DNA from: an uncultured Collinsella sp.
GTDB taxonomy: Bacteria; Actinomycetota; Coriobacteriia; Coriobacteriales; Coriobacteriaceae
Assembly: GCA_934630375.1 (NCBI GenBank)
Contig: CAKTVQ010000003.1
Location: forward strand, 1 to 64,000
Length of the DNA: 64,000 nucleotides
Reading direction: 5' to 3'
Numbering within the stretch: position 1 is the stretch's first letter; every line of letters begins with the position of its first letter. The translations under genes and the position numbers were made by a program. Below are positions 1 to 64,000 of this stretch, piece after piece. The notes below the pieces were generated by a model. The model was given only the letters and a program-made list of their open reading frames with translations. It searched no databases and was not told the DNA's origin.

Positions 1-2940
1 ATCGTCCAAGGCGGCACCTTTATGTCCGATGCCACGCTGCGCGCGTTTGAGCAGCTCACCGGCGTTCATGCCGTGCGTCCCGACATCGCTGGCTGCATGG
101 GTGCCTACGGTGCGGCCCTGCTCGCCCGCGATCGCGCCGGCGCCGATGGCGTCTCGACCATCCTCTCGGCTGAGGATATCGCGCACCTCACCGTGACGCA
201 AAAGCATGTCCGTTGCGGCCGTTGCTCTAACAACTGCCAGCTTACTGTCAACGACTTTGGCGGCGGCAGGCGCTTCATTACCGGCAACCGCTGCGAGAAG
301 GGCGCTGGCCACAAAAAGCAGAAGACCGAGGCCCCCAATCTCTTCAAAAAGAAAAACGAGCTGCTCTTTAACCGCGAGGTGCTAAGCCCCGACGAGGCCC
401 CGCGCGGCACCGTCGGCATCCCGCGCGCGCTCAACATGTACGAGAACTACCCCTTCTGGCATGCGTTCTTTACGCGCCTGGGCTTTAGCGTGCAGCTGTC
501 CGAGCAGTCGAGCAAAAAGACCTACCAGGCGGGCATCGAGTCCATGCCGTCCGAGAGCGTGTGCTACCCGGCCAAGATGAGCCATGGCCACGTGATGAAC
601 CTCATCGACCGCGATGTCGACTTCATTTGGATGCCGTGCGTGCGCTGGGAGCGCAAGGAGGATCCGACTGCCGGCAACTGCTACAACTGCCCCATCGTCA
701 TGAGCTACCCCACGGCGCTGGCGCTCAACATCGACGAGATCCGCGAGCAGAACATCGAGTTCCTGTATCCGTTTGTGCCCTATCACGACAAGACCGAGCT
801 CAAGCGTCGCCTGTACCAGGTGCTCGCCGTCGATCGCGTGGCCGACGCCGAGGCCGGTCGCGGCCGCGTGCGTGGTCCCAAGATCACGCGCTCCGAGGTC
901 GATGCCGCCGTCAACGCCGCCTACGAGGCCGATGCACGTTTCCATGAGGACATCCAGACCATGGGCGAGGAAGCCCTTAAGTGGGTCGAGGACCACGGCG
1001 GCCACGGCATCGTGCTCGCCGGTCGTCCCTATCACAACGACCCCGAGATCAACCACGCCCTGCCCGAGCTTATCTCGAGCTTTGGCTTTGCGGTCTTTAC
1101 CGAGGATTCGCTCGCGCATCTGGTGAAGCCCGAGCGCCCGATCCGCGTCGTCGACCAGTGGATGTACCACAGCCGCCTGTACGCCGTCGCCCGTTTTGTG
1201 ACGATGCGCAACGACCTGGACCTGATTCAGCTCAACTCCTTCGGCTGCGGCCTGGATGCCCTGACTACCGACCAGGTGCAGGAGATCCTGGAGGCCAGCG
1301 GCAAAATTTATACCGTGCTTAAGATTGACGAGGTGTCCAACCTGGGCGCCGCACGCATCCGCATTCGCTCGCTCATGGCAGCACTCAAGGACCAAGAGGC
1401 CGAGCGTCTCGCCGAGGCCACGGCCGCGGGCGAGGCTTACGAGCAGGGCGATGCCGCGCCGGTGGCGCCCTCCACGGATGCCCCCGCGTTCGCGAGCCGC
1501 AAGTACACGTTTGAGGCCCAGCGCGAGAGCGCTTCGACCGCGTGGCCCAAGGTGCCCTTTACCGAGCAGATGCGCGACGAGGGCTACACCATCCTGTGCC
1601 CGCAGATGGCGCCGATCCACTTTGACCTGGTCAAAGAGGTATTCCGCGGTGCCGGCTACAACTTGGAGCTGCTGCCCTCGACCGACCATGACGCCGTCGA
1701 GGCGGGCCTGCGCTACGTGAACAACGACATCTGCTACCCGTCAATTCTGGTGACGGGCCAGATCATGGAGGCCGTCGAGAGCGGCCGGTACGACCTGTCT
1801 AAGACGGCCGTGGTTATCAGCCAGACCGGCGGCGGCTGCCGTGCCACCAACTACATCGCGCTCATCCGCAAGGCCCTGCGCGAGAGCGGCCACCCCGAGA
1901 TTCCGGTGATCTCGCTTTCGGCTGTGGCGCTCGGCGAGGACAACCCCGGCTTTAAGATTACGCCGGCGCTGCTCAAGCAGGCGGTCTACGCGGTACTCTT
2001 TGGTGACGTGATGATGCAGATGCTCTATCGCTGCCGCCCGTACGAGGCCACGCCCGGTGCCGCCAACGCGCTCTACGAGGAGTACATGGCGCGCGCCCGC
2101 AAGCTGGCGCCCAAGTTCAACAGGCATAACTACACCAAGCTTGCGCGCGAGGCCATCCGCGCGTTCGACACCATGCCGCTTGTGGGCGAGGGCACCAAGC
2201 CGCGCGTGGGCGTTGTCGGCGAGATCCTGGTCAAGTTCCATCCCACGGCCAACAACCACGTGGTCGATGTCATCGAGCGCGAGGGCTGCGAGGCCGTGGT
2301 GCCGGGCCTGCTCGACTTCTTCCTGTACTCCATGAGCAACGCCGAGCTGCAAAAGGACGAGCTGGGAAGCTCTGCCACCACGCGCGCTAGCATGCAGGCG
2401 CTCATCAAGCTGGTGGACTGGATGCGTACGCCGGTGGAGGAGCTGCTCGAGAAGTCCGAGCGCTTTGAGGCGCCCGAGCGCATCGGCACTATGGCCGACA
2501 AGGCCCGTACGGTGCTTTCGGTGTGTAACAACATGGGCGAGGGCTGGTTACTTACGGCCGAGATGCTCGACCTGATCGACCATGGTGCGCCCAACATCAT
2601 CTGCACGCAGCCCTTCGCGTGCCTGCCCAACCACGTGGTGGGCAAGGCCGTGATCAAGGAGTTGCGCCGCCAGCACCCCGAGAGCAATATCGTCGCGGTG
2701 GATTACGACCCCGGTGCGTCCGAGGTCAACCAGCTCAACCGTATTAAGCTCATGATCAGCGTGGCCAAGGAGAACATGCGCGCTGGCAAGGGCTTTAAGC
2801 TCGAGAAGGTGGCGCCGCTCGCGATGGACGAGGTCACCGGCCAGATGCGTGCCCATGACGGCTGCGTGAGCTGCGGGCCGGCCAGCGAGGAGGCCGTTAC
2901 ATCGGTCGCCGAGCGTCTGGGGCGTGGCATTAAGAAGTAA
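1..2940 (+). CDS. 2-hydroxyacyl-CoA dehydratase activase-like protein, DUF2229 family (5' end outside window)
   Basis: The reading frame is open from base 1, so the gene starts upstream. The first residues (IVQGGTF, then GCMGAYGAALLA) match the end of a BadF/BcrA-type ASKHA ATPase domain. A cysteine-rich linker follows (CGRCSNNC, then NRCEKGAG), then two dehydratase-like DUF2229 portions with many conserved cysteines (CYPAKMSHGH, NCYNCP, ICYPSILVTGQ, CTQPFACLPNHVVGK). The family couples an ATP-driven activator to an iron-sulfur dehydratase-like part, as in radical 2-hydroxyacyl-CoA dehydration of amino-acid fermentation, but the substrate of these large fused forms is not established. At least 979 residues are in the window; family members are often about 1400. 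A strong terminator follows 31 bases after the stop, so it ends its transcription unit. Confidence 0.85.
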   Translation: MVQGGTFMSDATLRAFEQLTGVHAVRPDIAGCMGAYGAALLARDRAGADGVSTILSAEDIAHLTVTQKHVRCGRCSNNCQLTVNDFGGGRRFITGNRCEKGAGHKKQKTEAPNLFKKKNELLFNREVLSPDEAPRGTVGIPRALNMYENYPFWHAFFTRLGFSVQLSEQSSKKTYQAGIESMPSESVCYPAKMSHGHVMNLIDRDVDFIWMPCVRWERKEDPTAGNCYNCPIVMSYPTALALNIDEIREQNIEFLYPFVPYHDKTELKRRLYQVLAVDRVADAEAGRGRVRGPKITRSEVDAAVNAAYEADARFHEDIQTMGEEALKWVEDHGGHGIVLAGRPYHNDPEINHALPELISSFGFAVFTEDSLAHLVKPERPIRVVDQWMYHSRLYAVARFVTMRNDLDLIQLNSFGCGLDALTTDQVQEILEASGKIYTVLKIDEVSNLGAARIRIRSLMAALKDQEAERLAEATAAGEAYEQGDAAPVAPSTDAPAFASRKYTFEAQRESASTAWPKVPFTEQMRDEGYTILCPQMAPIHFDLVKEVFRGAGYNLELLPSTDHDAVEAGLRYVNNDICYPSILVTGQIMEAVESGRYDLSKTAVVISQTGGGCRATNYIALIRKALRESGHPEIPVISLSAVALGEDNPGFKITPALLKQAVYAVLFGDVMMQMLYRCRPYEATPGAANALYEEYMARARKLAPKFNRHNYTKLAREAIRAFDTMPLVGEGTKPRVGVVGEILVKFHPTANNHVVDVIEREGCEAVVPGLLDFFLYSMSNAELQKDELGSSATTRASMQALIKLVDWMRTPVEELLEKSERFEAPERIGTMADKARTVLSVCNNMGEGWLLTAEMLDLIDHGAPNIICTQPFACLPNHVVGKAVIKELRRQHPESNIVAVDYDPGASEVNQLNRIKLMISVAKENMRAGKGFKLEKVAPLAMDEVTGQMRAHDGCVSCGPASEEAVTSVAERLGRGIKK

Positions 2941-2971
2941 CTGGTCTGCTATGGGCTAGATATGGGACAAA

Positions 2972-3005
2972 CGGGTGGTAGCCGTGCCGGCTACCACCCG
3001 TTTTT
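2972..3005 (+). terminator. Intrinsic terminator of the activase-like gene
   Basis: A perfect 12-bp stem (CGGGTGGTAGCC with GGCTACCACCCG) closes a 5-nt loop and is followed by five T. It lies 32 nt after the preceding stop codon. Confidence 0.85.
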
Positions 3006-3025
3006 GCTGGACATATGTTGCGCAA

Positions 3026-3535
3026 ATGACCTTGCTACAGCCTTCCGTGGGCTTGCCCGATTTTTGGGCCGGCTCGGGCTTTGAGGACAAGCTGCTGCAA
3101 GCCCAGGGCGATTTTTCGCTCAACGCGGGCCAGCACAGCGTGACGTATCTGCCGAGTTCTGATACGGCAACGACCAGTCGCTACCAGGTGCTGCTGTACG
3201 ACAACAACTTTGGTGCGGCCGAAAGCTATCCCAAGTTCGACTGGGGCCAGCTGGGCGCCGAGGTGGTGACCGACTGCAACAAGGACACGCATTCGTTTGG
3301 GCGCATCTTTACGGTGGACGAGGTGGCGCGCACCTACGAGCTCGAAGACCAGATCGCGGCGCCGTTCTCGGGCTACGTAAGCAGTGCGCAGCGCGTCGGC
3401 GATTCAGATAGTATGCTCGTGGCATCGGGCATGGCCAAGACCTTTACTGAGTACGATCGCTATGGACTGCCCATCGCCACCTACGAGATGGAAGCCGAGA
3501 AGTACATCTATCGCGTGTACAAGTACAAGTTGTAG
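3026..3535 (+). pseudogene. C-terminal remnant of an aryl-sulfate sulfotransferase (ASST) family protein
   Basis: The 169 residues from ATG 3026 resemble only the C-terminal end of ASST-type beta-propeller sulfotransferases: a GQHSVTYLP segment, LLYDNNFG, then FTVDEVARTYELE and a final YRVYKYKL. Full-length family members are about 500-600 residues, so the catalytic part is missing. The open frame runs back into the upstream terminator, and no ribosome binding site is visible before ATG 3026. I read it as a 5'-truncated relic left by a deletion that joined it to the activase-like gene. The assignment rests on motif recall, not a search; an unrelated small protein remains possible. Confidence 0.55.
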
Positions 3536-3685
3536 CGCTGCGCTTAGGTTTGACCAATGGAGTATGAAAACACGCCGTTCGCCGATGCCCCCTCCGCGAG
3601 TGGCAGCCATATGGTTTGATGTCAGAAACATATAGTTGTCGCTAGCCTGCTGGCGACGTTTGCTCTGATATCGGAGGTGCCAAGT

Positions 3686-3724
3686 ATGTTTCACGCTCCG
3701 TTAAGCAACTATCGGCTGGGCTAA
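3686..3724 (+). CDS. Possible 12-residue leader peptide coupled to the next gene
   Basis: ATG 3686 follows a strong ribosome binding site (GGAGGTG at 3673-3679). It encodes MFHAPLSNYRLG and stops at TAA 3722-3724, one base before the ATG of the 149-residue gene. That gene has no clear ribosome binding site of its own. The arrangement fits translational coupling by ribosome re-initiation. The peptide is too short to confirm from sequence alone. Confidence 0.35.
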   Translation: MFHAPLSNYRLG

Positions 3725-3725
3725 C

Positions 3726-4175
3726 ATGGGTCGCCGTGCTATTTCGATAGCCCTTGCAGTGGTCTGCCTAGCTGTACTCTTGGGCGCTACAGGGCTGTTT
3801 GCTATAAGCCGAGAAACACCCTATATGCAGGAATGCGCTTCCGAAGGGTTTGCCATTGATGGTTTCTATCGGGATGACATAACGAGTCGGGAAAGCCTGG
3901 CTTTTCATGAGGAGGACAACTGTCGATGGCAGCTGGTCGACAAAGACGGAATCTGCACAGACGGGCAGTTTAAGCGTACGGATGATCCCAATATCCTGGT
4001 ATTAAAGAAGGAAAACGGCGAAGAATTCGGCACGGTTCACGTTGCGTATATATCGCGCCGACGCAATCAGGGGCAGATTTACCTAATTAGAAATACTAAG
4101 GTGACCCGATTTTATCTTGTGAGCACCAAACCTGCGTTTACGGTGGAGTCTGGCGATGTCGATCCGGCCAGTTGA
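3726..4175 (+). CDS. Hypothetical membrane-anchored protein, 149 aa
   Basis: I do not recognise a family. Residues about 5-27 form one hydrophobic segment (a signal anchor or uncleaved signal peptide, no lipobox). The rest is soluble, with two cysteines in the middle (DNCRWQL and GICTDGQF) and a beta-rich pattern ending in a short Ser/Asp tail. The extracytoplasmic side is the likely location. Base composition is lower in GC than the neighbouring housekeeping genes and codon choice is less biased, which suggests a recent or poorly expressed gene. Its start is only one base after the stop of a short upstream frame. Confidence 0.55.
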   Translation: MGRRAISIALAVVCLAVLLGATGLFAISRETPYMQECASEGFAIDGFYRDDITSRESLAFHEEDNCRWQLVDKDGICTDGQFKRTDDPNILVLKKENGEEFGTVHVAYISRRRNQGQIYLIRNTKVTRFYLVSTKPAFTVESGDVDPAS

Positions 4176-4196
4176 TTCACGGCAATAAAACAGCGA

Positions 4197-4230
4197 GCGG
4201 GGCGCAGGTATGAACTGCTCCCCGCAATTT
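4197..4230. terminator. Weak hairpin between convergent genes
   Basis: An 11-bp stem with one mismatch (GCGGGGCGCAG with CTGCTCCCCGC) and a 7-nt loop sits between the convergent 149-aa gene and the DUF389 gene. Only a short AT stretch follows, so termination would be weak. Confidence 0.35.
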
Positions 4231-4300
4231 GCTCGTGTCCGTATCGCGTCTGCGCCTCGTCGTAGCTTGCGTCCGTGCGAGCATTCGTCCCGCTCCGGCA

Positions 4301-5440
4301 TCACTTCACATCAAACTCCACGCGATCGAGTTCGGGTACGTTGAGGTCGATGAGCTTGCGGGCGACGTGGCGGTCGTGCGCCCCGAGCGCCTCGCTTGTC
4401 GTCACATGGGCGACAATCTCGCGCTCGACAAGGCCCTCCTCGTCCCCTTCGGTAGTCGAGGTCTCGACGGCGACGGTGTAATCCTTAAAGCCTGGCAGCA
4501 CCGCCGCAAGCTCGCGCGTGGTTTCGGTGACGCCGTAGCCGTCCTGCACGCCGGCCTGCGCCGAGCCAATGGAACCCGCCGTCATAACAATGCAGGGGAT
4601 GGCAAAAATCACCGTGCCCACGATGATGCGGCGGCGCACCTTGCGCGACAGCTCGTCGACCTCGGCGTCTTCCTCAGCGGTCACAATGCCGTCGCCGTTC
4701 AGGTCGCGCTTGAGCGGCACGCGCAAAAGAAGCAGCACGGCTTCGGCAGCCAGTGCGATAAAGACCACGTTGATGCCAAACTCGTAGAGCGCCGAGAGAA
4801 ACAGCGATCCGCTTGCGATGGCGATGCCGTAGCCTGCTGCGCACAGGGGCGGCATCAGCGCGGTTGCCACGGCCACACCGGCGATGAGCGTTGCGGGCTC
4901 CTGGTCGCGTGAGTTGCCTAGGCCGCCCGCAAAGCCGCCGGCGAGCGCGACAGCGAGGTCCCACACGGTGGGCGTCGAGTTGTCGATAATGGCGGCTGTG
5001 GTGGCGCCAAGGGGCGAGAGCTTAAAGTACAACGTGGAGGTGACCAGGCAAAAGGCCATTTGCAGCGCAAGGCTGGCGACGGCTTCGACGGTAATCTCGC
5101 GGTCGAGCGTGGCGATGCCATATGCCATGGCAAGGACCGAGCCCATGAGCGGGCAGATGAGCATGGCGCCCACAATGGCGATGTCCGAGTCGATATCGAG
5201 GCCAATGCTTGCGATAAGCATGGCGATGATGAGGATGCACAGATGCGAGCCGGTTAGGCGCGCCCCGTTTACAAAGCGCTTGCGGATCACGTGATAGGGC
5301 GCGCGACCCTCGCGAATGTTGAACGCCTGCTTAAGGAAGCGGGCGGCGTTCTCCATGGCCTCGCTATGGGCGGGGCGGATGCCGTGGCGCCGGTGATGGC
5401 GTTCGCGTAGTCGCTTGATCTGTTGTTTGTCGAGTTCCAT
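4301..5440 (-). CDS. DUF389 family membrane protein with an EF-hand-like loop
   Basis: The 379-residue product starts at ATG 5440, chosen because AGGTGG lies just upstream; an in-frame ATG 49 codons earlier lacks a site. The N-terminus is basic and cytosolic-like (QQIKRLRERHHRRH). A series of hydrophobic helices carries the DUF389 hallmarks (IVGAMLICPLMGSVLAMAYG, GVAVATALMPPLCAAGYG). The biochemical role of the family is unknown. Between helices, near residues 246-257, is DLNGDGIVTAEE, which fits a canonical calcium-binding EF-hand loop (D1, N3, D5, G6, E12) and is not a usual part of the family. A soluble C-terminal region follows the last helix. Confidence 0.85.
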   Translation of the reverse strand: MELDKQQIKRLRERHHRRHGIRPAHSEAMENAARFLKQAFNIREGRAPYHVIRKRFVNGARLTGSHLCILIIAMLIASIGLDIDSDIAIVGAMLICPLMGSVLAMAYGIATLDREITVEAVASLALQMAFCLVTSTLYFKLSPLGATTAAIIDNSTPTVWDLAVALAGGFAGGLGNSRDQEPATLIAGVAVATALMPPLCAAGYGIAIASGSLFLSALYEFGINVVFIALAAEAVLLLLRVPLKRDLNGDGIVTAEEDAEVDELSRKVRRRIIVGTVIFAIPCIVMTAGSIGSAQAGVQDGYGVTETTRELAAVLPGFKDYTVAVETSTTEGDEEGLVEREIVAHVTTSEALGAHDRHVARKLIDLNVPELDRVEFDVK

Positions 5441-5599
5441 GTCCACCTCGTTCCAGCGCGGTCCGCGCAACGCGCCCGTTGTCTTAACTCTACACCGTGG
5501 CGGGCGGGGTGTCTGTTGGATGCGGAATCCGATAGGGCGGATGACGCGGGAGCAAATGCAAATCACAGGCTCAATTCGATCCCGCAAGAATATGATGCA

Positions 5600-5747
5600 C
5601 TAGCTCCTACATATGTGACGAAATTGTGAAGCACGAGAGCGTGAATTTCAAAAAATCCGCTGGTGACCAATGTTGCGCAACAGAATTCAAAAATCAGCTC
5701 CTACATTTTGAAGCGTATGGATACATCCGTGTCAAAGGGAGAAAGCC
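5600..5747 (+). promoter_or_regulatory. Upstream region of the surface-protein gene with repeats
   Basis: The 307-bp gap 5441-5747 has no gene I can support. Its AT-rich right half holds an 11-bp direct repeat AGCTCCTACAT (5602-5612 and 5696-5706) and a perfect 12-bp palindrome TGTTGCGCAACA (5670-5681) between the copies, which could be protein-binding sites. A GGGAGAAAG ribosome binding site precedes ATG 5748. I could not place a convincing -35/-10 pair. Confidence 0.35.
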
Positions 5748-8700
5748 ATGGCAAACTACAGTCCACAGCACTTTGAGCCTCGGGCCAAGGCCGTCAACGT
5801 CAAGGGCGTTGCTAACCGCGCCGTCGCAACCGTTTTGACGGCGGGCCTCATTGCTCAGCCGCTCATGTCGCCGCTGGCGGCAATCGCCGCACCGTCAACC
5901 GGTAACGGCGATTCTGTTCAGGGGGGGGGTAGTTCTGTAGAGAACACCGTTGCCGCCGGTAACCAAGCGGTCGTAAAGACGGCTGCCCAGCTGGCCGAGG
6001 AGTCGGCAAAGCAGCTCAAGGACGCTCAGGCCGCCTACGATGCCGCCCAGAAGAAGGCCGACGCGGCGGGCCAGTCTCAAAAGCAGGCGCAGCAGCAAAA
6101 GAATCAGGCCTCGCAGGCCGTGACCGATAACGCCGCCGAGCAGAACGAGGCCGAGGTAGCCGCGCTTCAGGAGAAGATCGACGAGCTTAAGGCAGCCGTC
6201 GAAAAGACCGAGCAGCAGCAGAAGAAGCTGGGCGACCTGAACGATCAGCTCGAACAAGCCAACAAGAGTGTCGAGGATAAGACCCAGGCGCTCAAGGACG
6301 CCAAGGCAAAGCAGGATGAGGCCAAGAAAGCCCTCGATGATGCCCAGGCCAAGCTCGAGGCCATGGGTATGGACGAGTACGAGGCCGCCAAGAAGGCCGT
6401 CGAGGACGCGCAGGCAAAGCTCGATGACGCCAATAAGGCCGTTACTACTGCACAGGACAATCTGGACCAGGCCAAGGCTGCCGAGGCCAGCGCCCAGCAG
6501 GAAAAGCAGAATACCGAGGCAGCTTTGACGACTGCCCAGGCCAAGAAGCAGGAGACTGCCGCTGCTCTCGCAGCCGCAACCACCGCGCGCGATAACGCCC
6601 AGCAGAAGTTCAACCAGGCGCAGGCCGCGCTCGATGCTGCCGTCTCGGGTACGGGTGTTGACCTGAGTGCGCTTGAGGCCGCCAAGAACGCTGCTGCTGG
6701 TGAGCTCAAGACCGCGCAGACGGAGCTCAATGCCGCGACGGATGCCGACGCCACCGCACAGACAAATCTGCAGGCCGCCCAGGCTGCCGTCGTTGCCGCG
6801 CAGGAGAAGGCCAACGCCGCCAACGCTGCTGTGGCATCTGCCCAGTCTGCATACGATGCGGCAAACAAGGAGTACAAGGACGCGGCCAGTAAGCGTGACG
6901 CCGCGAAGACGGCATACGAGCAGGCCCAGCAGACCGAGGCCGACAAGAAGACCGCGTACGATAAGCTTGTCGAAGTTCGCAAGCAGAAGCGCAGCGAGTG
7001 GGAGGCAGCCTGCGCTGCTTCGAACGCCGCGGAAAAGGCTTATGACGCTGCTAATGTCCAGGTTGAGGCTCTTGAGCAGCAGATTGCTGACCTCAAGTCG
7101 AACATGACCGTAGACCAGAATGTCATCAGTCAGGGTATGTTCGGCTTCATGAACTACATCATCGGCGGCAGCCAGTTCACAGCTACGCAGAAAAAGAACG
7201 CCCAGGACGCTGTATCAATGCTGACCGGCGCAGACGATAAAGCCGAGTGGTATGACAATTACGTCGATCAGAACATGTCTCGCGATACCAATCCGCTTTC
7301 CTTGGAGCAGATGCGCAACGCCCTGACATATCTCGACACCCAGAACAACCTCCGCAAGGCGAACGGTCAGTCGGCGCTTAGCGTCAGCCTCCGCATGACT
7401 GTGGCAGCCGCCCTTAATGCATCATATTCATCGAACATTTGGGGACACTCGGAGTGCTACTACGACAATGGGGAAAATCTTGCTGGCGGCGGCGGTGCAT
7501 ATACCGGCGGCGAAACCGAGGACACTCTCGGATGGCCATATACCGGTCTCTACACCGAGGAGAAAGTGAAATTCGATAAGTACGTCGAACAGTATGGTGA
7601 CGCACTTGGAAGTCATCGATATGATTCCTCCTATATCTGGTGGCACCACAACAGCATCTACAATGAGTGTGGGCACTATCTCAACATCATCGATGCCGGT
7701 GCGAAGGCTATCGGCATCGCAACCGGTAGCGGTAAGAACACCGATTCCGAGGTAACCATTTTCGACTATAGCTCTTATGACAGTCAGGCTGATTTCACTG
7801 TCTCCGAGTTCAAGAAGCTCGTGAACGACTACATCGACTCTGCCTACAACGCAGGCGGCACGCAGGCGCAGAAGGCGCAGCTCAAGGAGCTTCAGGGCAA
7901 GCTCGCCGAGGCGCAGAAGAACTTTGGAACTACTAGGGAAGCTTACTTCGCAGCTGTAAACGGGCAGGGTGCCGCCCAGGACGCTTTCACCGCAGCCGAT
8001 GTGAACATGAACACCGCCAAGGGCGAGTACGAGAAGGCCAAGTCCGGCACCGCCGCCGCGAAGACGGCATACGACGCCGCCGAAGCCAAACTCAAGGGTA
8101 TCGACGTCAAGACGCCCAAGACCAAGCTCGACGCCGCCAAGAGCGAGGCCGCTACTGCCCAGGCAGCTCTCGATAAGGCAAACGCCACGCTTGCTGACAG
8201 CAAGACGAAGGCAGCCGATGCCGCTGCTCACAAGGCGAAGGCTCGCAGCGCCCGCGATGCCGCCAAGGCAAAGTCCGATCAGGCCAATGAGGCGTATGAC
8301 AACGCCACGGCTTCGGTCAAGGACCTTACCGCCAAGTGCGATGCCGCCAAGACGGACCTTGCGAACAAGCAGGGCACGCTTGACGATGCCAAGAAGGCCG
8401 ACGACACTGCCCAGGCTGGCGTTGACAAGGCTCAGGCCGCAGATACGCACGCTGCGACCACTCTTTCGGACGCCAAGCAGGCAGTTGATGCCAAGAAGCA
8501 GGCCCTGCCCGACGCGCAGGCGAAGGCCAAGGACGCCGAGGGTGAGCTGGCCGGCGCAAACAAGGCCTTCGAGCGCTTCGCCGGCGCCCAGAAGGCGGTC
8601 GACGACGCCAAGACCGCCTATGACGCTGCCGTGGCCAGTGTCGCCGATGCCCAGAAGCAGCTCGAGGCCGCCAACGAAGCCGTCGTCGATGCGAACCTCG

Positions 8701-9203
8701 AGATCGTCAAGGCCAAGGCCGAGCTTGCCAGCGATGAGGCACTCAAGGCCGATCTTGAGGCTGTCGACCACAAGGCCTCTCTTGCCGCGGGCACGACGGG
8801 CAACGATAAGCTGGTCAAGCTGAACGCTGCCTACGCTCGCTACAAGGCTGCCGTCGATGCTGCCGCTGGCCTCAAGGCTGCTCTGAGCGATGCCGATGCC
8901 AAGCTGTCCGATGCCAACGACGCCTATGCCGCTGCGCTTGCCGAGCTTGACGATGCCAAGGATGCCCTGGCTGCTGCGCAGGCCGAGTACGACAAGTATC
9001 ATCCCAAGGCCGAGCCGCAGGCCAAGCCTCAGGTTGCGCAGGCTGCTGCAAAGGTCCCCGTTGCCAAGAAACAGGCCGCGCCTGCCGCGCTCGCCCAGAC
9101 CGGTGATGACTCCGCGCTTGCGGGCGAGGTCTTCGTTATCGGCGGTATTACGCTCGTGGCTGCGGGCGTGACGCTGGGCGATCGTCGTCGCAAGCAGATG
9201 TAG
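5748..9203 (+). CDS. Sortase-anchored (LAQTG) surface protein: coiled coil - CAP/SCP domain - coiled coil
   Basis: An 1151-residue secreted protein. The N-terminus is a long-n-region signal peptide (hydrophobic VATVLTAGLIAQPLMS, likely cut after AAIAA). Residues about 75-460 and 690-1085 are Ala/Lys/Asp/Glu-rich heptad-like coiled coil. Between them, at about 520-680, is a CAP/SCP-like domain: GHSECYYDNGENLAGG near 565 and GHYLNIIDAGAKAIGIA near 641 hold the typical His, Glu and His positions. The C-terminus has LAQTG at 1115-1119, a hydrophobic span and a basic DRRRKQM tail, a cell-wall sorting signal of the LAXTG type used by class E sortases in GC-rich Gram-positives. A 9-G run near codon 60 makes the frame slippage-prone. 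A host- or matrix-facing role is plausible but unproven. Confidence 0.85.
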   Translation: MANYSPQHFEPRAKAVNVKGVANRAVATVLTAGLIAQPLMSPLAAIAAPSTGNGDSVQGGGSSVENTVAAGNQAVVKTAAQLAEESAKQLKDAQAAYDAAQKKADAAGQSQKQAQQQKNQASQAVTDNAAEQNEAEVAALQEKIDELKAAVEKTEQQQKKLGDLNDQLEQANKSVEDKTQALKDAKAKQDEAKKALDDAQAKLEAMGMDEYEAAKKAVEDAQAKLDDANKAVTTAQDNLDQAKAAEASAQQEKQNTEAALTTAQAKKQETAAALAAATTARDNAQQKFNQAQAALDAAVSGTGVDLSALEAAKNAAAGELKTAQTELNAATDADATAQTNLQAAQAAVVAAQEKANAANAAVASAQSAYDAANKEYKDAASKRDAAKTAYEQAQQTEADKKTAYDKLVEVRKQKRSEWEAACAASNAAEKAYDAANVQVEALEQQIADLKSNMTVDQNVISQGMFGFMNYIIGGSQFTATQKKNAQDAVSMLTGADDKAEWYDNYVDQNMSRDTNPLSLEQMRNALTYLDTQNNLRKANGQSALSVSLRMTVAAALNASYSSNIWGHSECYYDNGENLAGGGGAYTGGETEDTLGWPYTGLYTEEKVKFDKYVEQYGDALGSHRYDSSYIWWHHNSIYNECGHYLNIIDAGAKAIGIATGSGKNTDSEVTIFDYSSYDSQADFTVSEFKKLVNDYIDSAYNAGGTQAQKAQLKELQGKLAEAQKNFGTTREAYFAAVNGQGAAQDAFTAADVNMNTAKGEYEKAKSGTAAAKTAYDAAEAKLKGIDVKTPKTKLDAAKSEAATAQAALDKANATLADSKTKAADAAAHKAKARSARDAAKAKSDQANEAYDNATASVKDLTAKCDAAKTDLANKQGTLDDAKKADDTAQAGVDKAQAADTHAATTLSDAKQAVDAKKQALPDAQAKAKDAEGELAGANKAFERFAGAQKAVDDAKTAYDAAVASVADAQKQLEAANEAVVDANLEIVKAKAELASDEALKADLEAVDHKASLAAGTTGNDKLVKLNAAYARYKAAVDAAAGLKAALSDADAKLSDANDAYAAALAELDDAKDALAAAQAEYDKYHPKAEPQAKPQVAQAAAKVPVAKKQAAPAALAQTGDDSALAGEVFVIGGITLVAAGVTLGDRRRKQM
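5921..5929 (+). repeat. Homopolymeric (G)9 tract inside the surface-protein gene
   Basis: Nine G lie just after the signal-peptide codons. At nine the frame is open. At ten the next codon is TAG, and at eight a TAG follows three codons later (GTA GTT CTG TAG). Single-base slippage in either direction therefore truncates the protein right after the signal peptide. Confidence 0.85.
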
Positions 9204-9270
9204 CGTTTCGAGCGTAGTTTCTGCAACGAACTTCAATTCATAACGGGACCGTCTCGTTAGCCAAACGATA

Positions 9271-9308
9271 AGGCCGGCGCGCTGTTAAATGCAGCGCGCC
9301 GGCCTTTC
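9271..9308 (+). terminator. Intrinsic terminator of the surface-protein gene
   Basis: A GC-rich stem (GGCCGGCGCGCTG with CAGCGCGCCGGCC) around a short AT loop is followed by TTTCTTT. It lies about 70 bases after the stop. Confidence 0.85.
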
Positions 9309-9321
9309 TTTGCGTTGGTAT

Positions 9322-9361
9322 AAAAAGCCCGGTCGGCAGCCGCAAAAGCTACCGACCGGGC
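9322..9361 (-). terminator. Intrinsic terminator of the OPT transporter gene (minus strand)
   Basis: The stem GCCCGGTCGG(T)AGC pairs with GC(T)GCCGACCGGGC, read on the minus strand, and is followed by TTTTTA. It sits 41 bases past the transporter stop codon and back-to-back with the plus-strand terminator. Confidence 0.8.
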
Positions 9362-9402
9362 AAGTCGTAGGCAATATGGTTGCCGTCGAGCAGCTGCTCA
9401 GC

Positions 9403-11106
9403 TTAGCTCAGCAGGCTTAAGCCCACGGAGACAAACGCCAGGATAACGCCGACGATGGACTCGCCACCGAGCAGGCCGCTGGCGACAACCAGACCCTGCT
9501 CCTGGAAGGCGGCGTCCTTGGTGGCCTTCTCTTCGTCCGAAAGGCCGGCAGCGGCGTCGCGGTGGGCGGACCACTTGTCGTAGGCGAGCTTGACGCAGGA
9601 GCCCAAGAAGGCCGTGAGCGACATGTAGAACGGCAGGTATACGCCCAGGCCGATCATCATGGCCGGAATGCCGAGCCAGTACATGACGATGCCGGCGATA
9701 AAGCCGCCTGCGAACCACGGCACGCTCGGGATGCCCGAGACCATGGTGGCGACGACGCTTGCCTGCGCGGCTACAAAGCTCTTGTCGGGGCCGAAGGCGT
9801 CCGGACCATAGGCGGTGACGAGCGCGACCATGACAGCGGCGGCGACCAGGGCGCCCACGATGCCGCCGATGGCCTGGCCGATCCACTGCGCACGCGGGTT
9901 GGTGCCCAGTACGGCGCCGGCCTTAAAGTCGTTCATGACGTCGCCCGCAAGGCCGCACGCCACGGCTACGATGCCGGCGATAAAGAACAGCTTGACCTGA
10001 GCGATCTGTGCGAAGGCAGCCACGATGAGCATGACTATGAGGCCAAAGATCTCCATGGGGTCGATGCCCGTCTGGCCGCAGCTCTGCGCGCTCATGATGG
10101 TGGTGACAAAGGTGAACAGCGTGACGATGACGGCCGGAACGGGGCCAAGGTCAAGCACGATGGCGATGATCGCGGCGATGGCGGCGGCGCCCAGGCCGAT
10201 GATGCCGGCGTCGAGCTTAAGGGAGCCCGAGATGAGCGACTGCTCGTCGGTGTCGGTGGAGCTGTCGGCGGCAAGACCGCGGACGATACCGGCGACCTGC
10301 GGCAGGATGTCCTTGAGGACGACGGCGACGCCAAAGCCCATCATGAGGCCCATGCCCAGGGACTTGACGATGCCCTGCGCAGTCACAACGTCAAACAGAC
10401 CGGCAGCGGTGCCGCCGACAATGATGCCAAAATTGCCCAGCAGCGCGCCGGCAAACCAGAAAGCGACCGGGGCGAAGCCCACGAGGAAGCCGACGGAGAG
10501 CAGCATGGGCGAGTTGTAGATGCCAAAGGTCACGCCGGGGATGTTGAGCGTGCACAGCATGCTGGGCACCACGCCCAGGGCGTCGCGTAGCACGCTATAG
10601 ATGCCGGCGATGGCCATGGAACCAAAGAGCTGCTTGCCGGTTTTGCCGCCGGCCTCGGTGGCGCGCAGGGTCTGAGCTGCGGCGTTGCCGGTGGGGAACT
10701 CAAGCGCGGCGTCCACGATAAAGTGACGGTGGATGAGCGCGGTGGCCAGCAGGCCCAGGATGGTGCCGGCGAGTGCCACGATAAACATGTCGAGCCAGCT
10801 GATCTGGTCGGCATAGCCCAGCATCCAGGCGCCCGGGATGGTAAACGCCAGACCGCCGGCGACCATGGCGCCTGCGGACATGATGGTGTGGGTGACGTTT
10901 GCCTCGTTGAGGCTGGCGTTGCCCATGAGCTTAAGGAAGAACAGCGAGATGACGGCAGCGAAGACGATCGGCCAGGGGAGTGCGCCCATCTTGAGGGCGG
11001 TGTAGGCCGAGCTTGCCGTGATAATCACGCAGCCAAGGACGCCGATGACGACGCCGCGCCGCGTGAGTTGCCCGCGCATCGAGGCGCGGTTCGAGGGATT
11101 GCTCAT
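9403..11106 (-). CDS. OPT/YSL family oligopeptide transporter
   Basis: A 567-residue polytopic membrane protein with about 14-16 hydrophobic segments. Family features include TRRGVVIGVLGC at the start, TALKMGALPWPIVFAAVIS, LNEANVTHTIMSAG, EFPTGNAAAQTLRA and the late AGGFIAGIVMYWLGIPAMMIGLGVYLPFYMS block. Relatives are proton-coupled importers of small peptides or metal chelates; the substrate cannot be told from sequence. It is a single-gene unit, divergent from coaX, with AGGAGTT-type ribosome binding sequence just before ATG 11106 and its own terminator downstream. Confidence 0.9.
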   Translation of the reverse strand: MSNPSNRASMRGQLTRRGVVIGVLGCVIITASSAYTALKMGALPWPIVFAAVISLFFLKLMGNASLNEANVTHTIMSAGAMVAGGLAFTIPGAWMLGYADQISWLDMFIVALAGTILGLLATALIHRHFIVDAALEFPTGNAAAQTLRATEAGGKTGKQLFGSMAIAGIYSVLRDALGVVPSMLCTLNIPGVTFGIYNSPMLLSVGFLVGFAPVAFWFAGALLGNFGIIVGGTAAGLFDVVTAQGIVKSLGMGLMMGFGVAVVLKDILPQVAGIVRGLAADSSTDTDEQSLISGSLKLDAGIIGLGAAAIAAIIAIVLDLGPVPAVIVTLFTFVTTIMSAQSCGQTGIDPMEIFGLIVMLIVAAFAQIAQVKLFFIAGIVAVACGLAGDVMNDFKAGAVLGTNPRAQWIGQAIGGIVGALVAAAVMVALVTAYGPDAFGPDKSFVAAQASVVATMVSGIPSVPWFAGGFIAGIVMYWLGIPAMMIGLGVYLPFYMSLTAFLGSCVKLAYDKWSAHRDAAAGLSDEEKATKDAAFQEQGLVVASGLLGGESIVGVILAFVSVGLSLLS

Positions 11107-11298
11107 ATAGAACTCCTTTGCGTATATCCGCTTCCCCCGGGAGCGCCGCTACGGATACGGCGCGGGAAGTCGGGTTACCAAAGGCCGCCGCGTGAGCTCG
11201 CGCGCGACCGCGCACCAGTATAGCCTCAAGCTAGTCATTTTGGGATGACTGGTTTAGGTAGGCGATATACTGCTGGACAGACGAAAGGAGCGCCGACG

Positions 11299-12150
11299 AT
11301 GCTTAATGGCTGCGCATACATATTGACGGTCGACGTGGGCAACACATTCATTCGCTTTGGCCTATTTGCCGAGGATTCGGCCGCGGCGCAGGAATGCCCG
11401 CTTGCGACGTGCGAGATCACGACGCCGTCGAGCATTACGGCAGACGAGGCGCGCATGAGGCTCGCGCAGGTCATGGGCGCATTGGCAGCCGATGCGGGCA
11501 TGCCGGGTGCACTCGTTCCCGCGGCCGCAGTGCTGAGCTGCGTGGTGCCGGCGCTCGAACGCCCATGGAAGGCGGCGCTTTCCCGTACCTGCACGGGACG
11601 CGTGCTCACCGTGGGGCCGGGCCTCAAGACCGGCATGCCCGTGCACTACGACGACCCGGCCGAGATCGGCCCCGACCGCATCGCCGACGCCGTGGCGGCC
11701 CGTGCCGTCTACGGCTCTCCGTGCATCGTGATCGACCTGGGCACGACGACCAATATCGAGGTCATCGACGCGCACGGTACCTTTGTGGGCGGCGTCATCG
11801 CGCCGGGTCTGGCGCTCGGCGCCCGCTCGCTTTCGGCCGCTGCGGCGCGTCTGCCGCAGGTCGAGCCCTCGGCACCGACGCACGTCATCGGCCGTAACAC
11901 GCGCGAGGCCATGCGCTCGGGAGTGGTCTTGGGCGAGGTAGCCCGCATCGACGGCATGCTCGACATGGTGCTTGCCGAGATGCGCTCGACCAAGGCGGCG
12001 GGGGAGGATGGCGTGCCCATCGTCATTACCGGCGACGATGCCGAGGCGCTCGCGGCGTTGGTCGGCCACAGCCTGACGGTAGATGACGCGCTGACGCTGC
12101 GGGGTCTCGCCGAGCTCTACCGCATCAACCAAAAGCCCCGCCGCGTGTAA
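11299..12150 (+). CDS. coaX: Type III pantothenate kinase
   Basis: Catalyses the first step of coenzyme A synthesis, phosphorylating pantothenate in the cytosol. The 283-residue protein shows the ASKHA-fold signatures of CoaX: DVGNTFIRFGLF at the N-terminus (phosphate loop), GPDRIADAVAA, DLGTTTNIEVID and GGVIAPGLALGARSL. ATG 11299 is chosen because GAAAGGAG lies 9 bases upstream; an in-frame ATG at 11245 has no site. A possible -10 TATACT lies at 11266-11271. Confidence 0.92.
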   Translation: MLNGCAYILTVDVGNTFIRFGLFAEDSAAAQECPLATCEITTPSSITADEARMRLAQVMGALAADAGMPGALVPAAAVLSCVVPALERPWKAALSRTCTGRVLTVGPGLKTGMPVHYDDPAEIGPDRIADAVAARAVYGSPCIVIDLGTTTNIEVIDAHGTFVGGVIAPGLALGARSLSAAAARLPQVEPSAPTHVIGRNTREAMRSGVVLGEVARIDGMLDMVLAEMRSTKAAGEDGVPIVITGDDAEALAALVGHSLTVDDALTLRGLAELYRINQKPRRV

Positions 12151-12234
12151 AAGTGAGGGCGCCGGTGGGACAAACGCCTCCACCTTTCACCTGCTACAAT
12201 GGGTCAAACTATTGCGATTACGGAGGTGTCTGCC

Positions 12235-12759
12235 ATGTCGGACGATCTTCATCAAACTTCGTCAGGCAAGCGCCTGGACGTCATTAGCTGGGACGAGTTC
12301 TTTATGAGCGTGGCCATCGCCGCGCAGCGCCGCAGCAAGGACCCCAACACGCAGGTGGGTGCGTGCATCGCCAGCACCAACCACCGCATCCTTTCGGTGG
12401 GCTACAACGGTACACCCTCGGCGCTCAACGACGACTTTTTCCCGTGGGGTACGAGCGACGACCCGCTGCAGGACAAGCACAACTACGTGGTCCATGCCGA
12501 GGCCAACGCCGTGCTCAACTACCGTGGCTCGCTCAAGGATCTCGAGGGTTCCACGGTCTACGTTACGCTGTTCCCGTGCCACGACTGCGCCAAGATCCTG
12601 GCGCAGGTGGGCGTGGGCGAGGTCGTCTACCTGGACAACAAGTACGCCGACACCGATGATGGACGCATCAGCCGCCGCATCCTCGACTCCTGCGGCATCA
12701 GCTACCGCCAGGTTATCGTCGATGTTCACATTGGCACCGGGGAACAGGCTCAGCAGTAG
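12235..12759 (+). CDS. Deoxycytidylate (dCMP) deaminase, zinc-dependent
   Basis: Converts dCMP to dUMP, feeding thymidylate synthesis. The 174 residues contain the zinc and catalytic motifs HAEANAVLN and PCHDCAK, plus VGACIAST and SVGYNGTPS upstream, typical of dCMP/ComEB-type deaminases. ATG 12235 follows GGAGGTG; the in-frame ATG at 12199 lacks a site and overlaps a likely -10 (TACAAT, about 12194). It could have broader (d)CMP specificity. Confidence 0.9.
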   Translation: MSDDLHQTSSGKRLDVISWDEFFMSVAIAAQRRSKDPNTQVGACIASTNHRILSVGYNGTPSALNDDFFPWGTSDDPLQDKHNYVVHAEANAVLNYRGSLKDLEGSTVYVTLFPCHDCAKILAQVGVGEVVYLDNKYADTDDGRISRRILDSCGISYRQVIVDVHIGTGEQAQQ

Positions 12760-12936
12760 CAGCAGCCTGTGTTAGCGTCGGGCGCCGGCAAAAGCAGCTA
12801 AAAGAGCCCCGTCCCAAATTGACTACTCGTGAAAGTCGCGTCCGCGCGCATGGACGGCTCGTGAGCGGGTACATGGCTGTAGTAACATAGCTTCTGTCCG
12901 CGGGCGCGCCCGCGTAATTGTGAGAAAGGAGCCCCT

Positions 12937-13215
12937 GTGGCTGTTAACGAAGAGCTGCTTAAGAAGGTTCTTGAAGAGATCCGCCCCAACCTGCAGGCCG
13001 ACGGCGGCGATATGGAGTATGTGGGCGTTGACGACGAGGGCGTCGTCAAACTGGAGCTGCAGGGCGCTTGCGCCGGCTGCCCCATGAGCTCGCTGACCCT
13101 GTCCATGGGTATTGAGCGCATCCTGAAGGAGCATGTGCCCGGCGTTACCCGTGTCGAGCAGGTCAATGCCTCCGGCGAGACCGACGACCTGTACGACGAG
13201 TACGCGCCGTTCTAA
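12937..13215 (+). CDS. NifU-like (Nfu) iron-sulfur scaffold protein
   Basis: A 92-residue stand-alone NifU C-terminal domain. It has the family pattern RPNLQADGGDMEYV and the cluster-binding CAGCPMS (CxxC), which can hold a bridging 4Fe-4S cluster between two subunits and pass it to client proteins. The start is GTG, preceded by GAAAGGAG. An anaerobe full of iron-sulfur enzymes, such as the activase-like protein in this window, would need such a carrier. A hairpin lies about 50 bases downstream. Confidence 0.9.
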   Translation: MAVNEELLKKVLEEIRPNLQADGGDMEYVGVDDEGVVKLELQGACAGCPMSSLTLSMGIERILKEHVPGVTRVEQVNASGETDDLYDEYAPF

Positions 13216-13260
13216 GATGCGAAAGCTGCGGACGGCATACTCCGCATAGACGTTACGCCC

Positions 13261-13300
13261 AAATATGCGGCTGCGAGCGCAAGGCCCGCGGCCGCATTTG
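13261..13300 (+). terminator. Probable terminator between nfu and lgt
   Basis: An 11-bp stem with one mismatch (ATGCGGCTGCG with CGCGGCCGCAT) is flanked by AAAT and TTTG. It ends 25 bases before the lgt start, so some read-through is possible. Confidence 0.5.
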
Positions 13301-13324
13301 TATGTAGGGAGTAGGAGGGTCGAC

Positions 13325-14146
13325 ATGCTCAACGACTTCTACCATATGCTTGATCCCGTCGCGATTTCGGCGGGGCCCATCACGATTTACTGGTATGGTC
13401 TGGCCTATGTGGTCGGAGCTCTGCTCACGGCGGTCGTCATGTATCGCACGCAGCGTCGCTGGGGCTTTAACATCACGATTGACGACCTGACGAGCGTCGT
13501 GGTCGGTGTGGTCTTTGGCCTTATCATCGGCGCCCGCCTGTTCTACGTCATCTTTTACGGCGACGGCTACTACTGGGCGCACCCGCTCGAGATCTTTGCC
13601 ACCAACGAAGGCGGCATGAGCTTCCACGGTGGCCTGGTCGGCGGCATTATCGGCGGCATCATCGTGTGCCGCATGTATAAGCTCGACGCATGGACTCTGG
13701 CAGACCTTGCCGTCATCGGCGCGCCGCTGGCCTTGTGTCTGGGCCGTTGTGCCAACTTTGTCAACGGTGAGCTGTGGGGCAAGCCGACCGATCTGCCCTG
13801 GGGCGTGGTCTTCGGTGGCACCGCGGGCGATATGCCGCGTCACCCCTCCCAGCTCTACGAGGCATTTCTTGAGGGCATTGTGCTCTTTTGCATTCTGCAG
13901 GTGCTCAGCCGCAAAAAGCCGCTGCTGCCCCAGGGTACGTTTATGGGCGTGTTTGTGATGGGTTACGGCATCGTCCGCTTCCTCGTCGAGTTCGTGCGCG
14001 TGCCCGACGCCCAGCTTGGCTATCTGCTGGGCGGCGTCATCACGATGGGTCAGCTGCTGAGCCTTCCGCTCGTTATTGCGGGCCTGGCGCTCGTCATCTT
14101 TGGCCGACACCGCAATCGCCCCCAGCGCATCTACCTCGACGCCTAA
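13325..14146 (+). CDS. lgt: Prolipoprotein diacylglyceryl transferase
   Basis: Transfers diacylglycerol from phosphatidylglycerol to the lipobox cysteine of prelipoproteins in the cytoplasmic membrane. The 273-residue protein has seven hydrophobic segments and the Lgt signature in the form GRCANFVNGELWGKPT. The usual Gly before Asn is Ala here. Other landmarks are GPITIYWYGLAYVVG, GGMSFHGGLVGG and HPSQLYEAFLEG. ATG 13325 has a strong GGAGGG site; an in-frame ATG 20 codons earlier lies inside the upstream hairpin. Confidence 0.95.
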   Translation: MLNDFYHMLDPVAISAGPITIYWYGLAYVVGALLTAVVMYRTQRRWGFNITIDDLTSVVVGVVFGLIIGARLFYVIFYGDGYYWAHPLEIFATNEGGMSFHGGLVGGIIGGIIVCRMYKLDAWTLADLAVIGAPLALCLGRCANFVNGELWGKPTDLPWGVVFGGTAGDMPRHPSQLYEAFLEGIVLFCILQVLSRKKPLLPQGTFMGVFVMGYGIVRFLVEFVRVPDAQLGYLLGGVITMGQLLSLPLVIAGLALVIFGRHRNRPQRIYLDA

Positions 14147-14155
14147 CCACCACAT

Positions 14156-14190
14156 ACCACCACAAAGGGGACGGGCACCTTTGTGGTGGT
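14156..14190 (+). repeat. 13-nt-loop hairpin element, copy A
   Basis: An 11-bp stem (ACCACCACAAA with TTTGTGGTGGT) closes the 13-nt loop GGGGACGGGCACC; two more base pairs can form inside the loop. It starts 10 bases after the lgt stop. It belongs to the dispersed family with constant loop length and variable stem. Confidence 0.8.
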
Positions 14191-14232
14191 TTGCTGGGCA
14201 ACGATGACAGAACCGTAACGTTTCCCCAGATA

Positions 14233-14271
14233 AAACCTGCCAAAATAAACCTGTCCCTTTTTGGCAGGTTT
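14233..14271 (-). repeat. 13-nt-loop hairpin element, copy B (minus orientation)
   Basis: A perfect 13-bp stem (AAACCTGCCAAAA with TTTTGGCAGGTTT) closes the loop which on the minus strand reads AGGGACAGGTTTA. Its minus-strand tail, TTATCTGGGGAAACGTT, resembles the tail after copies C and D. It lies 21 bases before the next gene's start. Confidence 0.8.
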
Positions 14272-14291
14272 CTAGAAAGGCTCTTTGGACT

Positions 14292-16475
14292 GTGAAGGAT
14301 TCCGACCTCTCCACAACGGCTGCGCGCGATGCCGCTCGCATCGTCTGGTTTAAGCGCTACCCCGCCAAGCAGACGCTCATCGCATTTCTGCTCGCGCTGT
14401 TGGCGACCACGGCGTTTTCCATCGATCCCGCCCCGGTGTCGAGCAACGCAGTCTTGGCGATTGACCCCAAAGCCTCGGGCATGCTGTACGTGTGCTACGA
14501 GGTGCTTCTCTCGTTTGCCGGCCACACCGATGCGGTCATGCTGCTTGCGCTTGCCTGCTTGCTCACCTTGCCGTTTCGCTACGTGTTCTTTGGCCGTGGC
14601 GACACCTGGCGTCCGTCGATCATTCTGCCGTCGCTGTTCTTCGCCATCTGCATGGTGTTCGGCCGCAGCTACGACCTCACCGACTCGGCCGAGATTGTTC
14701 TTGGCGACAAGGCCCGCATCATCTGCGCCTGGATTGGCGGCGCGGGCTGGATGCTCCTAGCGATCGTGGCCTTCTATCTGGCTTTTGAGTGTCTAGATTG
14801 GCTGAGCTCTCGGCGCATCCCGTTTTCCGAGGCGCACTTTGGCCGTATATGGCGTGTGGCTCACGCCGTGCTCTCGGCCCATCCCTTTGCCGGGCCCTTC
14901 CTGGTGCTTATGATCGCCTGGGCGCCCACGCTCATCGCTTCGCTGCCCGGCCTTTTTATGGGAGATACGGGTGCGCAGATTCGCCAGTGGTTCAACTATC
15001 CCAACGGCACGAGCGACTACCTGCGCCTACTCAACCCCAACGTGCTGCTCAACGGGCATCATCCCGTAGTGCACACGGCCATTATCGGCTCGTGCGTTCA
15101 ACTGGGGCTTTCGCTGTTCAACAGCGCTAACGCGGGCCTCATCATCTATACCTGCGCTCAGTTTGTCATCACGGCTGCCTGCATGGCGTATTCCATTTCG
15201 TCGCTGCGCAAACTGGGCGTGAGCCTGCCGGTTCGCGGTGCGATCCTGCTGTTCTTTGCGTTTATGCCGATGTTCTCTAACTACGCGGCGTTGCTCACCA
15301 AAGACGTGCTCTTTGCCGACGCGTTCTTGGTTCTGCTGGTACAGACCGTCAAGCTCGTGGCATGTGGCTTGCCCCGTCGTGATGCCAATGTCGAGCGAGC
15401 GGGCGAGAAAGCCCCCGTGCTCTTTGCGCGCCACGACTGGCTGCTGCTCGCTCTGGGCGCCATGGGTTCCACGTTTTTGCGCAATGGCGGCCTGGTCTTT
15501 CCGTTGGCGGCCTGCGTGATTGCGGCGGCGTTTTGCGCATGGGATGTACATGTCGCTCGTCGTGCGGCTAAGCAGACGGGCACCGCGGTCTCATGCGCCA
15601 CGCCGCGCTTCCGCTGGGTTGGCGTCCTCGCGGTGCTCGCGCTCTGCCTTGCCTCTAATATGTACTTCACCAAGGTCTTTATGCCGGCGCACGACATCAC
15701 GCCTGGTTCCAAGCGCGAAATCCTCTCGATTCCGTTCCAACAGACGGCTCGTTTCGTCCAAAAGCACGACGGCCTCAACTCGGGCGTCAACCCTACGGTT
15801 AAGGAGGACGGCACCATCGTGGAGGCGCCCTGGGACGGTTCGGTGACCGACGAAGAGCGTGCCGTGATCGATCGCGTACTCAAGTACGAGAACCTGGGCC
15901 GCCGCTACAACCCCGACAAGTCCGATGCCGTCAAGAACTGCTTTAACGAGTACGCCTCGCAGGAGGACATCGATGCCTATTTTGAGGTATGGGCCCAGAT
16001 GTTTAAGAAGGATCCCGAGTGCTATATTTCGGCGCTTATCAATAACTACTATGGTTATTTTTATCCGAGCGCGCGTGATGCCTGGGTCTACAGCACGGCG
16101 CGTAGTGCCGAGATCATGGCGCGTCCCGACAACCTCAAGTATTTCGACTTCTATCCGGTTGACAGCAACGTGGTGCGCTGGTGTGACCACCTGATCAATC
16201 TGTACCGTGTGGCGGTGCAGCGCATCCCGTTTATTTCACTCACCATGAGCTCGGCCACCTATGTGTGGATCATGATCGCCGTGGTGGTCTACCTGCTGCG
16301 TCGTCATTCATGGCGTGCGCTGACGATCTGGGTGCCGCTGTTGGGCGTGCTCGCCGTGTGCCTGATTGGCCCGTGCAACGGCTCGACTTACATGCGCTAC
16401 CTGTATCCGGTCATCGCCTGCATGCCCTTCGCCATCGGCGCCACCGTCACCCGCAGCGACTTCCTCTGGTCCTAA
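14292..16475 (+). CDS. Large multi-pass membrane protein, DUF6020-like (possible membrane glycosyltransferase)
   Basis: A 727-residue protein with about 12-14 hydrophobic helices in its N-terminal 450 residues, a soluble loop (roughly 470-650) and three to four C-terminal helices. PGLFMGDTGAQIRQWFNYP, LNGHHPVVHTAIIG and LLTKDVLFADAFLVLLVQ are arranged as in DUF6020 proteins, which look like polyprenol-dependent GT-C glycosyltransferases; activity here is inference. The start is GTG 14292 with AGAAAGG about 11 bases upstream. The element just after the stop is hairpin copy E. Confidence 0.6.
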   Translation: MKDSDLSTTAARDAARIVWFKRYPAKQTLIAFLLALLATTAFSIDPAPVSSNAVLAIDPKASGMLYVCYEVLLSFAGHTDAVMLLALACLLTLPFRYVFFGRGDTWRPSIILPSLFFAICMVFGRSYDLTDSAEIVLGDKARIICAWIGGAGWMLLAIVAFYLAFECLDWLSSRRIPFSEAHFGRIWRVAHAVLSAHPFAGPFLVLMIAWAPTLIASLPGLFMGDTGAQIRQWFNYPNGTSDYLRLLNPNVLLNGHHPVVHTAIIGSCVQLGLSLFNSANAGLIIYTCAQFVITAACMAYSISSLRKLGVSLPVRGAILLFFAFMPMFSNYAALLTKDVLFADAFLVLLVQTVKLVACGLPRRDANVERAGEKAPVLFARHDWLLLALGAMGSTFLRNGGLVFPLAACVIAAAFCAWDVHVARRAAKQTGTAVSCATPRFRWVGVLAVLALCLASNMYFTKVFMPAHDITPGSKREILSIPFQQTARFVQKHDGLNSGVNPTVKEDGTIVEAPWDGSVTDEERAVIDRVLKYENLGRRYNPDKSDAVKNCFNEYASQEDIDAYFEVWAQMFKKDPECYISALINNYYGYFYPSARDAWVYSTARSAEIMARPDNLKYFDFYPVDSNVVRWCDHLINLYRVAVQRIPFISLTMSSATYVWIMIAVVVYLLRRHSWRALTIWVPLLGVLAVCLIGPCNGSTYMRYLYPVIACMPFAIGATVTRSDFLWS

Positions 16476-16476
16476 C

Positions 16477-16509
16477 TTGGTGCATTGGGGTCAGGTTTCT
16501 TTGCACCAA
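16477..16509 (+). repeat. 13-nt-loop hairpin element, copy E
   Basis: The stem TTGGTGCA with TGCACCAA (8 bp plus two unpaired positions) encloses the 13-nt loop GGGGTCAGGTTTC. It starts one base after the TAA stop of the large membrane protein gene. Confidence 0.7.
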
Positions 16510-16639
16510 AGGGGGCATCATCACGACGCCTTCATTTTGGGGTTTATCTCGCAGGCCAGTAGGTATATCATAACGACGTTTGTTTATATTGCCCGAGCAT
16601 CTGCGCTGGGCTTTAGGTCGAAACCGATAGGAGACACGT

Positions 16640-17446
16640 ATGTCCGGACACTCTAAGTGGGCCACAACCAAGCATCGTAAGGGCGCGCAGGACGCCAAGC
16701 GTTCCGCCCTCTTCTCCAAGCTCAGCCGCAACATCACCGTTGCTGCCCGTCTCGGCGGTGACCCGCTGCCCGAGAACAACGCCAGCCTCGCCGCTGCCGT
16801 TGCCAAGGCCAAGGCTCAGTCCATGCCTAAGGACAAGATCAAGTCCGCTATCGACAAGGCTTTTGGTTCGGGTGCTGACGCCGCCGTCTACGAGAACATC
16901 GTGTACGAGGGCTACGGTCCCGCCGGTGTCGCCGTCTACGTCGACTGCCTGACCGACAACCGCAACCGTACCGCCGCTGATGTCCGTTCCGCCTTCTCCC
17001 ACGCTGGTGGCAACCTGGGCACCTCCGGCTCCGTCGCCTTCCAGTTTGAGCGCAAGGGCCAGATCGTCGTCGCCAAGGAGATCCTGGACGAGAACGCCAA
17101 GAAGGAGACCATGATCGCCAACGGTGCTGCCGGTGACGAGGATGAGTTCATGATGGCTATCGCCGAGGCCGGTGGCGAGGACTACGAGGATGCCGGCGAG
17201 GAGTGGATCGTCTGGACTACTGCCAACGAGGTTATGGCTGTCTCCAAGGCGCTCGAGGAGCAGGGCGTCCAGGTCAAGGGTTCCGAGACCACCATGGTCC
17301 CGACCACCCCGACCGAGGTCTCTGGTACCGACGCCAAGAAGGTCCAGCGCCTCATCGACCGTCTTGAGGAGCTCGATGACGTCCAGGACGTCTACAGCAC
17401 CATGGACATGACCGACGAGGTCATCGCTGCCCTCGAGGAGGAGTAG
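16640..17446 (+). CDS. yebC: YebC/PmpR family protein
   Basis: The 268-residue protein starts with the diagnostic MSGHSKWATTKHRKGAQDAKR and contains YEGYGPAGVAVYVDCLTDNRNRT, the family core. Family members act as DNA-binding regulators or, as shown for some, as translation factors easing ribosome stalling at proline stretches. It is slightly longer than the usual 240-250 residues because of an acidic insert around 165-185 (DEDEF, EDYEDAGEEW). It has a GATAGGAGA ribosome binding site and stands alone, with a terminator downstream. Confidence 0.93.
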   Translation: MSGHSKWATTKHRKGAQDAKRSALFSKLSRNITVAARLGGDPLPENNASLAAAVAKAKAQSMPKDKIKSAIDKAFGSGADAAVYENIVYEGYGPAGVAVYVDCLTDNRNRTAADVRSAFSHAGGNLGTSGSVAFQFERKGQIVVAKEILDENAKKETMIANGAAGDEDEFMMAIAEAGGEDYEDAGEEWIVWTTANEVMAVSKALEEQGVQVKGSETTMVPTTPTEVSGTDAKKVQRLIDRLEELDDVQDVYSTMDMTDEVIAALEEE

Positions 17447-17515
17447 CGCTAACACGGATTGAGCCGTGCATATCTGGGCATAATGAAGCGAGCATGCAAG
17501 CCTCGTGGAATAGAT

Positions 17516-17559
17516 GAGCCGGATCCGCGTGCGTAGAGCACCGGACCCGGCTCTTTTAT
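17516..17559 (+). terminator. Terminator downstream of yebC
   Basis: Arms GAGCCGG and CCGGCTC, with further inner pairing (ATCCG with CGGA), are followed by TTTTAT. Confidence 0.65.
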
Positions 17560-17612
17560 AATGATGCGAACCGTTTTGCATTTCGAGAGCCGAGATTTGA
17601 AGGGAGCGCCGC

Positions 17613-18158
17613 GTGCGCGTACTCAAACGAGCCCTAGCGATCGTGTATCTTGCCGCCACCATCGTGGCGCTGGGTACGCTTGTCTGCCAGTTTTGGGGGC
17701 CGTATACGTATCGCTTTATGCTGCTGATGCGCGACCCCATGCCGCGCGTCGTCGTCACGGCGTGCGCCGGCGTCGTGGCGATCGGCGTGCTGGTAAGCTT
17801 TTTCCGCCTGATGTTCGCCCGCCGCGAGCCGTCCTGCGTGCATCCGGCGGGGGAGCGCAATATCGAGGTTACCCTTGCGGCGCTTTCTTCGTGCGCCAGG
17901 GTTGCTGCCGAGCGCGACGACCGCGTGATGGTCGAGCATGTCGAGGCCCGCGTCCAAGGCCCCGACGATTCGCACGTCCGTTTTAAGGTCGAGGCTATCG
18001 CGCTTGACGATAAGGACGTGGCATCTCTGGCTTCCTCGATGCAGCAGCGCATCGAGGAAGCCTGCGACACCATGCTCGGCACGCCAGGTACGACCGCGCG
18101 CGTCCGTTTTTTGCCGTCCAAGACTACCGTCCAGACCGTGGAGGTTTCCGGTGAGTGA
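17613..18158 (+). CDS. amaP: Alkaline-shock membrane anchor protein AmaP
   Basis: A 181-residue protein with two N-terminal membrane helices (about 8-28 and 46-66) and a cytosolic C-terminal domain. In Firmicutes AmaP anchors Asp23 at the membrane, and here an Asp23 family gene follows two genes later, which supports the call. The start is GTG 17613 after GAAGGGAG. The stop overlaps the start of the next gene by 8 bases. Confidence 0.8.
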   Translation: MRVLKRALAIVYLAATIVALGTLVCQFWGPYTYRFMLLMRDPMPRVVVTACAGVVAIGVLVSFFRLMFARREPSCVHPAGERNIEVTLAALSSCARVAAERDDRVMVEHVEARVQGPDDSHVRFKVEAIALDDKDVASLASSMQQRIEEACDTMLGTPGTTARVRFLPSKTTVQTVEVSGE

Positions 18159-18528
18159 TACCAATCAAGATAAGACCGCTCGTACGCCGCGCCTGACGAT
18201 TGACCAGAGCGCCACGCCGGCGAACGAACCTGTTGATTCCAAAGCGGAGGCAACTGAGTTGCAAGACGCGGCAACCGCGGATTTTGACGAGGCTATGGGT
18301 CTCATCAAGGGTACGGGCGCTGCCATCTGGAGCTATGCTGTGCGTCATCCCAACACCACGCTTGGCGCCGTCGCCGGCTTTATCCTCGCCGTGTTGGTGC
18401 TCACGTTGGGCCTGTGGGACACGCTCGTCATTGCATTCTTCGTGCTGATCGGCGCTGTGATCGGCCAAATTCGCGACGGCGAGAACGGGATCGTCAACTT
18501 CTTCGGCCGTCTGTTTAGTGGCCGCTAA
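18151..18528 (+). CDS. DUF2273 family small membrane protein
   Basis: A 125-residue protein with a variable acidic N-terminus (about 55 residues) and a DUF2273 domain: HPNTTLGAVAGFILAVLVLT, then GLWDTLVIAFFVLIGAVIGQ, two helices ending in the typical basic/FFGRLF tail. Its start is GTG 18151, preceded by GGAGG and overlapping amaP by 8 bases. The family is nearly always found beside amaP and asp23 and presumably forms part of the same envelope-stress assembly. Confidence 0.85.
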   Translation: MSDTNQDKTARTPRLTIDQSATPANEPVDSKAEATELQDAATADFDEAMGLIKGTGAAIWSYAVRHPNTTLGAVAGFILAVLVLTLGLWDTLVIAFFVLIGAVIGQIRDGENGIVNFFGRLFSGR

Positions 18529-18572
18529 TATGTATTCGACTGTCGCATCCGCGGCAGGCATAAGGAGGAACC

Positions 18573-19088
18573 ATGGCTTTTAATACGAAGGTCGATGTAG
18601 CCGATACCGAGCTCGAGGAGAACGAGGCGGTCGTCGCCGAAGCTGAGGATGTGACGCTCGAGGACGAGGCTCTCGTCGAGGCCGAGTCCGATACGGATGA
18701 GGACGACGAGGAAGCGGACGAGTCCGAGGACTCGCTAACCTATTCCAACGGCGTGATTGAGAAAATCGTTGCCATGGCCACCCGCGAGGTTCCGCACGTT
18801 CTGGGCATGAAGGGTAACCTCATGCACTTTGTGCAGGAGCAGTTTGGTGCCGAGAATCTGACCAAGGGCGTGACGGTCGAGGTCACCGATGATAATCGCG
18901 TGGTCGTCAACATCTCCGTCATCATCGAGTACGGCGCCTATGCGCCCGCGATCTTCGACGATGTCAAGGCACGTGTCACCGAGCGCCTTGCCGCGATGAC
19001 CGGCCTTGAGGTGGCGGGCGTCAACCTGCGCATCGAGGATGTCATCACCCCCGAGGAGTATGAGCACCGCACCAGCCAGCACGAATAA
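18573..19088 (+). CDS. Asp23/Gls24 family envelope stress response protein
   Basis: A 171-residue protein. The first 50 residues are almost entirely acidic (VVAEAEDVTLEDEALVEAES). The Asp23 domain follows (NGVIEKIVAMATREVPHV, VTVEVTDDNRVVVNISVIIEYG, VNLRIEDVITPEEYE). Asp23 proteins form a membrane-associated layer held by AmaP in relatives. It has a GGAGG site, and the three genes amaP-DUF2273-asp23 form one unit ending in hairpin copy C and a terminator. Confidence 0.9.
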   Translation: MAFNTKVDVADTELEENEAVVAEAEDVTLEDEALVEAESDTDEDDEEADESEDSLTYSNGVIEKIVAMATREVPHVLGMKGNLMHFVQEQFGAENLTKGVTVEVTDDNRVVVNISVIIEYGAYAPAIFDDVKARVTERLAAMTGLEVAGVNLRIEDVITPEEYEHRTSQHE

Positions 19089-19123
19089 CCTTCCAAAAGG
19101 GGACAGGTTTGTTTTGGCAGGTT
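19087..19123 (+). repeat. 13-nt-loop hairpin element, copy C
   Basis: Stem AACCTTCCAAAA with TTTTGGCAGGTT (one mismatch) around the 13-nt loop GGGGACAGGTTTG. The left arm begins inside the TAA stop codon of the Asp23 gene. The tail TTATCTGCGAAAACGTT is shared with copies B and D. Confidence 0.8.
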
Positions 19124-19140
19124 TTATCTGCGAAAACGTT

Positions 19141-19184
19141 AAACGGCCGACCGCGCAAGCAAAAGCGTGGCCGGCCGTTTTTGT
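19141..19184 (+). terminator. Terminator of the amaP-DUF2273-asp23 unit
   Basis: A 16-bp arm pair (AAACGGCCGACCGCGC with GCGTGGCCGGCCGTTT, two mismatches) around an 8-nt loop ends in TTTTTG. Confidence 0.8.
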
Positions 19185-19294
19185 ACGCTCCCGATGTAGT
19201 CATACCGCTCGTCTAACTAGGGGTTGCAATCGTCGCGTTCCGCGTTACTCTAATGGGCGCATTGTTTCCAAATTGTTAACGAGGGGTTGCCGTA

Positions 19295-20317
19295 ATGGCC
19301 GACGAGCACGAAACAGAAAGCAAGGCATGGGCAATTGAGGCCGCTGCGGCAGAGGCGGCGTCGCGTGCTGCCGAGGAGGTGCATCGTCCTCCCGTAGTGC
19401 CGATGGAGCGCGTGGTCGATCGCGATGTTATCGAGCGGGGCGAGCGCGCTGGTCGCAAGCGCAGTCAGGAGCCGGGCTTTCCGCGCTTTTTTGCCGAGCT
19501 CAATTTGGGCCTGATCCTCACGGCCTTTGCCATCGTTGCGTTTAAAACACCTAATCACTTTGCTTTTGGCGGCACCTCGGGCGTGTCGGTCATTCTGTCC
19601 ACGCTGTTCCCGACCCTACCCGTCGGCGTTTTTATGTGGATTATCAATGCGGTGCTCGTCATCCTGGGCTTTATCTTTTTGGAGCGCAAGGCAATCCTGT
19701 GGAGTGTCTTTGCCTCGTTTGCGCTGTCCGCCTATGTTTCGCTGTTTGAGCTCTTTATTCCGACCGATGTCTCGATGACGGGCGATATGTGGCTCGACCT
19801 GTGCTTTGCCGTGATTCTGCCGGCGCTCGGCAGCGCTATCGTCTTTGATATCGGCGCCTCGACGGGCGGCACGGACATTCTCGCCATGATCCTCAAACGC
19901 CGCACCACGCTTGAGATCGGCCGTGCGCTGCTGCTGGTCGATATCGGCATCGTGACCATCGCGGCCTTTTTGTATGGCCCGCGTGTCGGTCTTTATTGCG
20001 TGCTTGGCTTGTTTGCCAAGACGCTTGTGGTTGACAAGGCCATCGAGAGCATTCACCTGCGCAAAGTCTGCACGGTCATTTGCTCCGAGCCGCGCAAAGT
20101 CGAGGAGTTTATCGTCAAACATCTCAACCGTACGGCGACTATCAGCCGCGGCTACGGTGCCTTTTCGGGCAAGTGCGTGACGGTGATTATGAGCGTGCTG
20201 AGTCGTCGCGAGGCCGTGCAGCTGCGTCGCTACGCGCGCGAGATCGATCCGGGTGCCTTTATCACGATTGTCGACAGCTCCGAGATCGTCGGCAAGGGTT
20301 TCCGCGGAACGAACTAA
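19295..20317 (+). CDS. YitT family membrane protein (DUF161 + DUF2179)
   Basis: A 340-residue protein. About 65 charged/Ala-rich N-terminal residues precede five to six helices with the YitT hallmarks FGGTSGVSVILSTLF and FDIGASTGGTDILAMIL. The C-terminal 90 residues form a DUF2179 ligand-binding-like domain (CTVICSEPRKVEEFIVKHL, ISRGYGAFSG, DPGAFITIVDSSEIVGKGF). No function is established for the family. The long acidic N-terminal extension is not typical. An ATG further downstream is possible, but GAGGGG precedes ATG 19295. Confidence 0.88.
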   Translation: MADEHETESKAWAIEAAAAEAASRAAEEVHRPPVVPMERVVDRDVIERGERAGRKRSQEPGFPRFFAELNLGLILTAFAIVAFKTPNHFAFGGTSGVSVILSTLFPTLPVGVFMWIINAVLVILGFIFLERKAILWSVFASFALSAYVSLFELFIPTDVSMTGDMWLDLCFAVILPALGSAIVFDIGASTGGTDILAMILKRRTTLEIGRALLLVDIGIVTIAAFLYGPRVGLYCVLGLFAKTLVVDKAIESIHLRKVCTVICSEPRKVEEFIVKHLNRTATISRGYGAFSGKCVTVIMSVLSRREAVQLRRYAREIDPGAFITIVDSSEIVGKGFRGTN

Positions 20318-20466
20318 CGCAGACGTATTCAACGAACCGCCTGCTGGCGCCGTGTACCTTGCAAATCGGTCATCTTTGAGTATTTGACCCCACATTGGGC
20401 AATAATGATGCTAAAGACATCGTTTGCGATCCAAGTGATTCGCTCAAGATACGAAGGGATGATTCT

Positions 20467-21762
20467 ATGTTCTGCTCGCAGTGTGGCGCCCCCATGGGCG
20501 ATAACGACAAGTTCTGCGGCGCGTGTGGTGCTCCTAATGCCGGTGCCGCTGGACCCGCTCCCCAGGGACAGCCTCAGCCCCAGCAGTTTGTTCCGCAACC
20601 GCCCGTGGCGAATGCGTCAAAGGGCTGTGTGGCTCAGGCGTTCCAAGATATGACCAAGACTCCGGGTGTGCTTCAGCGTGTATGCCAAATCGCGTTTTTG
20701 CCGGCGCTGATTTGCGTTGTGTCGGTGCTCGTGCTGTTTATTCCCGTTATTGGCGGCATTGCGGCTGCCATCGGCTTTTTGGCAGCTTGCATTGCGAGCG
20801 TGTGCGGTTCCGGCTTTGGTATCGAGTGGGGCCGTGATCTTTCGCTCAAGGTCGATGACGGCATGGACCGTCCACTCATGCGTTCCACGTCGTTTGGCCT
20901 CGGAGTCTTTTCGAGCGTTATTTCGGTCGTGCTCGAGGTTATCGCTGCCGTTCCCGTTATCGGTGTAGCGCTTTCGCTGGTGGAGAGCGTGGTAATTGGC
21001 GCCGCAGGTTCGTATTCGTATTACGGCTCTTATGCGCTCGAGGCTGCGCTGTTTGGCTCGCTTGGCCTGCTTGTCCTGGCTATGATTGCCACGGCGGTCT
21101 TGGGGGTCTTCTTTAAGATGTTTGCCGATATCGCCGTGATGCACTTTGCGGTGACCGGTCGCGTCGAGAGCGCGTTTTCGCTTGATAAGGTCTGGGCGGC
21201 CTTTAAGAACAATAAGACCAAGCTGTTCTGCGCTTCGTTCCTCCCCGAGTTTTTGACGGGTCTGGTCGCTAACGTTGTCACCTGGATCCTGACGTTCGTC
21301 TTTGGCACCATTGCCTCTGTCGGTATGTATAGCTACTACTACCGTCCTACGGCTATTGAGGCGCTTGTTACCGGCGGTGGCATTACGCTCGTATTGTTCT
21401 TGGTGCTGACGGCGTTTGTCACGGTATTTCTCACGGTCTTTGGCAAGATGCTCAAGCACCGTGCCGTTGGCTATTGGGTTGCACGCTATGCAAGCGAATG
21501 GGCCGATGAGGATAAGGACGACGTTCTGACTTTTGTATTGCCCTTCGAGAAGAAGTCCGCTCCTTCGGGTCACGGTGCTCCGGATGCTTCGCCGGCACCT
21601 GCACCTGTTCCCGCGCCCGAGCCTGAGCCGGCGCCCGAGCCTGAACCGGCGCCCGAGTCTGAGACGGCATCTGAGCCTGAGCCTGAGCCTGAGCCGGCAC
21701 CTGCACCTGCACCTGAGTCGGCGTCCGAGCCAAGCTCCGACGAGGAGCCTCAGGACGAGTAG
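20467..21762 (+). CDS. Zinc-ribbon membrane protein with Pro/Glu repeat tail
   Basis: A 431-residue protein. It starts with a zinc ribbon (Cys 3, 6, 17, 20 in CSQCG and CGACG) and a Pro/Gln linker. Then come six to seven hydrophobic helices resembling a DUF4013-like region (FAVTGRVESAFSLDKVWAAFK fits the soluble loop of that family). The last 60 residues are a low-complexity PAPEPEPEPAP tail ending in acidic residues. ATG 20467 follows GAAGGGA; an in-frame ATG 24 codons earlier has no site. Function unknown. The repeated Pro-Glu codons are a possible slippage region. Confidence 0.6.
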   Translation: MFCSQCGAPMGDNDKFCGACGAPNAGAAGPAPQGQPQPQQFVPQPPVANASKGCVAQAFQDMTKTPGVLQRVCQIAFLPALICVVSVLVLFIPVIGGIAAAIGFLAACIASVCGSGFGIEWGRDLSLKVDDGMDRPLMRSTSFGLGVFSSVISVVLEVIAAVPVIGVALSLVESVVIGAAGSYSYYGSYALEAALFGSLGLLVLAMIATAVLGVFFKMFADIAVMHFAVTGRVESAFSLDKVWAAFKNNKTKLFCASFLPEFLTGLVANVVTWILTFVFGTIASVGMYSYYYRPTAIEALVTGGGITLVLFLVLTAFVTVFLTVFGKMLKHRAVGYWVARYASEWADEDKDDVLTFVLPFEKKSAPSGHGAPDASPAPAPVPAPEPEPAPEPEPAPESETASEPEPEPEPAPAPAPESASEPSSDEEPQDE

Positions 21763-21771
21763 CCACGCCGT

Positions 21772-21802
21772 CTGCCATTTGGGGACGGGGTAGAAATGGT
21801 AG
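21772..21802 (+). repeat. 13-nt-loop hairpin element, copy H
   Basis: A 9-bp stem (CTGCCATTT with AAATGGTAG, one G-T pair) closes the 13-nt loop GGGGACGGGGTAG. It starts 10 bases after the zinc-ribbon gene's stop. Stem sequence is unrelated to the other copies. Confidence 0.7.
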
Positions 21803-21821
21803 AAATAGCGCTTGAAGAATG

Positions 21822-21859
21822 AGCGGGGGCGGACGTTTCGATACGTCCGCCCCCGCTTT
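21822..21859. terminator. Terminator between convergent genes
   Basis: A perfect 14-bp stem (GCGGGGGCGGACGT with ACGTCCGCCCCCGC) with a 6-nt loop and short T run, placed between the zinc-ribbon gene and the minus-strand M20 peptidase gene. Confidence 0.75.
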
Positions 21860-21902
21860 GACATCGCGATGTGGCTATGACTGCGAGATGCCAGCGAATC
21901 GA

Positions 21903-23366
21903 CTACTCGTCGTGCTTCTCCTCGCGGCGTGCAGCAGCGCGTGCGTCGTGGATGCCCTTGATCGCGGCATGGCGAGCCGTTCGGGCATCATGGATGGCGT
22001 CGCGAGCCTCGGCGGTCGTCGCCTTGGCAGAGCGCAGTTTGGCTGCCAGGTCGGGGTTGGTCTCGGCGACCGCGGCAATCGTGGGGCCGTCGAGCTCTTC
22101 TTGCGTGGGCTCGGCCAAAAAGTCGATGGCATACTGGGCGGCCACCATGGAGCCCTTGGCCAGTACCGACTCGTCAATCTTGTAGAAGCAAGAATGTTGG
22201 GCGTACGTGGCGCCAATCTTGGGGTTGCGCGTACCTACAAAGGCGAGCACGCCCGGTACGCGGCGCAGGTACTCCGAAAAATCCTCGCCCGAAAGCGTGC
22301 CGCGGTAATGGCCTTGACCGGTGGGGCCCAGGCATTTGATTACTGCCTGGCGGCAGCGCTCGCTCGAGGCGGCATCGTTTTCGACCTTGTAATTGGCGAT
22401 GGTGTAGTCGGTGAGCTCTGCTTCGGCGCCCAAGGCGGCCGCGGTATGCTCCACGATGCGGCGCATGAGCTCCGGCATTTCCTCGTGGGTCGAATCTCCG
22501 TAGGTGCGCACCGTGCCGGCGAGGTAGGCCGTGCCGGCGATAACGTTGCGCGCGGTGCCGCCGTGCAGCTCGCCGACGGTGATGACAGCCGGCTCGTAGG
22601 GGCTGATCTCGCGCGAAACGATGGTCTGCAGGGCATTGACGATCTCGGCGGCCACCATAACGGCGTCGTGGCCGCGCTGGGGCATGGCACCGTGGCATGA
22701 GGTGCCGCGAACATCGATGCGGAACCAGTCGGTATTGGCCATGCGCGGACCGGGCTCGCAGCTCACGGTGCCGGCGTCAACCTCGCTCCAGATGTGCGCG
22801 GCGTAGGCGCCATCGACGCCGTCGAGCACGCCCGTGCCGATCATGAGCTTGGCGCCCTGGCCGTTTTCCTCGCTGGGCTGGAAGACGATGCGGACTTCGC
22901 CGTGGATGTCGTCGGTCATATGGCGCAGGATTTGCAGCGTGCCGAGCATCATGGCGATGTGGCAGTCGTGGCCGCAGGCGTGCATGCAGCCCTCGTTGAC
23001 GCTGGCGAACTCTTCGCCGGTCTGCTCGGTGACGGGCAGGGCGTCGATGTCGGCGCGCAGCAGGATGCGGCGGCGTGGCGTGCCGTCCTCGCGATAGGCG
23101 TCGGGCGCGGTGCCGCGAAGGGTCGCCACAAGGCCCGTCTTAAGGGGACGCTCGTAGGGGATATTCATGGCATCGAGCTGGTTGGCGATGTCGGAAGTCG
23201 TGCGCTCCTCGGCGAGGCTCAGCTCCGGGTGCTTATGGAAGTGGCGGCGCTGCTTGATGATGTAGGGCTCAAATTCGGCGGCGATATCTCGGATGGCCGC
23301 GGTGACGTCATCTGCCGCGCGAACCTCGGTTGCCGCCATAATCTGCTGTGCCTTGGTCTTCGTCAT
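21903..23366 (-). CDS. M20 family metallopeptidase / amidohydrolase
   Basis: A 487-residue cytosolic hydrolase of the IAA-amino acid hydrolase/hippurase type: RHFHKHPELSLAEERT, RADIDALPVTEQTG, HACGHDCHIAMMLG (metal ligands), FQPSEENGQGA (catalytic Glu pair) and CHGAMPQRGHDAV. It removes acyl groups from amino acids or small peptides; substrate unknown. Start ATG 23366 has AAGGAG upstream; the open frame extends back without a start signal. The last ~50 residues are an unusual Ala/Arg/Lys-rich helical extension (AKATTAEARDAIHDARTAR). It is divergent from the next amidohydrolase gene. Confidence 0.9.
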   Translation of the reverse strand: MTKTKAQQIMAATEVRAADDVTAAIRDIAAEFEPYIIKQRRHFHKHPELSLAEERTTSDIANQLDAMNIPYERPLKTGLVATLRGTAPDAYREDGTPRRRILLRADIDALPVTEQTGEEFASVNEGCMHACGHDCHIAMMLGTLQILRHMTDDIHGEVRIVFQPSEENGQGAKLMIGTGVLDGVDGAYAAHIWSEVDAGTVSCEPGPRMANTDWFRIDVRGTSCHGAMPQRGHDAVMVAAEIVNALQTIVSREISPYEPAVITVGELHGGTARNVIAGTAYLAGTVRTYGDSTHEEMPELMRRIVEHTAAALGAEAELTDYTIANYKVENDAASSERCRQAVIKCLGPTGQGHYRGTLSGEDFSEYLRRVPGVLAFVGTRNPKIGATYAQHSCFYKIDESVLAKGSMVAAQYAIDFLAEPTQEELDGPTIAAVAETNPDLAAKLRSAKATTAEARDAIHDARTARHAAIKGIHDARAAARREEKHDE

Positions 23367-23522
23367 GGTCGATTTGCTCCTTGCTGGGTTGATCGCAAAA
23401 TCGTACAGGCTCTCTCCAGTATGCCACCTGCCGCTAGGGCTGGTAAAGTTGCCGTTTGCCGCTTGGGGTTTTGTTACAAGGGCGGGGGAGTACACTCGGG
23501 GGTGTTGAATTTCCTGCCAGAG

Positions 23523-25172
23523 ATGGGGATGCCCATGCAACATATCGATCGGATTATCCGCTCCAAGAACGTCTTTACCGCGCAAGACGGCATCGATACC
23601 GCCCGCGAGCTGGCGATTGCCATCGCAGGCGACCGTATCGTCGCAGTCGGTGCGCCCGATGACGTGATCGCCGCCGCTCCTGCCGCCACGTCGGTTATCG
23701 ACTACGGCGAGCAGTTCGTCTGCCCTGGTTTCCACGATGCTCACCTGCACTTCTTCCATACCTCGGTCGGCTCCTCGCCGTACATGCTCATGGATATGGG
23801 CACGTCCGAGGCGGCGCTGGTGCAGCATGCGCTCGAGTTTTCCCAGGATCTGCCCGATGACGCTTGGGTTGTGACGCAGGGCTGGCGCGACTACCGTTGG
23901 GACCCGCCCGAGCATCCTACCAAGGCGTCGCTCGACGCGGCATTCCCCGATCGCCCCTGTGTTATGTATTCGGGCGACGGGCACACGCTGTGGCTCAACA
24001 GCCGCGCACTCGAGGCGCTCGGCGTCACGCGCGACAGCGAGCCTCCGGCGGGCGGTAGCTACGACAAGGATGCAAACGGCGAGCTCACGGGTATCGCTCA
24101 CGAGGCGGCCGCTATGCAGCTGCTTCCGCGCTGCCTTGAGTGGCTGGGGGAGGATCGCATTGCAAGCGCTTACGCCGATCAAATGAGGCGTATGGCCGAG
24201 CAGGGCATCACCTCGATCTGCGACATGTCGCTCATGCCCATGCCGGGCTGCGATTTTATCCGCGACGATGTCTACGACAAGCTACAGGCAGCCGGCAAGC
24301 TGGGCATTCGAGCTCATCTGTTCCCCACGTTGCTGGATGACCAATCGCGCTTAGAAGAACTGCAGACCCGCTACGCGAACAATGCGCTGCTCTCGGCGCC
24401 TGGTTTTAAGCAGTTCTTCGACGGCGTCTCGAGCGAACACACGGCCTATCTCACCGAGCCCTATACCAACCCGCGCTTCCCGGGCGACCAGGGCCGTCTG
24501 ACGGTTCCTGCCGAGCGTATGCGTAAGCTGGTTCTGGCGGCTGCGGAGCGCGGGCACACCGTGCGCATCCACGTCATCGGCGACGGTGCCATCCATGCCG
24601 CGCTGGATATCTTCGAGGAAGCGGCCGATCTGTACGGCCTGCCCCAGCACGGCCATAACACACTCGAGCATCTGGAGAACCTCCTGCCCGAGGACATCGA
24701 CCGCCTGCGCAAGCTCAACGTGGTCGCCTCGAGCCAGCCCTGCCATATCACGCTCGACCCGGGTGGTCCGGAGCGCGACCTGGGCTTGGAGCGCAGCCGC
24801 ATCATGTGGCCGTTTGCGACCTATAAACAGCGCGGCATTCGCCAAGCCTTCGGTACCGACAGCCCTATCACGCCTGTTACTAGCATGAACGTGCTCTACA
24901 CGGCTATCACGCGCCAAGACCCCAAAAGCCACTGGCCCGAGGGCGGCTGGCTGCCGAGCGAGCGCATCGATGCAGCAACAGCCCTGCGCAACTACACCCT
25001 GGGCAGCGCCTATGCAGCGGGCGACGAGCAAAACCTCGGCAGCCTGGAACCCGGCAAATACGCCGACCTGGTAGTCCTGGATCAAAACCCACTTACCATC
25101 GACCCCCAAGAGCTCCAGGCCACCAAAGTCCAAGCCACCTACCTAGCCGGCAACCTGGTCTACGAGCGCTAA
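23523..25172 (+). CDS. Amidohydrolase family protein, YtcJ-like
   Basis: A 549-residue metal-dependent hydrolase: CPGFHDAHLHFF (first HxH metal site), GVSSEHTAYL, IHVIGDGAIHAALD, NTLEHLENL (metal His and base), FGTDSPITPVTSMN (Asp) and GSLEPGKYADLVVLDQNP at the C-terminal composite domain. The family includes exoenzyme-like amidases of unknown substrate. The start is ambiguous: three in-frame ATGs lie at 23523, 23529 and 23535 with weak ribosome binding signals. Divergent pairing with an M20 amidohydrolase suggests peptide or acyl-amino-acid scavenging, but that is inference. Confidence 0.85.
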   Translation: MGMPMQHIDRIIRSKNVFTAQDGIDTARELAIAIAGDRIVAVGAPDDVIAAAPAATSVIDYGEQFVCPGFHDAHLHFFHTSVGSSPYMLMDMGTSEAALVQHALEFSQDLPDDAWVVTQGWRDYRWDPPEHPTKASLDAAFPDRPCVMYSGDGHTLWLNSRALEALGVTRDSEPPAGGSYDKDANGELTGIAHEAAAMQLLPRCLEWLGEDRIASAYADQMRRMAEQGITSICDMSLMPMPGCDFIRDDVYDKLQAAGKLGIRAHLFPTLLDDQSRLEELQTRYANNALLSAPGFKQFFDGVSSEHTAYLTEPYTNPRFPGDQGRLTVPAERMRKLVLAAAERGHTVRIHVIGDGAIHAALDIFEEAADLYGLPQHGHNTLEHLENLLPEDIDRLRKLNVVASSQPCHITLDPGGPERDLGLERSRIMWPFATYKQRGIRQAFGTDSPITPVTSMNVLYTAITRQDPKSHWPEGGWLPSERIDAATALRNYTLGSAYAAGDEQNLGSLEPGKYADLVVLDQNPLTIDPQELQATKVQATYLAGNLVYER

Positions 25173-25429
25173 TATTCATGTCGTACCGTTAAACGCGGCT
25201 CGTGCAGCCTATTTTGGGATGGCGCTCGAGCTGCGCTTGTTTGCCAATGGGGGTTCGTTAGGAGCGTCCCCGCCCTGCTTGATCTGGGCGCGGGGCGGAG
25301 GCGTCGCTGCCCCGCGCGCTCAATTTGGACAGCAGCCATGCTATCTCTAGGTGTTTTGCATACTTTCCATTACGAATTGCATAAAAAGGCTGGGATGTTC
25401 TCTCTAATCCTAATGTACCCCCGCCCGCG

Positions 25430-25667
25430 CCGTGCAAAAAACGGAGTATTCAGCACCGCATGCCCCGTCGGTGCCGCTGCGGTTGGGTAACGTTGCGGAG
25501 ATTGACGTCATTTTGGGCTCCGGCGCGGCGCGAGGCATGCCTTTCTGTCCTGACGGTGTTTGCCTGCCGACCAAAATCGCCGGCCGAAGGCGTCCTTGGG
25601 ACCAATATGGTGTGTCCGGCACGTATGCAGCCGTCCTGGCTTGCTGAATACTCCCAAAAATGCACGG
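25430..25667. repeat. Element bounded by 26-bp imperfect inverted repeats (MITE-like)
   Basis: The 920-bp gap 25173-26092 has no gene I can support. This part starts with CCGTGCA, six variable bases, then GGAGTATTCAGCA (25430-25455), and ends with the inverted copy (25642-25667); 20 of 26 positions match, and the mismatches are the run AAAAAC against TTTTTG. The interior is GC-rich and open in several frames on both strands without start signals or a recognisable product. It may be a miniature transposable element or a structured RNA. Bases 25173-25429 hold nothing I recognise. Confidence 0.55.
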
Positions 25668-25744
25668 TGCTCCCCAGGGGACCCGTGCGCGCGGCGAAAA
25701 CCATGCACATGTCGCTATCCGCATCGCCATTTTGCTGCACTGAC

Positions 25745-25955
25745 TTTTCTGAATGCCGGGCCCGAATTAGTTAACCTGCCTCCCGTGTGGCTCCGGCGGG
25801 GCGGGGCATAAGGTTTATCGCGAGTTCCGCACGAGCCGAAGGCCACTTAATGTGGCCTTCGTGCGAGCAGGACTGCCCGAGCAGGAAACCTTATGCCCCG
25901 CCCCGCCGGAGCCACACGGGAGGCACCGCTAAGTTATCCCCCGGCATTCAGAAAA
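25745..25955. repeat. 211-bp nested palindrome upstream of groES
   Basis: Three tiers of inverted repeat share one centre. Outer arms of 16 bp (TTTTCTGAATGCCGGG, 25745-25760 and 25940-25955) are perfect. Middle arms of 40 bp (25777-25816 and 25886-25925) are perfect. An inner hairpin (GAAGGCCAC with GTGGCCTTC plus GCAC with GTGC, 25829-25864) completes it. It could extrude as a cruciform or fold in RNA as a very stable hairpin. It lies about 137 bases before groES. Confidence 0.8.
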
Positions 25956-26051
25956 TCTAAGTGCCAAAAAATAAGATTTTTTGACTCTGTGTTGTATAAC
26001 CCGCCATTCGTGGGTACCATTCAACGCGTACGCAAACAAAAAGGGTTAATT

Positions 26052-26070
26052 CGCGCGGTATAACCGCGCG
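26052..26070 (+). promoter_or_regulatory. 19-bp palindrome in the groES leader
   Basis: A perfect inverted repeat CGCGCGGT-ATA-ACCGCGCG lies 10 bases before the GGAGGAG ribosome binding site of groES. It could be an operator or an RNA hairpin controlling ribosome access. I found no CIRCE element (TTAGCACTC with GAGTGCTAA) in the leader. Confidence 0.4.
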
Positions 26071-26092
26071 GCCCAAAAAGGAGGAGACAAGC

Positions 26093-26386
26093 ATGTCGTC
26101 TTTGAAGCCGCTTGCAGATCGTGTTCTGGTCAAGCCCGATGAGGCCGAGCAGAAGACCGCTTCTGGTCTGTATATCGCCAGCAACGCTCAGGAGAAGCCG
26201 CAGCGCGGCACCATCGTTGCCGTTGGCGCCGGCAAGGTCAACGACAAGGGTGAGCGCATCCCCATGGACGTCAAGGTCGGTGACGTTGTCATCTACGGTA
26301 AGTTCGGTGGCAACGAGGTCAAGGTCGACGGCGAGAAGTATCTGCTGATGCGCGCCGACGACATCTACGCCGTCGTCGAGGCCTAG
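26093..26386 (+). CDS. groES: Co-chaperonin GroES
   Basis: The 97-residue lid subunit of the GroEL folding chamber. It starts MSSLKPLADRVLVKPDE and has the mobile-loop region (EQKTASGLYIASNAQEKPQRG) and the terminal ADDIYAVVEA typical of GroES. A GGAGGAG site is 7 bases upstream. groEL follows after 96 bases without a visible terminator, so the two are probably co-transcribed. Confidence 0.97.
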   Translation: MSSLKPLADRVLVKPDEAEQKTASGLYIASNAQEKPQRGTIVAVGAGKVNDKGERIPMDVKVGDVVIYGKFGGNEVKVDGEKYLLMRADDIYAVVEA

Positions 26387-26404
26387 TCTCGTCAGAATCT
26401 CTGA

Positions 26405-28120
<1,716 letters not shown>

Positions 28121-28146
28121 GGCCGACAAGGTCTAGAACTCCCACC

Positions 28147-28291
28147 GGGAATCCGGGGGCGTGACGGGGGTTTCTCTCCGGAACGTCCTCGGACATGCAA
28201 AGAGGCTCCGCATCGCGCTTCGCGCTGCGGAGCCTCTTTGCGTCCTGCGGAATGTTCCGGAGAGAAACCCCCGTCACGCCCCCGGATTCCC
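28147..28291. repeat. 145-bp nested palindrome downstream of groEL
   Basis: Perfect 38-bp outer arms (28147-28184 and 28254-28291) enclose an inner hairpin with perfect 16-bp arms (GCAAAGAGGCTCCGCA with TGCGGAGCCTCTTTGC, 28197-28241). It has the same two-tier design as the element before groES but unrelated sequence. No T-run follows, so it is not a textbook terminator. Bases 28292-28456 hold nothing I can assign. Confidence 0.8.
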
Positions 28292-28456
28292 TGCGTTTAC
28301 GGCCTTGAGGTCGGCGTGGGCGGAGGACTTGGTTGTTGGGAATACGTGTCCCGATCGCTGTTTCGCGCTTTGCGCGAAAAGCGCGCTACTTTGGGATGGG
28401 TGGGGAACGTGGTTGTTGCGGCAACTGATCCCCGCCACAAATTACCCTTGGCATAC

Positions 28457-28484
28457 TTGCGCGAAAGTCTACTGGTGCTACACT
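28457..28484 (+). promoter_or_regulatory. Candidate promoter of the riboflavin-transport operon
   Basis: TTGCGC (28457-28462) and TACACT (28479-28484) are spaced 16 bases apart and lie just before the FMN riboswitch. Confidence 0.4.
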
Positions 28485-28497
28485 TGCAATTGCTGTT

Positions 28498-28674
28498 TCA
28501 GGGCGGGGCGGAATTCCCCACTGGCGGTAAATCGGGCGGTGTCAAAGGGACGCCGTGGCGCAGGCGAGATACCTGCGACCGAGCCGATGAGTCCGCGACC
28601 CGTGCGTGTGTTGGTTCGCACACCGGCTGAACTGGTGAGATCCCAGTACCAACGGTTAGAGTCCGGATGAAAGA
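28498..28674 (+). ncRNA. FMN riboswitch (RFN element)
   Basis: The conserved blocks of the FMN aptamer are all present in order: TCAGGGCGGGGCGGAATTCC, ACTGGCGGTAA, GAGTCCGCGACCCG, GGTGAGATCCCAGTACC and GGTTAGAGTCCGGATGAAAGA. The 3' end lies 13 bases before the ribU start and its GGCAGGTG ribosome binding sequence, so control is probably on translation initiation. It senses flavin mononucleotide and would reduce riboflavin uptake when FMN is plentiful. Confidence 0.95.
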
Positions 28675-28687
28675 GGCAGGTGATCTT

Positions 28688-29278
28688 ATGTCTGAACAGT
28701 CGCAGCATATCCATTTTGAGAACACGAATAGGTGGAGCACCAAACAGCTCGTTACCATGGCGCTGATGTGCGCTTTGGGCGCCCTGTTTATGTATGTGCA
28801 GCTGCCCATCCTTCCTTCGGCGCCGTTTTTGACGTATGACCCGTCGCTGGTGCCGGCGATGGTATGTGGGTTTGCGTATGGCCCCGGTGCCGGCACAGCT
28901 GTTGCCGCCATGGCGATCGTTATCCATGCGCTCACCACGGGTGACTGGGTCGGTGCGCTTATGAACCTGGTGGCTACGCTGGGTTATATTCTGCCCGCGG
29001 CTATCGTCTACCAGAAGATGCATACCTATAAGGGTGCCGTGATTGGCCTGGTGCTCGGCGTCATTGCCGCTACGGCGTTGTCTATGGTCGCAAACCTTAC
29101 CATTGGTGTTTGGTTCTGGTATGGCTCGGTCGATGTGATCGCCCCGCTTATGATTCCTGCCGTGCTGCCGTTCAACCTTATCAAGACCGTGCTTAACTCG
29201 GTGTTGACGCTGGCGGTGTATAAAGCAGTCTCCAACCTCATCACGCCTAAAAAGGACCAGGTCAAAGGCCGCGCATGA
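28688..29278 (+). CDS. ribU: Riboflavin ECF transporter S component RibU
   Basis: A 196-residue membrane protein with six helices that binds riboflavin and docks on the ECF energising module. The FMN riboswitch directly upstream fixes the substrate assignment. Family features are ALMCALGALFMYVQLPI, DPSLVPAMVCGFAYGPGAG and FNLIKTVLNSVLTLAVYK. ATG 28688 is used rather than ATG 28667, which is part of the riboswitch core. The stop overlaps the start of the ATPase gene by 4 bases (ATGA). Confidence 0.93.
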   Translation: MSEQSQHIHFENTNRWSTKQLVTMALMCALGALFMYVQLPILPSAPFLTYDPSLVPAMVCGFAYGPGAGTAVAAMAIVIHALTTGDWVGALMNLVATLGYILPAAIVYQKMHTYKGAVIGLVLGVIAATALSMVANLTIGVWFWYGSVDVIAPLMIPAVLPFNLIKTVLNSVLTLAVYKAVSNLITPKKDQVKGRA

Positions 29279-31179
29279 TTGAGTGTCGGGGTGTTTCCTT
29301 TAGCTATGACGGTGCCGTGTCGGCACTCGACGGTGTCGATCTGAACATCGAAGACGGGGAGTTTTTCTGCATCCTCGGTGGCAATGGGTCGGGCAAGTCG
29401 ACGTTTGCCAAGCATCTGAATGCACTATTGCAGCCCGATGCGGGCACGGTACGCATCAACGGCATGGATGCGTCCGACCCCGAGCTGGTCTACGACATTC
29501 GTTCGACCGCGGGCATGGTATTCCAAAATCCCGATGACCAGCTGGTGGCAACGCTTGTCGAAGATGACGTTGCGTTTGGTCCCGAAAACCTTGGCGTGCC
29601 ATCGGCACAAATTGCGCAGCGCGTACGTGAGGCGCTGAAGGGCGTGGGCCTGGTGGGCTTTGAGCGCCACGAGACCCATGCGCTCTCGGGCGGACAAAAG
29701 CAGCGCGTGGCGCTTGCCGGTGTGCTCGCCATGGAACCGCGCGTGCTCATATTGGACGAGGCTTCTTCGATGCTCGATCCGCGTGGACGCAAGGGCCTCA
29801 TGAAAGCTTGCCACGCGTTGCACGATCGCGGCATGACCATCGTGATGATTACGCACTTTATGGAGGAGGCCGCCGAGGCCGATCGTGTCGCGGTATTTCG
29901 GGCGGGGCGCGTTGCCATGCTCGGTACGCCCGAGGAGATTCTGACGCGGGCAGATGAGCTCGCGGAGCTCAACCTGGATATGCCGGAGTCGTGTCGTCTG
30001 GGCAGGTCGCTTCGTGCGAAGGGCGTACCCGTTTGCGCGCAGGTACGTGAGGCGGATATGGTCGCCGAGATTGCGCAGGCTTATGCCGAGCGAAGTGGGG
30101 CAGGCACCGCGGGGCAGTCTTCCGCATCCCAGTTGGAAATCGCTGACGGCACTGTTCCGGTAGACAACGAGGGCAATGCGTCGGAGCCCGTCATCGAGAT
30201 TTCGCACCTCTCGCATAGTTACTCGCTGAGTGCCCGCGAGCGCCGTCGATGGCGCAAGCGCTCGGCCACTGCGGGCAAATCGAATAAACAGGCTCTCTGG
30301 GGAAACGACCCCAGCAGCCCGTGGGCGCTGCGCGATGTATCGCTGACGGTGCGTCGCGGCGAGTTCCTGGGCTTGGCAGGTCATACCGGTTCGGGTAAGT
30401 CGACGCTGGTCCAGCATCTCAACGGCTTGATTCGCCCCCAGGAGGGATTCGTTCGCGCGCTGGGGCTCGACCTGGCAAACAAGAAAGATGCCGCCGCGGT
30501 TAAGGCAAAGGTCGGCGTGGTGTTTCAATATCCCGAGCGTCAGCTATTTGCCGAGACCGTGGCGCTGGACGTGGCGTTTGGCCCGCGCAACCTTGGCTTG
30601 CCGCAAGATGAAGTCGACCGTCGTGTCGAGTCATCGCTCTCGCGCGTGGGCCTCGACCTTACCACGGTCGGCGACAAGAGTCCCTTTGAGCTTTCGGGCG
30701 GTCAGCAACGGCGTGTGGCATTCGCCGGCGTGCTCGCCATGGAGCCCGAAGTCCTGGTGCTCGATGAACCCATGGCGGGGCTCGATCCGGCTGCGCGCAG
30801 GGATTTCCTTGAGCTTATCGATCGACTTCACCGCGATGGCCTGACCGTTGTCATGGTTTCACACAGCATGGATGACCTGGCCAATTGCTGCGACCGTATC
30901 GTCGTAATGAACGAAGGTGCGGTGTTTGCCGAGGGAACCCCCGCGCAGGTGTTTGCGCATGCCGATGAGCTCAAGTCGATCGGCTTGGGCGTACCTGCTG
31001 CTCAGCGCATGGCGTTGGCGCTCGCGGAGGCCGGCGTGCCGCTGCGCTGCGCTGGGCTCTATACGGTTGAGTCGCTGGCCGATGAGTTGGCGGACCTGCT
31101 GATCGGTCGCTCGGGTGGCGTTTCGAGCGCCGTGGGCAAGGCCAAATTCGAGACGGTCGCGCAAGAGGAGGGCTGCTAA
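29275..31179 (+). CDS. Fused double-ATPase EcfA (EcfA-EcfA') of an ECF transporter
   Basis: A 634-residue protein with two complete ABC ATPase domains in one chain. Domain 1 has GGNGSGKST at 35-43, signature LSGGQKQR and Walker B VLILDEASSMLD. Domain 2, after a linker near 270-340, has GHTGSGKST, LSGGQQRR and VLVLDEPMAGLD. In most Firmicutes these are two genes, ecfA1 and ecfA2, so this is a fusion. It powers vitamin uptake with EcfT and RibU. Overlaps with both neighbours show translational coupling. Being in the riboflavin operon, it may be a dedicated rather than shared module. Confidence 0.93.
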   Translation: MIECRGVSFSYDGAVSALDGVDLNIEDGEFFCILGGNGSGKSTFAKHLNALLQPDAGTVRINGMDASDPELVYDIRSTAGMVFQNPDDQLVATLVEDDVAFGPENLGVPSAQIAQRVREALKGVGLVGFERHETHALSGGQKQRVALAGVLAMEPRVLILDEASSMLDPRGRKGLMKACHALHDRGMTIVMITHFMEEAAEADRVAVFRAGRVAMLGTPEEILTRADELAELNLDMPESCRLGRSLRAKGVPVCAQVREADMVAEIAQAYAERSGAGTAGQSSASQLEIADGTVPVDNEGNASEPVIEISHLSHSYSLSARERRRWRKRSATAGKSNKQALWGNDPSSPWALRDVSLTVRRGEFLGLAGHTGSGKSTLVQHLNGLIRPQEGFVRALGLDLANKKDAAAVKAKVGVVFQYPERQLFAETVALDVAFGPRNLGLPQDEVDRRVESSLSRVGLDLTTVGDKSPFELSGGQQRRVAFAGVLAMEPEVLVLDEPMAGLDPAARRDFLELIDRLHRDGLTVVMVSHSMDDLANCCDRIVVMNEGAVFAEGTPAQVFAHADELKSIGLGVPAAQRMALALAEAGVPLRCAGLYTVESLADELADLLIGRSGGVSSAVGKAKFETVAQEEGC

Positions 31180-31979
31180 TGGAGGCGTTTTCGTTTGGCA
31201 GCTACTACCCCGGGGATAGCGCAATTCACCGCTTGGATCCGCGCACCAAGTTGCTCTTGGGTTTCGTATTCCTGATCACGACGCTTACGGTCAGTAGCTT
31301 CCGCGGCTTGCTTCCGGTGGCGGCCTTCGTTGTCCTGATCTATGCCGTATCCCGGGTGCCGTTACGCCGTGTCCTATCGTCGATGGCACCGCTGCTGGGG
31401 ATTGTCGTGGTGGTCGCGGTGCTCAGCCTGTTTACCGACCAAAGCGGGCGCACCCTGTGGCAGCTCGGCTTTCTGCAGATAAGTGAGGGCTCGCTGCATT
31501 CCGCCGCCTTTATGGCCTGCCGCCTGACCTTGATGATGGCCGGCATGAGCGCCATTACGCTCACCACGCCGACGCTCGACCTTACCGCGGGCTTTGAGCG
31601 CCTGCTTGCACCGTTTGCACGCGTGGGGCTTCCCGCGCACGAACTCGGCATGATTATGGGTATTGCACTGCGCTTTATGCCGCAATTCGCCACCGAGATG
31701 AAGCAGACGGCGGACGCGCAGGCAAGTCGCGGTGCACGCGTGACGGGAGGTCCGCTCGGCGGCGTGCGTATGCTCGGCAGCGTGGCGATTCCGCTGTTCA
31801 CGGGCGTGTTCCGTCATGCCGAGACGCTGTCGGCCGCCATGGATGCCCGTTGCTATCACGGCGAGCAGGGCCGCACGCGCCTGCATACGCTTGCATTTGG
31901 CCGCAGAGATGCGCTGGCTGCGGTGGTGACGGCGTTGCTGCTCGCGTGTGTCATCGTCATCAACCTTCAACTTGTTTAG
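31179..31979 (+). CDS. ecfT: Energy-coupling factor transporter transmembrane protein EcfT
   Basis: A 266-residue membrane protein that links the ATPases to the S component. It starts in the family style (YYPGDSAIHRLDPRTKLLLG) and has the coupling-helix signatures AQASRGARV and AMDARCYHG, both ARG-type motifs that contact the ATPase grooves. Its ATG overlaps the stop of the ATPase gene by one base. Confidence 0.93.
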   Translation: MEAFSFGSYYPGDSAIHRLDPRTKLLLGFVFLITTLTVSSFRGLLPVAAFVVLIYAVSRVPLRRVLSSMAPLLGIVVVVAVLSLFTDQSGRTLWQLGFLQISEGSLHSAAFMACRLTLMMAGMSAITLTTPTLDLTAGFERLLAPFARVGLPAHELGMIMGIALRFMPQFATEMKQTADAQASRGARVTGGPLGGVRMLGSVAIPLFTGVFRHAETLSAAMDARCYHGEQGRTRLHTLAFGRRDALAAVVTALLLACVIVINLQLV

Positions 31980-32009
31980 GCGCGATTCGATCGCAAGAAA
32001 GGGGTCCCT

Positions 32010-32456
32010 ATGACCGACAACGATCGCACGGCGCAGCTCGAGCGCGCCTGTTCGTATCTCAGGCGTATTCCGGCGTGGTATCTGGCCACGACCGATGTGG
32101 CGGACGAACATCAACCGCGCGTGAGGCCGTTCTCGTTTGCCATGGTCGATGATGGCAAGCTGTGGTTTTGCACCTCGCGTGACAAGGACGTGTGGGCCGA
32201 GCTGAGCGCGAATCCCAAGTTTGAGGTCTCGGGCTGGAAACCGGGGGAGTGTTGGATTGTGCTGACCGGCGAGGCTGCGCTCGAGGACGACGCGGTCGTG
32301 AGCGACCGGGTGCGCCAGGCTGGTTTTAAGCACATGGTGGGCATTGGCGAGAATCACGAGAGTGCCAACGACGGCCGCCTCGCGTTCTTCTCGGTCCGCA
32401 ACATCGCTGCCCGCTTCTGCGATATCGACGGCAGCGAGGAACAGCTCGAGCTCTAA
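32010..32456 (+). CDS. Pyridoxamine 5'-phosphate oxidase-like (split-barrel) flavin-binding protein
   Basis: A 148-residue protein with a PNPOx-type split barrel: YLRRIPAWYLATTDVADEHQPRVRPF followed by FAMVDDGKLWFCTS, the usual FMN-phosphate region. Members bind FMN or F420 and act as small reductases or sensors; substrate unknown. It lies 30 bases after ecfT with an AAAGGGG site and is probably read from the FMN-riboswitch promoter, fitting a flavin-dependent product. The next gene encodes a paralogue. Confidence 0.8.
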   Translation: MTDNDRTAQLERACSYLRRIPAWYLATTDVADEHQPRVRPFSFAMVDDGKLWFCTSRDKDVWAELSANPKFEVSGWKPGECWIVLTGEAALEDDAVVSDRVRQAGFKHMVGIGENHESANDGRLAFFSVRNIAARFCDIDGSEEQLEL

Positions 32457-32488
32457 TTCGCACAAATGGACTAGTGCCAGGAGGATGC

Positions 32489-32899
32489 ATGGACGGATTG
32501 AATACGGTGCTGGAGTATCTGACGTCGGTGCCGGCATGGTATCTGGCGACGAGCGTGGACGGGCAGCCGCATGTTCGTCCGTTTTCGTTTGCTCAGATTC
32601 AGGACGGCAAGCTGTGGTTTGTGACGGCGCGCACCAAAGACGTGTGGCAGGAGCTGCTGCAAAACCAGCGCTTTGAGGCAACGAGTTGGTGGCCGGGCCA
32701 CGGCTGGCTCATCTTGCGCGGGCGTGCCGGCCTGGATGACCAGGCGGCGGGCGATATGCGTGAGGCCGGATGGAAGCATCTAGAGCGCCTGGGCGAGCAA
32801 TATGAGGGGCCGAACGACCCCACGCTCGTCTTCTTTAGCGTGGAGGAACCCGAGGCCTTTATCTGCAACCATGACGAATGGGTGCCGGTCGAGCTCTAA
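32489..32899 (+). CDS. Second pyridoxamine 5'-phosphate oxidase-like protein (paralogue of the preceding gene)
   Basis: A 136-residue split-barrel protein sharing the pattern VPAWYLATSVDGQPHVRPFSFAQIQDGKLWFVTA with its neighbour, and the terminal ...NHDEWVPVEL. The two look like a tandem duplication. ATG 32489 follows AGGAGG; a GTG at 32474 and an out-of-frame ATG at 32485 are less likely. Same probable flavin role. A strong hairpin follows 45 bases after the stop. Confidence 0.8.
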   Translation: MDGLNTVLEYLTSVPAWYLATSVDGQPHVRPFSFAQIQDGKLWFVTARTKDVWQELLQNQRFEATSWWPGHGWLILRGRAGLDDQAAGDMREAGWKHLERLGEQYEGPNDPTLVFFSVEEPEAFICNHDEWVPVEL

Positions 32900-32943
32900 A
32901 CGAGTCTCTCAGCAAGCTTCGACAATTCAAATTCTCGCATGTA

Positions 32944-33005
32944 GCGGGCCCCACATTGCAACGTCACCGTAAGGCGCACCGAGCAATGTGGGGCCCGCAT
33001 TTATT
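32944..33005 (+). terminator. Terminator ending the riboflavin/flavoprotein unit
   Basis: A perfect 16-bp stem (GCGGGCCCCACATTGC with its complement) encloses a 23-nt loop and is followed by ATTTATTT. Confidence 0.75.
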
Positions 33006-33044
33006 TGTCAATTCCTTCGAGCGAATGTGTCGGGAATGTTTCAA

Positions 33045-33079
33045 TGCATGAATATGCAAAAGATTTGCGTATATATGCA
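33045..33079 (+). promoter_or_regulatory. Tandem ARG-box-like operator of the arg cluster
   Basis: TGCATGAATATGCA (33045-33058) and TGCGTATATATGCA (33066-33079) are two AT-centred palindromes with centres 21 bp apart, the spacing of paired ARG boxes bound by the ArgR hexamer. They lie 86 bases before argC. Half-sites TGCAT/ATGCA resemble those of Gram-positive ARG boxes. Arginine-dependent repression is the expected effect. Confidence 0.65.
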
Positions 33080-33164
33080 TCTTTTGGTGCTAAAGTTTCA
33101 ACCCACTTCATAACGACGGCTGCGGGATGCGCATCAGTGCATAACTGCAGACAAGGAGTTTGAT

Positions 33165-34235
33165 ATGTCTTTAAAGGTTGGAATTGTCGGTGCGGCTGGA
33201 TATGCCGGCGCCGAGCTTATTCGCCTCGTCCTCGGTCATCCTGAGTTTGAACTTGTTGCCATTACGTCCAACGCCGATGCCGGCCAGTCGCTGTCTGCGG
33301 TCTACCCGAGCTTTGCCGGCGTAAGCGACCTTGTCTTCACGACGCATGATGCTCCCGAGCTCAAGAGCTGCGATGCGGTTTTTCTTGCCGTGCCGCACAC
33401 GGCTGCCATGGCACAGGTGCCCGCGCTGCTTGCATCGGGCGTCTCCTGCTTTGATCTTTCGGCCGACTACCGTCTGAACGACGCGTCCATCTTTGAGACA
33501 TGGTATGCCGCCGAGCACACGAGCCCCGAGCTGCTCAAGACCCGCGCCTTCGGCCTGCCCGAGCTGTTTTGCCAGGATTTGGAGACCGCTGCATCCGACC
33601 ACGCCGACGGCAAACCCGTACTGGTCGCCTGCGCCGGTTGCTATCCCACCGCAACGAGCCTTGCCGCTGCGCCTGCCGTGCGCGCCGGCTGGGTTGCCCA
33701 GAGCGGTCCTGTGATCGTTGACGCCATCAGCGGTGTGACGGGCGCCGGTAAGTCCTGCAACGCCCGTACGCATTTTTGCAGTGCCGACGAAAACCTAGAG
33801 GCCTATGGCGTGGGCAAGCATCGCCATACGCCCGAGATTGAGCAAATCCTGGGCCTGACCGATCGCGTCGTCTTTACCCCGCATCTGGCGCCGCTCAAGC
33901 GCGGCCTGCTTTCCACGGTGACGATGCCGCTTGCGCCGCAGGCTATCGACACCCTGGCTCTTGAGGACGCCGTTGACTATTACAAGCAGTTCTACGCCGA
34001 TCGCACCTTCGTGCGCGTGCTCGATGCCGGCCAGCAGCCCAAGACGGCTTCGGTCGTCGGTACCAACGCCGCCCAGATCGGCCTCGCGCTCAACAAGCGC
34101 GCAGGCGTGCTGGTGGCGACGGGCGCCATCGACAATCTGTGCAAGGGTGCAGCAGGCCAGGCGGTCCAGTGCGCCAACATCGTCTTTGGTTTTGACGAGC
34201 GACGAGGCTTGCCCACAGTGGCGTGCCCGGTGTAG
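33165..34235 (+). CDS. argC: N-acetyl-gamma-glutamyl-phosphate reductase
   Basis: Third step of arginine synthesis, reducing acetylglutamyl phosphate to the semialdehyde with NADPH. The 356-residue protein shows the nucleotide fold GIVGAAGYAGAELIRL, the catalytic cysteine in CAGCYPTA, and GVTGAGKSCNARTHFCS and HRHTPEIEQ further on. It is the first gene of argC-J-B-D. An AAGGAG site precedes ATG 33165. Confidence 0.96.
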   Translation: MSLKVGIVGAAGYAGAELIRLVLGHPEFELVAITSNADAGQSLSAVYPSFAGVSDLVFTTHDAPELKSCDAVFLAVPHTAAMAQVPALLASGVSCFDLSADYRLNDASIFETWYAAEHTSPELLKTRAFGLPELFCQDLETAASDHADGKPVLVACAGCYPTATSLAAAPAVRAGWVAQSGPVIVDAISGVTGAGKSCNARTHFCSADENLEAYGVGKHRHTPEIEQILGLTDRVVFTPHLAPLKRGLLSTVTMPLAPQAIDTLALEDAVDYYKQFYADRTFVRVLDAGQQPKTASVVGTNAAQIGLALNKRAGVLVATGAIDNLCKGAAGQAVQCANIVFGFDERRGLPTVACPV

Positions 34236-34263
34236 CACATTCGATTGTTAACGATTTGGTAGT

Positions 34264-34343
34264 CGGGCATCGAGTGGGGCGCCACTTTTAAGCTGGTCTC
34301 ATGATTGCGACTGGCATGGCGCACCAACCGATGCCCGTTTTTT
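34264..34343 (+). terminator. Nested hairpin with T-run between argC and argJ (terminator or attenuator)
   Basis: Outer arms CGGGCATCG and CGATGCCCG are perfect and are followed by six T. Inside them GGGGCGCCA can pair with TGGCGCACC with one mismatch. It has the form of an intrinsic terminator yet lies inside the arg gene cluster, 26 bases before argJ, with no clear promoter after it. Confidence 0.65.
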
Positions 34344-34369
34344 GTTTGACATAAGGAGTCATAAAGACG

Positions 34370-35638
34370 ATGAATACCGAGCTGTTTGATATCAAGATTC
34401 GCGCCGTCGAGGGCGGCGTTACGGCTGCGGCTGGTTTTAAAGCCGCAGGCATCCACGCTGGGTTCCGCAAGAACCCCGAGCGTCTGGATTACGCGCTCGT
34501 CGTGCCCGATAAACCCTGTCCCGGTGCCGGCGTGTTTACCACCAATCGCTTTTGCGCGGCGCCCGTGCAGGTGAGCCGTGCCAACCTGGGCGGTGCCGAC
34601 AAGGGCTACGGTATCATCGCCGGCGTTTCGGTCAACTCTGGCAATGCCAACGCCGCCACGGGTGAGACCGGCCTTGCATGCGCGCGCGAGACGTGCAGCA
34701 TCGCATCGCAGGTCATCGGCTGCGAGTCCCAGCAGATTCTGGTTGCCTCCACGGGTGTGATTGGCCAGATTCTGCCGATCGACACGTTTGAGACCGCCAT
34801 TCCTGCTGCCTACGAGGCGCTCTCCGCCCACGGTGGCGCCGATGCCGCTCGCGCCATCATGACGACCGACACGCACTCCAAGGAATATGCCGTGTCCTAC
34901 GTCAGCGATGCCGAGGGCCATGCGGGCAATGTCTATACGGTGGGCGGCATGTGCAAGGGCTCGGGCATGATCATGCCCAACATGGCCACCATGATCGCAG
35001 TTATCACCACCGATGCCCCCGTCGAGCCTGCGGCGCTTCATGCCCTGCTGCTCTCGACCGTCAAGCAGACCTTTAACAAGGTAACGGTCGATTCCGACAC
35101 CTCGACCAACGACACCTGCATCATGCTTGCCTCCGGCGCCGCTGCCGCAGATGCCGAGCCTATCGTCGAGGGCTCCGATGCCTTTGACGAGTTGGCATTT
35201 GCCGTGCACGAGGTGTGCGAGAGCCTGGCGCGCAATATCGCCGCCGATGGTGAGGGCGCATCTAAGCTTGTTACGGTCAACGTTACCGGCGCCGTGAACG
35301 ACGAGGAAGCCGATATCGCCGCCCGCGCCGTTGCCAACTCGCCGCTCGTCAAGACCTGCATCGCCGGCCACGACTGCAACTGGGGCCGCGTTGCCATGGC
35401 GCTTGGCAAGTGCGGCGTGAAGTTTAATCAGGAAGACGTTTCCATCGACATGATGGGCATGCCTGTCTGTCGCGACGGTCTGACTGTTCCGTTTGACGAG
35501 GACGAGGCTCTGCGACGTTTTGAGGCGTCCGAGATTGTGATCTCGGCAGACCTGGGCGCGGGCGACGCGGCGACCACCGTGTGGACTTGCGACCTCACGC
35601 ACGAGTACATCTCCATTAACGGCGACTACCGTTCCTAG
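34370..35638 (+). CDS. argJ: Bifunctional glutamate N-acetyltransferase / ornithine acetyltransferase
   Basis: Recycles the acetyl group from acetylornithine to glutamate, and in bifunctional forms also makes acetylglutamate from acetyl-CoA. The 422-residue precursor self-cleaves before the Thr of KGSGMIMPNMATM (about residue 202), giving two chains. Other landmarks are FTTNRFCAAPV, GNANAATGETG and the terminal ...EYISINGDYRS. No argA is seen here, which fits a cyclic pathway. AAGGAG lies upstream. Confidence 0.95.
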   Translation: MNTELFDIKIRAVEGGVTAAAGFKAAGIHAGFRKNPERLDYALVVPDKPCPGAGVFTTNRFCAAPVQVSRANLGGADKGYGIIAGVSVNSGNANAATGETGLACARETCSIASQVIGCESQQILVASTGVIGQILPIDTFETAIPAAYEALSAHGGADAARAIMTTDTHSKEYAVSYVSDAEGHAGNVYTVGGMCKGSGMIMPNMATMIAVITTDAPVEPAALHALLLSTVKQTFNKVTVDSDTSTNDTCIMLASGAAAADAEPIVEGSDAFDELAFAVHEVCESLARNIAADGEGASKLVTVNVTGAVNDEEADIAARAVANSPLVKTCIAGHDCNWGRVAMALGKCGVKFNQEDVSIDMMGMPVCRDGLTVPFDEDEALRRFEASEIVISADLGAGDAATTVWTCDLTHEYISINGDYRS

Positions 35639-35719
35639 ATTCCAGGCACGCTGCGCATCTTGCCGCGATTGCGGACGGCGGAGCACGGCGCGATAACGAT
35701 ACGAAAGACGAGGCAGATT

Positions 35720-36700
35720 ATGAAATTCGCACGCGATTGTCGTTCGAGCGAATCCAACGAAGCAACCGCGCAGCTGCTGTTCGAAGCGCTGCCGTGGATT
35801 AAGAACCTGACCGGTAAGACGGTCGTTATCAAGTACGGCGGTGCCGCCATGGTTGATGAGCAGCTGCGCCGCGACGTGATGAGCGACATCGTGCTGCTCA
35901 AGATCATCGGCATGCGCCCTGTTATCGTGCACGGTGGCGGCAAGGCCATCAACGAGGCGCTTAGCCACTACGACATCCCCGTCGAGTTTAAGAACGGCCA
36001 GCGCGTGACCACGCCGGCGACCATGGATATCGTGCGCGAGGTGCTGGGCGGTAAGGTCAACCAGGAGCTGGTCGCGGCGCTCAACCATCACGGCAACCTG
36101 GCCGTGGGCGTTTCAGGCAGCGATGCCGGTACGCTCATCGCCGAGCCGCTCGACCCCGAGCTCGGTCGCGTGGGCAAAGTGACGCACGTCAACACCGACT
36201 ATATCGAGCGCCTGCTCGATAGCGAGTACATCCCCGTCATCGCTACCGTCGCGGCGGGGGAGGACGGCGGTTTCTTCAACATCAACGCCGATACCGCCGC
36301 CGGTGCCGTTGCGGCGGCGCTGCATGCGCATAAGGCGATCTTTTTGACCGACGTCGACGGCCTGTACAAGGACTTTAGCGATAAAGACTCACTCATCTCC
36401 AACCTAACGCTCGACGAGGTTAACGAAATGCTCTACGGCGGCGAGGTCGATAAGGGCATGATTCCCAAGCTGCGTGCTGCCGTCGATGCGCTTGCCGGAG
36501 GCGTATTTCGCGCTCACATCATCAACGGTACCACGCCGCATTCGCTGCTGCTGGAGCTGCTGACCGATGCCGGCGTCGGTACCGTGATCCATTCCACCGA
36601 GATGGCTTACGAGTTCGATACACATCCGCATCCGCTTTCGACGTTTGCTGCGCGTTTGACCGAGAACCTCGACGAGGTCGAGAAGCTTCAGACGGTCTAG
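35720..36700 (+). CDS. argB: Acetylglutamate kinase
   Basis: Second step of arginine synthesis, phosphorylating N-acetylglutamate. The 326-residue amino-acid kinase has KYGGAAMVD, IVHGGGKAINEAL, GGKVNQELVAAL, VGVSGSDAGTL and IFLTDVDGLYKDF. It is longer than many ArgB proteins by an N-terminal segment. ATG 35720 is chosen because GAGGCAG is upstream and the frame before it is not conserved-looking. Confidence 0.95.
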   Translation: MKFARDCRSSESNEATAQLLFEALPWIKNLTGKTVVIKYGGAAMVDEQLRRDVMSDIVLLKIIGMRPVIVHGGGKAINEALSHYDIPVEFKNGQRVTTPATMDIVREVLGGKVNQELVAALNHHGNLAVGVSGSDAGTLIAEPLDPELGRVGKVTHVNTDYIERLLDSEYIPVIATVAAGEDGGFFNINADTAAGAVAAALHAHKAIFLTDVDGLYKDFSDKDSLISNLTLDEVNEMLYGGEVDKGMIPKLRAAVDALAGGVFRAHIINGTTPHSLLLELLTDAGVGTVIHSTEMAYEFDTHPHPLSTFAARLTENLDEVEKLQTV

Positions 36701-36769
36701 CCGACCCGCAGCCGCCCCATTTCTGCACCCATAGGCCTGCGCCGTCCGGCGCTCAACGAAAGGCATCCC

Positions 36770-38053
36770 ATGTCACTTGCAGCTCAGCAATCGCTTGAAT
36801 CCCATTACGTTATGCATACCTTTGGCCGCTCTCCGGTCGAGTTTGTCGAGGGCCACGGCATGAAACTCACCGGCGACGATGGCCGTGAGTACCTCGACTT
36901 TCTTGCTGGCATCGGCGTGTGCAGCCTGGGTCATGGCGACCCGGCTGTGCTCTCGGCGCTCGAGGCACAGACCAAAAAGCTCATGCATGTCTCCAATTAC
37001 TTCTACATTGAGCAGCGCGGACAGGTCGCGGCGCTGCTGTCCAAGCTTGCTAACGACGACGTAGATGGTGCGCGCGTGCTTGCCGATGCCATTGCCGCCG
37101 GCGATGAGACCACGGCAGCTGCTCTTGGTGCCCCGGCTGCGGACGAGCAGGTGTGGGAGACCTTCTTTGCCAACTCCGGCGCCGAGGCCAACGAGGGCTC
37201 GATGAAGCTCGCGCGCCTGTACGCCAAGCGTGCCGGTAATGGCGGCAACACCATCGTGTGCATGCGCGGCGGCTTCCACGGCCGTACGCTCGAGACCATT
37301 GCCGCCACCATGCAGGATTGGCTGCAGGACAGCTTCCGCCCGCTGCCGGGTGGCTTTGTGGCCTGCACGCCCAACGATGTCGATGAATTGCGTGCGATCT
37401 TTAAGCAGCTGGGCAGTGAAATTTGCGCCGTGATGCTCGAACCGATCCAGGGTGAGAGCGGTGTGCACCCCATGACCGAGGAGTTTATGGCGGCAGCGCG
37501 CGACCTGGCACACGAAGTGGGCGCCGCGCTTATCGCCGACGAGGTCCAGTGCGGTATCTTCCGCACGGGTAAGCCGTTTGCGTTCCAGACCTATGGCGTG
37601 GAGCCCGACATCATGAGCCTTGCCAAGGGCATTGCTGATGGCGTGCCCATGGGTGCCGTCGTCGCAAAGAAGGAGATTGCCGACGTGTTTGAGCCGGGCG
37701 ACCACGGCTCGACCTTTGGCGGTAGCTGCTTGGCCATCGCGGCGTGTGCCGCGACGCTCTCCGCGCTCGTGCGCGGCGATTATGCCGACCACGCTGCCAA
37801 GGTGGGCGCCTATATGGAGGCAAAACTCGCCAAGTTACCGCATGTTACCGATGTGCGCGGTCGCGGCTTGATGCTCGGCTGCGACCTGGATGATGCCGCG
37901 GGCGACGCGCATGATATTGTTGCCCGCGCGCTGGCCGCCGGTGCCGTGATTAACGCTACGGGTGCCCATACGCTGCGTTTCCTGCCGCCGCTCGTGTGCG
38001 AAGAGGCCGACGTGGACAGCCTAATCGAGATCCTGGCGGGTGTCTTGGGCTAA
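36770..38053 (+). CDS. argD: Acetylornithine aminotransferase
   Basis: PLP enzyme making acetylornithine from the semialdehyde with glutamate. In the 427 residues: FLAGIGVCSLGHGDPAV, FFANSGAEANEGSMKLAR, GGFHGRTLETIAAT, DEVQCGIFRTG and the PLP lysine in SLAKGIADG. A stretch near residues 92-125 (DDVDGARVLADAIAAGDETTA) looks like an insertion relative to typical ArgD. Last gene of the cluster; a hairpin with T-run follows. Confidence 0.94.
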   Translation: MSLAAQQSLESHYVMHTFGRSPVEFVEGHGMKLTGDDGREYLDFLAGIGVCSLGHGDPAVLSALEAQTKKLMHVSNYFYIEQRGQVAALLSKLANDDVDGARVLADAIAAGDETTAAALGAPAADEQVWETFFANSGAEANEGSMKLARLYAKRAGNGGNTIVCMRGGFHGRTLETIAATMQDWLQDSFRPLPGGFVACTPNDVDELRAIFKQLGSEICAVMLEPIQGESGVHPMTEEFMAAARDLAHEVGAALIADEVQCGIFRTGKPFAFQTYGVEPDIMSLAKGIADGVPMGAVVAKKEIADVFEPGDHGSTFGGSCLAIAACAATLSALVRGDYADHAAKVGAYMEAKLAKLPHVTDVRGRGLMLGCDLDDAAGDAHDIVARALAAGAVINATGAHTLRFLPPLVCEEADVDSLIEILAGVLG

Positions 38054-38078
38054 CGCGGCGCAATAACTCAATTTGGAC

Positions 38079-38138
38079 CGGGTTCCGGACTGCGGACGTG
38101 CCATATGCGGCACGATTCGGCGGTCTGGAGCCCGTTTT
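38079..38138 (+). terminator. Nested hairpin terminator after argD
   Basis: Outer arms CGGGTTCCGGACT and GGTCTGGAGCCCG pair over 13 positions (three G-T pairs), an inner CGTGCC/GGCACG hairpin sits inside, and TTTT follows. This is the first element of the 798-bp gene-free stretch 38054-38851. Confidence 0.65.
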
Positions 38139-38170
38139 GCCATAAATCTGCAATGGCCAGGAGAGCCTTT

Positions 38171-38386
38171 GGACAAAAAATGCCAAATATGAGTACTGTC
38201 ACCAGTTGAATCTCATATGAAACCGACTACCTAGGATTAGTTAGACCACACATGTTCAGTTATGTTAATGGGAAAACAGCTAGTAAAGGCTTCAAATCGC
38301 TGATTCAGAGCTAGATTTATCCAGCGAAACCCAAAAATCGCTGCTACAAAATTGGTAACAGTACTCATTTTTGCCATTTTTTGGCC
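38171..38386. repeat. 216-bp AT-rich element with 37-bp imperfect terminal inverted repeats (MITE-like)
   Basis: Left end 38171-38207 and right end 38350-38386 are inverted copies of each other at 32 of 37 positions, sharing CAAAAAATG and ATGAGTACTGT. The interior is AT-rich, unlike the surrounding DNA, and has no open frame of note. GCCTTTG occurs at both flanks (38165-38171 and 38390-38396) and could be a target duplication, although the right copy lies a few bases outside the repeat. Confidence 0.6.
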
Positions 38387-38410
38387 ACGGCCTTTGTGAC
38401 GGACGTGCTG

Positions 38411-38851
38411 GCGGGTTCGAATCCCTCTGCGATGGGCCCAAAAAAGAAAGGCCTCCATCACTGGAGGCCTAACAAATCAGTGGTGGGCGATGAGGGATGT
38501 CGCGTGCGGCTGACGCCGCCCGCTCTCGCTTCGGGCCTACGGCCCTCGCGTGCTGCGCTGGAAAACGCTTCGCGTTTCCTCAGCTCCGCACCCTTGCGGG
38601 TTCGAATCCCATGAAATGGGCCCAAACAAAAACGGTCCCCTTGCGAGGACCGTTTCCAAATCAGTGGCGGGCGATGAGGGATGTCCGCGCGCGGCTGGCG
38701 CCGCCCGCGCCCCGCTTCGTCGCTCCGCTCCTCGCGTGCTGCGCTGGAAAACGCTTCGCGTTTCCTCAGCTCCGCACCCTTGCGGGTTCGAATCCCATGA
38801 AATGGGCCCAAACAAAAAACGGTCCCCTTTCGAGGACCGTTTCCAAATCAG
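38411..38851. repeat. Tandem modules carrying the tRNA-Val 3' end
   Basis: Two near-identical units (38474-38657, 184 bp; 38658-38844, 187 bp) follow each other and a third beginning leads into the intact tRNA-Val. Each starts with AAATCAGTGG(T/C)GGGCGATGAGGGAT, the 3' end of the minus-strand tRNA-Val with a short flank, then diverges into a GC-rich stretch, then a plus-strand T-arm-like GCGGGTTCGAATCCC, then a hairpin (AAACGGTCC with GGACCGTTT). A related partial module with a different hairpin (AGGCCTCCA with TGGAGGCCT) lies at 38411-38473. No intact second tRNA is present. Confidence 0.75.
38811..38842 (-). terminator. Terminator of tRNA-Val (minus strand)
   Basis: Read on the minus strand, AAACGGTCC and GGACCGTTT form a 9-bp stem followed by a T-rich run. 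It lies 10 bases past the tRNA 3' end. Confidence 0.7.
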
Positions 38852-38927
38852 TGGTGGGCGATGAGGGATTCGAACCCCCAGCCTTGTGCGTGTAAAGCAC
38901 CTGCGCTAACCGTTGCGCCAATCGCCC
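38852..38927 (-). tRNA. tRNA-Val (anticodon TAC)
   Basis: A 76-nt cloverleaf on the minus strand. The acceptor stem GGGCGAT pairs fully with ATCGCCC, followed by A and an encoded CCA. D-arm GCGC/GCGC, anticodon loop TTTACAC (TAC, reads GTA and relatives), T-arm GGGGG-TTCGAAT-CCCTC. The first anticodon-stem pair is a G-A mismatch. Its 3' end has been copied into the adjacent tandem modules. Confidence 0.93.
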
Positions 38928-39114
38928 GTGTGGAGAGAGTATAGCAAAACAATCGCCCCATTCACCTCATATCCATTAAAGGTAACCGGCGCGTGTCACA
39001 GCGGAGCTGATTCAGTTGAGATTGCCTGAACATCCCGTCCCCCTTTGCGCCCTCGGGTATACTCAAAAGCTATTGATTCGATTTGATACCCAGCAACAGC
39101 AGAGGGGATAGTAT

Positions 39115-40995
39115 ATGTGCGGTTTTGTCGGTTTTGTCGGTGGGACGGATAACCAATCCGAGGTGCTCACCAAGATGATGGACCGCATCGTCCATCGTGG
39201 TCCCGACATGGGCGGCCAGTTTATCGACGGCCGCGTCGCCCTCGGCTTCCGCCGCCTGTCGATCCTCGACCTGACTGAGGCCGGCGCCCAGCCCATGGCA
39301 AATGAGGACGGCAGCGTCGTCATCGTCTTTAACGGCGAGATTTACAACTTCCAGGAGCTTCGCTCCGAGCTCGAGGCCAAGGGCTACAAGTTCCACTGCG
39401 GCGCCGACACCGAGAGCCTCCTGCACGGCTACGAGGAGTGGGGCGAGGCCGTGCTCGACCGCCTTCGCGGTATGTACGCCTTCGTCATCTGGGATAAGAA
39501 GAAGAACAAGCTCTTTGGCGCCCGCGACATCTTTGGCATCAAGCCGCTCTACTACTATCCCATGGCCGATGCGGGCGACGGTGCGCCGGGTGTGCTCTTT
39601 GGCTCCGAGATCAAGAGCTTCCTCGACTACCCGCACTTCCACAAGGCGGTCAACAAGAAAGCACTGCGTCCGTATATGACGCTGCAGTATTCGGCGACCG
39701 AGGAGACCTTCTTCGAGGGCGTCTACAAGCTGCCGCCGGCGCATTACTTTACCGTCGATATCCCGACCGGCAAGATGAACATCGAGCGCTACTGGGATTG
39801 CGATTACTCTGCCGTCGAGAAGCCGTTTGAGGAGTACGTCGACGAGCTGGACGAGGTCGTGCATGAGAGCGTCGAGGCCCATCGCATCGCCGACGTCAAG
39901 GTCGCTTCGTTCCTCTCCGGTGGCGTCGACTCCAGCTACATCGCCGCTTGCCTCATGCCCGACAAGACCTTCTCGGTGGGTTTCGATTACAAGAACTTCA
40001 ACGAGACCAACTACGCCAAGGAGCTCTCTGACAAGCTCGGTGTCGAGAACGTCCGCAAGATGATCACCGCCGACGAGTTCTTCGGTGCGCTCGAGGACAT
40101 CCAGTATCACATGGACGAGCCGCAGTCCAACCTGTCTTCCGTGCCGCTGTGGTTCTTGGCCGAGATGGCCCGTAAGGACGTCACCGTCGTGCTTTCGGGC
40201 GAAGGTGCCGACGAGCTCTTTGGCGGCTACGCCTACTACGAGGACACGGTCCCGGTCCGCAAGTACAAAAAGATGGTGCCGCTGCCCATCCGTCGCGCGC
40301 TCGGTAACCTGGCGTTGCATATGCCGTACTTCAAGGGACATAACTTCCTGGTCAAGGGTGCCGAGATCCCTGAGAAGTCGTTCCTGGGACAGGCTCTGGT
40401 ATGGCCGGAGCGCGAGGTCGACGGCGTGCTCAAGCCCGAGTACAACACCGGCGATGGCGCCTTCGAGCTTGCCGCTCCCATCTATGCGCGCGTGAAGGGT
40501 CAGCCCGAGCTGGTCAAGAAGCAGTACCTGGACATGAACATGTGGCTCCCGGGCGACATTCTGCTCAAGGCCGACAAGATGTGCATGGCGCACTCGCTGG
40601 AGCTGCGCGTGCCCTTCCTGGACCGCAAAGTCATGGAGTTCGCCGAGCACATTCCCGACCGCTACCGCATCAACGAGAACGGCAACAAACAGGTACTCCG
40701 CCACGCTGCCAACAAGTCGCTGCCCGATGAGTGGGCCACCCGTCCCAAGGTGGGCTTCCCGGTGCCGATTGTCTACTGGCTGCGCGAGCAAAAGTGGTAC
40801 GACTATGTCAAGGAGTACTTCACCGCGCCGTGGGCAAGTGAGTTCTTCGATACCGACGAGCTCATGCACCTGCTCGATCTGCACTTTGCGGGCAAGGGCG
40901 ATTTCCAGCGCAAGATCTATACGCCGCTTGTGTTCCTGGTGTGGTACAAGCGCTTCTTTATCGACGAGGACCAGCCCGCTGCTCAGGCTGCCTAG
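39115..40995 (+). CDS. asnB: Asparagine synthase (glutamine-hydrolysing)
   Basis: A 626-residue enzyme making asparagine from aspartate, ATP and glutamine. The N-terminal glutaminase domain begins MCGFVGFVGG with Cys2 as nucleophile, then HRGPDMGG, NGEIYNFQELR and GADTESLLHGYE. The synthetase domain has the pyrophosphate loop SFLSGGVDSSYIA, LSGEGADELFGGY and the late LPDEWATRPKVGFPVP. The ribosome binding sequence AGAGGGGAT is close to the ATG, and a -10-like TATACT lies at 39059-39064. It has its own terminator. Confidence 0.95.
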   Translation: MCGFVGFVGGTDNQSEVLTKMMDRIVHRGPDMGGQFIDGRVALGFRRLSILDLTEAGAQPMANEDGSVVIVFNGEIYNFQELRSELEAKGYKFHCGADTESLLHGYEEWGEAVLDRLRGMYAFVIWDKKKNKLFGARDIFGIKPLYYYPMADAGDGAPGVLFGSEIKSFLDYPHFHKAVNKKALRPYMTLQYSATEETFFEGVYKLPPAHYFTVDIPTGKMNIERYWDCDYSAVEKPFEEYVDELDEVVHESVEAHRIADVKVASFLSGGVDSSYIAACLMPDKTFSVGFDYKNFNETNYAKELSDKLGVENVRKMITADEFFGALEDIQYHMDEPQSNLSSVPLWFLAEMARKDVTVVLSGEGADELFGGYAYYEDTVPVRKYKKMVPLPIRRALGNLALHMPYFKGHNFLVKGAEIPEKSFLGQALVWPEREVDGVLKPEYNTGDGAFELAAPIYARVKGQPELVKKQYLDMNMWLPGDILLKADKMCMAHSLELRVPFLDRKVMEFAEHIPDRYRINENGNKQVLRHAANKSLPDEWATRPKVGFPVPIVYWLREQKWYDYVKEYFTAPWASEFFDTDELMHLLDLHFAGKGDFQRKIYTPLVFLVWYKRFFIDEDQPAAQAA

Positions 40996-41020
40996 CCTCG
41001 GCTTACGAACGCCTGCGCGT

Positions 41021-41046
41021 AACGGCTCCTCCGGGAGCCGTTTTTG
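41021..41046 (+). terminator. Intrinsic terminator of asnB
   Basis: Stem AACGGCTCC with GGGAGCCGTT around a 3-nt loop, followed by TTTTTG, 26 bases after the stop. Confidence 0.85.
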
Positions 41047-41106
41047 CGTGGGTGCGTTTCAGTTACTATAAAACCGTCCCTGCCAAATGGCTGAGAAAGG
41101 TGAAAG

Positions 41107-42669
41107 ATGCACCATTCGGATTCCGCGACCGTGACCACGGTCGATACGCTTGCCAAGCTTCTCGACGTGTGCGGCGAGCTGCGCGCATCAGAGCAGGTTG
41201 ACGAGCGTACCGTGACCGGCTGCTCGTTTGATTCGCGCGCGGTCTCGGCAGGTGACGTGTTCTTTTGCAAAGGTGCTGCCTTTAAGCCCGCGTTTTTGAG
41301 CATGGCGCTCGATGCGGGTGCCGTCGCATTTGTGTGCGAAGAGTCGCTGGTCGAGTCTCTGGAGCCGCTGGCGCAGGAGAGCGGTGCTGCGATGCTGGTT
41401 GTTGATAGCGTTCGCACGGCCATGGCCCTGTTGCCGCCGGAGGTCTACGACCGTCCCGACCACGACGTCAAGATCGTGGGCATCACCGGTACCAAGGGAA
41501 AGACCACGGCCGCTTTTATGCTTCAGTCCATCATCAAGGCAGCGGGCGAATCCTGCGGCATGATCGGCTCGGTGAGTACCGACGATGGCATCGAGTGCTA
41601 CGAGAGCACCAATACTACGCCCGAGGCCCCCGAGGTCTGGCGCCATATCGCCAACTGCCGTGAGTCCGGTCGCCAGTCCATGGTCATGGAGGTCTCGAGC
41701 CAGGCGCTCAAGTACCAACGCGTCGAGAATCTGCCGTTTGACGTGGCGTGCTTCCTCAACATCGGCCGTGACCACATCTCGCCGATCGAACACCCCACGT
41801 TTGAGGATTATTTTGAGAGCAAACTCAGGATCTTTGACCAGGCAAAGACCGCCGTGGTGAATCTGGGCACCGAAGAGGTTGACCGTGTGCTGGAGGCAGC
41901 GTCGACGGCCGAGCGCTTGGTGACCGTTGGCGTCGAGCATCCCGAGGCAAGCCTGTGGGCGAGCGATGTGCGCATGGTCGGCTTTAGCATCGAGTTCAAC
42001 TTGCATGGTCTGTGTGCCGACGAGTCCGAGGCGGGGGAGAAGATCCTGCTGGGTATCGCGGGAGACTTTAACGTGGAGAACGCGCTGGTCGCTATCGCCG
42101 CTGCGCACGAGATCGGCATCGGTATCGATGCCATCAAGAAGGGCCTCTCCAAGCTTCGTGTGCCGGGCCGCATGGAGGTCGTGGAGTCGAAGGACGGCCG
42201 CGTGATCTGCGTCGTTGACTATGCGCACAACCAGCTTTCGTTCCGTTCGCTTTTCTCGTCGGTCAAGCGCGCGTTTCCCACTAGCCCCGTCATTGCAGTG
42301 TTTGGCGCTGCCGGCGGCAAGGCGCAGGAGCGCCGCGAGCAGCTTCCGCGCGAGGCCGCACCATATTCCGACCTGATGATTTTTGCCAACGAGGACCCGG
42401 CTCACGAGGACCCGATGAAGGTCTGTCGCGAGCTTGCCGAACATGTTCCCGACGATACGCCGAACAAGATCATCCTCGACCGCGAAGCCGCTGTGCATGC
42501 GGCGTTCAAGGCGGCGCGCGAGGAGTACGTCAACCCCGATGCTCCCACCATTGTCTTGCTGCTGGCAAAGGGTGACGAGGAGCTCATGCACGTGGGCGAC
42601 GAGTTCGTGCCCATCGAGAGCGACCTTTCGTTGGCCAATCGCCTGATCGATGTTACCCAGTTTGACTAA
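41107..42669 (+). CDS. murE: UDP-N-acetylmuramoyl-tripeptide synthetase MurE
   Basis: Adds the third, diamino-acid residue to the peptidoglycan stem peptide. The 520-residue Mur ligase shows GITGTKGKTTAAFMLQSI (ATP loop), STNTTPEAPEVW, MEVSSQALKYQRV, CFLNIGRDHISPIEH and VVDYAHNQLSFRSLF. At about 427-436 the substrate-specificity site reads NEDPAHEDP instead of the DNPR that marks meso-diaminopimelate enzymes, so it more likely adds L-lysine or another diamino acid. A GAAAGGTGAA site precedes the ATG. It heads a block of cell-wall and nucleotide genes. Confidence 0.9.
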   Translation: MHHSDSATVTTVDTLAKLLDVCGELRASEQVDERTVTGCSFDSRAVSAGDVFFCKGAAFKPAFLSMALDAGAVAFVCEESLVESLEPLAQESGAAMLVVDSVRTAMALLPPEVYDRPDHDVKIVGITGTKGKTTAAFMLQSIIKAAGESCGMIGSVSTDDGIECYESTNTTPEAPEVWRHIANCRESGRQSMVMEVSSQALKYQRVENLPFDVACFLNIGRDHISPIEHPTFEDYFESKLRIFDQAKTAVVNLGTEEVDRVLEAASTAERLVTVGVEHPEASLWASDVRMVGFSIEFNLHGLCADESEAGEKILLGIAGDFNVENALVAIAAAHEIGIGIDAIKKGLSKLRVPGRMEVVESKDGRVICVVDYAHNQLSFRSLFSSVKRAFPTSPVIAVFGAAGGKAQERREQLPREAAPYSDLMIFANEDPAHEDPMKVCRELAEHVPDDTPNKIILDREAAVHAAFKAAREEYVNPDAPTIVLLLAKGDEELMHVGDEFVPIESDLSLANRLIDVTQFD

Positions 42670-42776
42670 TGAACCATGACGGCGGCGGCGCCCTGAGTGC
42701 GCTGTCGCCATAAGCGTGTTCCCTCAAGCAAGGCATGCCGTCCAAGTCCAAACCCTTCTACGTAAACGGAGTAACC

Positions 42777-43688
42777 ATGTCCCACAACACCCTGCCGACC
42801 GTTGCCGAGCTTTCGGGCGAGATGCGCGAGCGCTTGGCCAAGGTCAAGTACGTCTTTACCGACCTGGATGCCACGATGCTCGCACCCGGCTCGTGCGTGC
42901 TGCGCGACAACGACGGCAACCCCTCGACCAAACTCGTCGAGGCCGTCGTGGCACTTGCCCGCGCTGGTATTCAGGTGGTTCCCACCTCGGGCCGCAACCG
43001 CACCATGATCCACGAGGACGCGCGCGTGCTCGGCCTCAACTCCTACATTGGTGAGATGGGCGGCCTGGTCATGTACGACCTCAAAGCCAACGATTGGGGG
43101 TATCTGACCGGCGACATGCCCTACGACCCCTCTTGCGGTCTCACGCCGCACCAGGTGATCGAGCAGACCGGTGTGTGCGAGAGGATCCTCGCCCGCTGGC
43201 CGCACAAGATCGAGTATCACAACGACATGTCGACCGGCTACAAGTACCGCGAGGTCACCGTCGGCATGCGCGGCGACATCCCCGATGACGAGGCGCAGGC
43301 CATCCTCGACGAGGCCGGCTGCGGCCTGGTGTGGGCCTGTAACGGTCACCTGACGCATCTGTCCAAGCCGACGACGCTCGAGCTTAATCGCGTCGAGGAC
43401 GGCCGCGCCTTCAACATCAATCCGGCGGGCCTCAACAAAGGCGTCGCCATTGCGCGCTTCTGCGAGCACCTAGGGATCGAGCGCGAGGAGACGTTGGCGC
43501 TTGGTGACTCCGAGTCCGACTTCTACATGGCCGATCACGTGGGCACGTTCTGCCTGGTCGAGAATGGCCTGACGAGCGCCGGCGCGCCCGAGTTCCTGGC
43601 TGCTTGCGAGAACGCTTTCGTTACGCGCGGCAAAATTGTCGATGGTTGGGCGGCGACGGCAGAGCTGCTGGTCGCGGCGCGTTCGTAG
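42777..43688 (+). CDS. HAD-IIB family hydrolase (Cof-like phosphatase)
   Basis: A 303-residue HAD phosphatase: motif I VFTDLDATMLAPG (two catalytic Asp), motif II VVPTSGRNRT, motif III around NPAGLNKGVAIARF and motif IV LALGDSESDFYMAD. The cap between motifs II and III is type IIB. Substrates of the family are sugar phosphates, flavin precursors or phosphoglycerate derivatives; none can be chosen here. ATG 42777 has CGGAG upstream. It sits between murE and murI, suggesting the same transcript. Confidence 0.88.
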   Translation: MSHNTLPTVAELSGEMRERLAKVKYVFTDLDATMLAPGSCVLRDNDGNPSTKLVEAVVALARAGIQVVPTSGRNRTMIHEDARVLGLNSYIGEMGGLVMYDLKANDWGYLTGDMPYDPSCGLTPHQVIEQTGVCERILARWPHKIEYHNDMSTGYKYREVTVGMRGDIPDDEAQAILDEAGCGLVWACNGHLTHLSKPTTLELNRVEDGRAFNINPAGLNKGVAIARFCEHLGIEREETLALGDSESDFYMADHVGTFCLVENGLTSAGAPEFLAACENAFVTRGKIVDGWAATAELLVAARS

Positions 43689-43739
43689 CGCGGCGTCGCC
43701 GCACTTGGACATGTCTTTTCGAGAGAGACTGGTGAGGTA

Positions 43740-44624
43740 ATGTCTGATATCGAGAATCCGGCAGGCGACACGCGCCCGATTGGCGTGTTCGATTCTGGTT
43801 TGGGCGGTCTGACGGTTGCGCGCGCGATTGCGACGGCGTTGCCGCACGAGTCCGTCTACTACTTTGGCGACACCAAGCGCTGCCCCTACGGCACCCGTAC
43901 CGAGGATGAGGTGCGCTCGTTTGCGTTGCAGGCGGGTCGTTGGCTTTCGAAGCACGACGTCAAGATTATGGTCATCGCCTGCAACACGGCGACCGCTGCG
44001 GCCTTGCGTCTGGCCCAGCAGGTGCTCGACGTTCCCGTGATCGGCGTGATCGCGCCGGGTGCCCGTGCGGCAATCAACAGCACCCGCACGCGTCGCGTGG
44101 GCGTGCTCGCCACCAACCTCACCATTCGCTCGGGCGCCTACACGCGCGCCATTCAGGATCTAGATGCCGGCGTCGATGTATACGGCTGTCCTGCCTCGAG
44201 CTTTGTCGAGGTTGTCGAACACGAGCTCGCCTCGGGTGCACATCTGCAGGAACAATGGCTTGAGAACGAGGACATCTTCGATACGCCTGCCGTGCGTGCG
44301 CTGGTGGGTGCCACGGTTGAGCCGCTGCGCGACCACGGTATCGATACCGTGGTGCTCGGCTGTACGCATTTTCCGCTGTTGGTGGGACCTATCCGCCATG
44401 CGCTGGGGCCTGGGGTGCGCGTCGTGAGTTCCGCCGAGGAGACCACGCGCGAGCTGACCGATATCCTCACGCGCCGCGAGCAGCTGGCGGGCGACGCCGC
44501 CGAGCCGCAGCATCGTTTTGCCACGACGGCCGATAACATTGCCGAGTTTGCGGTGGCGGGCAGCTTTATCTTTGGTCAGCCGCTCAAGAGCATCGAACAT
44601 ATCGATATCGATGAGCTGAAGTAG
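43740..44624 (+). CDS. murI: Glutamate racemase
   Basis: Supplies D-glutamate for peptidoglycan. The 294 residues show IGVFDSGLGGLTVARAI, YFGDTKRCPYGTR, the first catalytic cysteine in IACNTATAAAL and the second in LGCTHFPLL. The C-terminal tail is slightly longer than usual. It follows the HAD gene by 51 bases with GTGAGG upstream. Confidence 0.96.
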   Translation: MSDIENPAGDTRPIGVFDSGLGGLTVARAIATALPHESVYYFGDTKRCPYGTRTEDEVRSFALQAGRWLSKHDVKIMVIACNTATAAALRLAQQVLDVPVIGVIAPGARAAINSTRTRRVGVLATNLTIRSGAYTRAIQDLDAGVDVYGCPASSFVEVVEHELASGAHLQEQWLENEDIFDTPAVRALVGATVEPLRDHGIDTVVLGCTHFPLLVGPIRHALGPGVRVVSSAEETTRELTDILTRREQLAGDAAEPQHRFATTADNIAEFAVAGSFIFGQPLKSIEHIDIDELK

Positions 44625-44678
44625 ATGTAAGGCAGCCGCCAAAGCTTTCGCCACACCTTTTGCCGAAAGGATTTTTCT

Positions 44679-45404
44679 ATGGAGTACATGCAGGTCAACC
44701 GCGCCAACGGTCGCGCCGCCAACGAGTTACGCCCCGTTAAGCTCACCCGTGGCGTCATGAAGCACGCCCACGGCTCGTGCCTGGCCGAGTTTGGCGACAC
44801 GCGCGTGCTGTGCGCCGCCACTATCGAGGAGGGCGTGCCGGGCTGGCGAAAGGGAGCTAAGGCCGGCTGGGTGACCGCGGAATACGCCATGCTGCCGGCG
44901 TCGACCGGTAAGCGCTGCAAGCGCGAGCACGCTAACCGCAAGGGTCGCTCCATGGAGATCGAACGCCTCATTGGCCGCAGCCTGCGTACTGTCGTCAACA
45001 TGAAGGCGCTCGGCGAGTACACCGTTACCATCGACTGCGATGTGATCCAGGCCGATGGCGGCACGCGTACAGCGAGCATCACCGGCGCCTGGGTGGCGCT
45101 GCACGACGCCCTCGCCATGTGGGTCGAGGCAGGCAAGATCGAGCGCATCCCGCTTACCGGCCAGGTGGCTGCCATCTCCATGGGCGTTGTCGACGGCAAT
45201 ACGCTGCTTGACCTCGATTATTCCGAGGACAGCCACGCCGAGGTCGACATGAACCTCGTCGTTACCGACACCGGCGAGATGATCGAGCTCCAGGGTACCG
45301 GCGAGCAGGCGCCCTTCGACCGTAAGCGCCTCAACGCCTTGCTCGACCTGGGCGACAAAGGCATCGCCGAGCTCATCGAGCTCCAGCGCCAAGCCCTCGC
45401 CTAA
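44679..45404 (+). CDS. rph: Ribonuclease PH
   Basis: A 241-residue phosphate-dependent 3' exonuclease that trims tRNA precursors. Typical segments are [79 protein letters not shown] and [19 protein letters not shown] site precedes the ATG. The stop TAA is the first part of hairpin copy D, and rdgB follows as in many genomes. Confidence 0.96.
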
Positions 45405-45439
45405 CCTGCCAAAAAGGGACAGGTTTATTTTGGCAGGTT
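45403..45439 (+). repeat. 13-nt-loop hairpin element, copy D
   Basis: A perfect 12-bp stem (AACCTGCCAAAA with TTTTGGCAGGTT) around the 13-nt loop AGGGACAGGTTTA. The left arm starts inside the TAA stop of rph. The tail TTATCTGCGGAGACGT is shared in part with copies B and C. Confidence 0.82.
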
Positions 45440-45547
45440 TTATCTGCGGAGACGTCTAGACACAAGACTGCCGTTGATTGAGAGGGGAGAGGCGGAGGCC
45501 CTCGTCGCCCTCGGCGCGGCATTGCTATAGAGACAAGGAGACCACTC

Positions 45548-46189
45548 ATGGCACTTGAGAAGATCGACATCGACACCCTCGACCCGGCGGCGACCATTGT
45601 CGTGGCAACGGGCAACGCCCATAAGCTCACCGAGATCGAGGCCATTTTGGGCAAGGTCATGCCCGAGGTTCGCTTTGTGGCGCTCGGTCAGCTGGGCGAT
45701 TTTGAGGACCCCGAGGAAAACGGCACGACGTTTTTGGAGAACGCCATCATCAAGGCGCAGGCTGCCGTCGAAGAGACGGGGCTCATGGCCATTGCCGACG
45801 ATTCGGGCCTGGTCGTCGACGCACTGGACGGTGAGCCCGGTGTGTATAGCGCGCGCTACGCGGGCGTTCACGGCGACGATGCCGCCAACAACGCCAAGCT
45901 GCTCGTGAATCTGGAGGGCGTGGCCGACGAGGACCGCACTGCGCGCTTTATGAGCGTCGTCGCGCTCATCGATACGGACGGCCTGGTCACCTATGGCGAG
46001 GGCGCCTGCGAGGGCGTTATCGCGCACGAGGGTCGCGGCGATCACGGCTTTGGCTACGACCCGCTGTTCCTGCCGGTCGATACGCCGGGCAAGACTATGG
46101 CCGAGCTCACGGCGGACGAGAAGAACGCCATCAGCCATCGATTCCATGCGCTCGAGCACCTATCCGCCAAACTGACGGGCGAGGAGTAA
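45548..46189 (+). CDS. rdgB: XTP/dITP diphosphatase (RdgB/HAM1)
   Basis: Removes non-canonical purine nucleotides (XTP, dITP, ITP) from the pool. The 213-residue protein shows VVATGNAHKLTEIEAIL, ENGTTFLENAIIKAQAA, IADDSGLVVDALDGEPGVYS and GHDHGFGYDPLF-like DHGFGYDPLFLP. An AAGGAG site precedes the ATG. It follows rph and is 3 bases before dtd. Confidence 0.95.
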   Translation: MALEKIDIDTLDPAATIVVATGNAHKLTEIEAILGKVMPEVRFVALGQLGDFEDPEENGTTFLENAIIKAQAAVEETGLMAIADDSGLVVDALDGEPGVYSARYAGVHGDDAANNAKLLVNLEGVADEDRTARFMSVVALIDTDGLVTYGEGACEGVIAHEGRGDHGFGYDPLFLPVDTPGKTMAELTADEKNAISHRFHALEHLSAKLTGEE

Positions 46190-46192
46190 GCC

Positions 46193-46639
46193 GTGCGTGC
46201 GGTGGTGCAGCGCGTACTCAATGCCGGCGTGACAGTCGACGGCGAGTGCGTGGGCAAAATTGGGCGCGGCTATCTGGTGCTGTTGGGCGTGGGCCACGGC
46301 GACACGCGCGCCGAGGCTGATAAGCTGTGGGGCAAGCTCCGCGGTTTGCGTATTAACGAGGACGAGAACGGCAAGACCAACCTGGCACTTGCCGATGTCG
46401 ACGGCGAGGTTCTCGTGGTGTCACAGTTCACGCTGTTCGCCGACTGCCGCCACGGCCGCCGTCCGTCGTTTACCGATGCAGGCGCCCCCGATGTTGCCAA
46501 CGAGCTCTACGAGTACTTCCTGACGCTCGTTCGCCAAGATGTCGAACACGTGGCGCACGGCATCTTTGGCGCCGATATGAAAGTCGACTTGGTCAACGAC
46601 GGCCCATTCACCATCGTCCTCGATACCGACAATCTGTAA
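46193..46639 (+). CDS. dtd: D-aminoacyl-tRNA deacylase
   Basis: Frees tRNA mischarged with D-amino acids or glycine. The 148 residues show [48 protein letters not shown] (SQFTL motif) and the GPFTIVLDT end; the usual TNxGP is NDGPFT here. The start is GTG 46193, 3 bases after the rdgB stop, so translation is coupled. Confidence 0.95.
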
Positions 46640-46656
46640 GTAGCCAAATTAGCTAC

Positions 46657-46686
46657 TTGCGCGTGTTTGTAACAGGGTGCTATAGT
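46657..46686 (+). promoter_or_regulatory. Candidate promoter of veg-ispE
   Basis: TTGCGC (46657-46662) and TATAGT (46681-46686) are 18 bases apart. The -35 hexamer equals that proposed for the riboflavin operon. A small hairpin (GGGG, six bases, CCCC, then TTTTT, 46706-46725) lies in the leader. Confidence 0.45.
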
Positions 46687-46753
46687 ATTAGAGTTTTGTC
46701 TATCTTAGGGGTATTATCCCCTTTTTGAATTGCACCTTCTGGAGGCCCTGTTC

Positions 46754-47050
46754 ATGGAAGAGATGGAAGTCAATCACGTCGACGACATCCACGAGAAGCT
46801 GACCGATATGGTGGGCGATCGCGTCAAGGTGAAGGCCAACATGGGCCGCACCCGCGTCGTCGAGCGCATGGGCACCATCAAGAGCGTCCACCCCGCCGTC
46901 TTTATCGTCGAGGTCGACGAGCGCCGCGGCCGCAAGTCGCGTCAGTCCTACCAGTATATCGATGTCCTCACCGGGCAGGTCGAACTGTTTGACCCCGAGA
47001 GCGGCGAGCACATTTTTACCCCGCTCGGCAACCAGCTTGAGGAGCACTAG
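46754..47050 (+). CDS. veg: Veg family protein
   Basis: A 98-residue Veg protein: DIHEKLTDMVGDRVKVKANMGR and the VFIVEVDERRGRKSRQSYQYIDVLTGQVEL core. In Bacillus, Veg is linked to biofilm matrix control and lies beside ispE, as here. The mechanism is not known. ATG 46754 has GGAGG upstream; an in-frame start at 46730 does not. Confidence 0.9.
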   Translation: MEEMEVNHVDDIHEKLTDMVGDRVKVKANMGRTRVVERMGTIKSVHPAVFIVEVDERRGRKSRQSYQYIDVLTGQVELFDPESGEHIFTPLGNQLEEH

Positions 47051-47052
47051 CG

Positions 47053-47949
47053 GTGACCGATCGGTCCCTCACCCTTACCGCGCCGGCAAAGATTAACCTC
47101 TACCTGGGGGTTCATACCGAGCGCGATGACCGCGGCTACCACAGGGTCGATTCCCTGATGGCAGCCGTCGGTCTTTCCGATACCGTGACGGTTACGCCGG
47201 CGCAGGCGTTGACCGTCCAGACGGTTCCGGCATCAGATTTTCCCATGCAAAAGAATACGGCGTATCGGGCTGCGGTTGCTATGGCCGAGCATTATGGTCG
47301 CGAGGCAAACATCTGCGTGACGATTGAGAAGCGCATTCCTTTGTGCGCCGGCTTGGGCGGTCCCTCGACGGATGCTGCCGCGGTCATTGTCGCCTTGGCG
47401 GAGCTCTGGGGAATTGATCGCACCGATCCCGCGCTGGACAACATCGCGCGCGGTATTGGCGCCGACGTTCCCTTCTTTTTGCACGCGAGCCCTGCGTTCT
47501 ACGTAGGTGGGGGAGACGTGCTGGCAACTGAGTACCCTGCGCTGCCCGCAACGCCCGTCGTGTTGGTCAAGCCGCGCGAGGCAAGTGTTTCGACAATTGA
47601 AGCCTATCGACGTTTTGACGAGGCCCCGGTGCCTGCAGACAAGCCCGGCGCGATAGCTTCTGCCTTGCGTGCTGGTGATGCCGAGACGGCATATGCGCTC
47701 ATCCATAACAACCTGGGTGTCATTTCCGCACAGATGGAGCCGCAGATTCAAACGGTTCTCGATTGGCTGCGTAAACAGGACGGCACCGTTGCTGTAGATG
47801 TGTGCGGATCGGGCGCCTGCTCGTTTGCCATTTGCGACACGGCCGTCACGGCCGAAAGGCTTGCCGACACTGCCCTGCAAAACGGCTGGTGGTCCTGCGC
47901 GACGGAGCTCATTCCCAACACGGTTCGCATCGAAGTGCCAAAGAAGTAA
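47053..47949 (+). CDS. ispE: 4-diphosphocytidyl-2-C-methyl-D-erythritol kinase
   Basis: Fourth enzyme of the MEP isoprenoid pathway; ispD and ispF are also in this window. The 298-residue GHMP kinase has APAKINLYLGVHTERDDRGYHRVDSLM, the phosphate loop PLCAGLGGPSTDAAAVIVAL and GADVPFFLHASPAFYVGGGD. The start is GTG 47053, 2 bases after the veg stop. Confidence 0.95.
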   Translation: MTDRSLTLTAPAKINLYLGVHTERDDRGYHRVDSLMAAVGLSDTVTVTPAQALTVQTVPASDFPMQKNTAYRAAVAMAEHYGREANICVTIEKRIPLCAGLGGPSTDAAAVIVALAELWGIDRTDPALDNIARGIGADVPFFLHASPAFYVGGGDVLATEYPALPATPVVLVKPREASVSTIEAYRRFDEAPVPADKPGAIASALRAGDAETAYALIHNNLGVISAQMEPQIQTVLDWLRKQDGTVAVDVCGSGACSFAICDTAVTAERLADTALQNGWWSCATELIPNTVRIEVPKK

Positions 47950-47998
47950 AAATTTCTCTAGCACACGACGGAAATCTTTGTTACTATAGTCGAGCTAA

Positions 47999-48075
47999 CG
48001 GGTTGTGGCTCAGTTTGGTAGAGCACTGCGTTCGGGACGCAGGGGTCGCTGGTTCAAATCCAGTCAACCCGACCA
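47999..48075 (+). tRNA. tRNA-Pro (anticodon CGG)
   Basis: A 77-nt cloverleaf: acceptor CGGGTTG with CAACCCG, D-arm GCTC/GAGC, anticodon stem CTGCG/CGCAG with loop TTCGGGA (CGG), T-arm GCTGG-TTCAAAT-CCAGT (one G-T pair), discriminator A and encoded CCA. A terminator follows. Confidence 0.95.
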
Positions 48076-48085
48076 GAGCATGAGG

Positions 48086-48114
48086 AGGGACCGCTTCTTG
48101 CGGTCCCTTTTTTT
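48086..48114 (+). terminator. Terminator of tRNA-Pro
   Basis: Stem AGGGACCGC with GCGGTCCCT around a 5-nt loop, followed by six T. Confidence 0.88.
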
Positions 48115-48187
48115 AGCTACTGTTGTGATACCGCGATACCCGCGGTATACTCATTCGAGCTTGTCTCGCTGTATTGTGGAGGTCTAC

Positions 48188-48463
48188 ATGTTTGGACTGA
48201 GGGCTCCTGAGCTCATCATTATTCTCGTCGTTGTCCTGATTATCTTCGGGCCCAAGAACCTGCCGAAGCTCGGCAAGTCCCTCGGCTCTACCGTCAAGAA
48301 TATCCGTGAGGGTATGGAGGGCGACGATAAGGCCGAGACCAAGCAGGCCGAGGAGGTCGTGGTCGAGCAGTCCGAGGAGGACAAGGAGATCGCTGAGCTC
48401 GAGGCCAAGCTCGCTGCTGCCAAGAAGAAGCAGGCAGAGGATAGCGACGCGGACGCAGAGTAG
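48188..48463 (+). CDS. tatA: Twin-arginine translocase subunit TatA
   Basis: A 91-residue pore-forming subunit for export of folded proteins. It starts MFGLRAPELIIILVVVLIIFG (short membrane helix, then the FGPKNLPKLG hinge), with an amphipathic helix (LGKSLGSTVKNIREGM) and an acidic/Ala-Lys tail. ATG 48188 has GGAGG upstream; the open frame extends back through the tRNA and is not coding there. No tatC is in the window. Confidence 0.93.
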   Translation: MFGLRAPELIIILVVVLIIFGPKNLPKLGKSLGSTVKNIREGMEGDDKAETKQAEEVVVEQSEEDKEIAELEAKLAAAKKKQAEDSDADAE

Positions 48464-48488
48464 TCCCATCCCTTTGGGGTGAGCACCT

Positions 48489-48521
48489 GACCGGCTTGCC
48501 CGCAGGCTAGCCGGTCTTTTT
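48489..48521 (+). terminator. Terminator of tatA
   Basis: Stem GACCGGCT with AGCCGGTC around a 12-nt loop, followed by TTTTTC. Confidence 0.8.
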
Positions 48522-48569
48522 CGTTTTGTTGACAGTTGATTGTTTGATCAGAGTTGGAGAGATATCCGT

Positions 48570-49040
48570 ATGGACGCAAGCCAGATCGTACTGACCGCTG
48601 AGGGCCGCCAGAAGCTCGTCGAGGAGCTCGCTTGGCGTGAGGGCGATTACGCCAAGGAGATCGTCGAGGACATCAAGGAAGCCCGCGCGTTCGGCGACCT
48701 TTCGGAGAACTCCGAGTACGATGCCGCTAAGGACAAGCAGGCCCAGAACGCCGCTCGTATTGCCGAGATCCAGGCCATCCTTGCCAACGCTCAGGTTGCT
48801 GCCACCACGGGCGATCTGACCGTCTCCATCGGTTCCACCGTTTCTCTGATTGATCCCAACGGTGAGGTCATGGAAGTCACGCTCGTCGGTACCACCGAGA
48901 CCAACTCGCTCGAGCACAAGATTTCCAACGAGTCTCCGGTCGGTCACGCCATCATCGGTCACGGCGAGGGCGACTCCGTCGAGGTCGTTACGCCTTCTGG
49001 CAAGACTCGCGTCTACACCATCGCCAAGATTGCACGCTAG
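48570..49040 (+). CDS. greA: Transcription elongation factor GreA
   Basis: Rescues backtracked RNA polymerase by stimulating transcript cleavage. The 156-residue protein has the coiled-coil tip residues in FGDLSENSEYDAAKDKQ and a C-terminal domain with GSTVSLID, SNESPVGHAIIGHGEGD. ATG 48570 has GGAGA upstream; an in-frame ATG ten codons earlier is less likely. A terminator lies between it and lysS. Confidence 0.95.
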   Translation: MDASQIVLTAEGRQKLVEELAWREGDYAKEIVEDIKEARAFGDLSENSEYDAAKDKQAQNAARIAEIQAILANAQVAATTGDLTVSIGSTVSLIDPNGEVMEVTLVGTTETNSLEHKISNESPVGHAIIGHGEGDSVEVVTPSGKTRVYTIAKIAR

Positions 49041-49068
49041 ACCACGGTCCCGCGTAAAGGTATGTTTT

Positions 49069-49103
49069 CGCTCCCTGGGACCGAATCCTGGGGAGCGTTT
49101 TAG
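49069..49103 (+). terminator. Terminator between greA and lysS
   Basis: Stem CGCTCCC with GGGAGCG around a 15-nt loop, followed by TTTTAG. It ends 8 bases before the lysS ribosome binding sequence, so it could also act on lysS expression. Confidence 0.6.
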
Positions 49104-49119
49104 TTTGAGGAGCTAACTT

Positions 49120-51084
49120 ATGGCAGAGAACCAGAACGCCGCAGATCAGGCATCGACGCTCAACGACGAGCGCGCCACCCGCCTGGCCAAGCGCGCCGCC
49201 CTGTTCGAGGCGGGCCAGAACCCCTATCCCGAGCACTCTGAGCTTGAGGACTACGTTGCCGATATCGAGGCTAAGTACGCCGAGCTTGCCGATGGCGAGG
49301 ACACCGAGGACGTCGTGAAGATCGCCGGCCGTGTGGTCGCCAAGCGCGGTCAGGGCAAGATCATGTTCATCGTCGTGCGCGATGCGACTGCCGAGATTCA
49401 GCTGTTCTGCCGCATCAACGACATGGACGAGGCTGCCTGGAATACGCTCAAGGCCCTCGACCTAGGCGACATCCTGGGCGTGACCGGCGTGGTCGTGCGC
49501 ACCCAGCGCGGCCAGCTTTCCGTTGCCCCTAAGAGCGCGACCCTGCTTTCCAAGGCCGTTCGTCCGCTGCCCGAGAAGTTCCACGGTCTTTCCGACAAGG
49601 AGACCCGCTATCGCCAGCGCTATGTCGACCTGATCGCCAACGACGACGTTCGCGAGACCTTCCGTAAGCGTTCGCAGATTCTCTCCACCTTCCGTCGCTT
49701 TATGGAGTCCGACGGCTACATGGAGGTCGAGACCCCCATCCTGCAGACCATCCAGGGTGGTGCCACGGCCAAGCCGTTCATTACCCACTTCAACGCGCTC
49801 GATCAGGAGTGCTACCTGCGCATTGCTACCGAGCTGCACCTCAAGCGCTGCATCGTCGGCGGTTTTGAGCGCGTCTTCGAGATCGGCCGTATCTTCCGTA
49901 ACGAGGGCATGGACCTTACCCACAATCCCGAGTTCACCACGATGGAGGCCTACCGTGCCTTCTCCGACCTCGAGGGTATGAAGGCGCTCGCCCAGGGTGT
50001 CATTAAGGCGGCTAACAAGGCCATCGGCAACCCCGAGGTCATCGAGTACCAGGGCCAGACCATCGACCTTTCTGGTGAGTGGGCCAGCCGTCCCATGACC
50101 GACATCGTCTCCGACGTGCTCGGCAAGCAGGTCACCATCGACACGCCGGTCGAGGAGCTTGCTGCTGCCGCGCGTGAGAAGGGCCTGGAGATTAAGCCCG
50201 AGTGGACCGCCGGCAAGATTATCGCCGAGATCTACGATGAGCTGGGCGAGGACACCATCGTCAACCCGACCTTCGTGTGCGATTACCCCATCGAGGTCAG
50301 CCCGCTTGCCAAGCGCTTTGAGGACGACCCGCGCCTGACGCACCGCTTTGAGCTGGTTATTGCCGGTCACGAGTACGCCAATGCGTTCTCCGAGCTCAAC
50401 GACCCGGTCGACCAGGCCGAGCGCTTCGCTGCCCAGATGGCCGAGAAGGCCGGCGGCGACGACGAGGCCATGGAGTACGACGAGGATTACGTGCGCGCCC
50501 TCGAGTACGGTATGCCTCCCGCGGGCGGCATCGGCATTGGTATCGACCGCGTGGTCATGCTGCTCACCAACCAGGCTTCTATCCGCGATGTACTGCTGTT
50601 CCCGCACATGAAGCCCGAGAAGGGTTTCCAGTCCGGAGCCGCTGCCGCCAAGGCTGCCGAGGCCGGCAACGCCGCAAGCCCGTTCGTCAAGCCGCTCAAG
50701 CCCACGGTTGATTACTCCAAGATCGCCGTCGAGCCGCTGTTTGAGGAGTTCGTCGACTTTGATACCTTCTCCAAGAGCGATTTCCGCGCCGTGAAGGTCA
50801 AGGCATGCGAGGCCGTCAAGAAGTCCAAGAAGCTGCTGAACTTTACGCTCGACGACGGCACCGGCACCGATCGTACCATCCTCTCCGGCATTCACGGTTA
50901 TTATGAGCCCGAGGACCTGGTCGGCAAGACCTTGCTCGCCATCACCAACCTGCCTCCGCGCAAGATGATGGGCATTCCCAGCTGCGGCATGCTCATCAGC
51001 GCTATCCACGAGGAGGATGGTGAGGAGCGTCTCAACCTGATCCAGCTCGACGCCTCCATCCCCGCCGGCGCAAAGATGTACTAA
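49120..51084 (+). CDS. lysS: Lysyl-tRNA synthetase (class II) with C-terminal EMAP/Trbp111-like tRNA-binding domain
   Basis: Charges tRNA-Lys. Residues 1-510 are a normal class II LysRS: OB-fold anticodon domain (VKIAGRVVAKRGQGKIMF), motif 1 (RSQILSTFRRFMESDGYMEVETPIL), motif 2 (FEIGRIFRNEGMDLTHNPEF) and motif 3 (GGIGIGIDRVVMLL). Residues about 528-654 add a second OB fold of the Trbp111/MetRS-C type (FRAVKVKACEAVKKSKKLL, LPPRKMMGIPSCGMLI). LysRS is usually about 500 residues, so this is a fusion. The domain should raise affinity for tRNA non-specifically. A GAGGAG site is upstream. Confidence 0.93.
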   Translation: MAENQNAADQASTLNDERATRLAKRAALFEAGQNPYPEHSELEDYVADIEAKYAELADGEDTEDVVKIAGRVVAKRGQGKIMFIVVRDATAEIQLFCRINDMDEAAWNTLKALDLGDILGVTGVVVRTQRGQLSVAPKSATLLSKAVRPLPEKFHGLSDKETRYRQRYVDLIANDDVRETFRKRSQILSTFRRFMESDGYMEVETPILQTIQGGATAKPFITHFNALDQECYLRIATELHLKRCIVGGFERVFEIGRIFRNEGMDLTHNPEFTTMEAYRAFSDLEGMKALAQGVIKAANKAIGNPEVIEYQGQTIDLSGEWASRPMTDIVSDVLGKQVTIDTPVEELAAAAREKGLEIKPEWTAGKIIAEIYDELGEDTIVNPTFVCDYPIEVSPLAKRFEDDPRLTHRFELVIAGHEYANAFSELNDPVDQAERFAAQMAEKAGGDDEAMEYDEDYVRALEYGMPPAGGIGIGIDRVVMLLTNQASIRDVLLFPHMKPEKGFQSGAAAAKAAEAGNAASPFVKPLKPTVDYSKIAVEPLFEEFVDFDTFSKSDFRAVKVKACEAVKKSKKLLNFTLDDGTGTDRTILSGIHGYYEPEDLVGKTLLAITNLPPRKMMGIPSCGMLISAIHEEDGEERLNLIQLDASIPAGAKMY

Positions 51085-51132
51085 TTTGTTACGCGGTTCT
51101 ACGAACCGCGCAACGGCTCGACGCTTCCGCGT

Positions 51133-51223
51133 GCCGCATTTGGACAATCTGACGTTCAACTTCAAGGGCGCGACCAGAAGGTCAGCGCCCTTTCGTTTCA
51201 CGTCACCTTGTCTCAAATGCGGC
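51133..51223 (+). terminator. Nested hairpin terminator after lysS
   Basis: An inner hairpin AAGGGCGC with GCGCCCTT followed by TCGTTT looks like an intrinsic terminator (51162-51192). Around it, GCCGCATTTG and CAAATGCGGC, and part of the bases between, pair to give a second tier. A small CGCGGTTC/GAACCGCG hairpin precedes it (51091-51109). The gene-free stretch 51085-51473 also holds hairpin copy I; bases 51367-51473 show nothing else but the next gene's ribosome binding site. Confidence 0.6.
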
Positions 51224-51337
51224 CCGCTCGCTGACTTATGCTCAACCTATGGTGTCATCTCGCCCCAAAAGGACCTTGCTCGCTCTGGCGGGCTTTCGCT
51301 GTCGTTGCCAAAACATCGGCGTTGCCTTGGCCGTCAA

Positions 51338-51366
51338 TAGTCATTGGGGACGGTCTTAAACGACTA
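51338..51366 (+). repeat. 13-nt-loop hairpin element, copy I
   Basis: Stem TAGTCATT with AACGACTA (one mismatch) around the 13-nt loop GGGGACGGTCTTA. Unlike the other copies it is far (254 bases) from the upstream stop codon. Confidence 0.55.
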
Positions 51367-51473
51367 CCCAACGGCTATTGTGCACATGGTTCGCATGACA
51401 GCCGTCTCTTTTATGTTTCCTTTAGCCGTCGCTGCCTAGGATGGGGGTTAGTCGGCAGGAAGGGAGCGTCTAT

Positions 51474-53042
51474 ATGGACGACGCGAGCGATCGTGCAATC
51501 GAAGAGGACATGCTCGATCAGTTCAACTATTTTGATGATGAGGACGAGGAATTGATCGATCGTCGCGAGCCGGCGGCGCTCGATGCTTTCGACCTTGTTG
51601 ATGAAGGGCCCGACGAGGACGAGGTCGAATCGACGGAACCCCCACAGCCTTCGCACCATGATTCGTTGCTCTCAAGAGTCCCCATGCACCACGGTGTCCG
51701 TGCCGGCGCACTCCATATGAAAACTGACTGGCACCAGATCGTGACGGCAGGCGATGAGCTTGCCGTCGATGCGCCGCTCACCGATAAGTCATCCATCATC
51801 TGCCGCACCGGTATGCTTATGCTCGCGAGCGGAACGGGTGCCTGGCGTGTACGCGATACCATGAATCGCGTCGCCGCCGTACTCGGTGTCACCGTCCACG
51901 TTGACTTAAGTCTTCTGTCGTTTGAGTGCACCTGCATCGAAGATGGCCACTGCTTTAACGAGGTTGTCAGCCTGCCCACAACGGGAGTCAATACCCATCG
52001 CATTTGGATGATGGAGAGCTTCCTAAAGGAAATCGAGACGTATGGGCGCCGGTTTACCGTGCACGAATACCACGAGATGCTCAAGACCGTTGAGAGTTCA
52101 AAACCCGATTACTCTCCCTGGCAACAGGGCCTTGCGGCAGCTTGTGCTTGCGGCGCCTTCGTCTTTTTGCTCGGCGGCGGCCCTATCGAGATGGCCTGCG
52201 CATTCGTAGGCGCTGGTGTTGGCAACTTTGCTCGCTCTCATATTCTCAAGCAGGGTCTTGGCCAGTTTAGCGCGCTGACGATTGGCGTTGCGCTCGCTTG
52301 CGTTTCGTATCTGCTGGCATTGCTCGGCCTTGGCCAGGTCGTACCGGGGGCAATGTCGCACCAAGAAGGCTATATCGGCGCCATGCTCTTTGTGATTCCC
52401 GGCTTTCCCCTCATTACGGCAGGCCTCGACATCGCTAAGCTCGATATGCGAAGCGGCATTGAGCGTCTTTCGTATGCCGTGTCGATTATTGTGATGGCGA
52501 CCCTTGTGGGCTGGATGGTTGCCGAGTGTGTGGGGCTGGCGCCGGATGACTTTGCCCCGCTCGGGCTCTCACCGTTGGCTCTTACACTCTTGCGTGTGGT
52601 GATGAGCTTCGTCGGTGTATTTGGCTTCTCGGTTATGTTCAACAGCCCGGTAAAGATGGCCGCGGCGGCCGGTCTGATCGGCGCCGTGTCCAATACCTTG
52701 CGTCTGACCCTTGTCGATGCGCCGGCGCTGTTTCCCTTCCTGGGCCTGAGCTTAGGTATGCCTCCCGAGGCAGCAGCGTTTATCGGTGCGCTGGTATCGG
52801 GGCTGCTTGCGAGCTTAGCCGAAATCAAGCTCACCTACCCACGTATCGCCCTCACGGTGCCATCGATTGTCATTATGGTGCCGGGCTTGTATCTGTATCG
52901 CTCGATGTATTACATGTGCACCTTCGACACGGTCAATATGCTCGGCTGGTTTGTGCGTGCAGTGCTCATCGTGGCGTTTCTACCCGTTGGCCTGGGCGTG
53001 GCGCGTACGCTCACCGACCCTCGCTGGCGCCACACCAGCTAA
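51474..53042 (+). CDS. Threonine/serine exporter family protein (ThrE, DUF1212)
   Basis: A 522-residue protein. About 75 acidic N-terminal residues precede a soluble DUF1212 region (MLMLASGTGAWRVRDTMNRVAAVLGV, LPTTGVNTHRIW). About ten helices follow in the two-part ThrE layout, ending in VPSIVIMVPGLYLYRSMYYM. Relatives export threonine and serine. In many genomes the two halves are separate genes; here they are one chain. ATG 51474 has GGAAGGGAG upstream. Hairpin copy F starts at the base after the stop codon. Confidence 0.88.
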   Translation: MDDASDRAIEEDMLDQFNYFDDEDEELIDRREPAALDAFDLVDEGPDEDEVESTEPPQPSHHDSLLSRVPMHHGVRAGALHMKTDWHQIVTAGDELAVDAPLTDKSSIICRTGMLMLASGTGAWRVRDTMNRVAAVLGVTVHVDLSLLSFECTCIEDGHCFNEVVSLPTTGVNTHRIWMMESFLKEIETYGRRFTVHEYHEMLKTVESSKPDYSPWQQGLAAACACGAFVFLLGGGPIEMACAFVGAGVGNFARSHILKQGLGQFSALTIGVALACVSYLLALLGLGQVVPGAMSHQEGYIGAMLFVIPGFPLITAGLDIAKLDMRSGIERLSYAVSIIVMATLVGWMVAECVGLAPDDFAPLGLSPLALTLLRVVMSFVGVFGFSVMFNSPVKMAAAAGLIGAVSNTLRLTLVDAPALFPFLGLSLGMPPEAAAFIGALVSGLLASLAEIKLTYPRIALTVPSIVIMVPGLYLYRSMYYMCTFDTVNMLGWFVRAVLIVAFLPVGLGVARTLTDPRWRHTS

Positions 53043-53075
53043 TTGGTGCAAGGGGGACAGGTTACTTTGCACCAA
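53043..53075 (+). repeat. 13-nt-loop hairpin element, copy F
   Basis: A 10-bp stem (TTGGTGCAAG with TTTGCACCAA, closing G-T pair) around the 13-nt loop GGGGACAGGTTAC. It begins at the base after the TAA stop of the exporter gene. Its stem is close to that of copy E. Confidence 0.82.
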
Positions 53076-53078
53076 ATG

Positions 53079-53145
53079 AGTTGCGGTGAAATAGGGACTG
53101 AATTGCTGCTTAAAGGGTCAAAACAGTCCGTATTCCACCGCAACT
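53079..53145. repeat. Second long hairpin directly after copy F
   Basis: Arms of 22 bases (53079-53100 and 53124-53145) pair at 20 positions, sharing AGTTGCGGTG and GGACTG. No T-run follows. Its relation to copy F, 3 bases upstream, is unknown. Confidence 0.6.
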
Positions 53146-53260
53146 TATGGGGTCGGGGGATTATTGGTGCCCTGCATCTTCACAAACTCAACGCTTACGA
53201 AGCGCGGGGTTTTCGTGCTAGGCTGGTTCCACCACATAAGTAGTCGCAGACGCACGTATC

Positions 53261-53311
53261 ACGGGCGGGCGAGATGAAGTCCCAACAGCTCCATCTTGCC
53301 CGCCCGTTTTT
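53261..53311 (+). terminator. Intrinsic terminator in the leader of the DUF2798-like gene
   Basis: Stem CGGGCGGGCGAGATG with CATCTTGCCCGCCCG (one G-T pair) around a 15-nt loop, followed by five T. It ends 45 bases before the next start codon and about 220 bases after the exporter stop, so it may govern the next gene rather than end the previous one. The gap 53043-53355 has no gene. Confidence 0.75.
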
Positions 53312-53355
53312 GTTGCGTGGTGCCGCGGCGTAACACAGAAAGGATTTTGCCCTTT

Positions 53356-53949
53356 ATGCCTATCAACAAACGAGAGAGCCTGCTGTTCACCTTTATCATG
53401 TGCTTTTGCATGGTGCTTTGGATGAGCGTCTACAACGTTGCCCTGCAGCATGGGGCCATCAACGGCGAGGTTGTTGCCGCCGCGTGGCTCGGCTTCCCCG
53501 TTGCCTACGTTTTTGCCATGTGCTGCGACTGGTTTGTCGCCAGCCCGCTCGCCAAGGGTTTCGCCTTTAAATTCCTGGTCACGCCGGGCAAGAGCTCGCC
53601 GCTTGCCATGACGCTCGCCGTCAGCTCCTGCATGGTCGTTCCTATGGTCATCATCATGTCGCTCTACGGTGCGTGCGAGGGCCTGTTCCACATGCCCGGC
53701 GGCCCGCTCGCCAACCTGCAGCTGCTGCCGATGATGTGGCTCGTCAACATTCCGCGCAACTTTATCATGGCCCTGCCCTGGAACCTGCTGGTGGCCGGTC
53801 CGGTTGCTCGCTTTGTCTTCCGCCGCGCCTTCCCTATGGGCACGGTCTTTGCCGAGCCGCACATGGAGCTCGTGCACATGCCGGGCGCTCCCGTTGCCGA
53901 TGCCGTCAATGATGTTGCCGAGAGCATGGACGCCGAGCCCGCCTGCTAG
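53356..53949 (+). CDS. DUF2798-like membrane protein
   Basis: A 197-residue protein with four hydrophobic helices in two similar halves: ESLLFTFIMCFCMVLWMSVYN and MTLAVSSCMVVPMVIIMSLYG, each followed by a second helix (AWLGFPVAYVFAMC and IPRNFIMALPWNLLVAGPVAR). The paired pattern matches DUF2798 proteins, whose role is unknown. ATG 53356 is preceded by AGAAAGGA. A strong terminator lies in its leader. Confidence 0.75.
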   Translation: MPINKRESLLFTFIMCFCMVLWMSVYNVALQHGAINGEVVAAAWLGFPVAYVFAMCCDWFVASPLAKGFAFKFLVTPGKSSPLAMTLAVSSCMVVPMVIIMSLYGACEGLFHMPGGPLANLQLLPMMWLVNIPRNFIMALPWNLLVAGPVARFVFRRAFPMGTVFAEPHMELVHMPGAPVADAVNDVAESMDAEPAC

Positions 53950-54072
53950 ACAGCAGCTCAAAACCAAACCGCCAAACGGACCCGAGCAATTCCTTTTTTG
54001 TAGACGTTGTCGCGCGGCTACGGGCGGGAAAGGTCCCAACGGTTAACATATACTCCATATGGGTAAAGAGAC

Positions 54073-54100
54073 CAAAGCGCTGCCGCGGGGCGGCGCTTTG
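54073..54100 (+). terminator. Hairpin upstream of clpC
   Basis: CAAAGCGC pairs with GCGCTTTG around a GC-rich loop. It is 37 bases before clpC and could end the preceding gene or act in the clpC leader; there is no T-run. Confidence 0.3.
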
Positions 54101-54137
54101 CGTTTGAAAAAAACTAGCTCGTCTAAGAGGAACTAGC

Positions 54138-56780
54138 ATGTTAGACCGTTTTACCGATCGCGCGCGCAAGGTCATGTCCATGGCCAAGCAAGAGGCGCTC
54201 GATCTTCACTCAAATAAGGTGGGCACCGAGCACCTGCTGCTCGCGCTTGCCAAGGAGGACGAGGGCATTGCCGCCGAGGCACTGCGTTCGCTCGACATCT
54301 CCTACGATGACATCATGGATACTCTCAAAGAGGTCCAGACCACGGTTCCCGAGCCCAGCGAGGAGACCGAGGCGGCCAAGCTCGCCTTTACGCCGCTCGT
54401 CATTAGCGTGATGGAGCGTTCATTCCGCGTGGCGCGTGAGAACAACCAGACCTACGTGTCGACCGAGCACTTGCTGATCGGCATCGTCGAAGAGGGCAAC
54501 GGCATGGCCATGGACATCCTCATGCGCCTGGGTGTGTCGTCCGCCTCCATCAAAAAGGCTATCGAGAAACTCACCGCCAAGGACCAGGATAAGAAGCGTC
54601 CGCTCGCTGGCGCCGGTGCTGGTCGTCCCGGTACGGGCCTGCCGTTCTTTAGCGGCTCGGATACCTCCCAGCAAAAGGGGAGCGGTACCGATACACTTAA
54701 GCAGTTCGCGACCAACCTTACGCAGAAGGCGCGCGACGGCGAACTCGATCCGGTGATCGGCCGCGAAAAGGAAGTCCAGCGTATGATGGAAATTCTTTCG
54801 CGTCGCACCAAGAACAACCCGCTCATTCTGGGCGACCCCGGCGTGGGCAAGACGGCCATCGTCGAGGGTCTGGCCCAGCAGATTGCAGCCGGCAACGTGC
54901 CCGAGAACCTCATGAACCAGAATATCTGGACGCTCGACCTGCCGGGCCTCGTGGCGGGCGCCAAGTATCGCGGCGAGTTTGAGGAGCGCCTCAAGAACGT
55001 AATCCAGGAGGCAACCGAGGCCGACGACGTCATCCTGTTTATCGATGAGATGCACACCATCATCGGTGCCGGTTCCGCCGAGGGCTCCATCGACGCGAGC
55101 TCCATGCTCAAGCCGGTGCTCGCGCGCGGTGCTTTCCAGATTATCGGTGCCACCACGGCCGAGGAGTTCCGCAAGTACCTCACCAAGGACCCGGCCTTTG
55201 AGCGCCGCTTCCAGACCATCGATGTCGAGGAGCCGAGCGTCGAGGATACGGTCAAGATCCTGACCGCGCTCAAGCCGCGCTACGAGGAGCACCACCACGT
55301 GCGCTATACACAGGGTGCCATCGAGGCCGCCGCGAACCTCTCCAACCGCTACATCCAGGATCGCTTCCTGCCCGATAAGGCCATCGACCTCATTGACGAG
55401 GCCGGTGCCCGCGCTCGCATCGCCGCGAATCGCGCGCCCGAGCCGGTGCGCGAGGCCGAGCATCGCATCGAGGAGCTCAAGGCTGCCGCACAGGAGGCTA
55501 CCGAGAGCGACGATATGAATAAGGCCGCCGAGATCACCGAGCAGCAGAAGGCTGCCGAGATCGAACTCGCCGAGGCCAAGGCTGCCTGGACCGCCGAGCT
55601 CGACGCCAGCCCGCTCACCATCGATGTGAGTCAGATCGCCGATATCGTGTCCGTGACCTCGGGCGTGCCGGTGTCCTCGCTTACCGAGAGCGAGAGCCGT
55701 CGCCTGCTGCAGGCCGAAAGCGTGCTCAAGACGCGCATCATCGGTCAGGATGAGGCTGTCGAGGCCGTTGCCAAGGCCGTGCGCCGCAGCCGCTCACCGC
55801 TCAAGGATCCGCGTCGCCCCGGCGGCAGCTTTATCTTCCTGGGTCCCACCGGCACGGGCAAGACCGAGCTCGCCAAGACACTTGCCGAGTACCTCTTTGG
55901 CAGCAAGGACGCGCTCATCAGCTTTGACATGTCGGAGTTCGGCAGCGAGTTCGAGGTCTCCAAGCTCATCGGTAGCCCTCCGGGTTACGTCGGTCACGAC
56001 GAGGGCGGCCAGCTCACCAAGGCCGTTCGTCGCCACCCGTACTCGGTCGTGCTGTTCGACGAGATCGAGAAGGCGCACCCCGACATCTTCAACATTCTGT
56101 TGCAGGTGCTGGAGGAGGGCCGCCTGACCGATAGCCAGGGCAAGACGGTCGACTTCCGCAACACCGTGATCATCATGACGTCCAACGTGGGCGCCCGCGA
56201 GATCGCACAGGATGCGAGCGTTGGCTTTGGCACCACCGGCGAGCAGGGTCTTACCTCGAGCGAGATCCGCGGCCGCGCGATGGGCGAGCTCAAGCGCCTG
56301 TTCCGCCCCGAGCTGCTCAACCGCATCGACGACATCGTGGTGTTCCAGAAGCTTTCGGGTGAGAACCTGACCAAGATCGCGCACCTGCTGGTGGACGACC
56401 TGCGTCAGCGTTTGATTGCCAACGGCATGAATATCAAGCTCACCGATGCGGCCTATGACAAGATCGTGGCCGAGGGCACCGACCTCACCAACGGTGCGCG
56501 TCCGCTGCGCCGTGCTATTCAAAAGCTCATCGAGGACCCGCTGTCCGAGGAGCTTCTGGCCGGTGAGTGGGGCGAGGGCGATACCGTCCTGTGCGACGTG
56601 GCCGATGGCAAGTTTGTCTTTAGCCACGGCACGGGCGAGATCCCGGCACCGCGTCCGGCGGGCACGCTCGGTGGTGATACCGCCCCGGCGGCACCGCACA
56701 CTGGCAACGCTGCGCCCGTGAGCGGCGGCGTGACCTCGGGCCCCGGCGGCATGATGCAAGCCGGTTCCGGCGCGCTGTAG
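54138..56780 (+). CDS. clpC: ATP-dependent Clp protease ATP-binding subunit ClpC
   Basis: An 880-residue AAA+ unfoldase that feeds proteins to ClpP. Order: N-domain with two Clp repeats ([20 protein letters not shown] and [22 protein letters not shown]), first AAA+ module (GDPGVGKT, then [15 protein letters not shown]), short UVR-containing middle region (about 425-475), second AAA+ module ([23 protein letters not shown]) and a Gly/Pro/Ala-rich tail. The short middle region separates it from ClpB. No ctsR-mcsA-mcsB genes accompany it here. GAGGAA precedes the ATG. Confidence 0.92.
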
Positions 56781-56805
56781 GGCGTAACAAAACCTTGTGT
56801 CCACG

Positions 56806-56833
56806 AGGGCGTTCCAAAGGAGCGCCCTTTTTC
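56806..56833 (+). terminator. Terminator of clpC
   Basis: Stem AGGGCGTTCC with GGAGCGCCCT around AAA, followed by five T. The rest of the gap to pepD (56834-57105) shows only a small GAAGGG/CCCTTC hairpin (56922-56941) and nothing else I can assign. Confidence 0.85.
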
Positions 56834-57105
56834 TGTTGGAAAGGCCCCTTCGTTCAAAGTGGATCTCATTAAACACATCAATGGCGTATGCATAAACGTT
56901 GATCAAGCGTTGAGGTTGGTTGAAGGGTCCAATGTCCCTTCGGCGCGGCCCGTCTAACCTGCTTTATCTTAATAAAGTGGCGTCTCCCCGCCGTTAGCCG
57001 ATGATGCAAGGGCGCTCGGCGTTTTCGACTGGTTTATGCACGCAAAGTCTGGGAATATACAAGTCGCATGTCTTACTGTCTAACCAGTTGCGCCAAGGAG
57101 GCACC

Positions 57106-58563
57106 ATGGACTACAAGATTACCGGCTACGAGCCCGCCCAGCTGTTCCATTTCTTTGAGGAGGTCAGCGCGATCCCCCGTGGGTCTGGCAACGAGAAGGG
57201 CATCAGCGATTTCTTGGTTGCGTTTGCCAAGGAGCGCGGCCTCGATGTGTACCAGGACGAGGTCTACAACGTCATCATTCGCAAGCCCGCTTCTGCCGGC
57301 GCCGAGAATGCCCCGACCGTGATGCTGCAGGGCCACATCGACATGGTGTGCGACAAGCTGGGCTCTGTTGAGCACGACTTTACGACCGATGGTATCGACC
57401 TGGTCGTCAAGGACGGCGTCCTCACCGCTAACGGCACCACCCTGGGCGCCGACAACGGCATTGCTGTCGCTCTGATGCTTACTGTGCTCAACGACGATTC
57501 GATTGCTCACCCCGCCCTCGAGTGCGTATTCACCACCGACGAGGAGACTGGCCTGGTCGGCGCCGAGACGCTCGACAAGTCCCAGATCAGCGCCCGCACC
57601 ATGATTAACCTTGACTCTGAGGAAGAGGGCGTTGCCACCGTCAGCTGCGCCGGCGGCGTCGTCGTTACCTACACTTGCCCCATCGTGCGAGAGCACAAGA
57701 CCGGCAGCACCCTTACGCTCGACATCTCTGGCCTGCTGGGCGGTCACTCCGGCTCCGACATCAACCTGGAGCGCGGCAATGGCAACCTCATCATGGCCCG
57801 TATCATCGACCGCCTGATGGTCGCCGGCGAGCCCGCCATCGTCAGCTTTAACGGCGGCACCAAGGACAACGCCATCAACCGTGAGTGCAAGGCTGTTCTG
57901 GCCTACGCCGACCACGCTGCCGCCGAGGCCGCGGCCGAGATCGCAAAGGGCATCATCGCCGACGTCACTGCCGAGCTCGAAGTCTTCGACCCCGGCTTTA
58001 CCTGCACCGTCGAGATTGCCGACGACGCCGAGGTCGAGGCCATGGACCAGAAGTCCGCACTTGCCCTCATTCGCGCTCTGCGTCTTGCCCCTAACGGCGT
58101 GATTCGCCGCAACGTCGCCACCGACGGCTCCGTCGAGGTTTCCTCCAACATCGGTGTGGTCGCCACTTCTGACGACGAGGTCAAGATCATGCTGTCCCCG
58201 CGCTCCTCGATCACCTCGCTGCAGAACGAGTTCAAGGACCGCCTCCAGACGCTGGCCGATGTCTTGGGCTTCGACGCCAAGTTTGAGTTCGAGTATCCCG
58301 GCTGGAGTTATGCCGAGCATTCGCCGGTCCGCGACGTCTTTATCGAGAGCTATCGCGAGCTCTTTGGCTCCGAGCTGCGCATTGAGTCCATTCACGCCGG
58401 CCTTGAGTGCGGCCTGTTTGCCGAGGCCCTGCACGGCCTGGACGCCATCGCCGTGGGCCCGACGCTCTCCGATGTCCACACCCCGGACGAGAGCATGGAG
58501 CTCGCTTCTGCCGAGCGCTTCTACGAGCTGCTCATCGACGTCCTCAAGCGCCTCGCTGCGTAA
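57106..58563 (+). CDS. pepD: Aminoacyl-histidine dipeptidase PepD (M20C)
   Basis: A 485-residue metallopeptidase that cleaves Xaa-His dipeptides and similar substrates. Landmarks: EEVSAIPRGSGNEKGISDFL, LQGHIDMVCDK (metal His and catalytic Asp), GTTLGADNGIAVALML, TTDEETGLVGAE (catalytic and metal Glu), NLDSEEEG and SGLLGGHSGSDI. The length and order fit PepD. ATG 57106 has AAGGAG upstream; the frame extends back without a start signal. Confidence 0.94.
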   Translation: MDYKITGYEPAQLFHFFEEVSAIPRGSGNEKGISDFLVAFAKERGLDVYQDEVYNVIIRKPASAGAENAPTVMLQGHIDMVCDKLGSVEHDFTTDGIDLVVKDGVLTANGTTLGADNGIAVALMLTVLNDDSIAHPALECVFTTDEETGLVGAETLDKSQISARTMINLDSEEEGVATVSCAGGVVVTYTCPIVREHKTGSTLTLDISGLLGGHSGSDINLERGNGNLIMARIIDRLMVAGEPAIVSFNGGTKDNAINRECKAVLAYADHAAAEAAAEIAKGIIADVTAELEVFDPGFTCTVEIADDAEVEAMDQKSALALIRALRLAPNGVIRRNVATDGSVEVSSNIGVVATSDDEVKIMLSPRSSITSLQNEFKDRLQTLADVLGFDAKFEFEYPGWSYAEHSPVRDVFIESYRELFGSELRIESIHAGLECGLFAEALHGLDAIAVGPTLSDVHTPDESMELASAERFYELLIDVLKRLAA

Positions 58564-58605
58564 AGGTCGCCTTGGTTAAGCCACTCTAAAACGGCTGGCT
58601 ATGAA

Positions 58606-58642
58606 AACGGCCGCCTGGCGTAATGCCGGGCGGCCGTTATTC
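58606..58642. terminator. Bidirectional terminator between pepD and mntP
   Basis: Stem AACGGCCGCC(T)GGC with GCC(G)GGCGGCCGTT around a 5-nt loop. The mntP stop codon is 6 bases away, so it serves both convergent genes. Confidence 0.75.
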
Positions 58643-58643
58643 G

Positions 58644-59222
58644 TTACAGTGCGAGGATCCCAAGGTGCTCAAGCAAGATCTTAAGCCCGATGAGGACGAG
58701 CACGATGCCGCCTACGATGGTGGCAGGTTTTTCGTAGCGCGCGCCAAAGGTGTGGCCGATCGCTACGCCGGCGACAGAGAAGATAAACGTTGTGACGCCG
58801 ATAAGCGATACAGCGGGAACGATGTCAACCGAGAGCGCCGCAAATGAGATGCCTACGGCTAGGGCGTCGATTGAGGTGGCGATGGCGAGGATCAGGTATT
58901 CGCCCAGGTCAATCTTTTCGGCATCCTTGCCGTCGCCTTCATCCTCGTCCTCGGTAAAGGCCTCCCACAGCATTTTGCCGCCGATGAAGGCCAAAAGGAT
59001 AAAGGCGATCCAATGGTCGATGGGTCCGATGATGCCCATGAATTGACTGCCGAGCGCCCATCCGATTACGGGCATGCCGGCCTGAAAGCCGCCAAAGAAC
59101 AGGCCGAGCACTACGGCGACTTTAAGGTTGATTTTCTTCATGCCAAGGCCCTTGCAGATGGATACGGCAAAAGCGTCCATCGAAAGGCCAACGGCGAGCA
59201 GCACGAGCTCTGCGAGTCCCAT
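58644..59222 (-). CDS. mntP: Manganese efflux pump MntP
   Basis: A 192-residue membrane protein with six helices and two similar halves. It carries the paired conserved Asp motifs GLSMDAFAVSICKGLG and ATSIDALAVGISFA. It exports Mn2+ to prevent toxicity. An acidic cytosolic loop (EDEDEGDGKDAE) separates the halves. ATG 59222 has GAGGGAG upstream; the longer open frame runs through the riboswitch and is not coding there. The riboswitch upstream supports the metal assignment. Confidence 0.94.
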   Translation of the reverse strand: MGLAELVLLAVGLSMDAFAVSICKGLGMKKINLKVAVVLGLFFGGFQAGMPVIGWALGSQFMGIIGPIDHWIAFILLAFIGGKMLWEAFTEDEDEGDGKDAEKIDLGEYLILAIATSIDALAVGISFAALSVDIVPAVSLIGVTTFIFSVAGVAIGHTFGARYEKPATIVGGIVLVLIGLKILLEHLGILAL

Positions 59223-59274
59223 AGTCTGACTCCCTCTCTGCGGGCGGGCCCGCGTGTACCTCTTGGAGGAGCAA

Positions 59275-59412
59275 CAAAAAAGACCCGTGGCGTACGCGTT
59301 GCGCGCACAGCCACGAGTCTCGTTCATTAAGGCAAGCCAGGCCGCATCGGCCAGTGTGTTGACTTGCCGCGCCACCGGAGGCGAACCCGATCACGCGACT
59401 ACTCCCTCATTT
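59275..59412 (-). ncRNA. yybP-ykoY manganese riboswitch with terminator (leader of mntP)
   Basis: Read on the minus strand, the leader begins GAGGGAGTAG, the conserved 5' box of this class, then has GTCAACAC in the middle and AACGAGACTCG near the 3' end. The 3' part forms a terminator (AGACTCGTGGC with GCCACGGGTCT, then six T, 59275-59320). Mn2+ binding should prevent the terminator and turn on mntP. The rest of the gap, 59413-59569, contains the start regions of mntP and disA; TTGACG at 59533-59538 is the best -35-like match before disA. Confidence 0.78.
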
Positions 59413-59569
59413 ATGCGAATCCCGATGCTACCACATAAGCAGCTCATTTGGATTGGGGCTCTCAGCTGTGTTCGCTCATTCTGTAAGCATCGGATTTTGC
59501 GGGCGTCACAGGGGCAAACCGTGAGAAACTTATTGACGTTTATGGAGCGTATACGATGGGAGCGATGCC

Positions 59570-60637
59570 TTGGATAAGAACGAGCTGCAAAAGCGTATGG
59601 AACAGGCTATTCGCCTGACTGCCCCCGGTCAGCCGATTCGCACCGCCCTCGACATGATCATTGCCGGTCACCTGGGCGCCCTTATCTGCGTCGGCGACAC
59701 CGAAAACGTGCTCGCTGCCGGTAACGACGGCTTCCCGCTCAACATTTCGTTTACCTCGAACCGTCTGTTCGAGCTCTCCAAGATGGACGGTGCCATCGTC
59801 ATCGACGGCGACCTCACCCAGATCCTGCGCGCCAACTTCCACCTCAATCCCGATCCCTCGCTTGCCACGAGCGAGACGGGCATGCGTCACCGCACCGCCG
59901 CTCGCATGTCGGTGCTCACCGACGCCATCGTGATCTCGGTTTCGGCTCGTCGCGCCGTCGTCAATGTGTACGTCCACGGCAAGAGTTACGAGATCCAGCC
60001 CGTCACCACCATCATGAGCTCGGTCAACCAGCTCGTCGCCACGCTTCAGACCACCCGTCAGTCGCTCGACCGCTCCTTGCTGCGCCTGACGGCCCTTGAG
60101 CTCGACGACTACGTTACGCTCGCCGACATCACCGGCATCTTCTCGAGCTTCGAGATCATGCAGCAGGCAAAGACCGAGCTTAAGGATTGCATTGTCAAGC
60201 TGGGTAACCAGGGCAAGCTCGTGCAGATGCAGCTCGAGCAGCTCGCGGGCTCCAGCATGGATACCGAATACGACTTGATGATCCGCGACTACGCAAGCGA
60301 TTCCTCTGAGGCCAACGCCGAGAAGATTCGCGCCGAGCTCGCTCGCATGACGCCTAAGGACCTGTCCGACCCGCAGCATGTGGCGGCGGTTCTGGGTTAC
60401 GACGACCTGGACGAGGACTCCGTCATGACACCGCTGGGCCTGCGCACGCTTTCGCGCGTGTCCGTCGTGCGCGACGGCGTGGCCGAGAAGATCGTCGACG
60501 AGTATGGCTCGCTGCAGGAGCTCATGGACGACATCAGCGAGGATCCGGAGCGCTTGGGCGACTTTGGCGTTAACAACCCTGCCATTCTTGCGGACTCCCT
60601 GTACCGCATGAAGGGCACCAAACAGGGGAACGCATAA
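59570..60637 (+). CDS. disA: DNA integrity scanning diadenylate cyclase DisA
   Basis: Makes c-di-AMP from two ATP while scanning DNA for branched intermediates. The 355-residue protein has the DAC domain with the catalytic DGA (KMDGAIVIDGD) and RHRTAAR, a helical spine, and a C-terminal helix-hairpin-helix region (LGLRTLSRVSVVRDGVAEKIVDEYGSLQELM-like HhH). The start is TTG 59570, supported by GGGAG 8 bases upstream; no in-frame ATG is available. It overlaps ispD by 1 base. Confidence 0.95.
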   Translation: MDKNELQKRMEQAIRLTAPGQPIRTALDMIIAGHLGALICVGDTENVLAAGNDGFPLNISFTSNRLFELSKMDGAIVIDGDLTQILRANFHLNPDPSLATSETGMRHRTAARMSVLTDAIVISVSARRAVVNVYVHGKSYEIQPVTTIMSSVNQLVATLQTTRQSLDRSLLRLTALELDDYVTLADITGIFSSFEIMQQAKTELKDCIVKLGNQGKLVQMQLEQLAGSSMDTEYDLMIRDYASDSSEANAEKIRAELARMTPKDLSDPQHVAAVLGYDDLDEDSVMTPLGLRTLSRVSVVRDGVAEKIVDEYGSLQELMDDISEDPERLGDFGVNNPAILADSLYRMKGTKQGNA

Positions 60638-61365
60638 TGGCGCCCGTATGCGCCGTGGTCGTTGCCGGTGGCAGCGGCCAGCGCTTTGGTAACCCCGGTG
60701 GCAAGCAGCTCGTCAATGTGGCGGGCCGTCCGCTTATGAGCTGGTCCATCCGCGCGTTTGACCGTAGCGATAAGGTCGGCCACATCGTCGTGGTTTGCCC
60801 TGCCGAGCGTCGTGCCGAGATGCGCCGCCTGGCCATCGACCCGTTTGACTATGACACGCCCATCAGCTTTGCCGATGCCGGCGATACCCGTCAGGATTCT
60901 ACCCGTGCCGGCGTGCATGCGGTTCCGGCGGGCTTTGAATACGTCGCCATTCACGATGGCGCTCGTCCGCTCATTACGACCGAAGCCATCGACCACGCTA
61001 TCGACGTGCTCGTGAGCGACCGCTCGCTCGACGGTGTCGTGTGCGGCCAGCCCGCGATCGACACGCTCAAGATCGTTGACGGCGACAATATCGTCGAGAC
61101 TCCGCCGCGTGAGCTCTACTGGGCAGCGCAGACGCCGCAGATCTTTAGCGTCGACGCCATGAAGCGCGCCCATGCTGCGGCGATTGCCGAGGGCTTTATC
61201 GGCACCGATGATTCGTCGCTGGTCGAGCGCATGGGCGGACGCGTCCGCTGCGTCCAGAGCCCGCGCGACAACCTTAAGGTTACGGTGCCCGAGGACCTGC
61301 GTCCCGTAACCGCGATTCTGCTCGGTCGTATGGCCGAGGGAGAGGACCTTCCCCATGTTCAGTAA
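60637..61365 (+). CDS. ispD: 2-C-methyl-D-erythritol 4-phosphate cytidylyltransferase
   Basis: Third step of the MEP pathway. The 242-residue protein has AVVVAGGSGQRFGNPGGKQL (nucleotide loop), AGDTRQDSTRAGV, VAIHDGARPLI and WAAQTPQIF, then the terminal ...DNLKVTVPEDL. It overlaps disA by 1 base and ispF by 11, so the three are coupled. Confidence 0.95.
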   Translation: MAPVCAVVVAGGSGQRFGNPGGKQLVNVAGRPLMSWSIRAFDRSDKVGHIVVVCPAERRAEMRRLAIDPFDYDTPISFADAGDTRQDSTRAGVHAVPAGFEYVAIHDGARPLITTEAIDHAIDVLVSDRSLDGVVCGQPAIDTLKIVDGDNIVETPPRELYWAAQTPQIFSVDAMKRAHAAAIAEGFIGTDDSSLVERMGGRVRCVQSPRDNLKVTVPEDLRPVTAILLGRMAEGEDLPHVQ

Positions 61366-61849
61366 CCTGCGCATTGGCCATGGCTACGACGTCCACCGTC
61401 TGGTGGAGGGGCGTCGATGTATCATCGGCGGGGTCGACATTCCCTACGAGCGCGGTCTGCTGGGCCACTCGGATGCCGATGTGCTTGCGCACGCCTTGGC
61501 CGACGCCATTCTGGGCGCCTGCCGCGGGGGAGACATCGGCAAGCTATTCCCCGACACCGATCCCGCCTACGAGGGTGCCGATTCGATGGTATTGCTCGCT
61601 CGCGTGATGGACTATGCGCGCGAGCTGGGCTTCGAGTTTGTCGATGCCGATTGCACCATTGCCTGTCAGCAACCCAAGATCACCCCGCACCGCGATGCCA
61701 TGCGCGCCAACCTTGCCCATGCCCTGGGCGTTGACGTCGAAAACGTGGGCGTCGCCGCCACTACGACCGAAAAGCTCGGTTGGGAAGGCCAGGGCGAGGG
61801 AATCGGCGCCTGGGCCGTCTGCCTGCTACAGAAAACTGTTAAGGAGTAA
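61355..61849 (+). CDS. ispF: 2-C-methyl-D-erythritol 2,4-cyclodiphosphate synthase
   Basis: Fifth step of the MEP pathway. The 164-residue trimeric zinc enzyme has RIGHGYDVHRLVEGR (metal Asp and His), HSDADVLAHALADAILGA, DIGKLFPDTDP and ATTTEKLGWEGQGEGI. The start lies inside the end of ispD. Confidence 0.96.
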   Translation: MFSNLRIGHGYDVHRLVEGRRCIIGGVDIPYERGLLGHSDADVLAHALADAILGACRGGDIGKLFPDTDPAYEGADSMVLLARVMDYARELGFEFVDADCTIACQQPKITPHRDAMRANLAHALGVDVENVGVAATTTEKLGWEGQGEGIGAWAVCLLQKTVKE

Positions 61850-61852
61850 CGA

Positions 61853-63319
61853 ATGCGTATCTACAACAGCGCTACCCATAAAAAGGAAGAGTTCCAGCCC
61901 ATCGAGTCCGGCAAGGTCCGCATGTACGTGTGCGGCCCCACGGTCTACGACAACATCCACATCGGCAATGCCCGCACGTTCATCAGCTTTGACGTGATTC
62001 GTCGCTGGCTCATCGCGAGCGGCTACGAGGTCACGTTCGCCCAGAACCTCACCGATGTCGATGACAAGATCATCAAGCGCGCCAACGAGCAGGGCCGCAC
62101 GGCCGCCGAGGTCGCGACGGAGTTCTCGGACAAGTTCATCGGCGTCATGCGCGCCGCCAACGTGCTCGATCCCGATGTGCGCCCCCGCGCCACCAAGGAG
62201 ATCGGCCCCATGATCGCCATGATCAAGACGCTTATCGAGCAGGGCCACGCTTACGCAGCCGATAACGGCGATGTGTACTTTGCCGTGCGCAGCGATCCCA
62301 ACTACGGCCAAGTCTCGGGCCGCAATATCGATGACCTCATGGTGGGTGCGCGCATCGAGGAGAACGAGGACAAGAACGACCCGCTCGACTTTGCCCTGTG
62401 GAAGGCCGCCAAGCCCGGCGAGCCCAGCTGGCCGAGCCCCTGGGGCGAGGGCCGTCCCGGTTGGCACACCGAGTGCGCCGCCATGGTGCATCGCTACTTG
62501 GGCACTCCGATCGACATTCACGGCGGCGGCTCCGACCTTGCCTTCCCGCATCACGAGAACGAGTGCGCCCAGGCCACCTGCGCCTGGCACCAGGGCTTCT
62601 CCAACACCTGGATGCACACGGGCATGCTGCTAGTAGACGGCGAGAAGATGTCCAAGTCGCTCGGCAACTTCTTTACGCTGGCCGAGGTCCTCGAGCAGCA
62701 CTCCGCTGCCGCCCTGCGCCTGCTGATGCTGCAGACGAGCTATCGCTCGCCGCTCGACTTTTCCTGGGAGCGCCTGGAGGGTGCCGAGAACTCGCTCACG
62801 CGTATCGCCGGTACGGTCGAGAACCTGCGCTGGGCCGCGAACCATGCGACGGCCGATGCCGATGAGGCAGCATCCGAGGCGTTTGCCGCCAAGGCCGCCG
62901 AGACCCGTGCCACCTTTAAGGAGTGCATGGACGACGACTTTAACACCGCTGGTGCCATGGGTGCCGTCTTTGGCTTTGTGACCGAGTGCAACCAGTACCT
63001 GGAGCAGGCGGGCGACGCTGCCGACAAGGCCGCCGCGCTTGCCGCCGCCGACACGCTGGCCGAGTTGCTCGATACGTTTGGCGTCGAGCTTCCCGAGCCC
63101 AAGGTCGAGCTGCCGTTGGGCCTGCTGGGCGTTGCCGCCGGCCTGGTCGCCTACACGGGCGACGACGTGGACGAGGCGGCTTCCAAGATTCTCGAGGCCC
63201 GCGCCGAGGCCCGTGCCGCCAAGAACTGGGATCTGGCCGACGCCATCCGCGACCAGCTCAAGGACCTGGGCCTCACCATTGAGGATACGGCCGCTGGCAC
63301 CCGTATCAAATCCCTCTAA
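61853..63319 (+). CDS. cysS: Cysteinyl-tRNA synthetase
   Basis: A 488-residue class I synthetase. It has CGPTVYDNIHIGNART (zinc Cys and HIGN motif), GWHTECAAMVHRYLG, the metal-binding HHENECAQ and KMSKSLGN. It follows ispF by 3 bases, continuing the disA operon. After the stop come two tandem nested hairpins. Confidence 0.97.
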   Translation: MRIYNSATHKKEEFQPIESGKVRMYVCGPTVYDNIHIGNARTFISFDVIRRWLIASGYEVTFAQNLTDVDDKIIKRANEQGRTAAEVATEFSDKFIGVMRAANVLDPDVRPRATKEIGPMIAMIKTLIEQGHAYAADNGDVYFAVRSDPNYGQVSGRNIDDLMVGARIEENEDKNDPLDFALWKAAKPGEPSWPSPWGEGRPGWHTECAAMVHRYLGTPIDIHGGGSDLAFPHHENECAQATCAWHQGFSNTWMHTGMLLVDGEKMSKSLGNFFTLAEVLEQHSAAALRLLMLQTSYRSPLDFSWERLEGAENSLTRIAGTVENLRWAANHATADADEAASEAFAAKAAETRATFKECMDDDFNTAGAMGAVFGFVTECNQYLEQAGDAADKAAALAAADTLAELLDTFGVELPEPKVELPLGLLGVAAGLVAYTGDDVDEAASKILEARAEARAAKNWDLADAIRDQLKDLGLTIEDTAAGTRIKSL

Positions 63320-63325
63320 TCCCCG

Positions 63326-63427
63326 CGGGTTTCCCAAGCACCCGACCTTGCCGTTCAAGCCGTCGCTCGCGTACTCAAGTACGCGTCGCTCCTCTTTCAC
63401 GGCAATCTCGGGCACTTGGAAAACCCG
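63326..63427. repeat. Nested hairpin element 1 after cysS
   Basis: Outer arms of 29 bases (63326-63354 and 63399-63427) pair at about 24 positions. An inner perfect stem CGCGTAC/GTACGCG (63368-63385) sits at the centre. It starts 7 bases after the cysS stop. It shares the strings CCTTGCC and GGCAATCT with the next element. Confidence 0.7.
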
Positions 63428-63431
63428 TACC

Positions 63432-63530
63432 GACCGCCCGAGCCACGGCACCTTGCCTTTCAATCGTCGGGCATGACCTCAAGGTCTATGCCCTTCCCTT
63501 TCAAGGCAATCTGCCGCACCTCGGGCGGTC
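63432..63530. repeat. Nested hairpin element 2 after cysS
   Basis: Outer arms of 28 bases (63432-63459 and 63503-63530) pair at about 23 positions, including GACCGCCCGAG and TTGCCTT. The inner hairpin is GGGCAT/ATGCCC with GACC/GGTC inside (63469-63493). It lies 5 bases after element 1 with the same architecture and size. Confidence 0.7.
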
Positions 63531-63574
63531 GATCTATTTGTTTCGTTTGATAGTTGTATTTAGGAGGTCGCTTT

Positions 63575-64000
63575 ATGGCCGACAATCGCAAGCGTGCGCC
63601 TCGTGGCGGCAAGCAGGCCGCTTCTGGCTCGCGTCCGATTCGCCGCAATGATCGCGCTGCCGCTTCCAAGGGCCAGCGCGATCGCGCCCAGGCCGCACGT
63701 CCGCAGCGCGATCGCAACCGCGACGCTGTCCAGGCTCCCAAGGGCGAGTTTATCGAAGGCCGTCGTGCTGCCGCCGAGGCGCTACGCACTGGTTTTCCCA
63801 TCAAGTGCGCGCTCGTTGCCGAGGGTGGAGAGCGCGATGCCGCCTTGTCGCACCTGGTCGACGATCTCAACGCCGCGGGTGTCCGCATTAAGTATGTGCC
63901 GCGCGCGCAGCTCGACGCACTGTCGAGCCATGGCGCTCACCAGGGCATTGCGCTCGAGGTTGGCAACTTCCCCTATGCCGATGTCGCCGATATCCTCGAT
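63575..64000 (+). CDS. rlmB: 23S rRNA 2'-O-methyltransferase RlmB/TrmH family (3' end outside window)
   Basis: The frame is open to the last base, giving the first 142 residues. A basic, Arg/Lys/Ala-rich N-terminus (about 50 residues) precedes the SpoU substrate-binding domain: GEFIEGRRAAAEALRTGFPIKC, then VRIKYVPRAQLDALSSHGAHQGIALEV. The SAM-binding knot would follow outside. RlmB methylates G2251 (E. coli numbering) of 23S rRNA, and its place after cysS is the usual one. A GGAGG site precedes ATG 63575. Confidence 0.88.
   Translation, partial: MADNRKRAPRGGKQAASGSRPIRRNDRAAASKGQRDRAQAARPQRDRNRDAVQAPKGEFIEGRRAAAEALRTGFPIKCALVAEGGERDAALSHLVDDLNAAGVRIKYVPRAQLDALSSHGAHQGIALEVGNFPYADVADILD

Follow-up and report, generated by a model that had tools for sequence, protein, structure and literature searches.

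The window, a 64,000-nt stretch of contig CAKTVQ010000003.1 from an uncultured Collinsella sp., contains eight short hairpins sharing a loop signature. Judged by its sequence, the DNA belongs to the C. aerofaciens group. Hairpin A (14156..14190, plus strand, type T2) combines the stem ACCACCACAAA with the 13-nt loop GGGGACGGGCACC and starts about 10 nt past the stop of ORF 13265-14146. This distance arises because ACCACCACA is duplicated; in relatives such as L061 the arm begins within the ORF stop. Hairpin B (14233..14271, minus strand, type T1; AAACCTGCCAAAA / AGGGACAGGTTTA) lies 42 nt from A in inverted orientation. The remaining six are all on the plus strand. Hairpin E (16477..16509, type T3) carries the stem TTGGTGCA and, inside two mismatches, the loop GGGGTCAGGTTTC, starting 1 nt past the stop of ORF 14292-16475. 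Hairpin C (19087..19123), of type T1 with one mismatch, overlaps the TAA stop of ORF 18573-19088 with its first two bases and is followed by the T1 tail. Near C, a separate GC-rich inverted repeat followed by TTTTT is visible by eye at about 19139-19185. Hairpin H (21772..21802, type T4; CTGCCATTT / GGGGACGGGGTAG) also occurs beside a RAYT gene of another genome, G011. Hairpin D (45403..45439, type T1) likewise overlaps a TAA stop by two bases, that of ORF 44679-45404. Hairpin I (51338..51366, type T5; TAGTCATT / GGGGACGGTCTTA) has one A.C mismatch, and hairpin F (53043..53075, type T3) begins directly after the stop of ORF 51441-53042.

Further traces of such elements surround these copies. 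A 3' tail, TTTTATCTGSG..., is common to most T1 copies and lies beside B at 14221..14241 (minus strand) and beside C at 19116..19136 (plus strand). An imperfect minus-strand hairpin of the GTAGCTAA family with a TTTGGGACGGGGCTCTT loop occupies 12789..12829, was absent from an earlier sequence-only reading and falls under the pairing threshold of at least 5/7. A recognisable copy was nonetheless present in 19 of 19 relatives compared, altered in L076. A loop-less remnant of a hairpin of the same family, without assigned strand, sits at 46638..46658 and is intact in relatives such as L140. At 11228..11252 (plus strand), a collapsed remnant marks the site of a hairpin array. Five relatives (L062, L064, L069, L072 and L076) carry inverted doublets here, made of two different types.

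The position of the loop motif relative to the dyad axis is the constant feature of these elements. On-axis hairpins in the window were defined by at least 5/7 Watson-Crick pairs at distances 7-13 from the axis of the motif NGGG[AT]C[AG] on both strands. Eight of the 104 motifs scanned lie in such hairpins, against 1.9 expected at random axes over all window axes. The eight are exactly A, B, C, D, E, F, H and I, as listed by the sequence-only reading, with no ninth. Counts on a larger scale refer to 800 kb of the nearest relative genome (G001) together with the window, 864 kb in all. Here, 355 NGGGAC[AG][GT] motifs and 352 reversed controls were scanned at 17 possible axes each. Hairpins numbered 46 at offset 6, the seventh base of NGGGACR, and 0-1 at each of the 16 other offsets, with at most one per offset for the reversed motif. 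The same register recurred in 400 kb each of two other Collinsella genomes, G018 and G045, with 10 and 12 hairpins at offset 6 and at most one at other offsets. A coincidence of base composition, with GGGGACRGG merely frequent in a G+C-rich genome, could draw on the bare loop motif, which occurs in the window no more often than in shuffled sequence (30 matches with at most one mismatch, 35.6 expected). The register scan refutes this explanation, leaving it a negligible probability, and bears out the earlier expectation that the motif falls in hairpins beyond chance. Across G001, loop-motif matches numbered 129 against 42 for the reversed pattern.

Stem sequences change while pairing is retained. 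Among 70 pooled on-axis hairpins, picked for at least 6/7 pairs, 27 different 7-nt arms occur, all four Watson-Crick pairs are used at positions 11-12, and an A/T pair is found at position 7 in 62 and at position 8 in 67. Orthologs of site A show the same on a small scale, with AAGACC/GGTCTT in some and AAAACC/GGTTTT in others. The covariation proposed by the sequence-only reading thus persists across the 27 arms, with blemishes in the window copies themselves: one mismatch in C, the A.C mismatch in I and a G.T wobble in H. The stems sort into types and so are not freely varying, as had been supposed. The five stems originally listed are types, B and D sharing one type that C matches with one mismatch, and E and F sharing another. 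At least seven types coexist within one genome. In G001 and the window they are T1 ACCTGCCAAAA (3' tail TTTTATCTGSG), T2 ACCACCACAAA, T3 TTGGTGCA, T4 CTGCCATTT, T5 TAGTCATT, T6 CACTCATT and T7 ATGTGACAAAGG, plus a few others. Stem types and alignments were partly built on orthologous, non-independent copies. An invariable loop of 13 nt holds as a register but not as an unpaired length. Hairpin E has two T.T mismatches between stem and loop, and in some families the 13-nt "loop" pairs on inward to a CAG triloop (GGGGA-cag-TCCCC). What stays fixed is therefore where the motif sits relative to the dyad axis.

The hairpins form short multi-copy palindromes located mostly between genes, as REPs do. 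From a catalogue of 50 entries in G001 and the window, three without GGGAC or GGGGTCAG were removed, leaving 47 hairpins in 864 kb. All except four of the 47 lie between called genes (43), the four overlapping one; in G018 and G045, 6 of 22 overlap a called gene. Copies are found in both orientations. Inverted pairs comprise A/B, its ortholog in G001 and two more in G001, and two other neighbouring G001 pairs are direct. Inspection by eye of the sequences upstream of all 47 hairpins gave no GT[AG]G or CGTC foot tag on T1-T7; in the GTAGCTAA family, GTAG is present inside the stem. An origin of the 3' arm by snap-back from the target was ruled out, with identical stems recurring at unrelated sites. 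A known RNA family was likewise rejected, since no Rfam family matches the hairpins, and the window at gathering scores holds only an FMN riboswitch and two tRNAs.

Candidate enzymes acting on such hairpins are widespread among the relatives. Proteins with PF01797 occur in 26 of 39 relatives, a few of them being ordinary IS200 transposases. RAYT genes are present as one or few diverged copies per genome. An alignment of 14 RAYTs identifies them as Y1 HUH proteins with invariant N59, H60 and H62 (N-H-x-H), invariant Y119, N123 and P124 (Y-x3-NP) and a conserved C-terminal block. PF01797 scored above its cut-off in all six RAYTs scanned, and the NCBIfam REP-associated transposase model was the best match in all six, each time under its cut-off. 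Weak to moderate helix-turn-helix matches (E<0.05) were obtained in four of the six (L046, L044, L054 and L059), only L046 exceeding the Pfam cut-off. L034 and L037 gave no such match, and none of the six matched Bac_DnaA_C. The only solved relative found by sequence was 4ER8, TnpAREP. These features agree with enzymes of the subclass 2.1, group 1 or TIRYT kind, a placement made by published description (PMC6006769) rather than by subclass profiles.

Inverted repeats around the RAYT genes contain the same hairpins. The best inverted repeat between gene flanks was sought without using the motif, and the axis was measured afterwards. For Coriobacteriales, 61 RAYT loci were tried; the gene was recognised in 51 and in none of the other 10, and 30 loci were less than 90% alike by alignment. 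Terminal inverted repeats (TIRs) flanked the gene in 23 of the 30. All 23 hold an on-axis hairpin at 4 or more of 7 pairs and 22 at 5 or more, a count that is somewhat generous since one repeat may contain several motifs. Of the seven loci that gave no TIR, six had no repeat at E 0.001 and one had a short flank. A coarser run, in which near copies were removed only roughly and the axis was searched for around every GG motif, gave offset 6 and a stem score of at least 6 for 20 of 24 Coriobacteriales loci. The other four comprise L041 and L089, on axis with weak stems, and L059 and L037, on axis by eye; the script gave offset 11 for L059 by counting from another motif match, and L037 has a TTGGTCA variant. 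Outside Coriobacteriales, 4 of 15 TIR loci are on axis with a real stem, namely L103 (another order of the phylum), L113 (IMG/VR), L119 (Acetoanaerobium) and L120 (Rhodospirillum), with L123 following weakly. In most of the other outside loci the repeats carry GGGGTCAG or GGGGAC but do not form this hairpin.

Stem type follows the enzyme far more closely than the loop does. Stem arms are identical in all RAYT pairs at least 70% alike, which amounts to 19 pairs after removal of copies more than 99% alike and to only four if copies more than 90% alike are removed. Between RAYTs of less than 50% identity, arms are 0.37-0.41 alike and the first nine loop bases 0.75-0.77. Two types known from the window and G001 were found beside an enzyme gene. 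The G011 RAYT (L054) is flanked by T4, the type of hairpin H, and the G001 RAYT at 759737-760492 (L087) by T6, which has four copies elsewhere in the 800 kb. Around the window the most frequent types are T1, T2, T3 and T7, none of which was found flanking a RAYT. Flanking inverted repeats were missing from the RAYT lineage that is common in C. aerofaciens (L046, L048) and from L088, L091, L093, L220, L233 and L234.

Hairpin-motif abundance also follows the presence of the enzyme. With RAYT status called at E 1e-15, motif-to-control ratios ranged from 1.02 to 5.25 among the 34 genomes carrying an open RAYT. Six genomes without RAYT gave 0.67, 0.88, 0.89, 0.93, 0.96 and 2.31, five of the six showing no motif excess, and three with only an interrupted RAYT gave 0.92, 1.0 and 2.25. 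The 34 open-RAYT genomes differ from the nine others in a rank test that ignores kinship (p about 8e-5). Exceptions are G006 (2.31 without RAYT), G045 (2.25 with an interrupted RAYT only) and the one open-RAYT genome at 1.02, which has no excess.

Most copies in the window are shared with relatives. Twenty comparison loci, found via the protein of ORF 14292-16475, are all Collinsella and 94-99% identical in the best segment. Hairpin A, sometimes damaged, is present in 20 of 20 loci. B is present in 13 of 20, the other seven seemingly retaining a partial arm. E and C occur in all 19 alignable loci. Considering loci aligned on both sides, H is found in 9 of 10, D in 17 of 17 (loop changed in two) and F in 10 of 11; loss of F in L134, L146 and L147 has left one arm. 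Hairpin I is variable among relatives. No clean recent insertion was found, and absent copies (B, F and others) usually leave a partial arm or changed flanks. These losses have the appearance of deletions between short repeats. One site in G044 (L333) keeps the stop but has no hairpin, and its flanks are 82% identical. A presumed empty site for T7 at the uvrA locus, compared in 20 relatives, was downgraded: what follows TAG in the relatives is similar to the 5' half of T7, and their right flank is not the same. In G001, the uvrA locus has a GNAT gene between two direct T7 hairpins; this gene has no close DNA match in the other 42 genomes of the genus.

Gene ends are a frequent location of the hairpins in the C. 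aerofaciens lineage. The sequence-only reading had C and D overlapping stop codons, E and F within 1 nt and A and H within 10 nt, and these positions hold, all in sense orientation. Its proposed enrichment at stops is found in G001 and the window, where a called gene has its stop within 12 nt of 22 of the 47 hairpins (2.9 on average and at most 9 in 2000 null placements), but is missing in G018 and G045, where only 1 of 22 does. Genes for these counts were called with a simple dicodon script rather than a standard annotator. A slightly wider rule yields 24 near-stop copies, 21 in sense orientation and 20 at TAA, a stop used by 314 of all 728 called genes. By type, these are nine T1, five T7, four T2, three T3 and one each of T4, T5 and another type. 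In T1 and T7, the stop mostly straddles the first bases of the element (TA+A), and T5 and T6 are mostly away from stops. Position and orientation at gene ends are hence not consistent, being seen in about half of the G001 and window copies and in a single one of 22 elsewhere. A truncation model with insertions creating new stops was rejected. The C-terminal shift against orthologs has a median of 0 in 13 near-stop genes (11 distinct, two being in both G001 and the window), with no clear difference from 117 other genes (p 0.22). The genes at D and C do seem shorter by a few residues.

The stop-codon link could point to a cis-acting RNA element at the 3' ends of mRNAs, which would stall ribosomes, protect the 3' end or bind a protein, with mobile origin being secondary. 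The excess near stops, the sense bias and the preference for TAA all speak for such a role, as do the retention of A, C, D and E across C. aerofaciens-group genomes and the report that REPs of E. coli lower translation when located no more than 15 nt from a stop (PMC12306157). The near absence of stop-adjacent copies in G018 and G045 and the location of T5 and T6 are against it. An RNA role would also leave the inverted repeats around RAYT genes and the copies on either strand unexplained, and the lack of an Rfam match counts against it too. We regard this explanation as rather doubtful for the family. Of the two options offered by the sequence-only reading, the 3'-UTR RNA element is not needed to account for the family, because G018 and G045 lack the stop link. 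Stop-abutting copies may still have an effect at the RNA level. Intrinsic transcription terminators that share a loop by chance would account for the many copies at gene ends and for the short T-runs after T1 and T2. Inspection by eye shows no T-run after the stem in T3, T5, T6 and T7, and the GC-rich repeat beyond hairpin C is a separate structure with its own TTTTT. A fixed loop register and an association with RAYT genes are not terminator features, making this explanation very improbable.

The alternative option, hairpin DNA handled by a Y1/RAYT-like enzyme, is the one that gained support. The inverted repeats around RAYT genes contain hairpins that keep the loop register and have stems specific to the enzyme, and both orientations, inverted doublets and an abundance following RAYT presence add to this. 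Stem type tracks the RAYT lineage and the loop hardly does, while abundance tracks RAYT presence, which together favour a REP/RAYT explanation. The hairpins are several families of short repeated DNA hairpins with a common loop signature and family-specific stems, and they are probably DNA recognised by the flanking transposase-like enzymes. More specifically, with a probability of roughly 0.8, they would be REP-like, non-autonomous units recognised as folded single-stranded DNA by RAYTs of subclass 2.1 (group 1, TIRYT). The unpaired GGGAC half of the loop might serve as a class-wide contact or guide, by analogy with the GTAG foot for the E. coli RAYT, and the stem would confer enzyme specificity. 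Copies would spread via single-strand cutting and joining. Given that no clean fresh insertion was found, we infer mobility from copy number, doublets and the association with the enzyme. In the C. aerofaciens lineage, T1, T2, T3 and T7 often lie right at stops, mostly in sense orientation and with little change to the protein end. Candidate reasons for this position are targeting, selection for harmless sites and use in mRNA.

The closest described sequences are the GGGGWSAS-containing TIRs of TIRYT genes (Di Nocera et al. 2013, PMC3733652). Both systems have the same kind of RAYT-like genes, inverted repeats around the gene and dispersed copies in some genomes. The TIRs in that account are partly or wholly self-complementary in some cases, unlike the hairpins here in that the sections of the paper drawn upon describe no fixed axis, loop length or division into stem and loop. 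The same sections make no mention of Collinsella or Actinobacteria. The GGGGACAG and GGGGTCAG versions fit GGGGWSAS and GGGGACGG does not; in RAYT flanks, GGGGACA fits and the GGGGACG and GGGGCC variants do not strictly. The earlier statement that the family has no name was nearly right, the published TIRs showing the same association with these genes but not the hairpin rule in the sections drawn upon. A text search of the literature for the loop sequences gave no title on such repeats among the matches listed. For subclass 2.1 of TnpAY1 (RAYT group 1), the shared features are the Y1 core and Y-x3-NP (Quentin et al. 2018, PMC6006769); the C-terminal extension with helix-turn-helix similarity described there may be shared too, given the weak to moderate matches in four of the six RAYTs scanned. 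As far as the relevant parts of that study report, automatic and manual searches gave no REP-like sequences near subclass 2.1 genes, whereas here 23 of 30 Coriobacteriales loci have hairpins in the repeats that flank the gene. The hairpin rule reconciles the two reports, in the parts considered here, for Coriobacteriales: the TIRs are hairpins, and the tag is in the loop.

Short hairpins, inverted doublets and enzyme-specific families are shared with the GTAG REPs of RAYT groups 2 and 3 (PMC8266576, PMC3733652). GTAG REPs carry GTAG at the 5' foot, and the same sources give loops of 2-3 nt in many families and of 2-20 nt in all. The hairpins here differ, T1-T7 being without a foot tag and having a conserved 5' half of the 13-nt loop. 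We read them as REPs of a class tagged in the loop instead of at the foot. We file them as a variant of REP/RAYT systems, the GTAG or CGTC foot tag that defines tagged REP families being absent. The ends of IS200/IS605 elements are strand-specific hairpins recognised by a Y1 transposase. The hairpins here resemble them in this respect (as described in PMC6006769), but the enzyme genes occur as one or few diverged copies per genome and not as a multicopy insertion sequence. Copies near stops are also known for E. coli GTAG REPs (PMC12306157). The stop-adjacent position therefore has a precedent, and here it is a trait of a lineage rather than of the class.

Subclass 2.1 is found in 14.9% of strains and is the second largest subclass of its family, and its DNA substrate was earlier known only as a loose TIR motif, going by the relevant parts of the published survey (PMC6006769). 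A rule with the axis on the seventh base of NGGGACR, a 13-nt loop and an enzyme-specific stem makes this substrate predictable. The rule also provides a search criterion for such repeats where GTAG-based searches came up empty, and puts recognition of loop versus stem within reach of one in vitro assay. A broader proposal combining two ideas is possible but tentative. The largest RAYT group may use a code unlike that of GTAG RAYTs, in which the 5' half of the loop holds a tag common to the class and the stem is the address for one enzyme lineage. Jointly with this, some C. aerofaciens enzymes might set hairpins at stops, creating units of a gene plus a 3' hairpin able to carry genes; the uvrA locus of G001 would be an example.

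A GNAT acetyltransferase gene bracketed by hairpins of stem type T7 resembles a unit made of a gene and its 3' hairpin. In G001, the nearest to the window of the genomes compared, the region spans positions 6171-6811 of locus L157 (G001:C1, about 66171-66811) and is also found in L275. The open reading frame (6226-6780 of L157) matches PF13302, lies between two T7 hairpins in direct orientation, each abutting a stop codon, and is closely followed by a UvrA-like gene. It has no DNA match at E 1e-30 across the other 42 genomes of the genus and is missing in 20 relatives. The right junction is not clean.

Stop-codon sites such as T7-1 appear to be reused by different hairpin types, as suggested by G012 (L295), where one stop carries a T4-like hairpin fragment and, beside it, half of a T7 hairpin. 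In the window, the gene preceding the T4 hairpin H (21772-21802) ends in a repetitive tail rich in Pro, Glu and Ala (about 21560-21762). At two separate sites and in different genomes, namely site C (19087-19123; L062, L069 and L077) and site D (45403-45439; L141 and L149), loops resembling AGGGATGTTTA stand in place of the T1 loop AGGGACAGGTTTA, which may reflect recurrent change or gene conversion. The window further carries an FMN riboswitch (28490-28682) and two tRNA genes (38855-38927 and 47999-48072).

The enzyme of T1, T2, T3 and T7 was not found among the RAYT transposase loci examined. An interrupted RAYT gene in G045 (L234) is without a flanking inverted repeat, and a hairpin with its dyad at the seventh base of the loop motif, TCAAAAA-GGGGACAGGCACT, lies within 700 bases of it and resembles dispersed CTCAAAAAGG copies in the same genome. 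The loci L046, L048 and L049 belong to a single lineage of RAYTs that many members of the C. aerofaciens group carry; L051-L053 and L056 are similar. No inverted repeat was detected around the RAYT genes of L046, L048 and L049; this lineage might provide the enzyme acting on T1, T2, T3 and T7.
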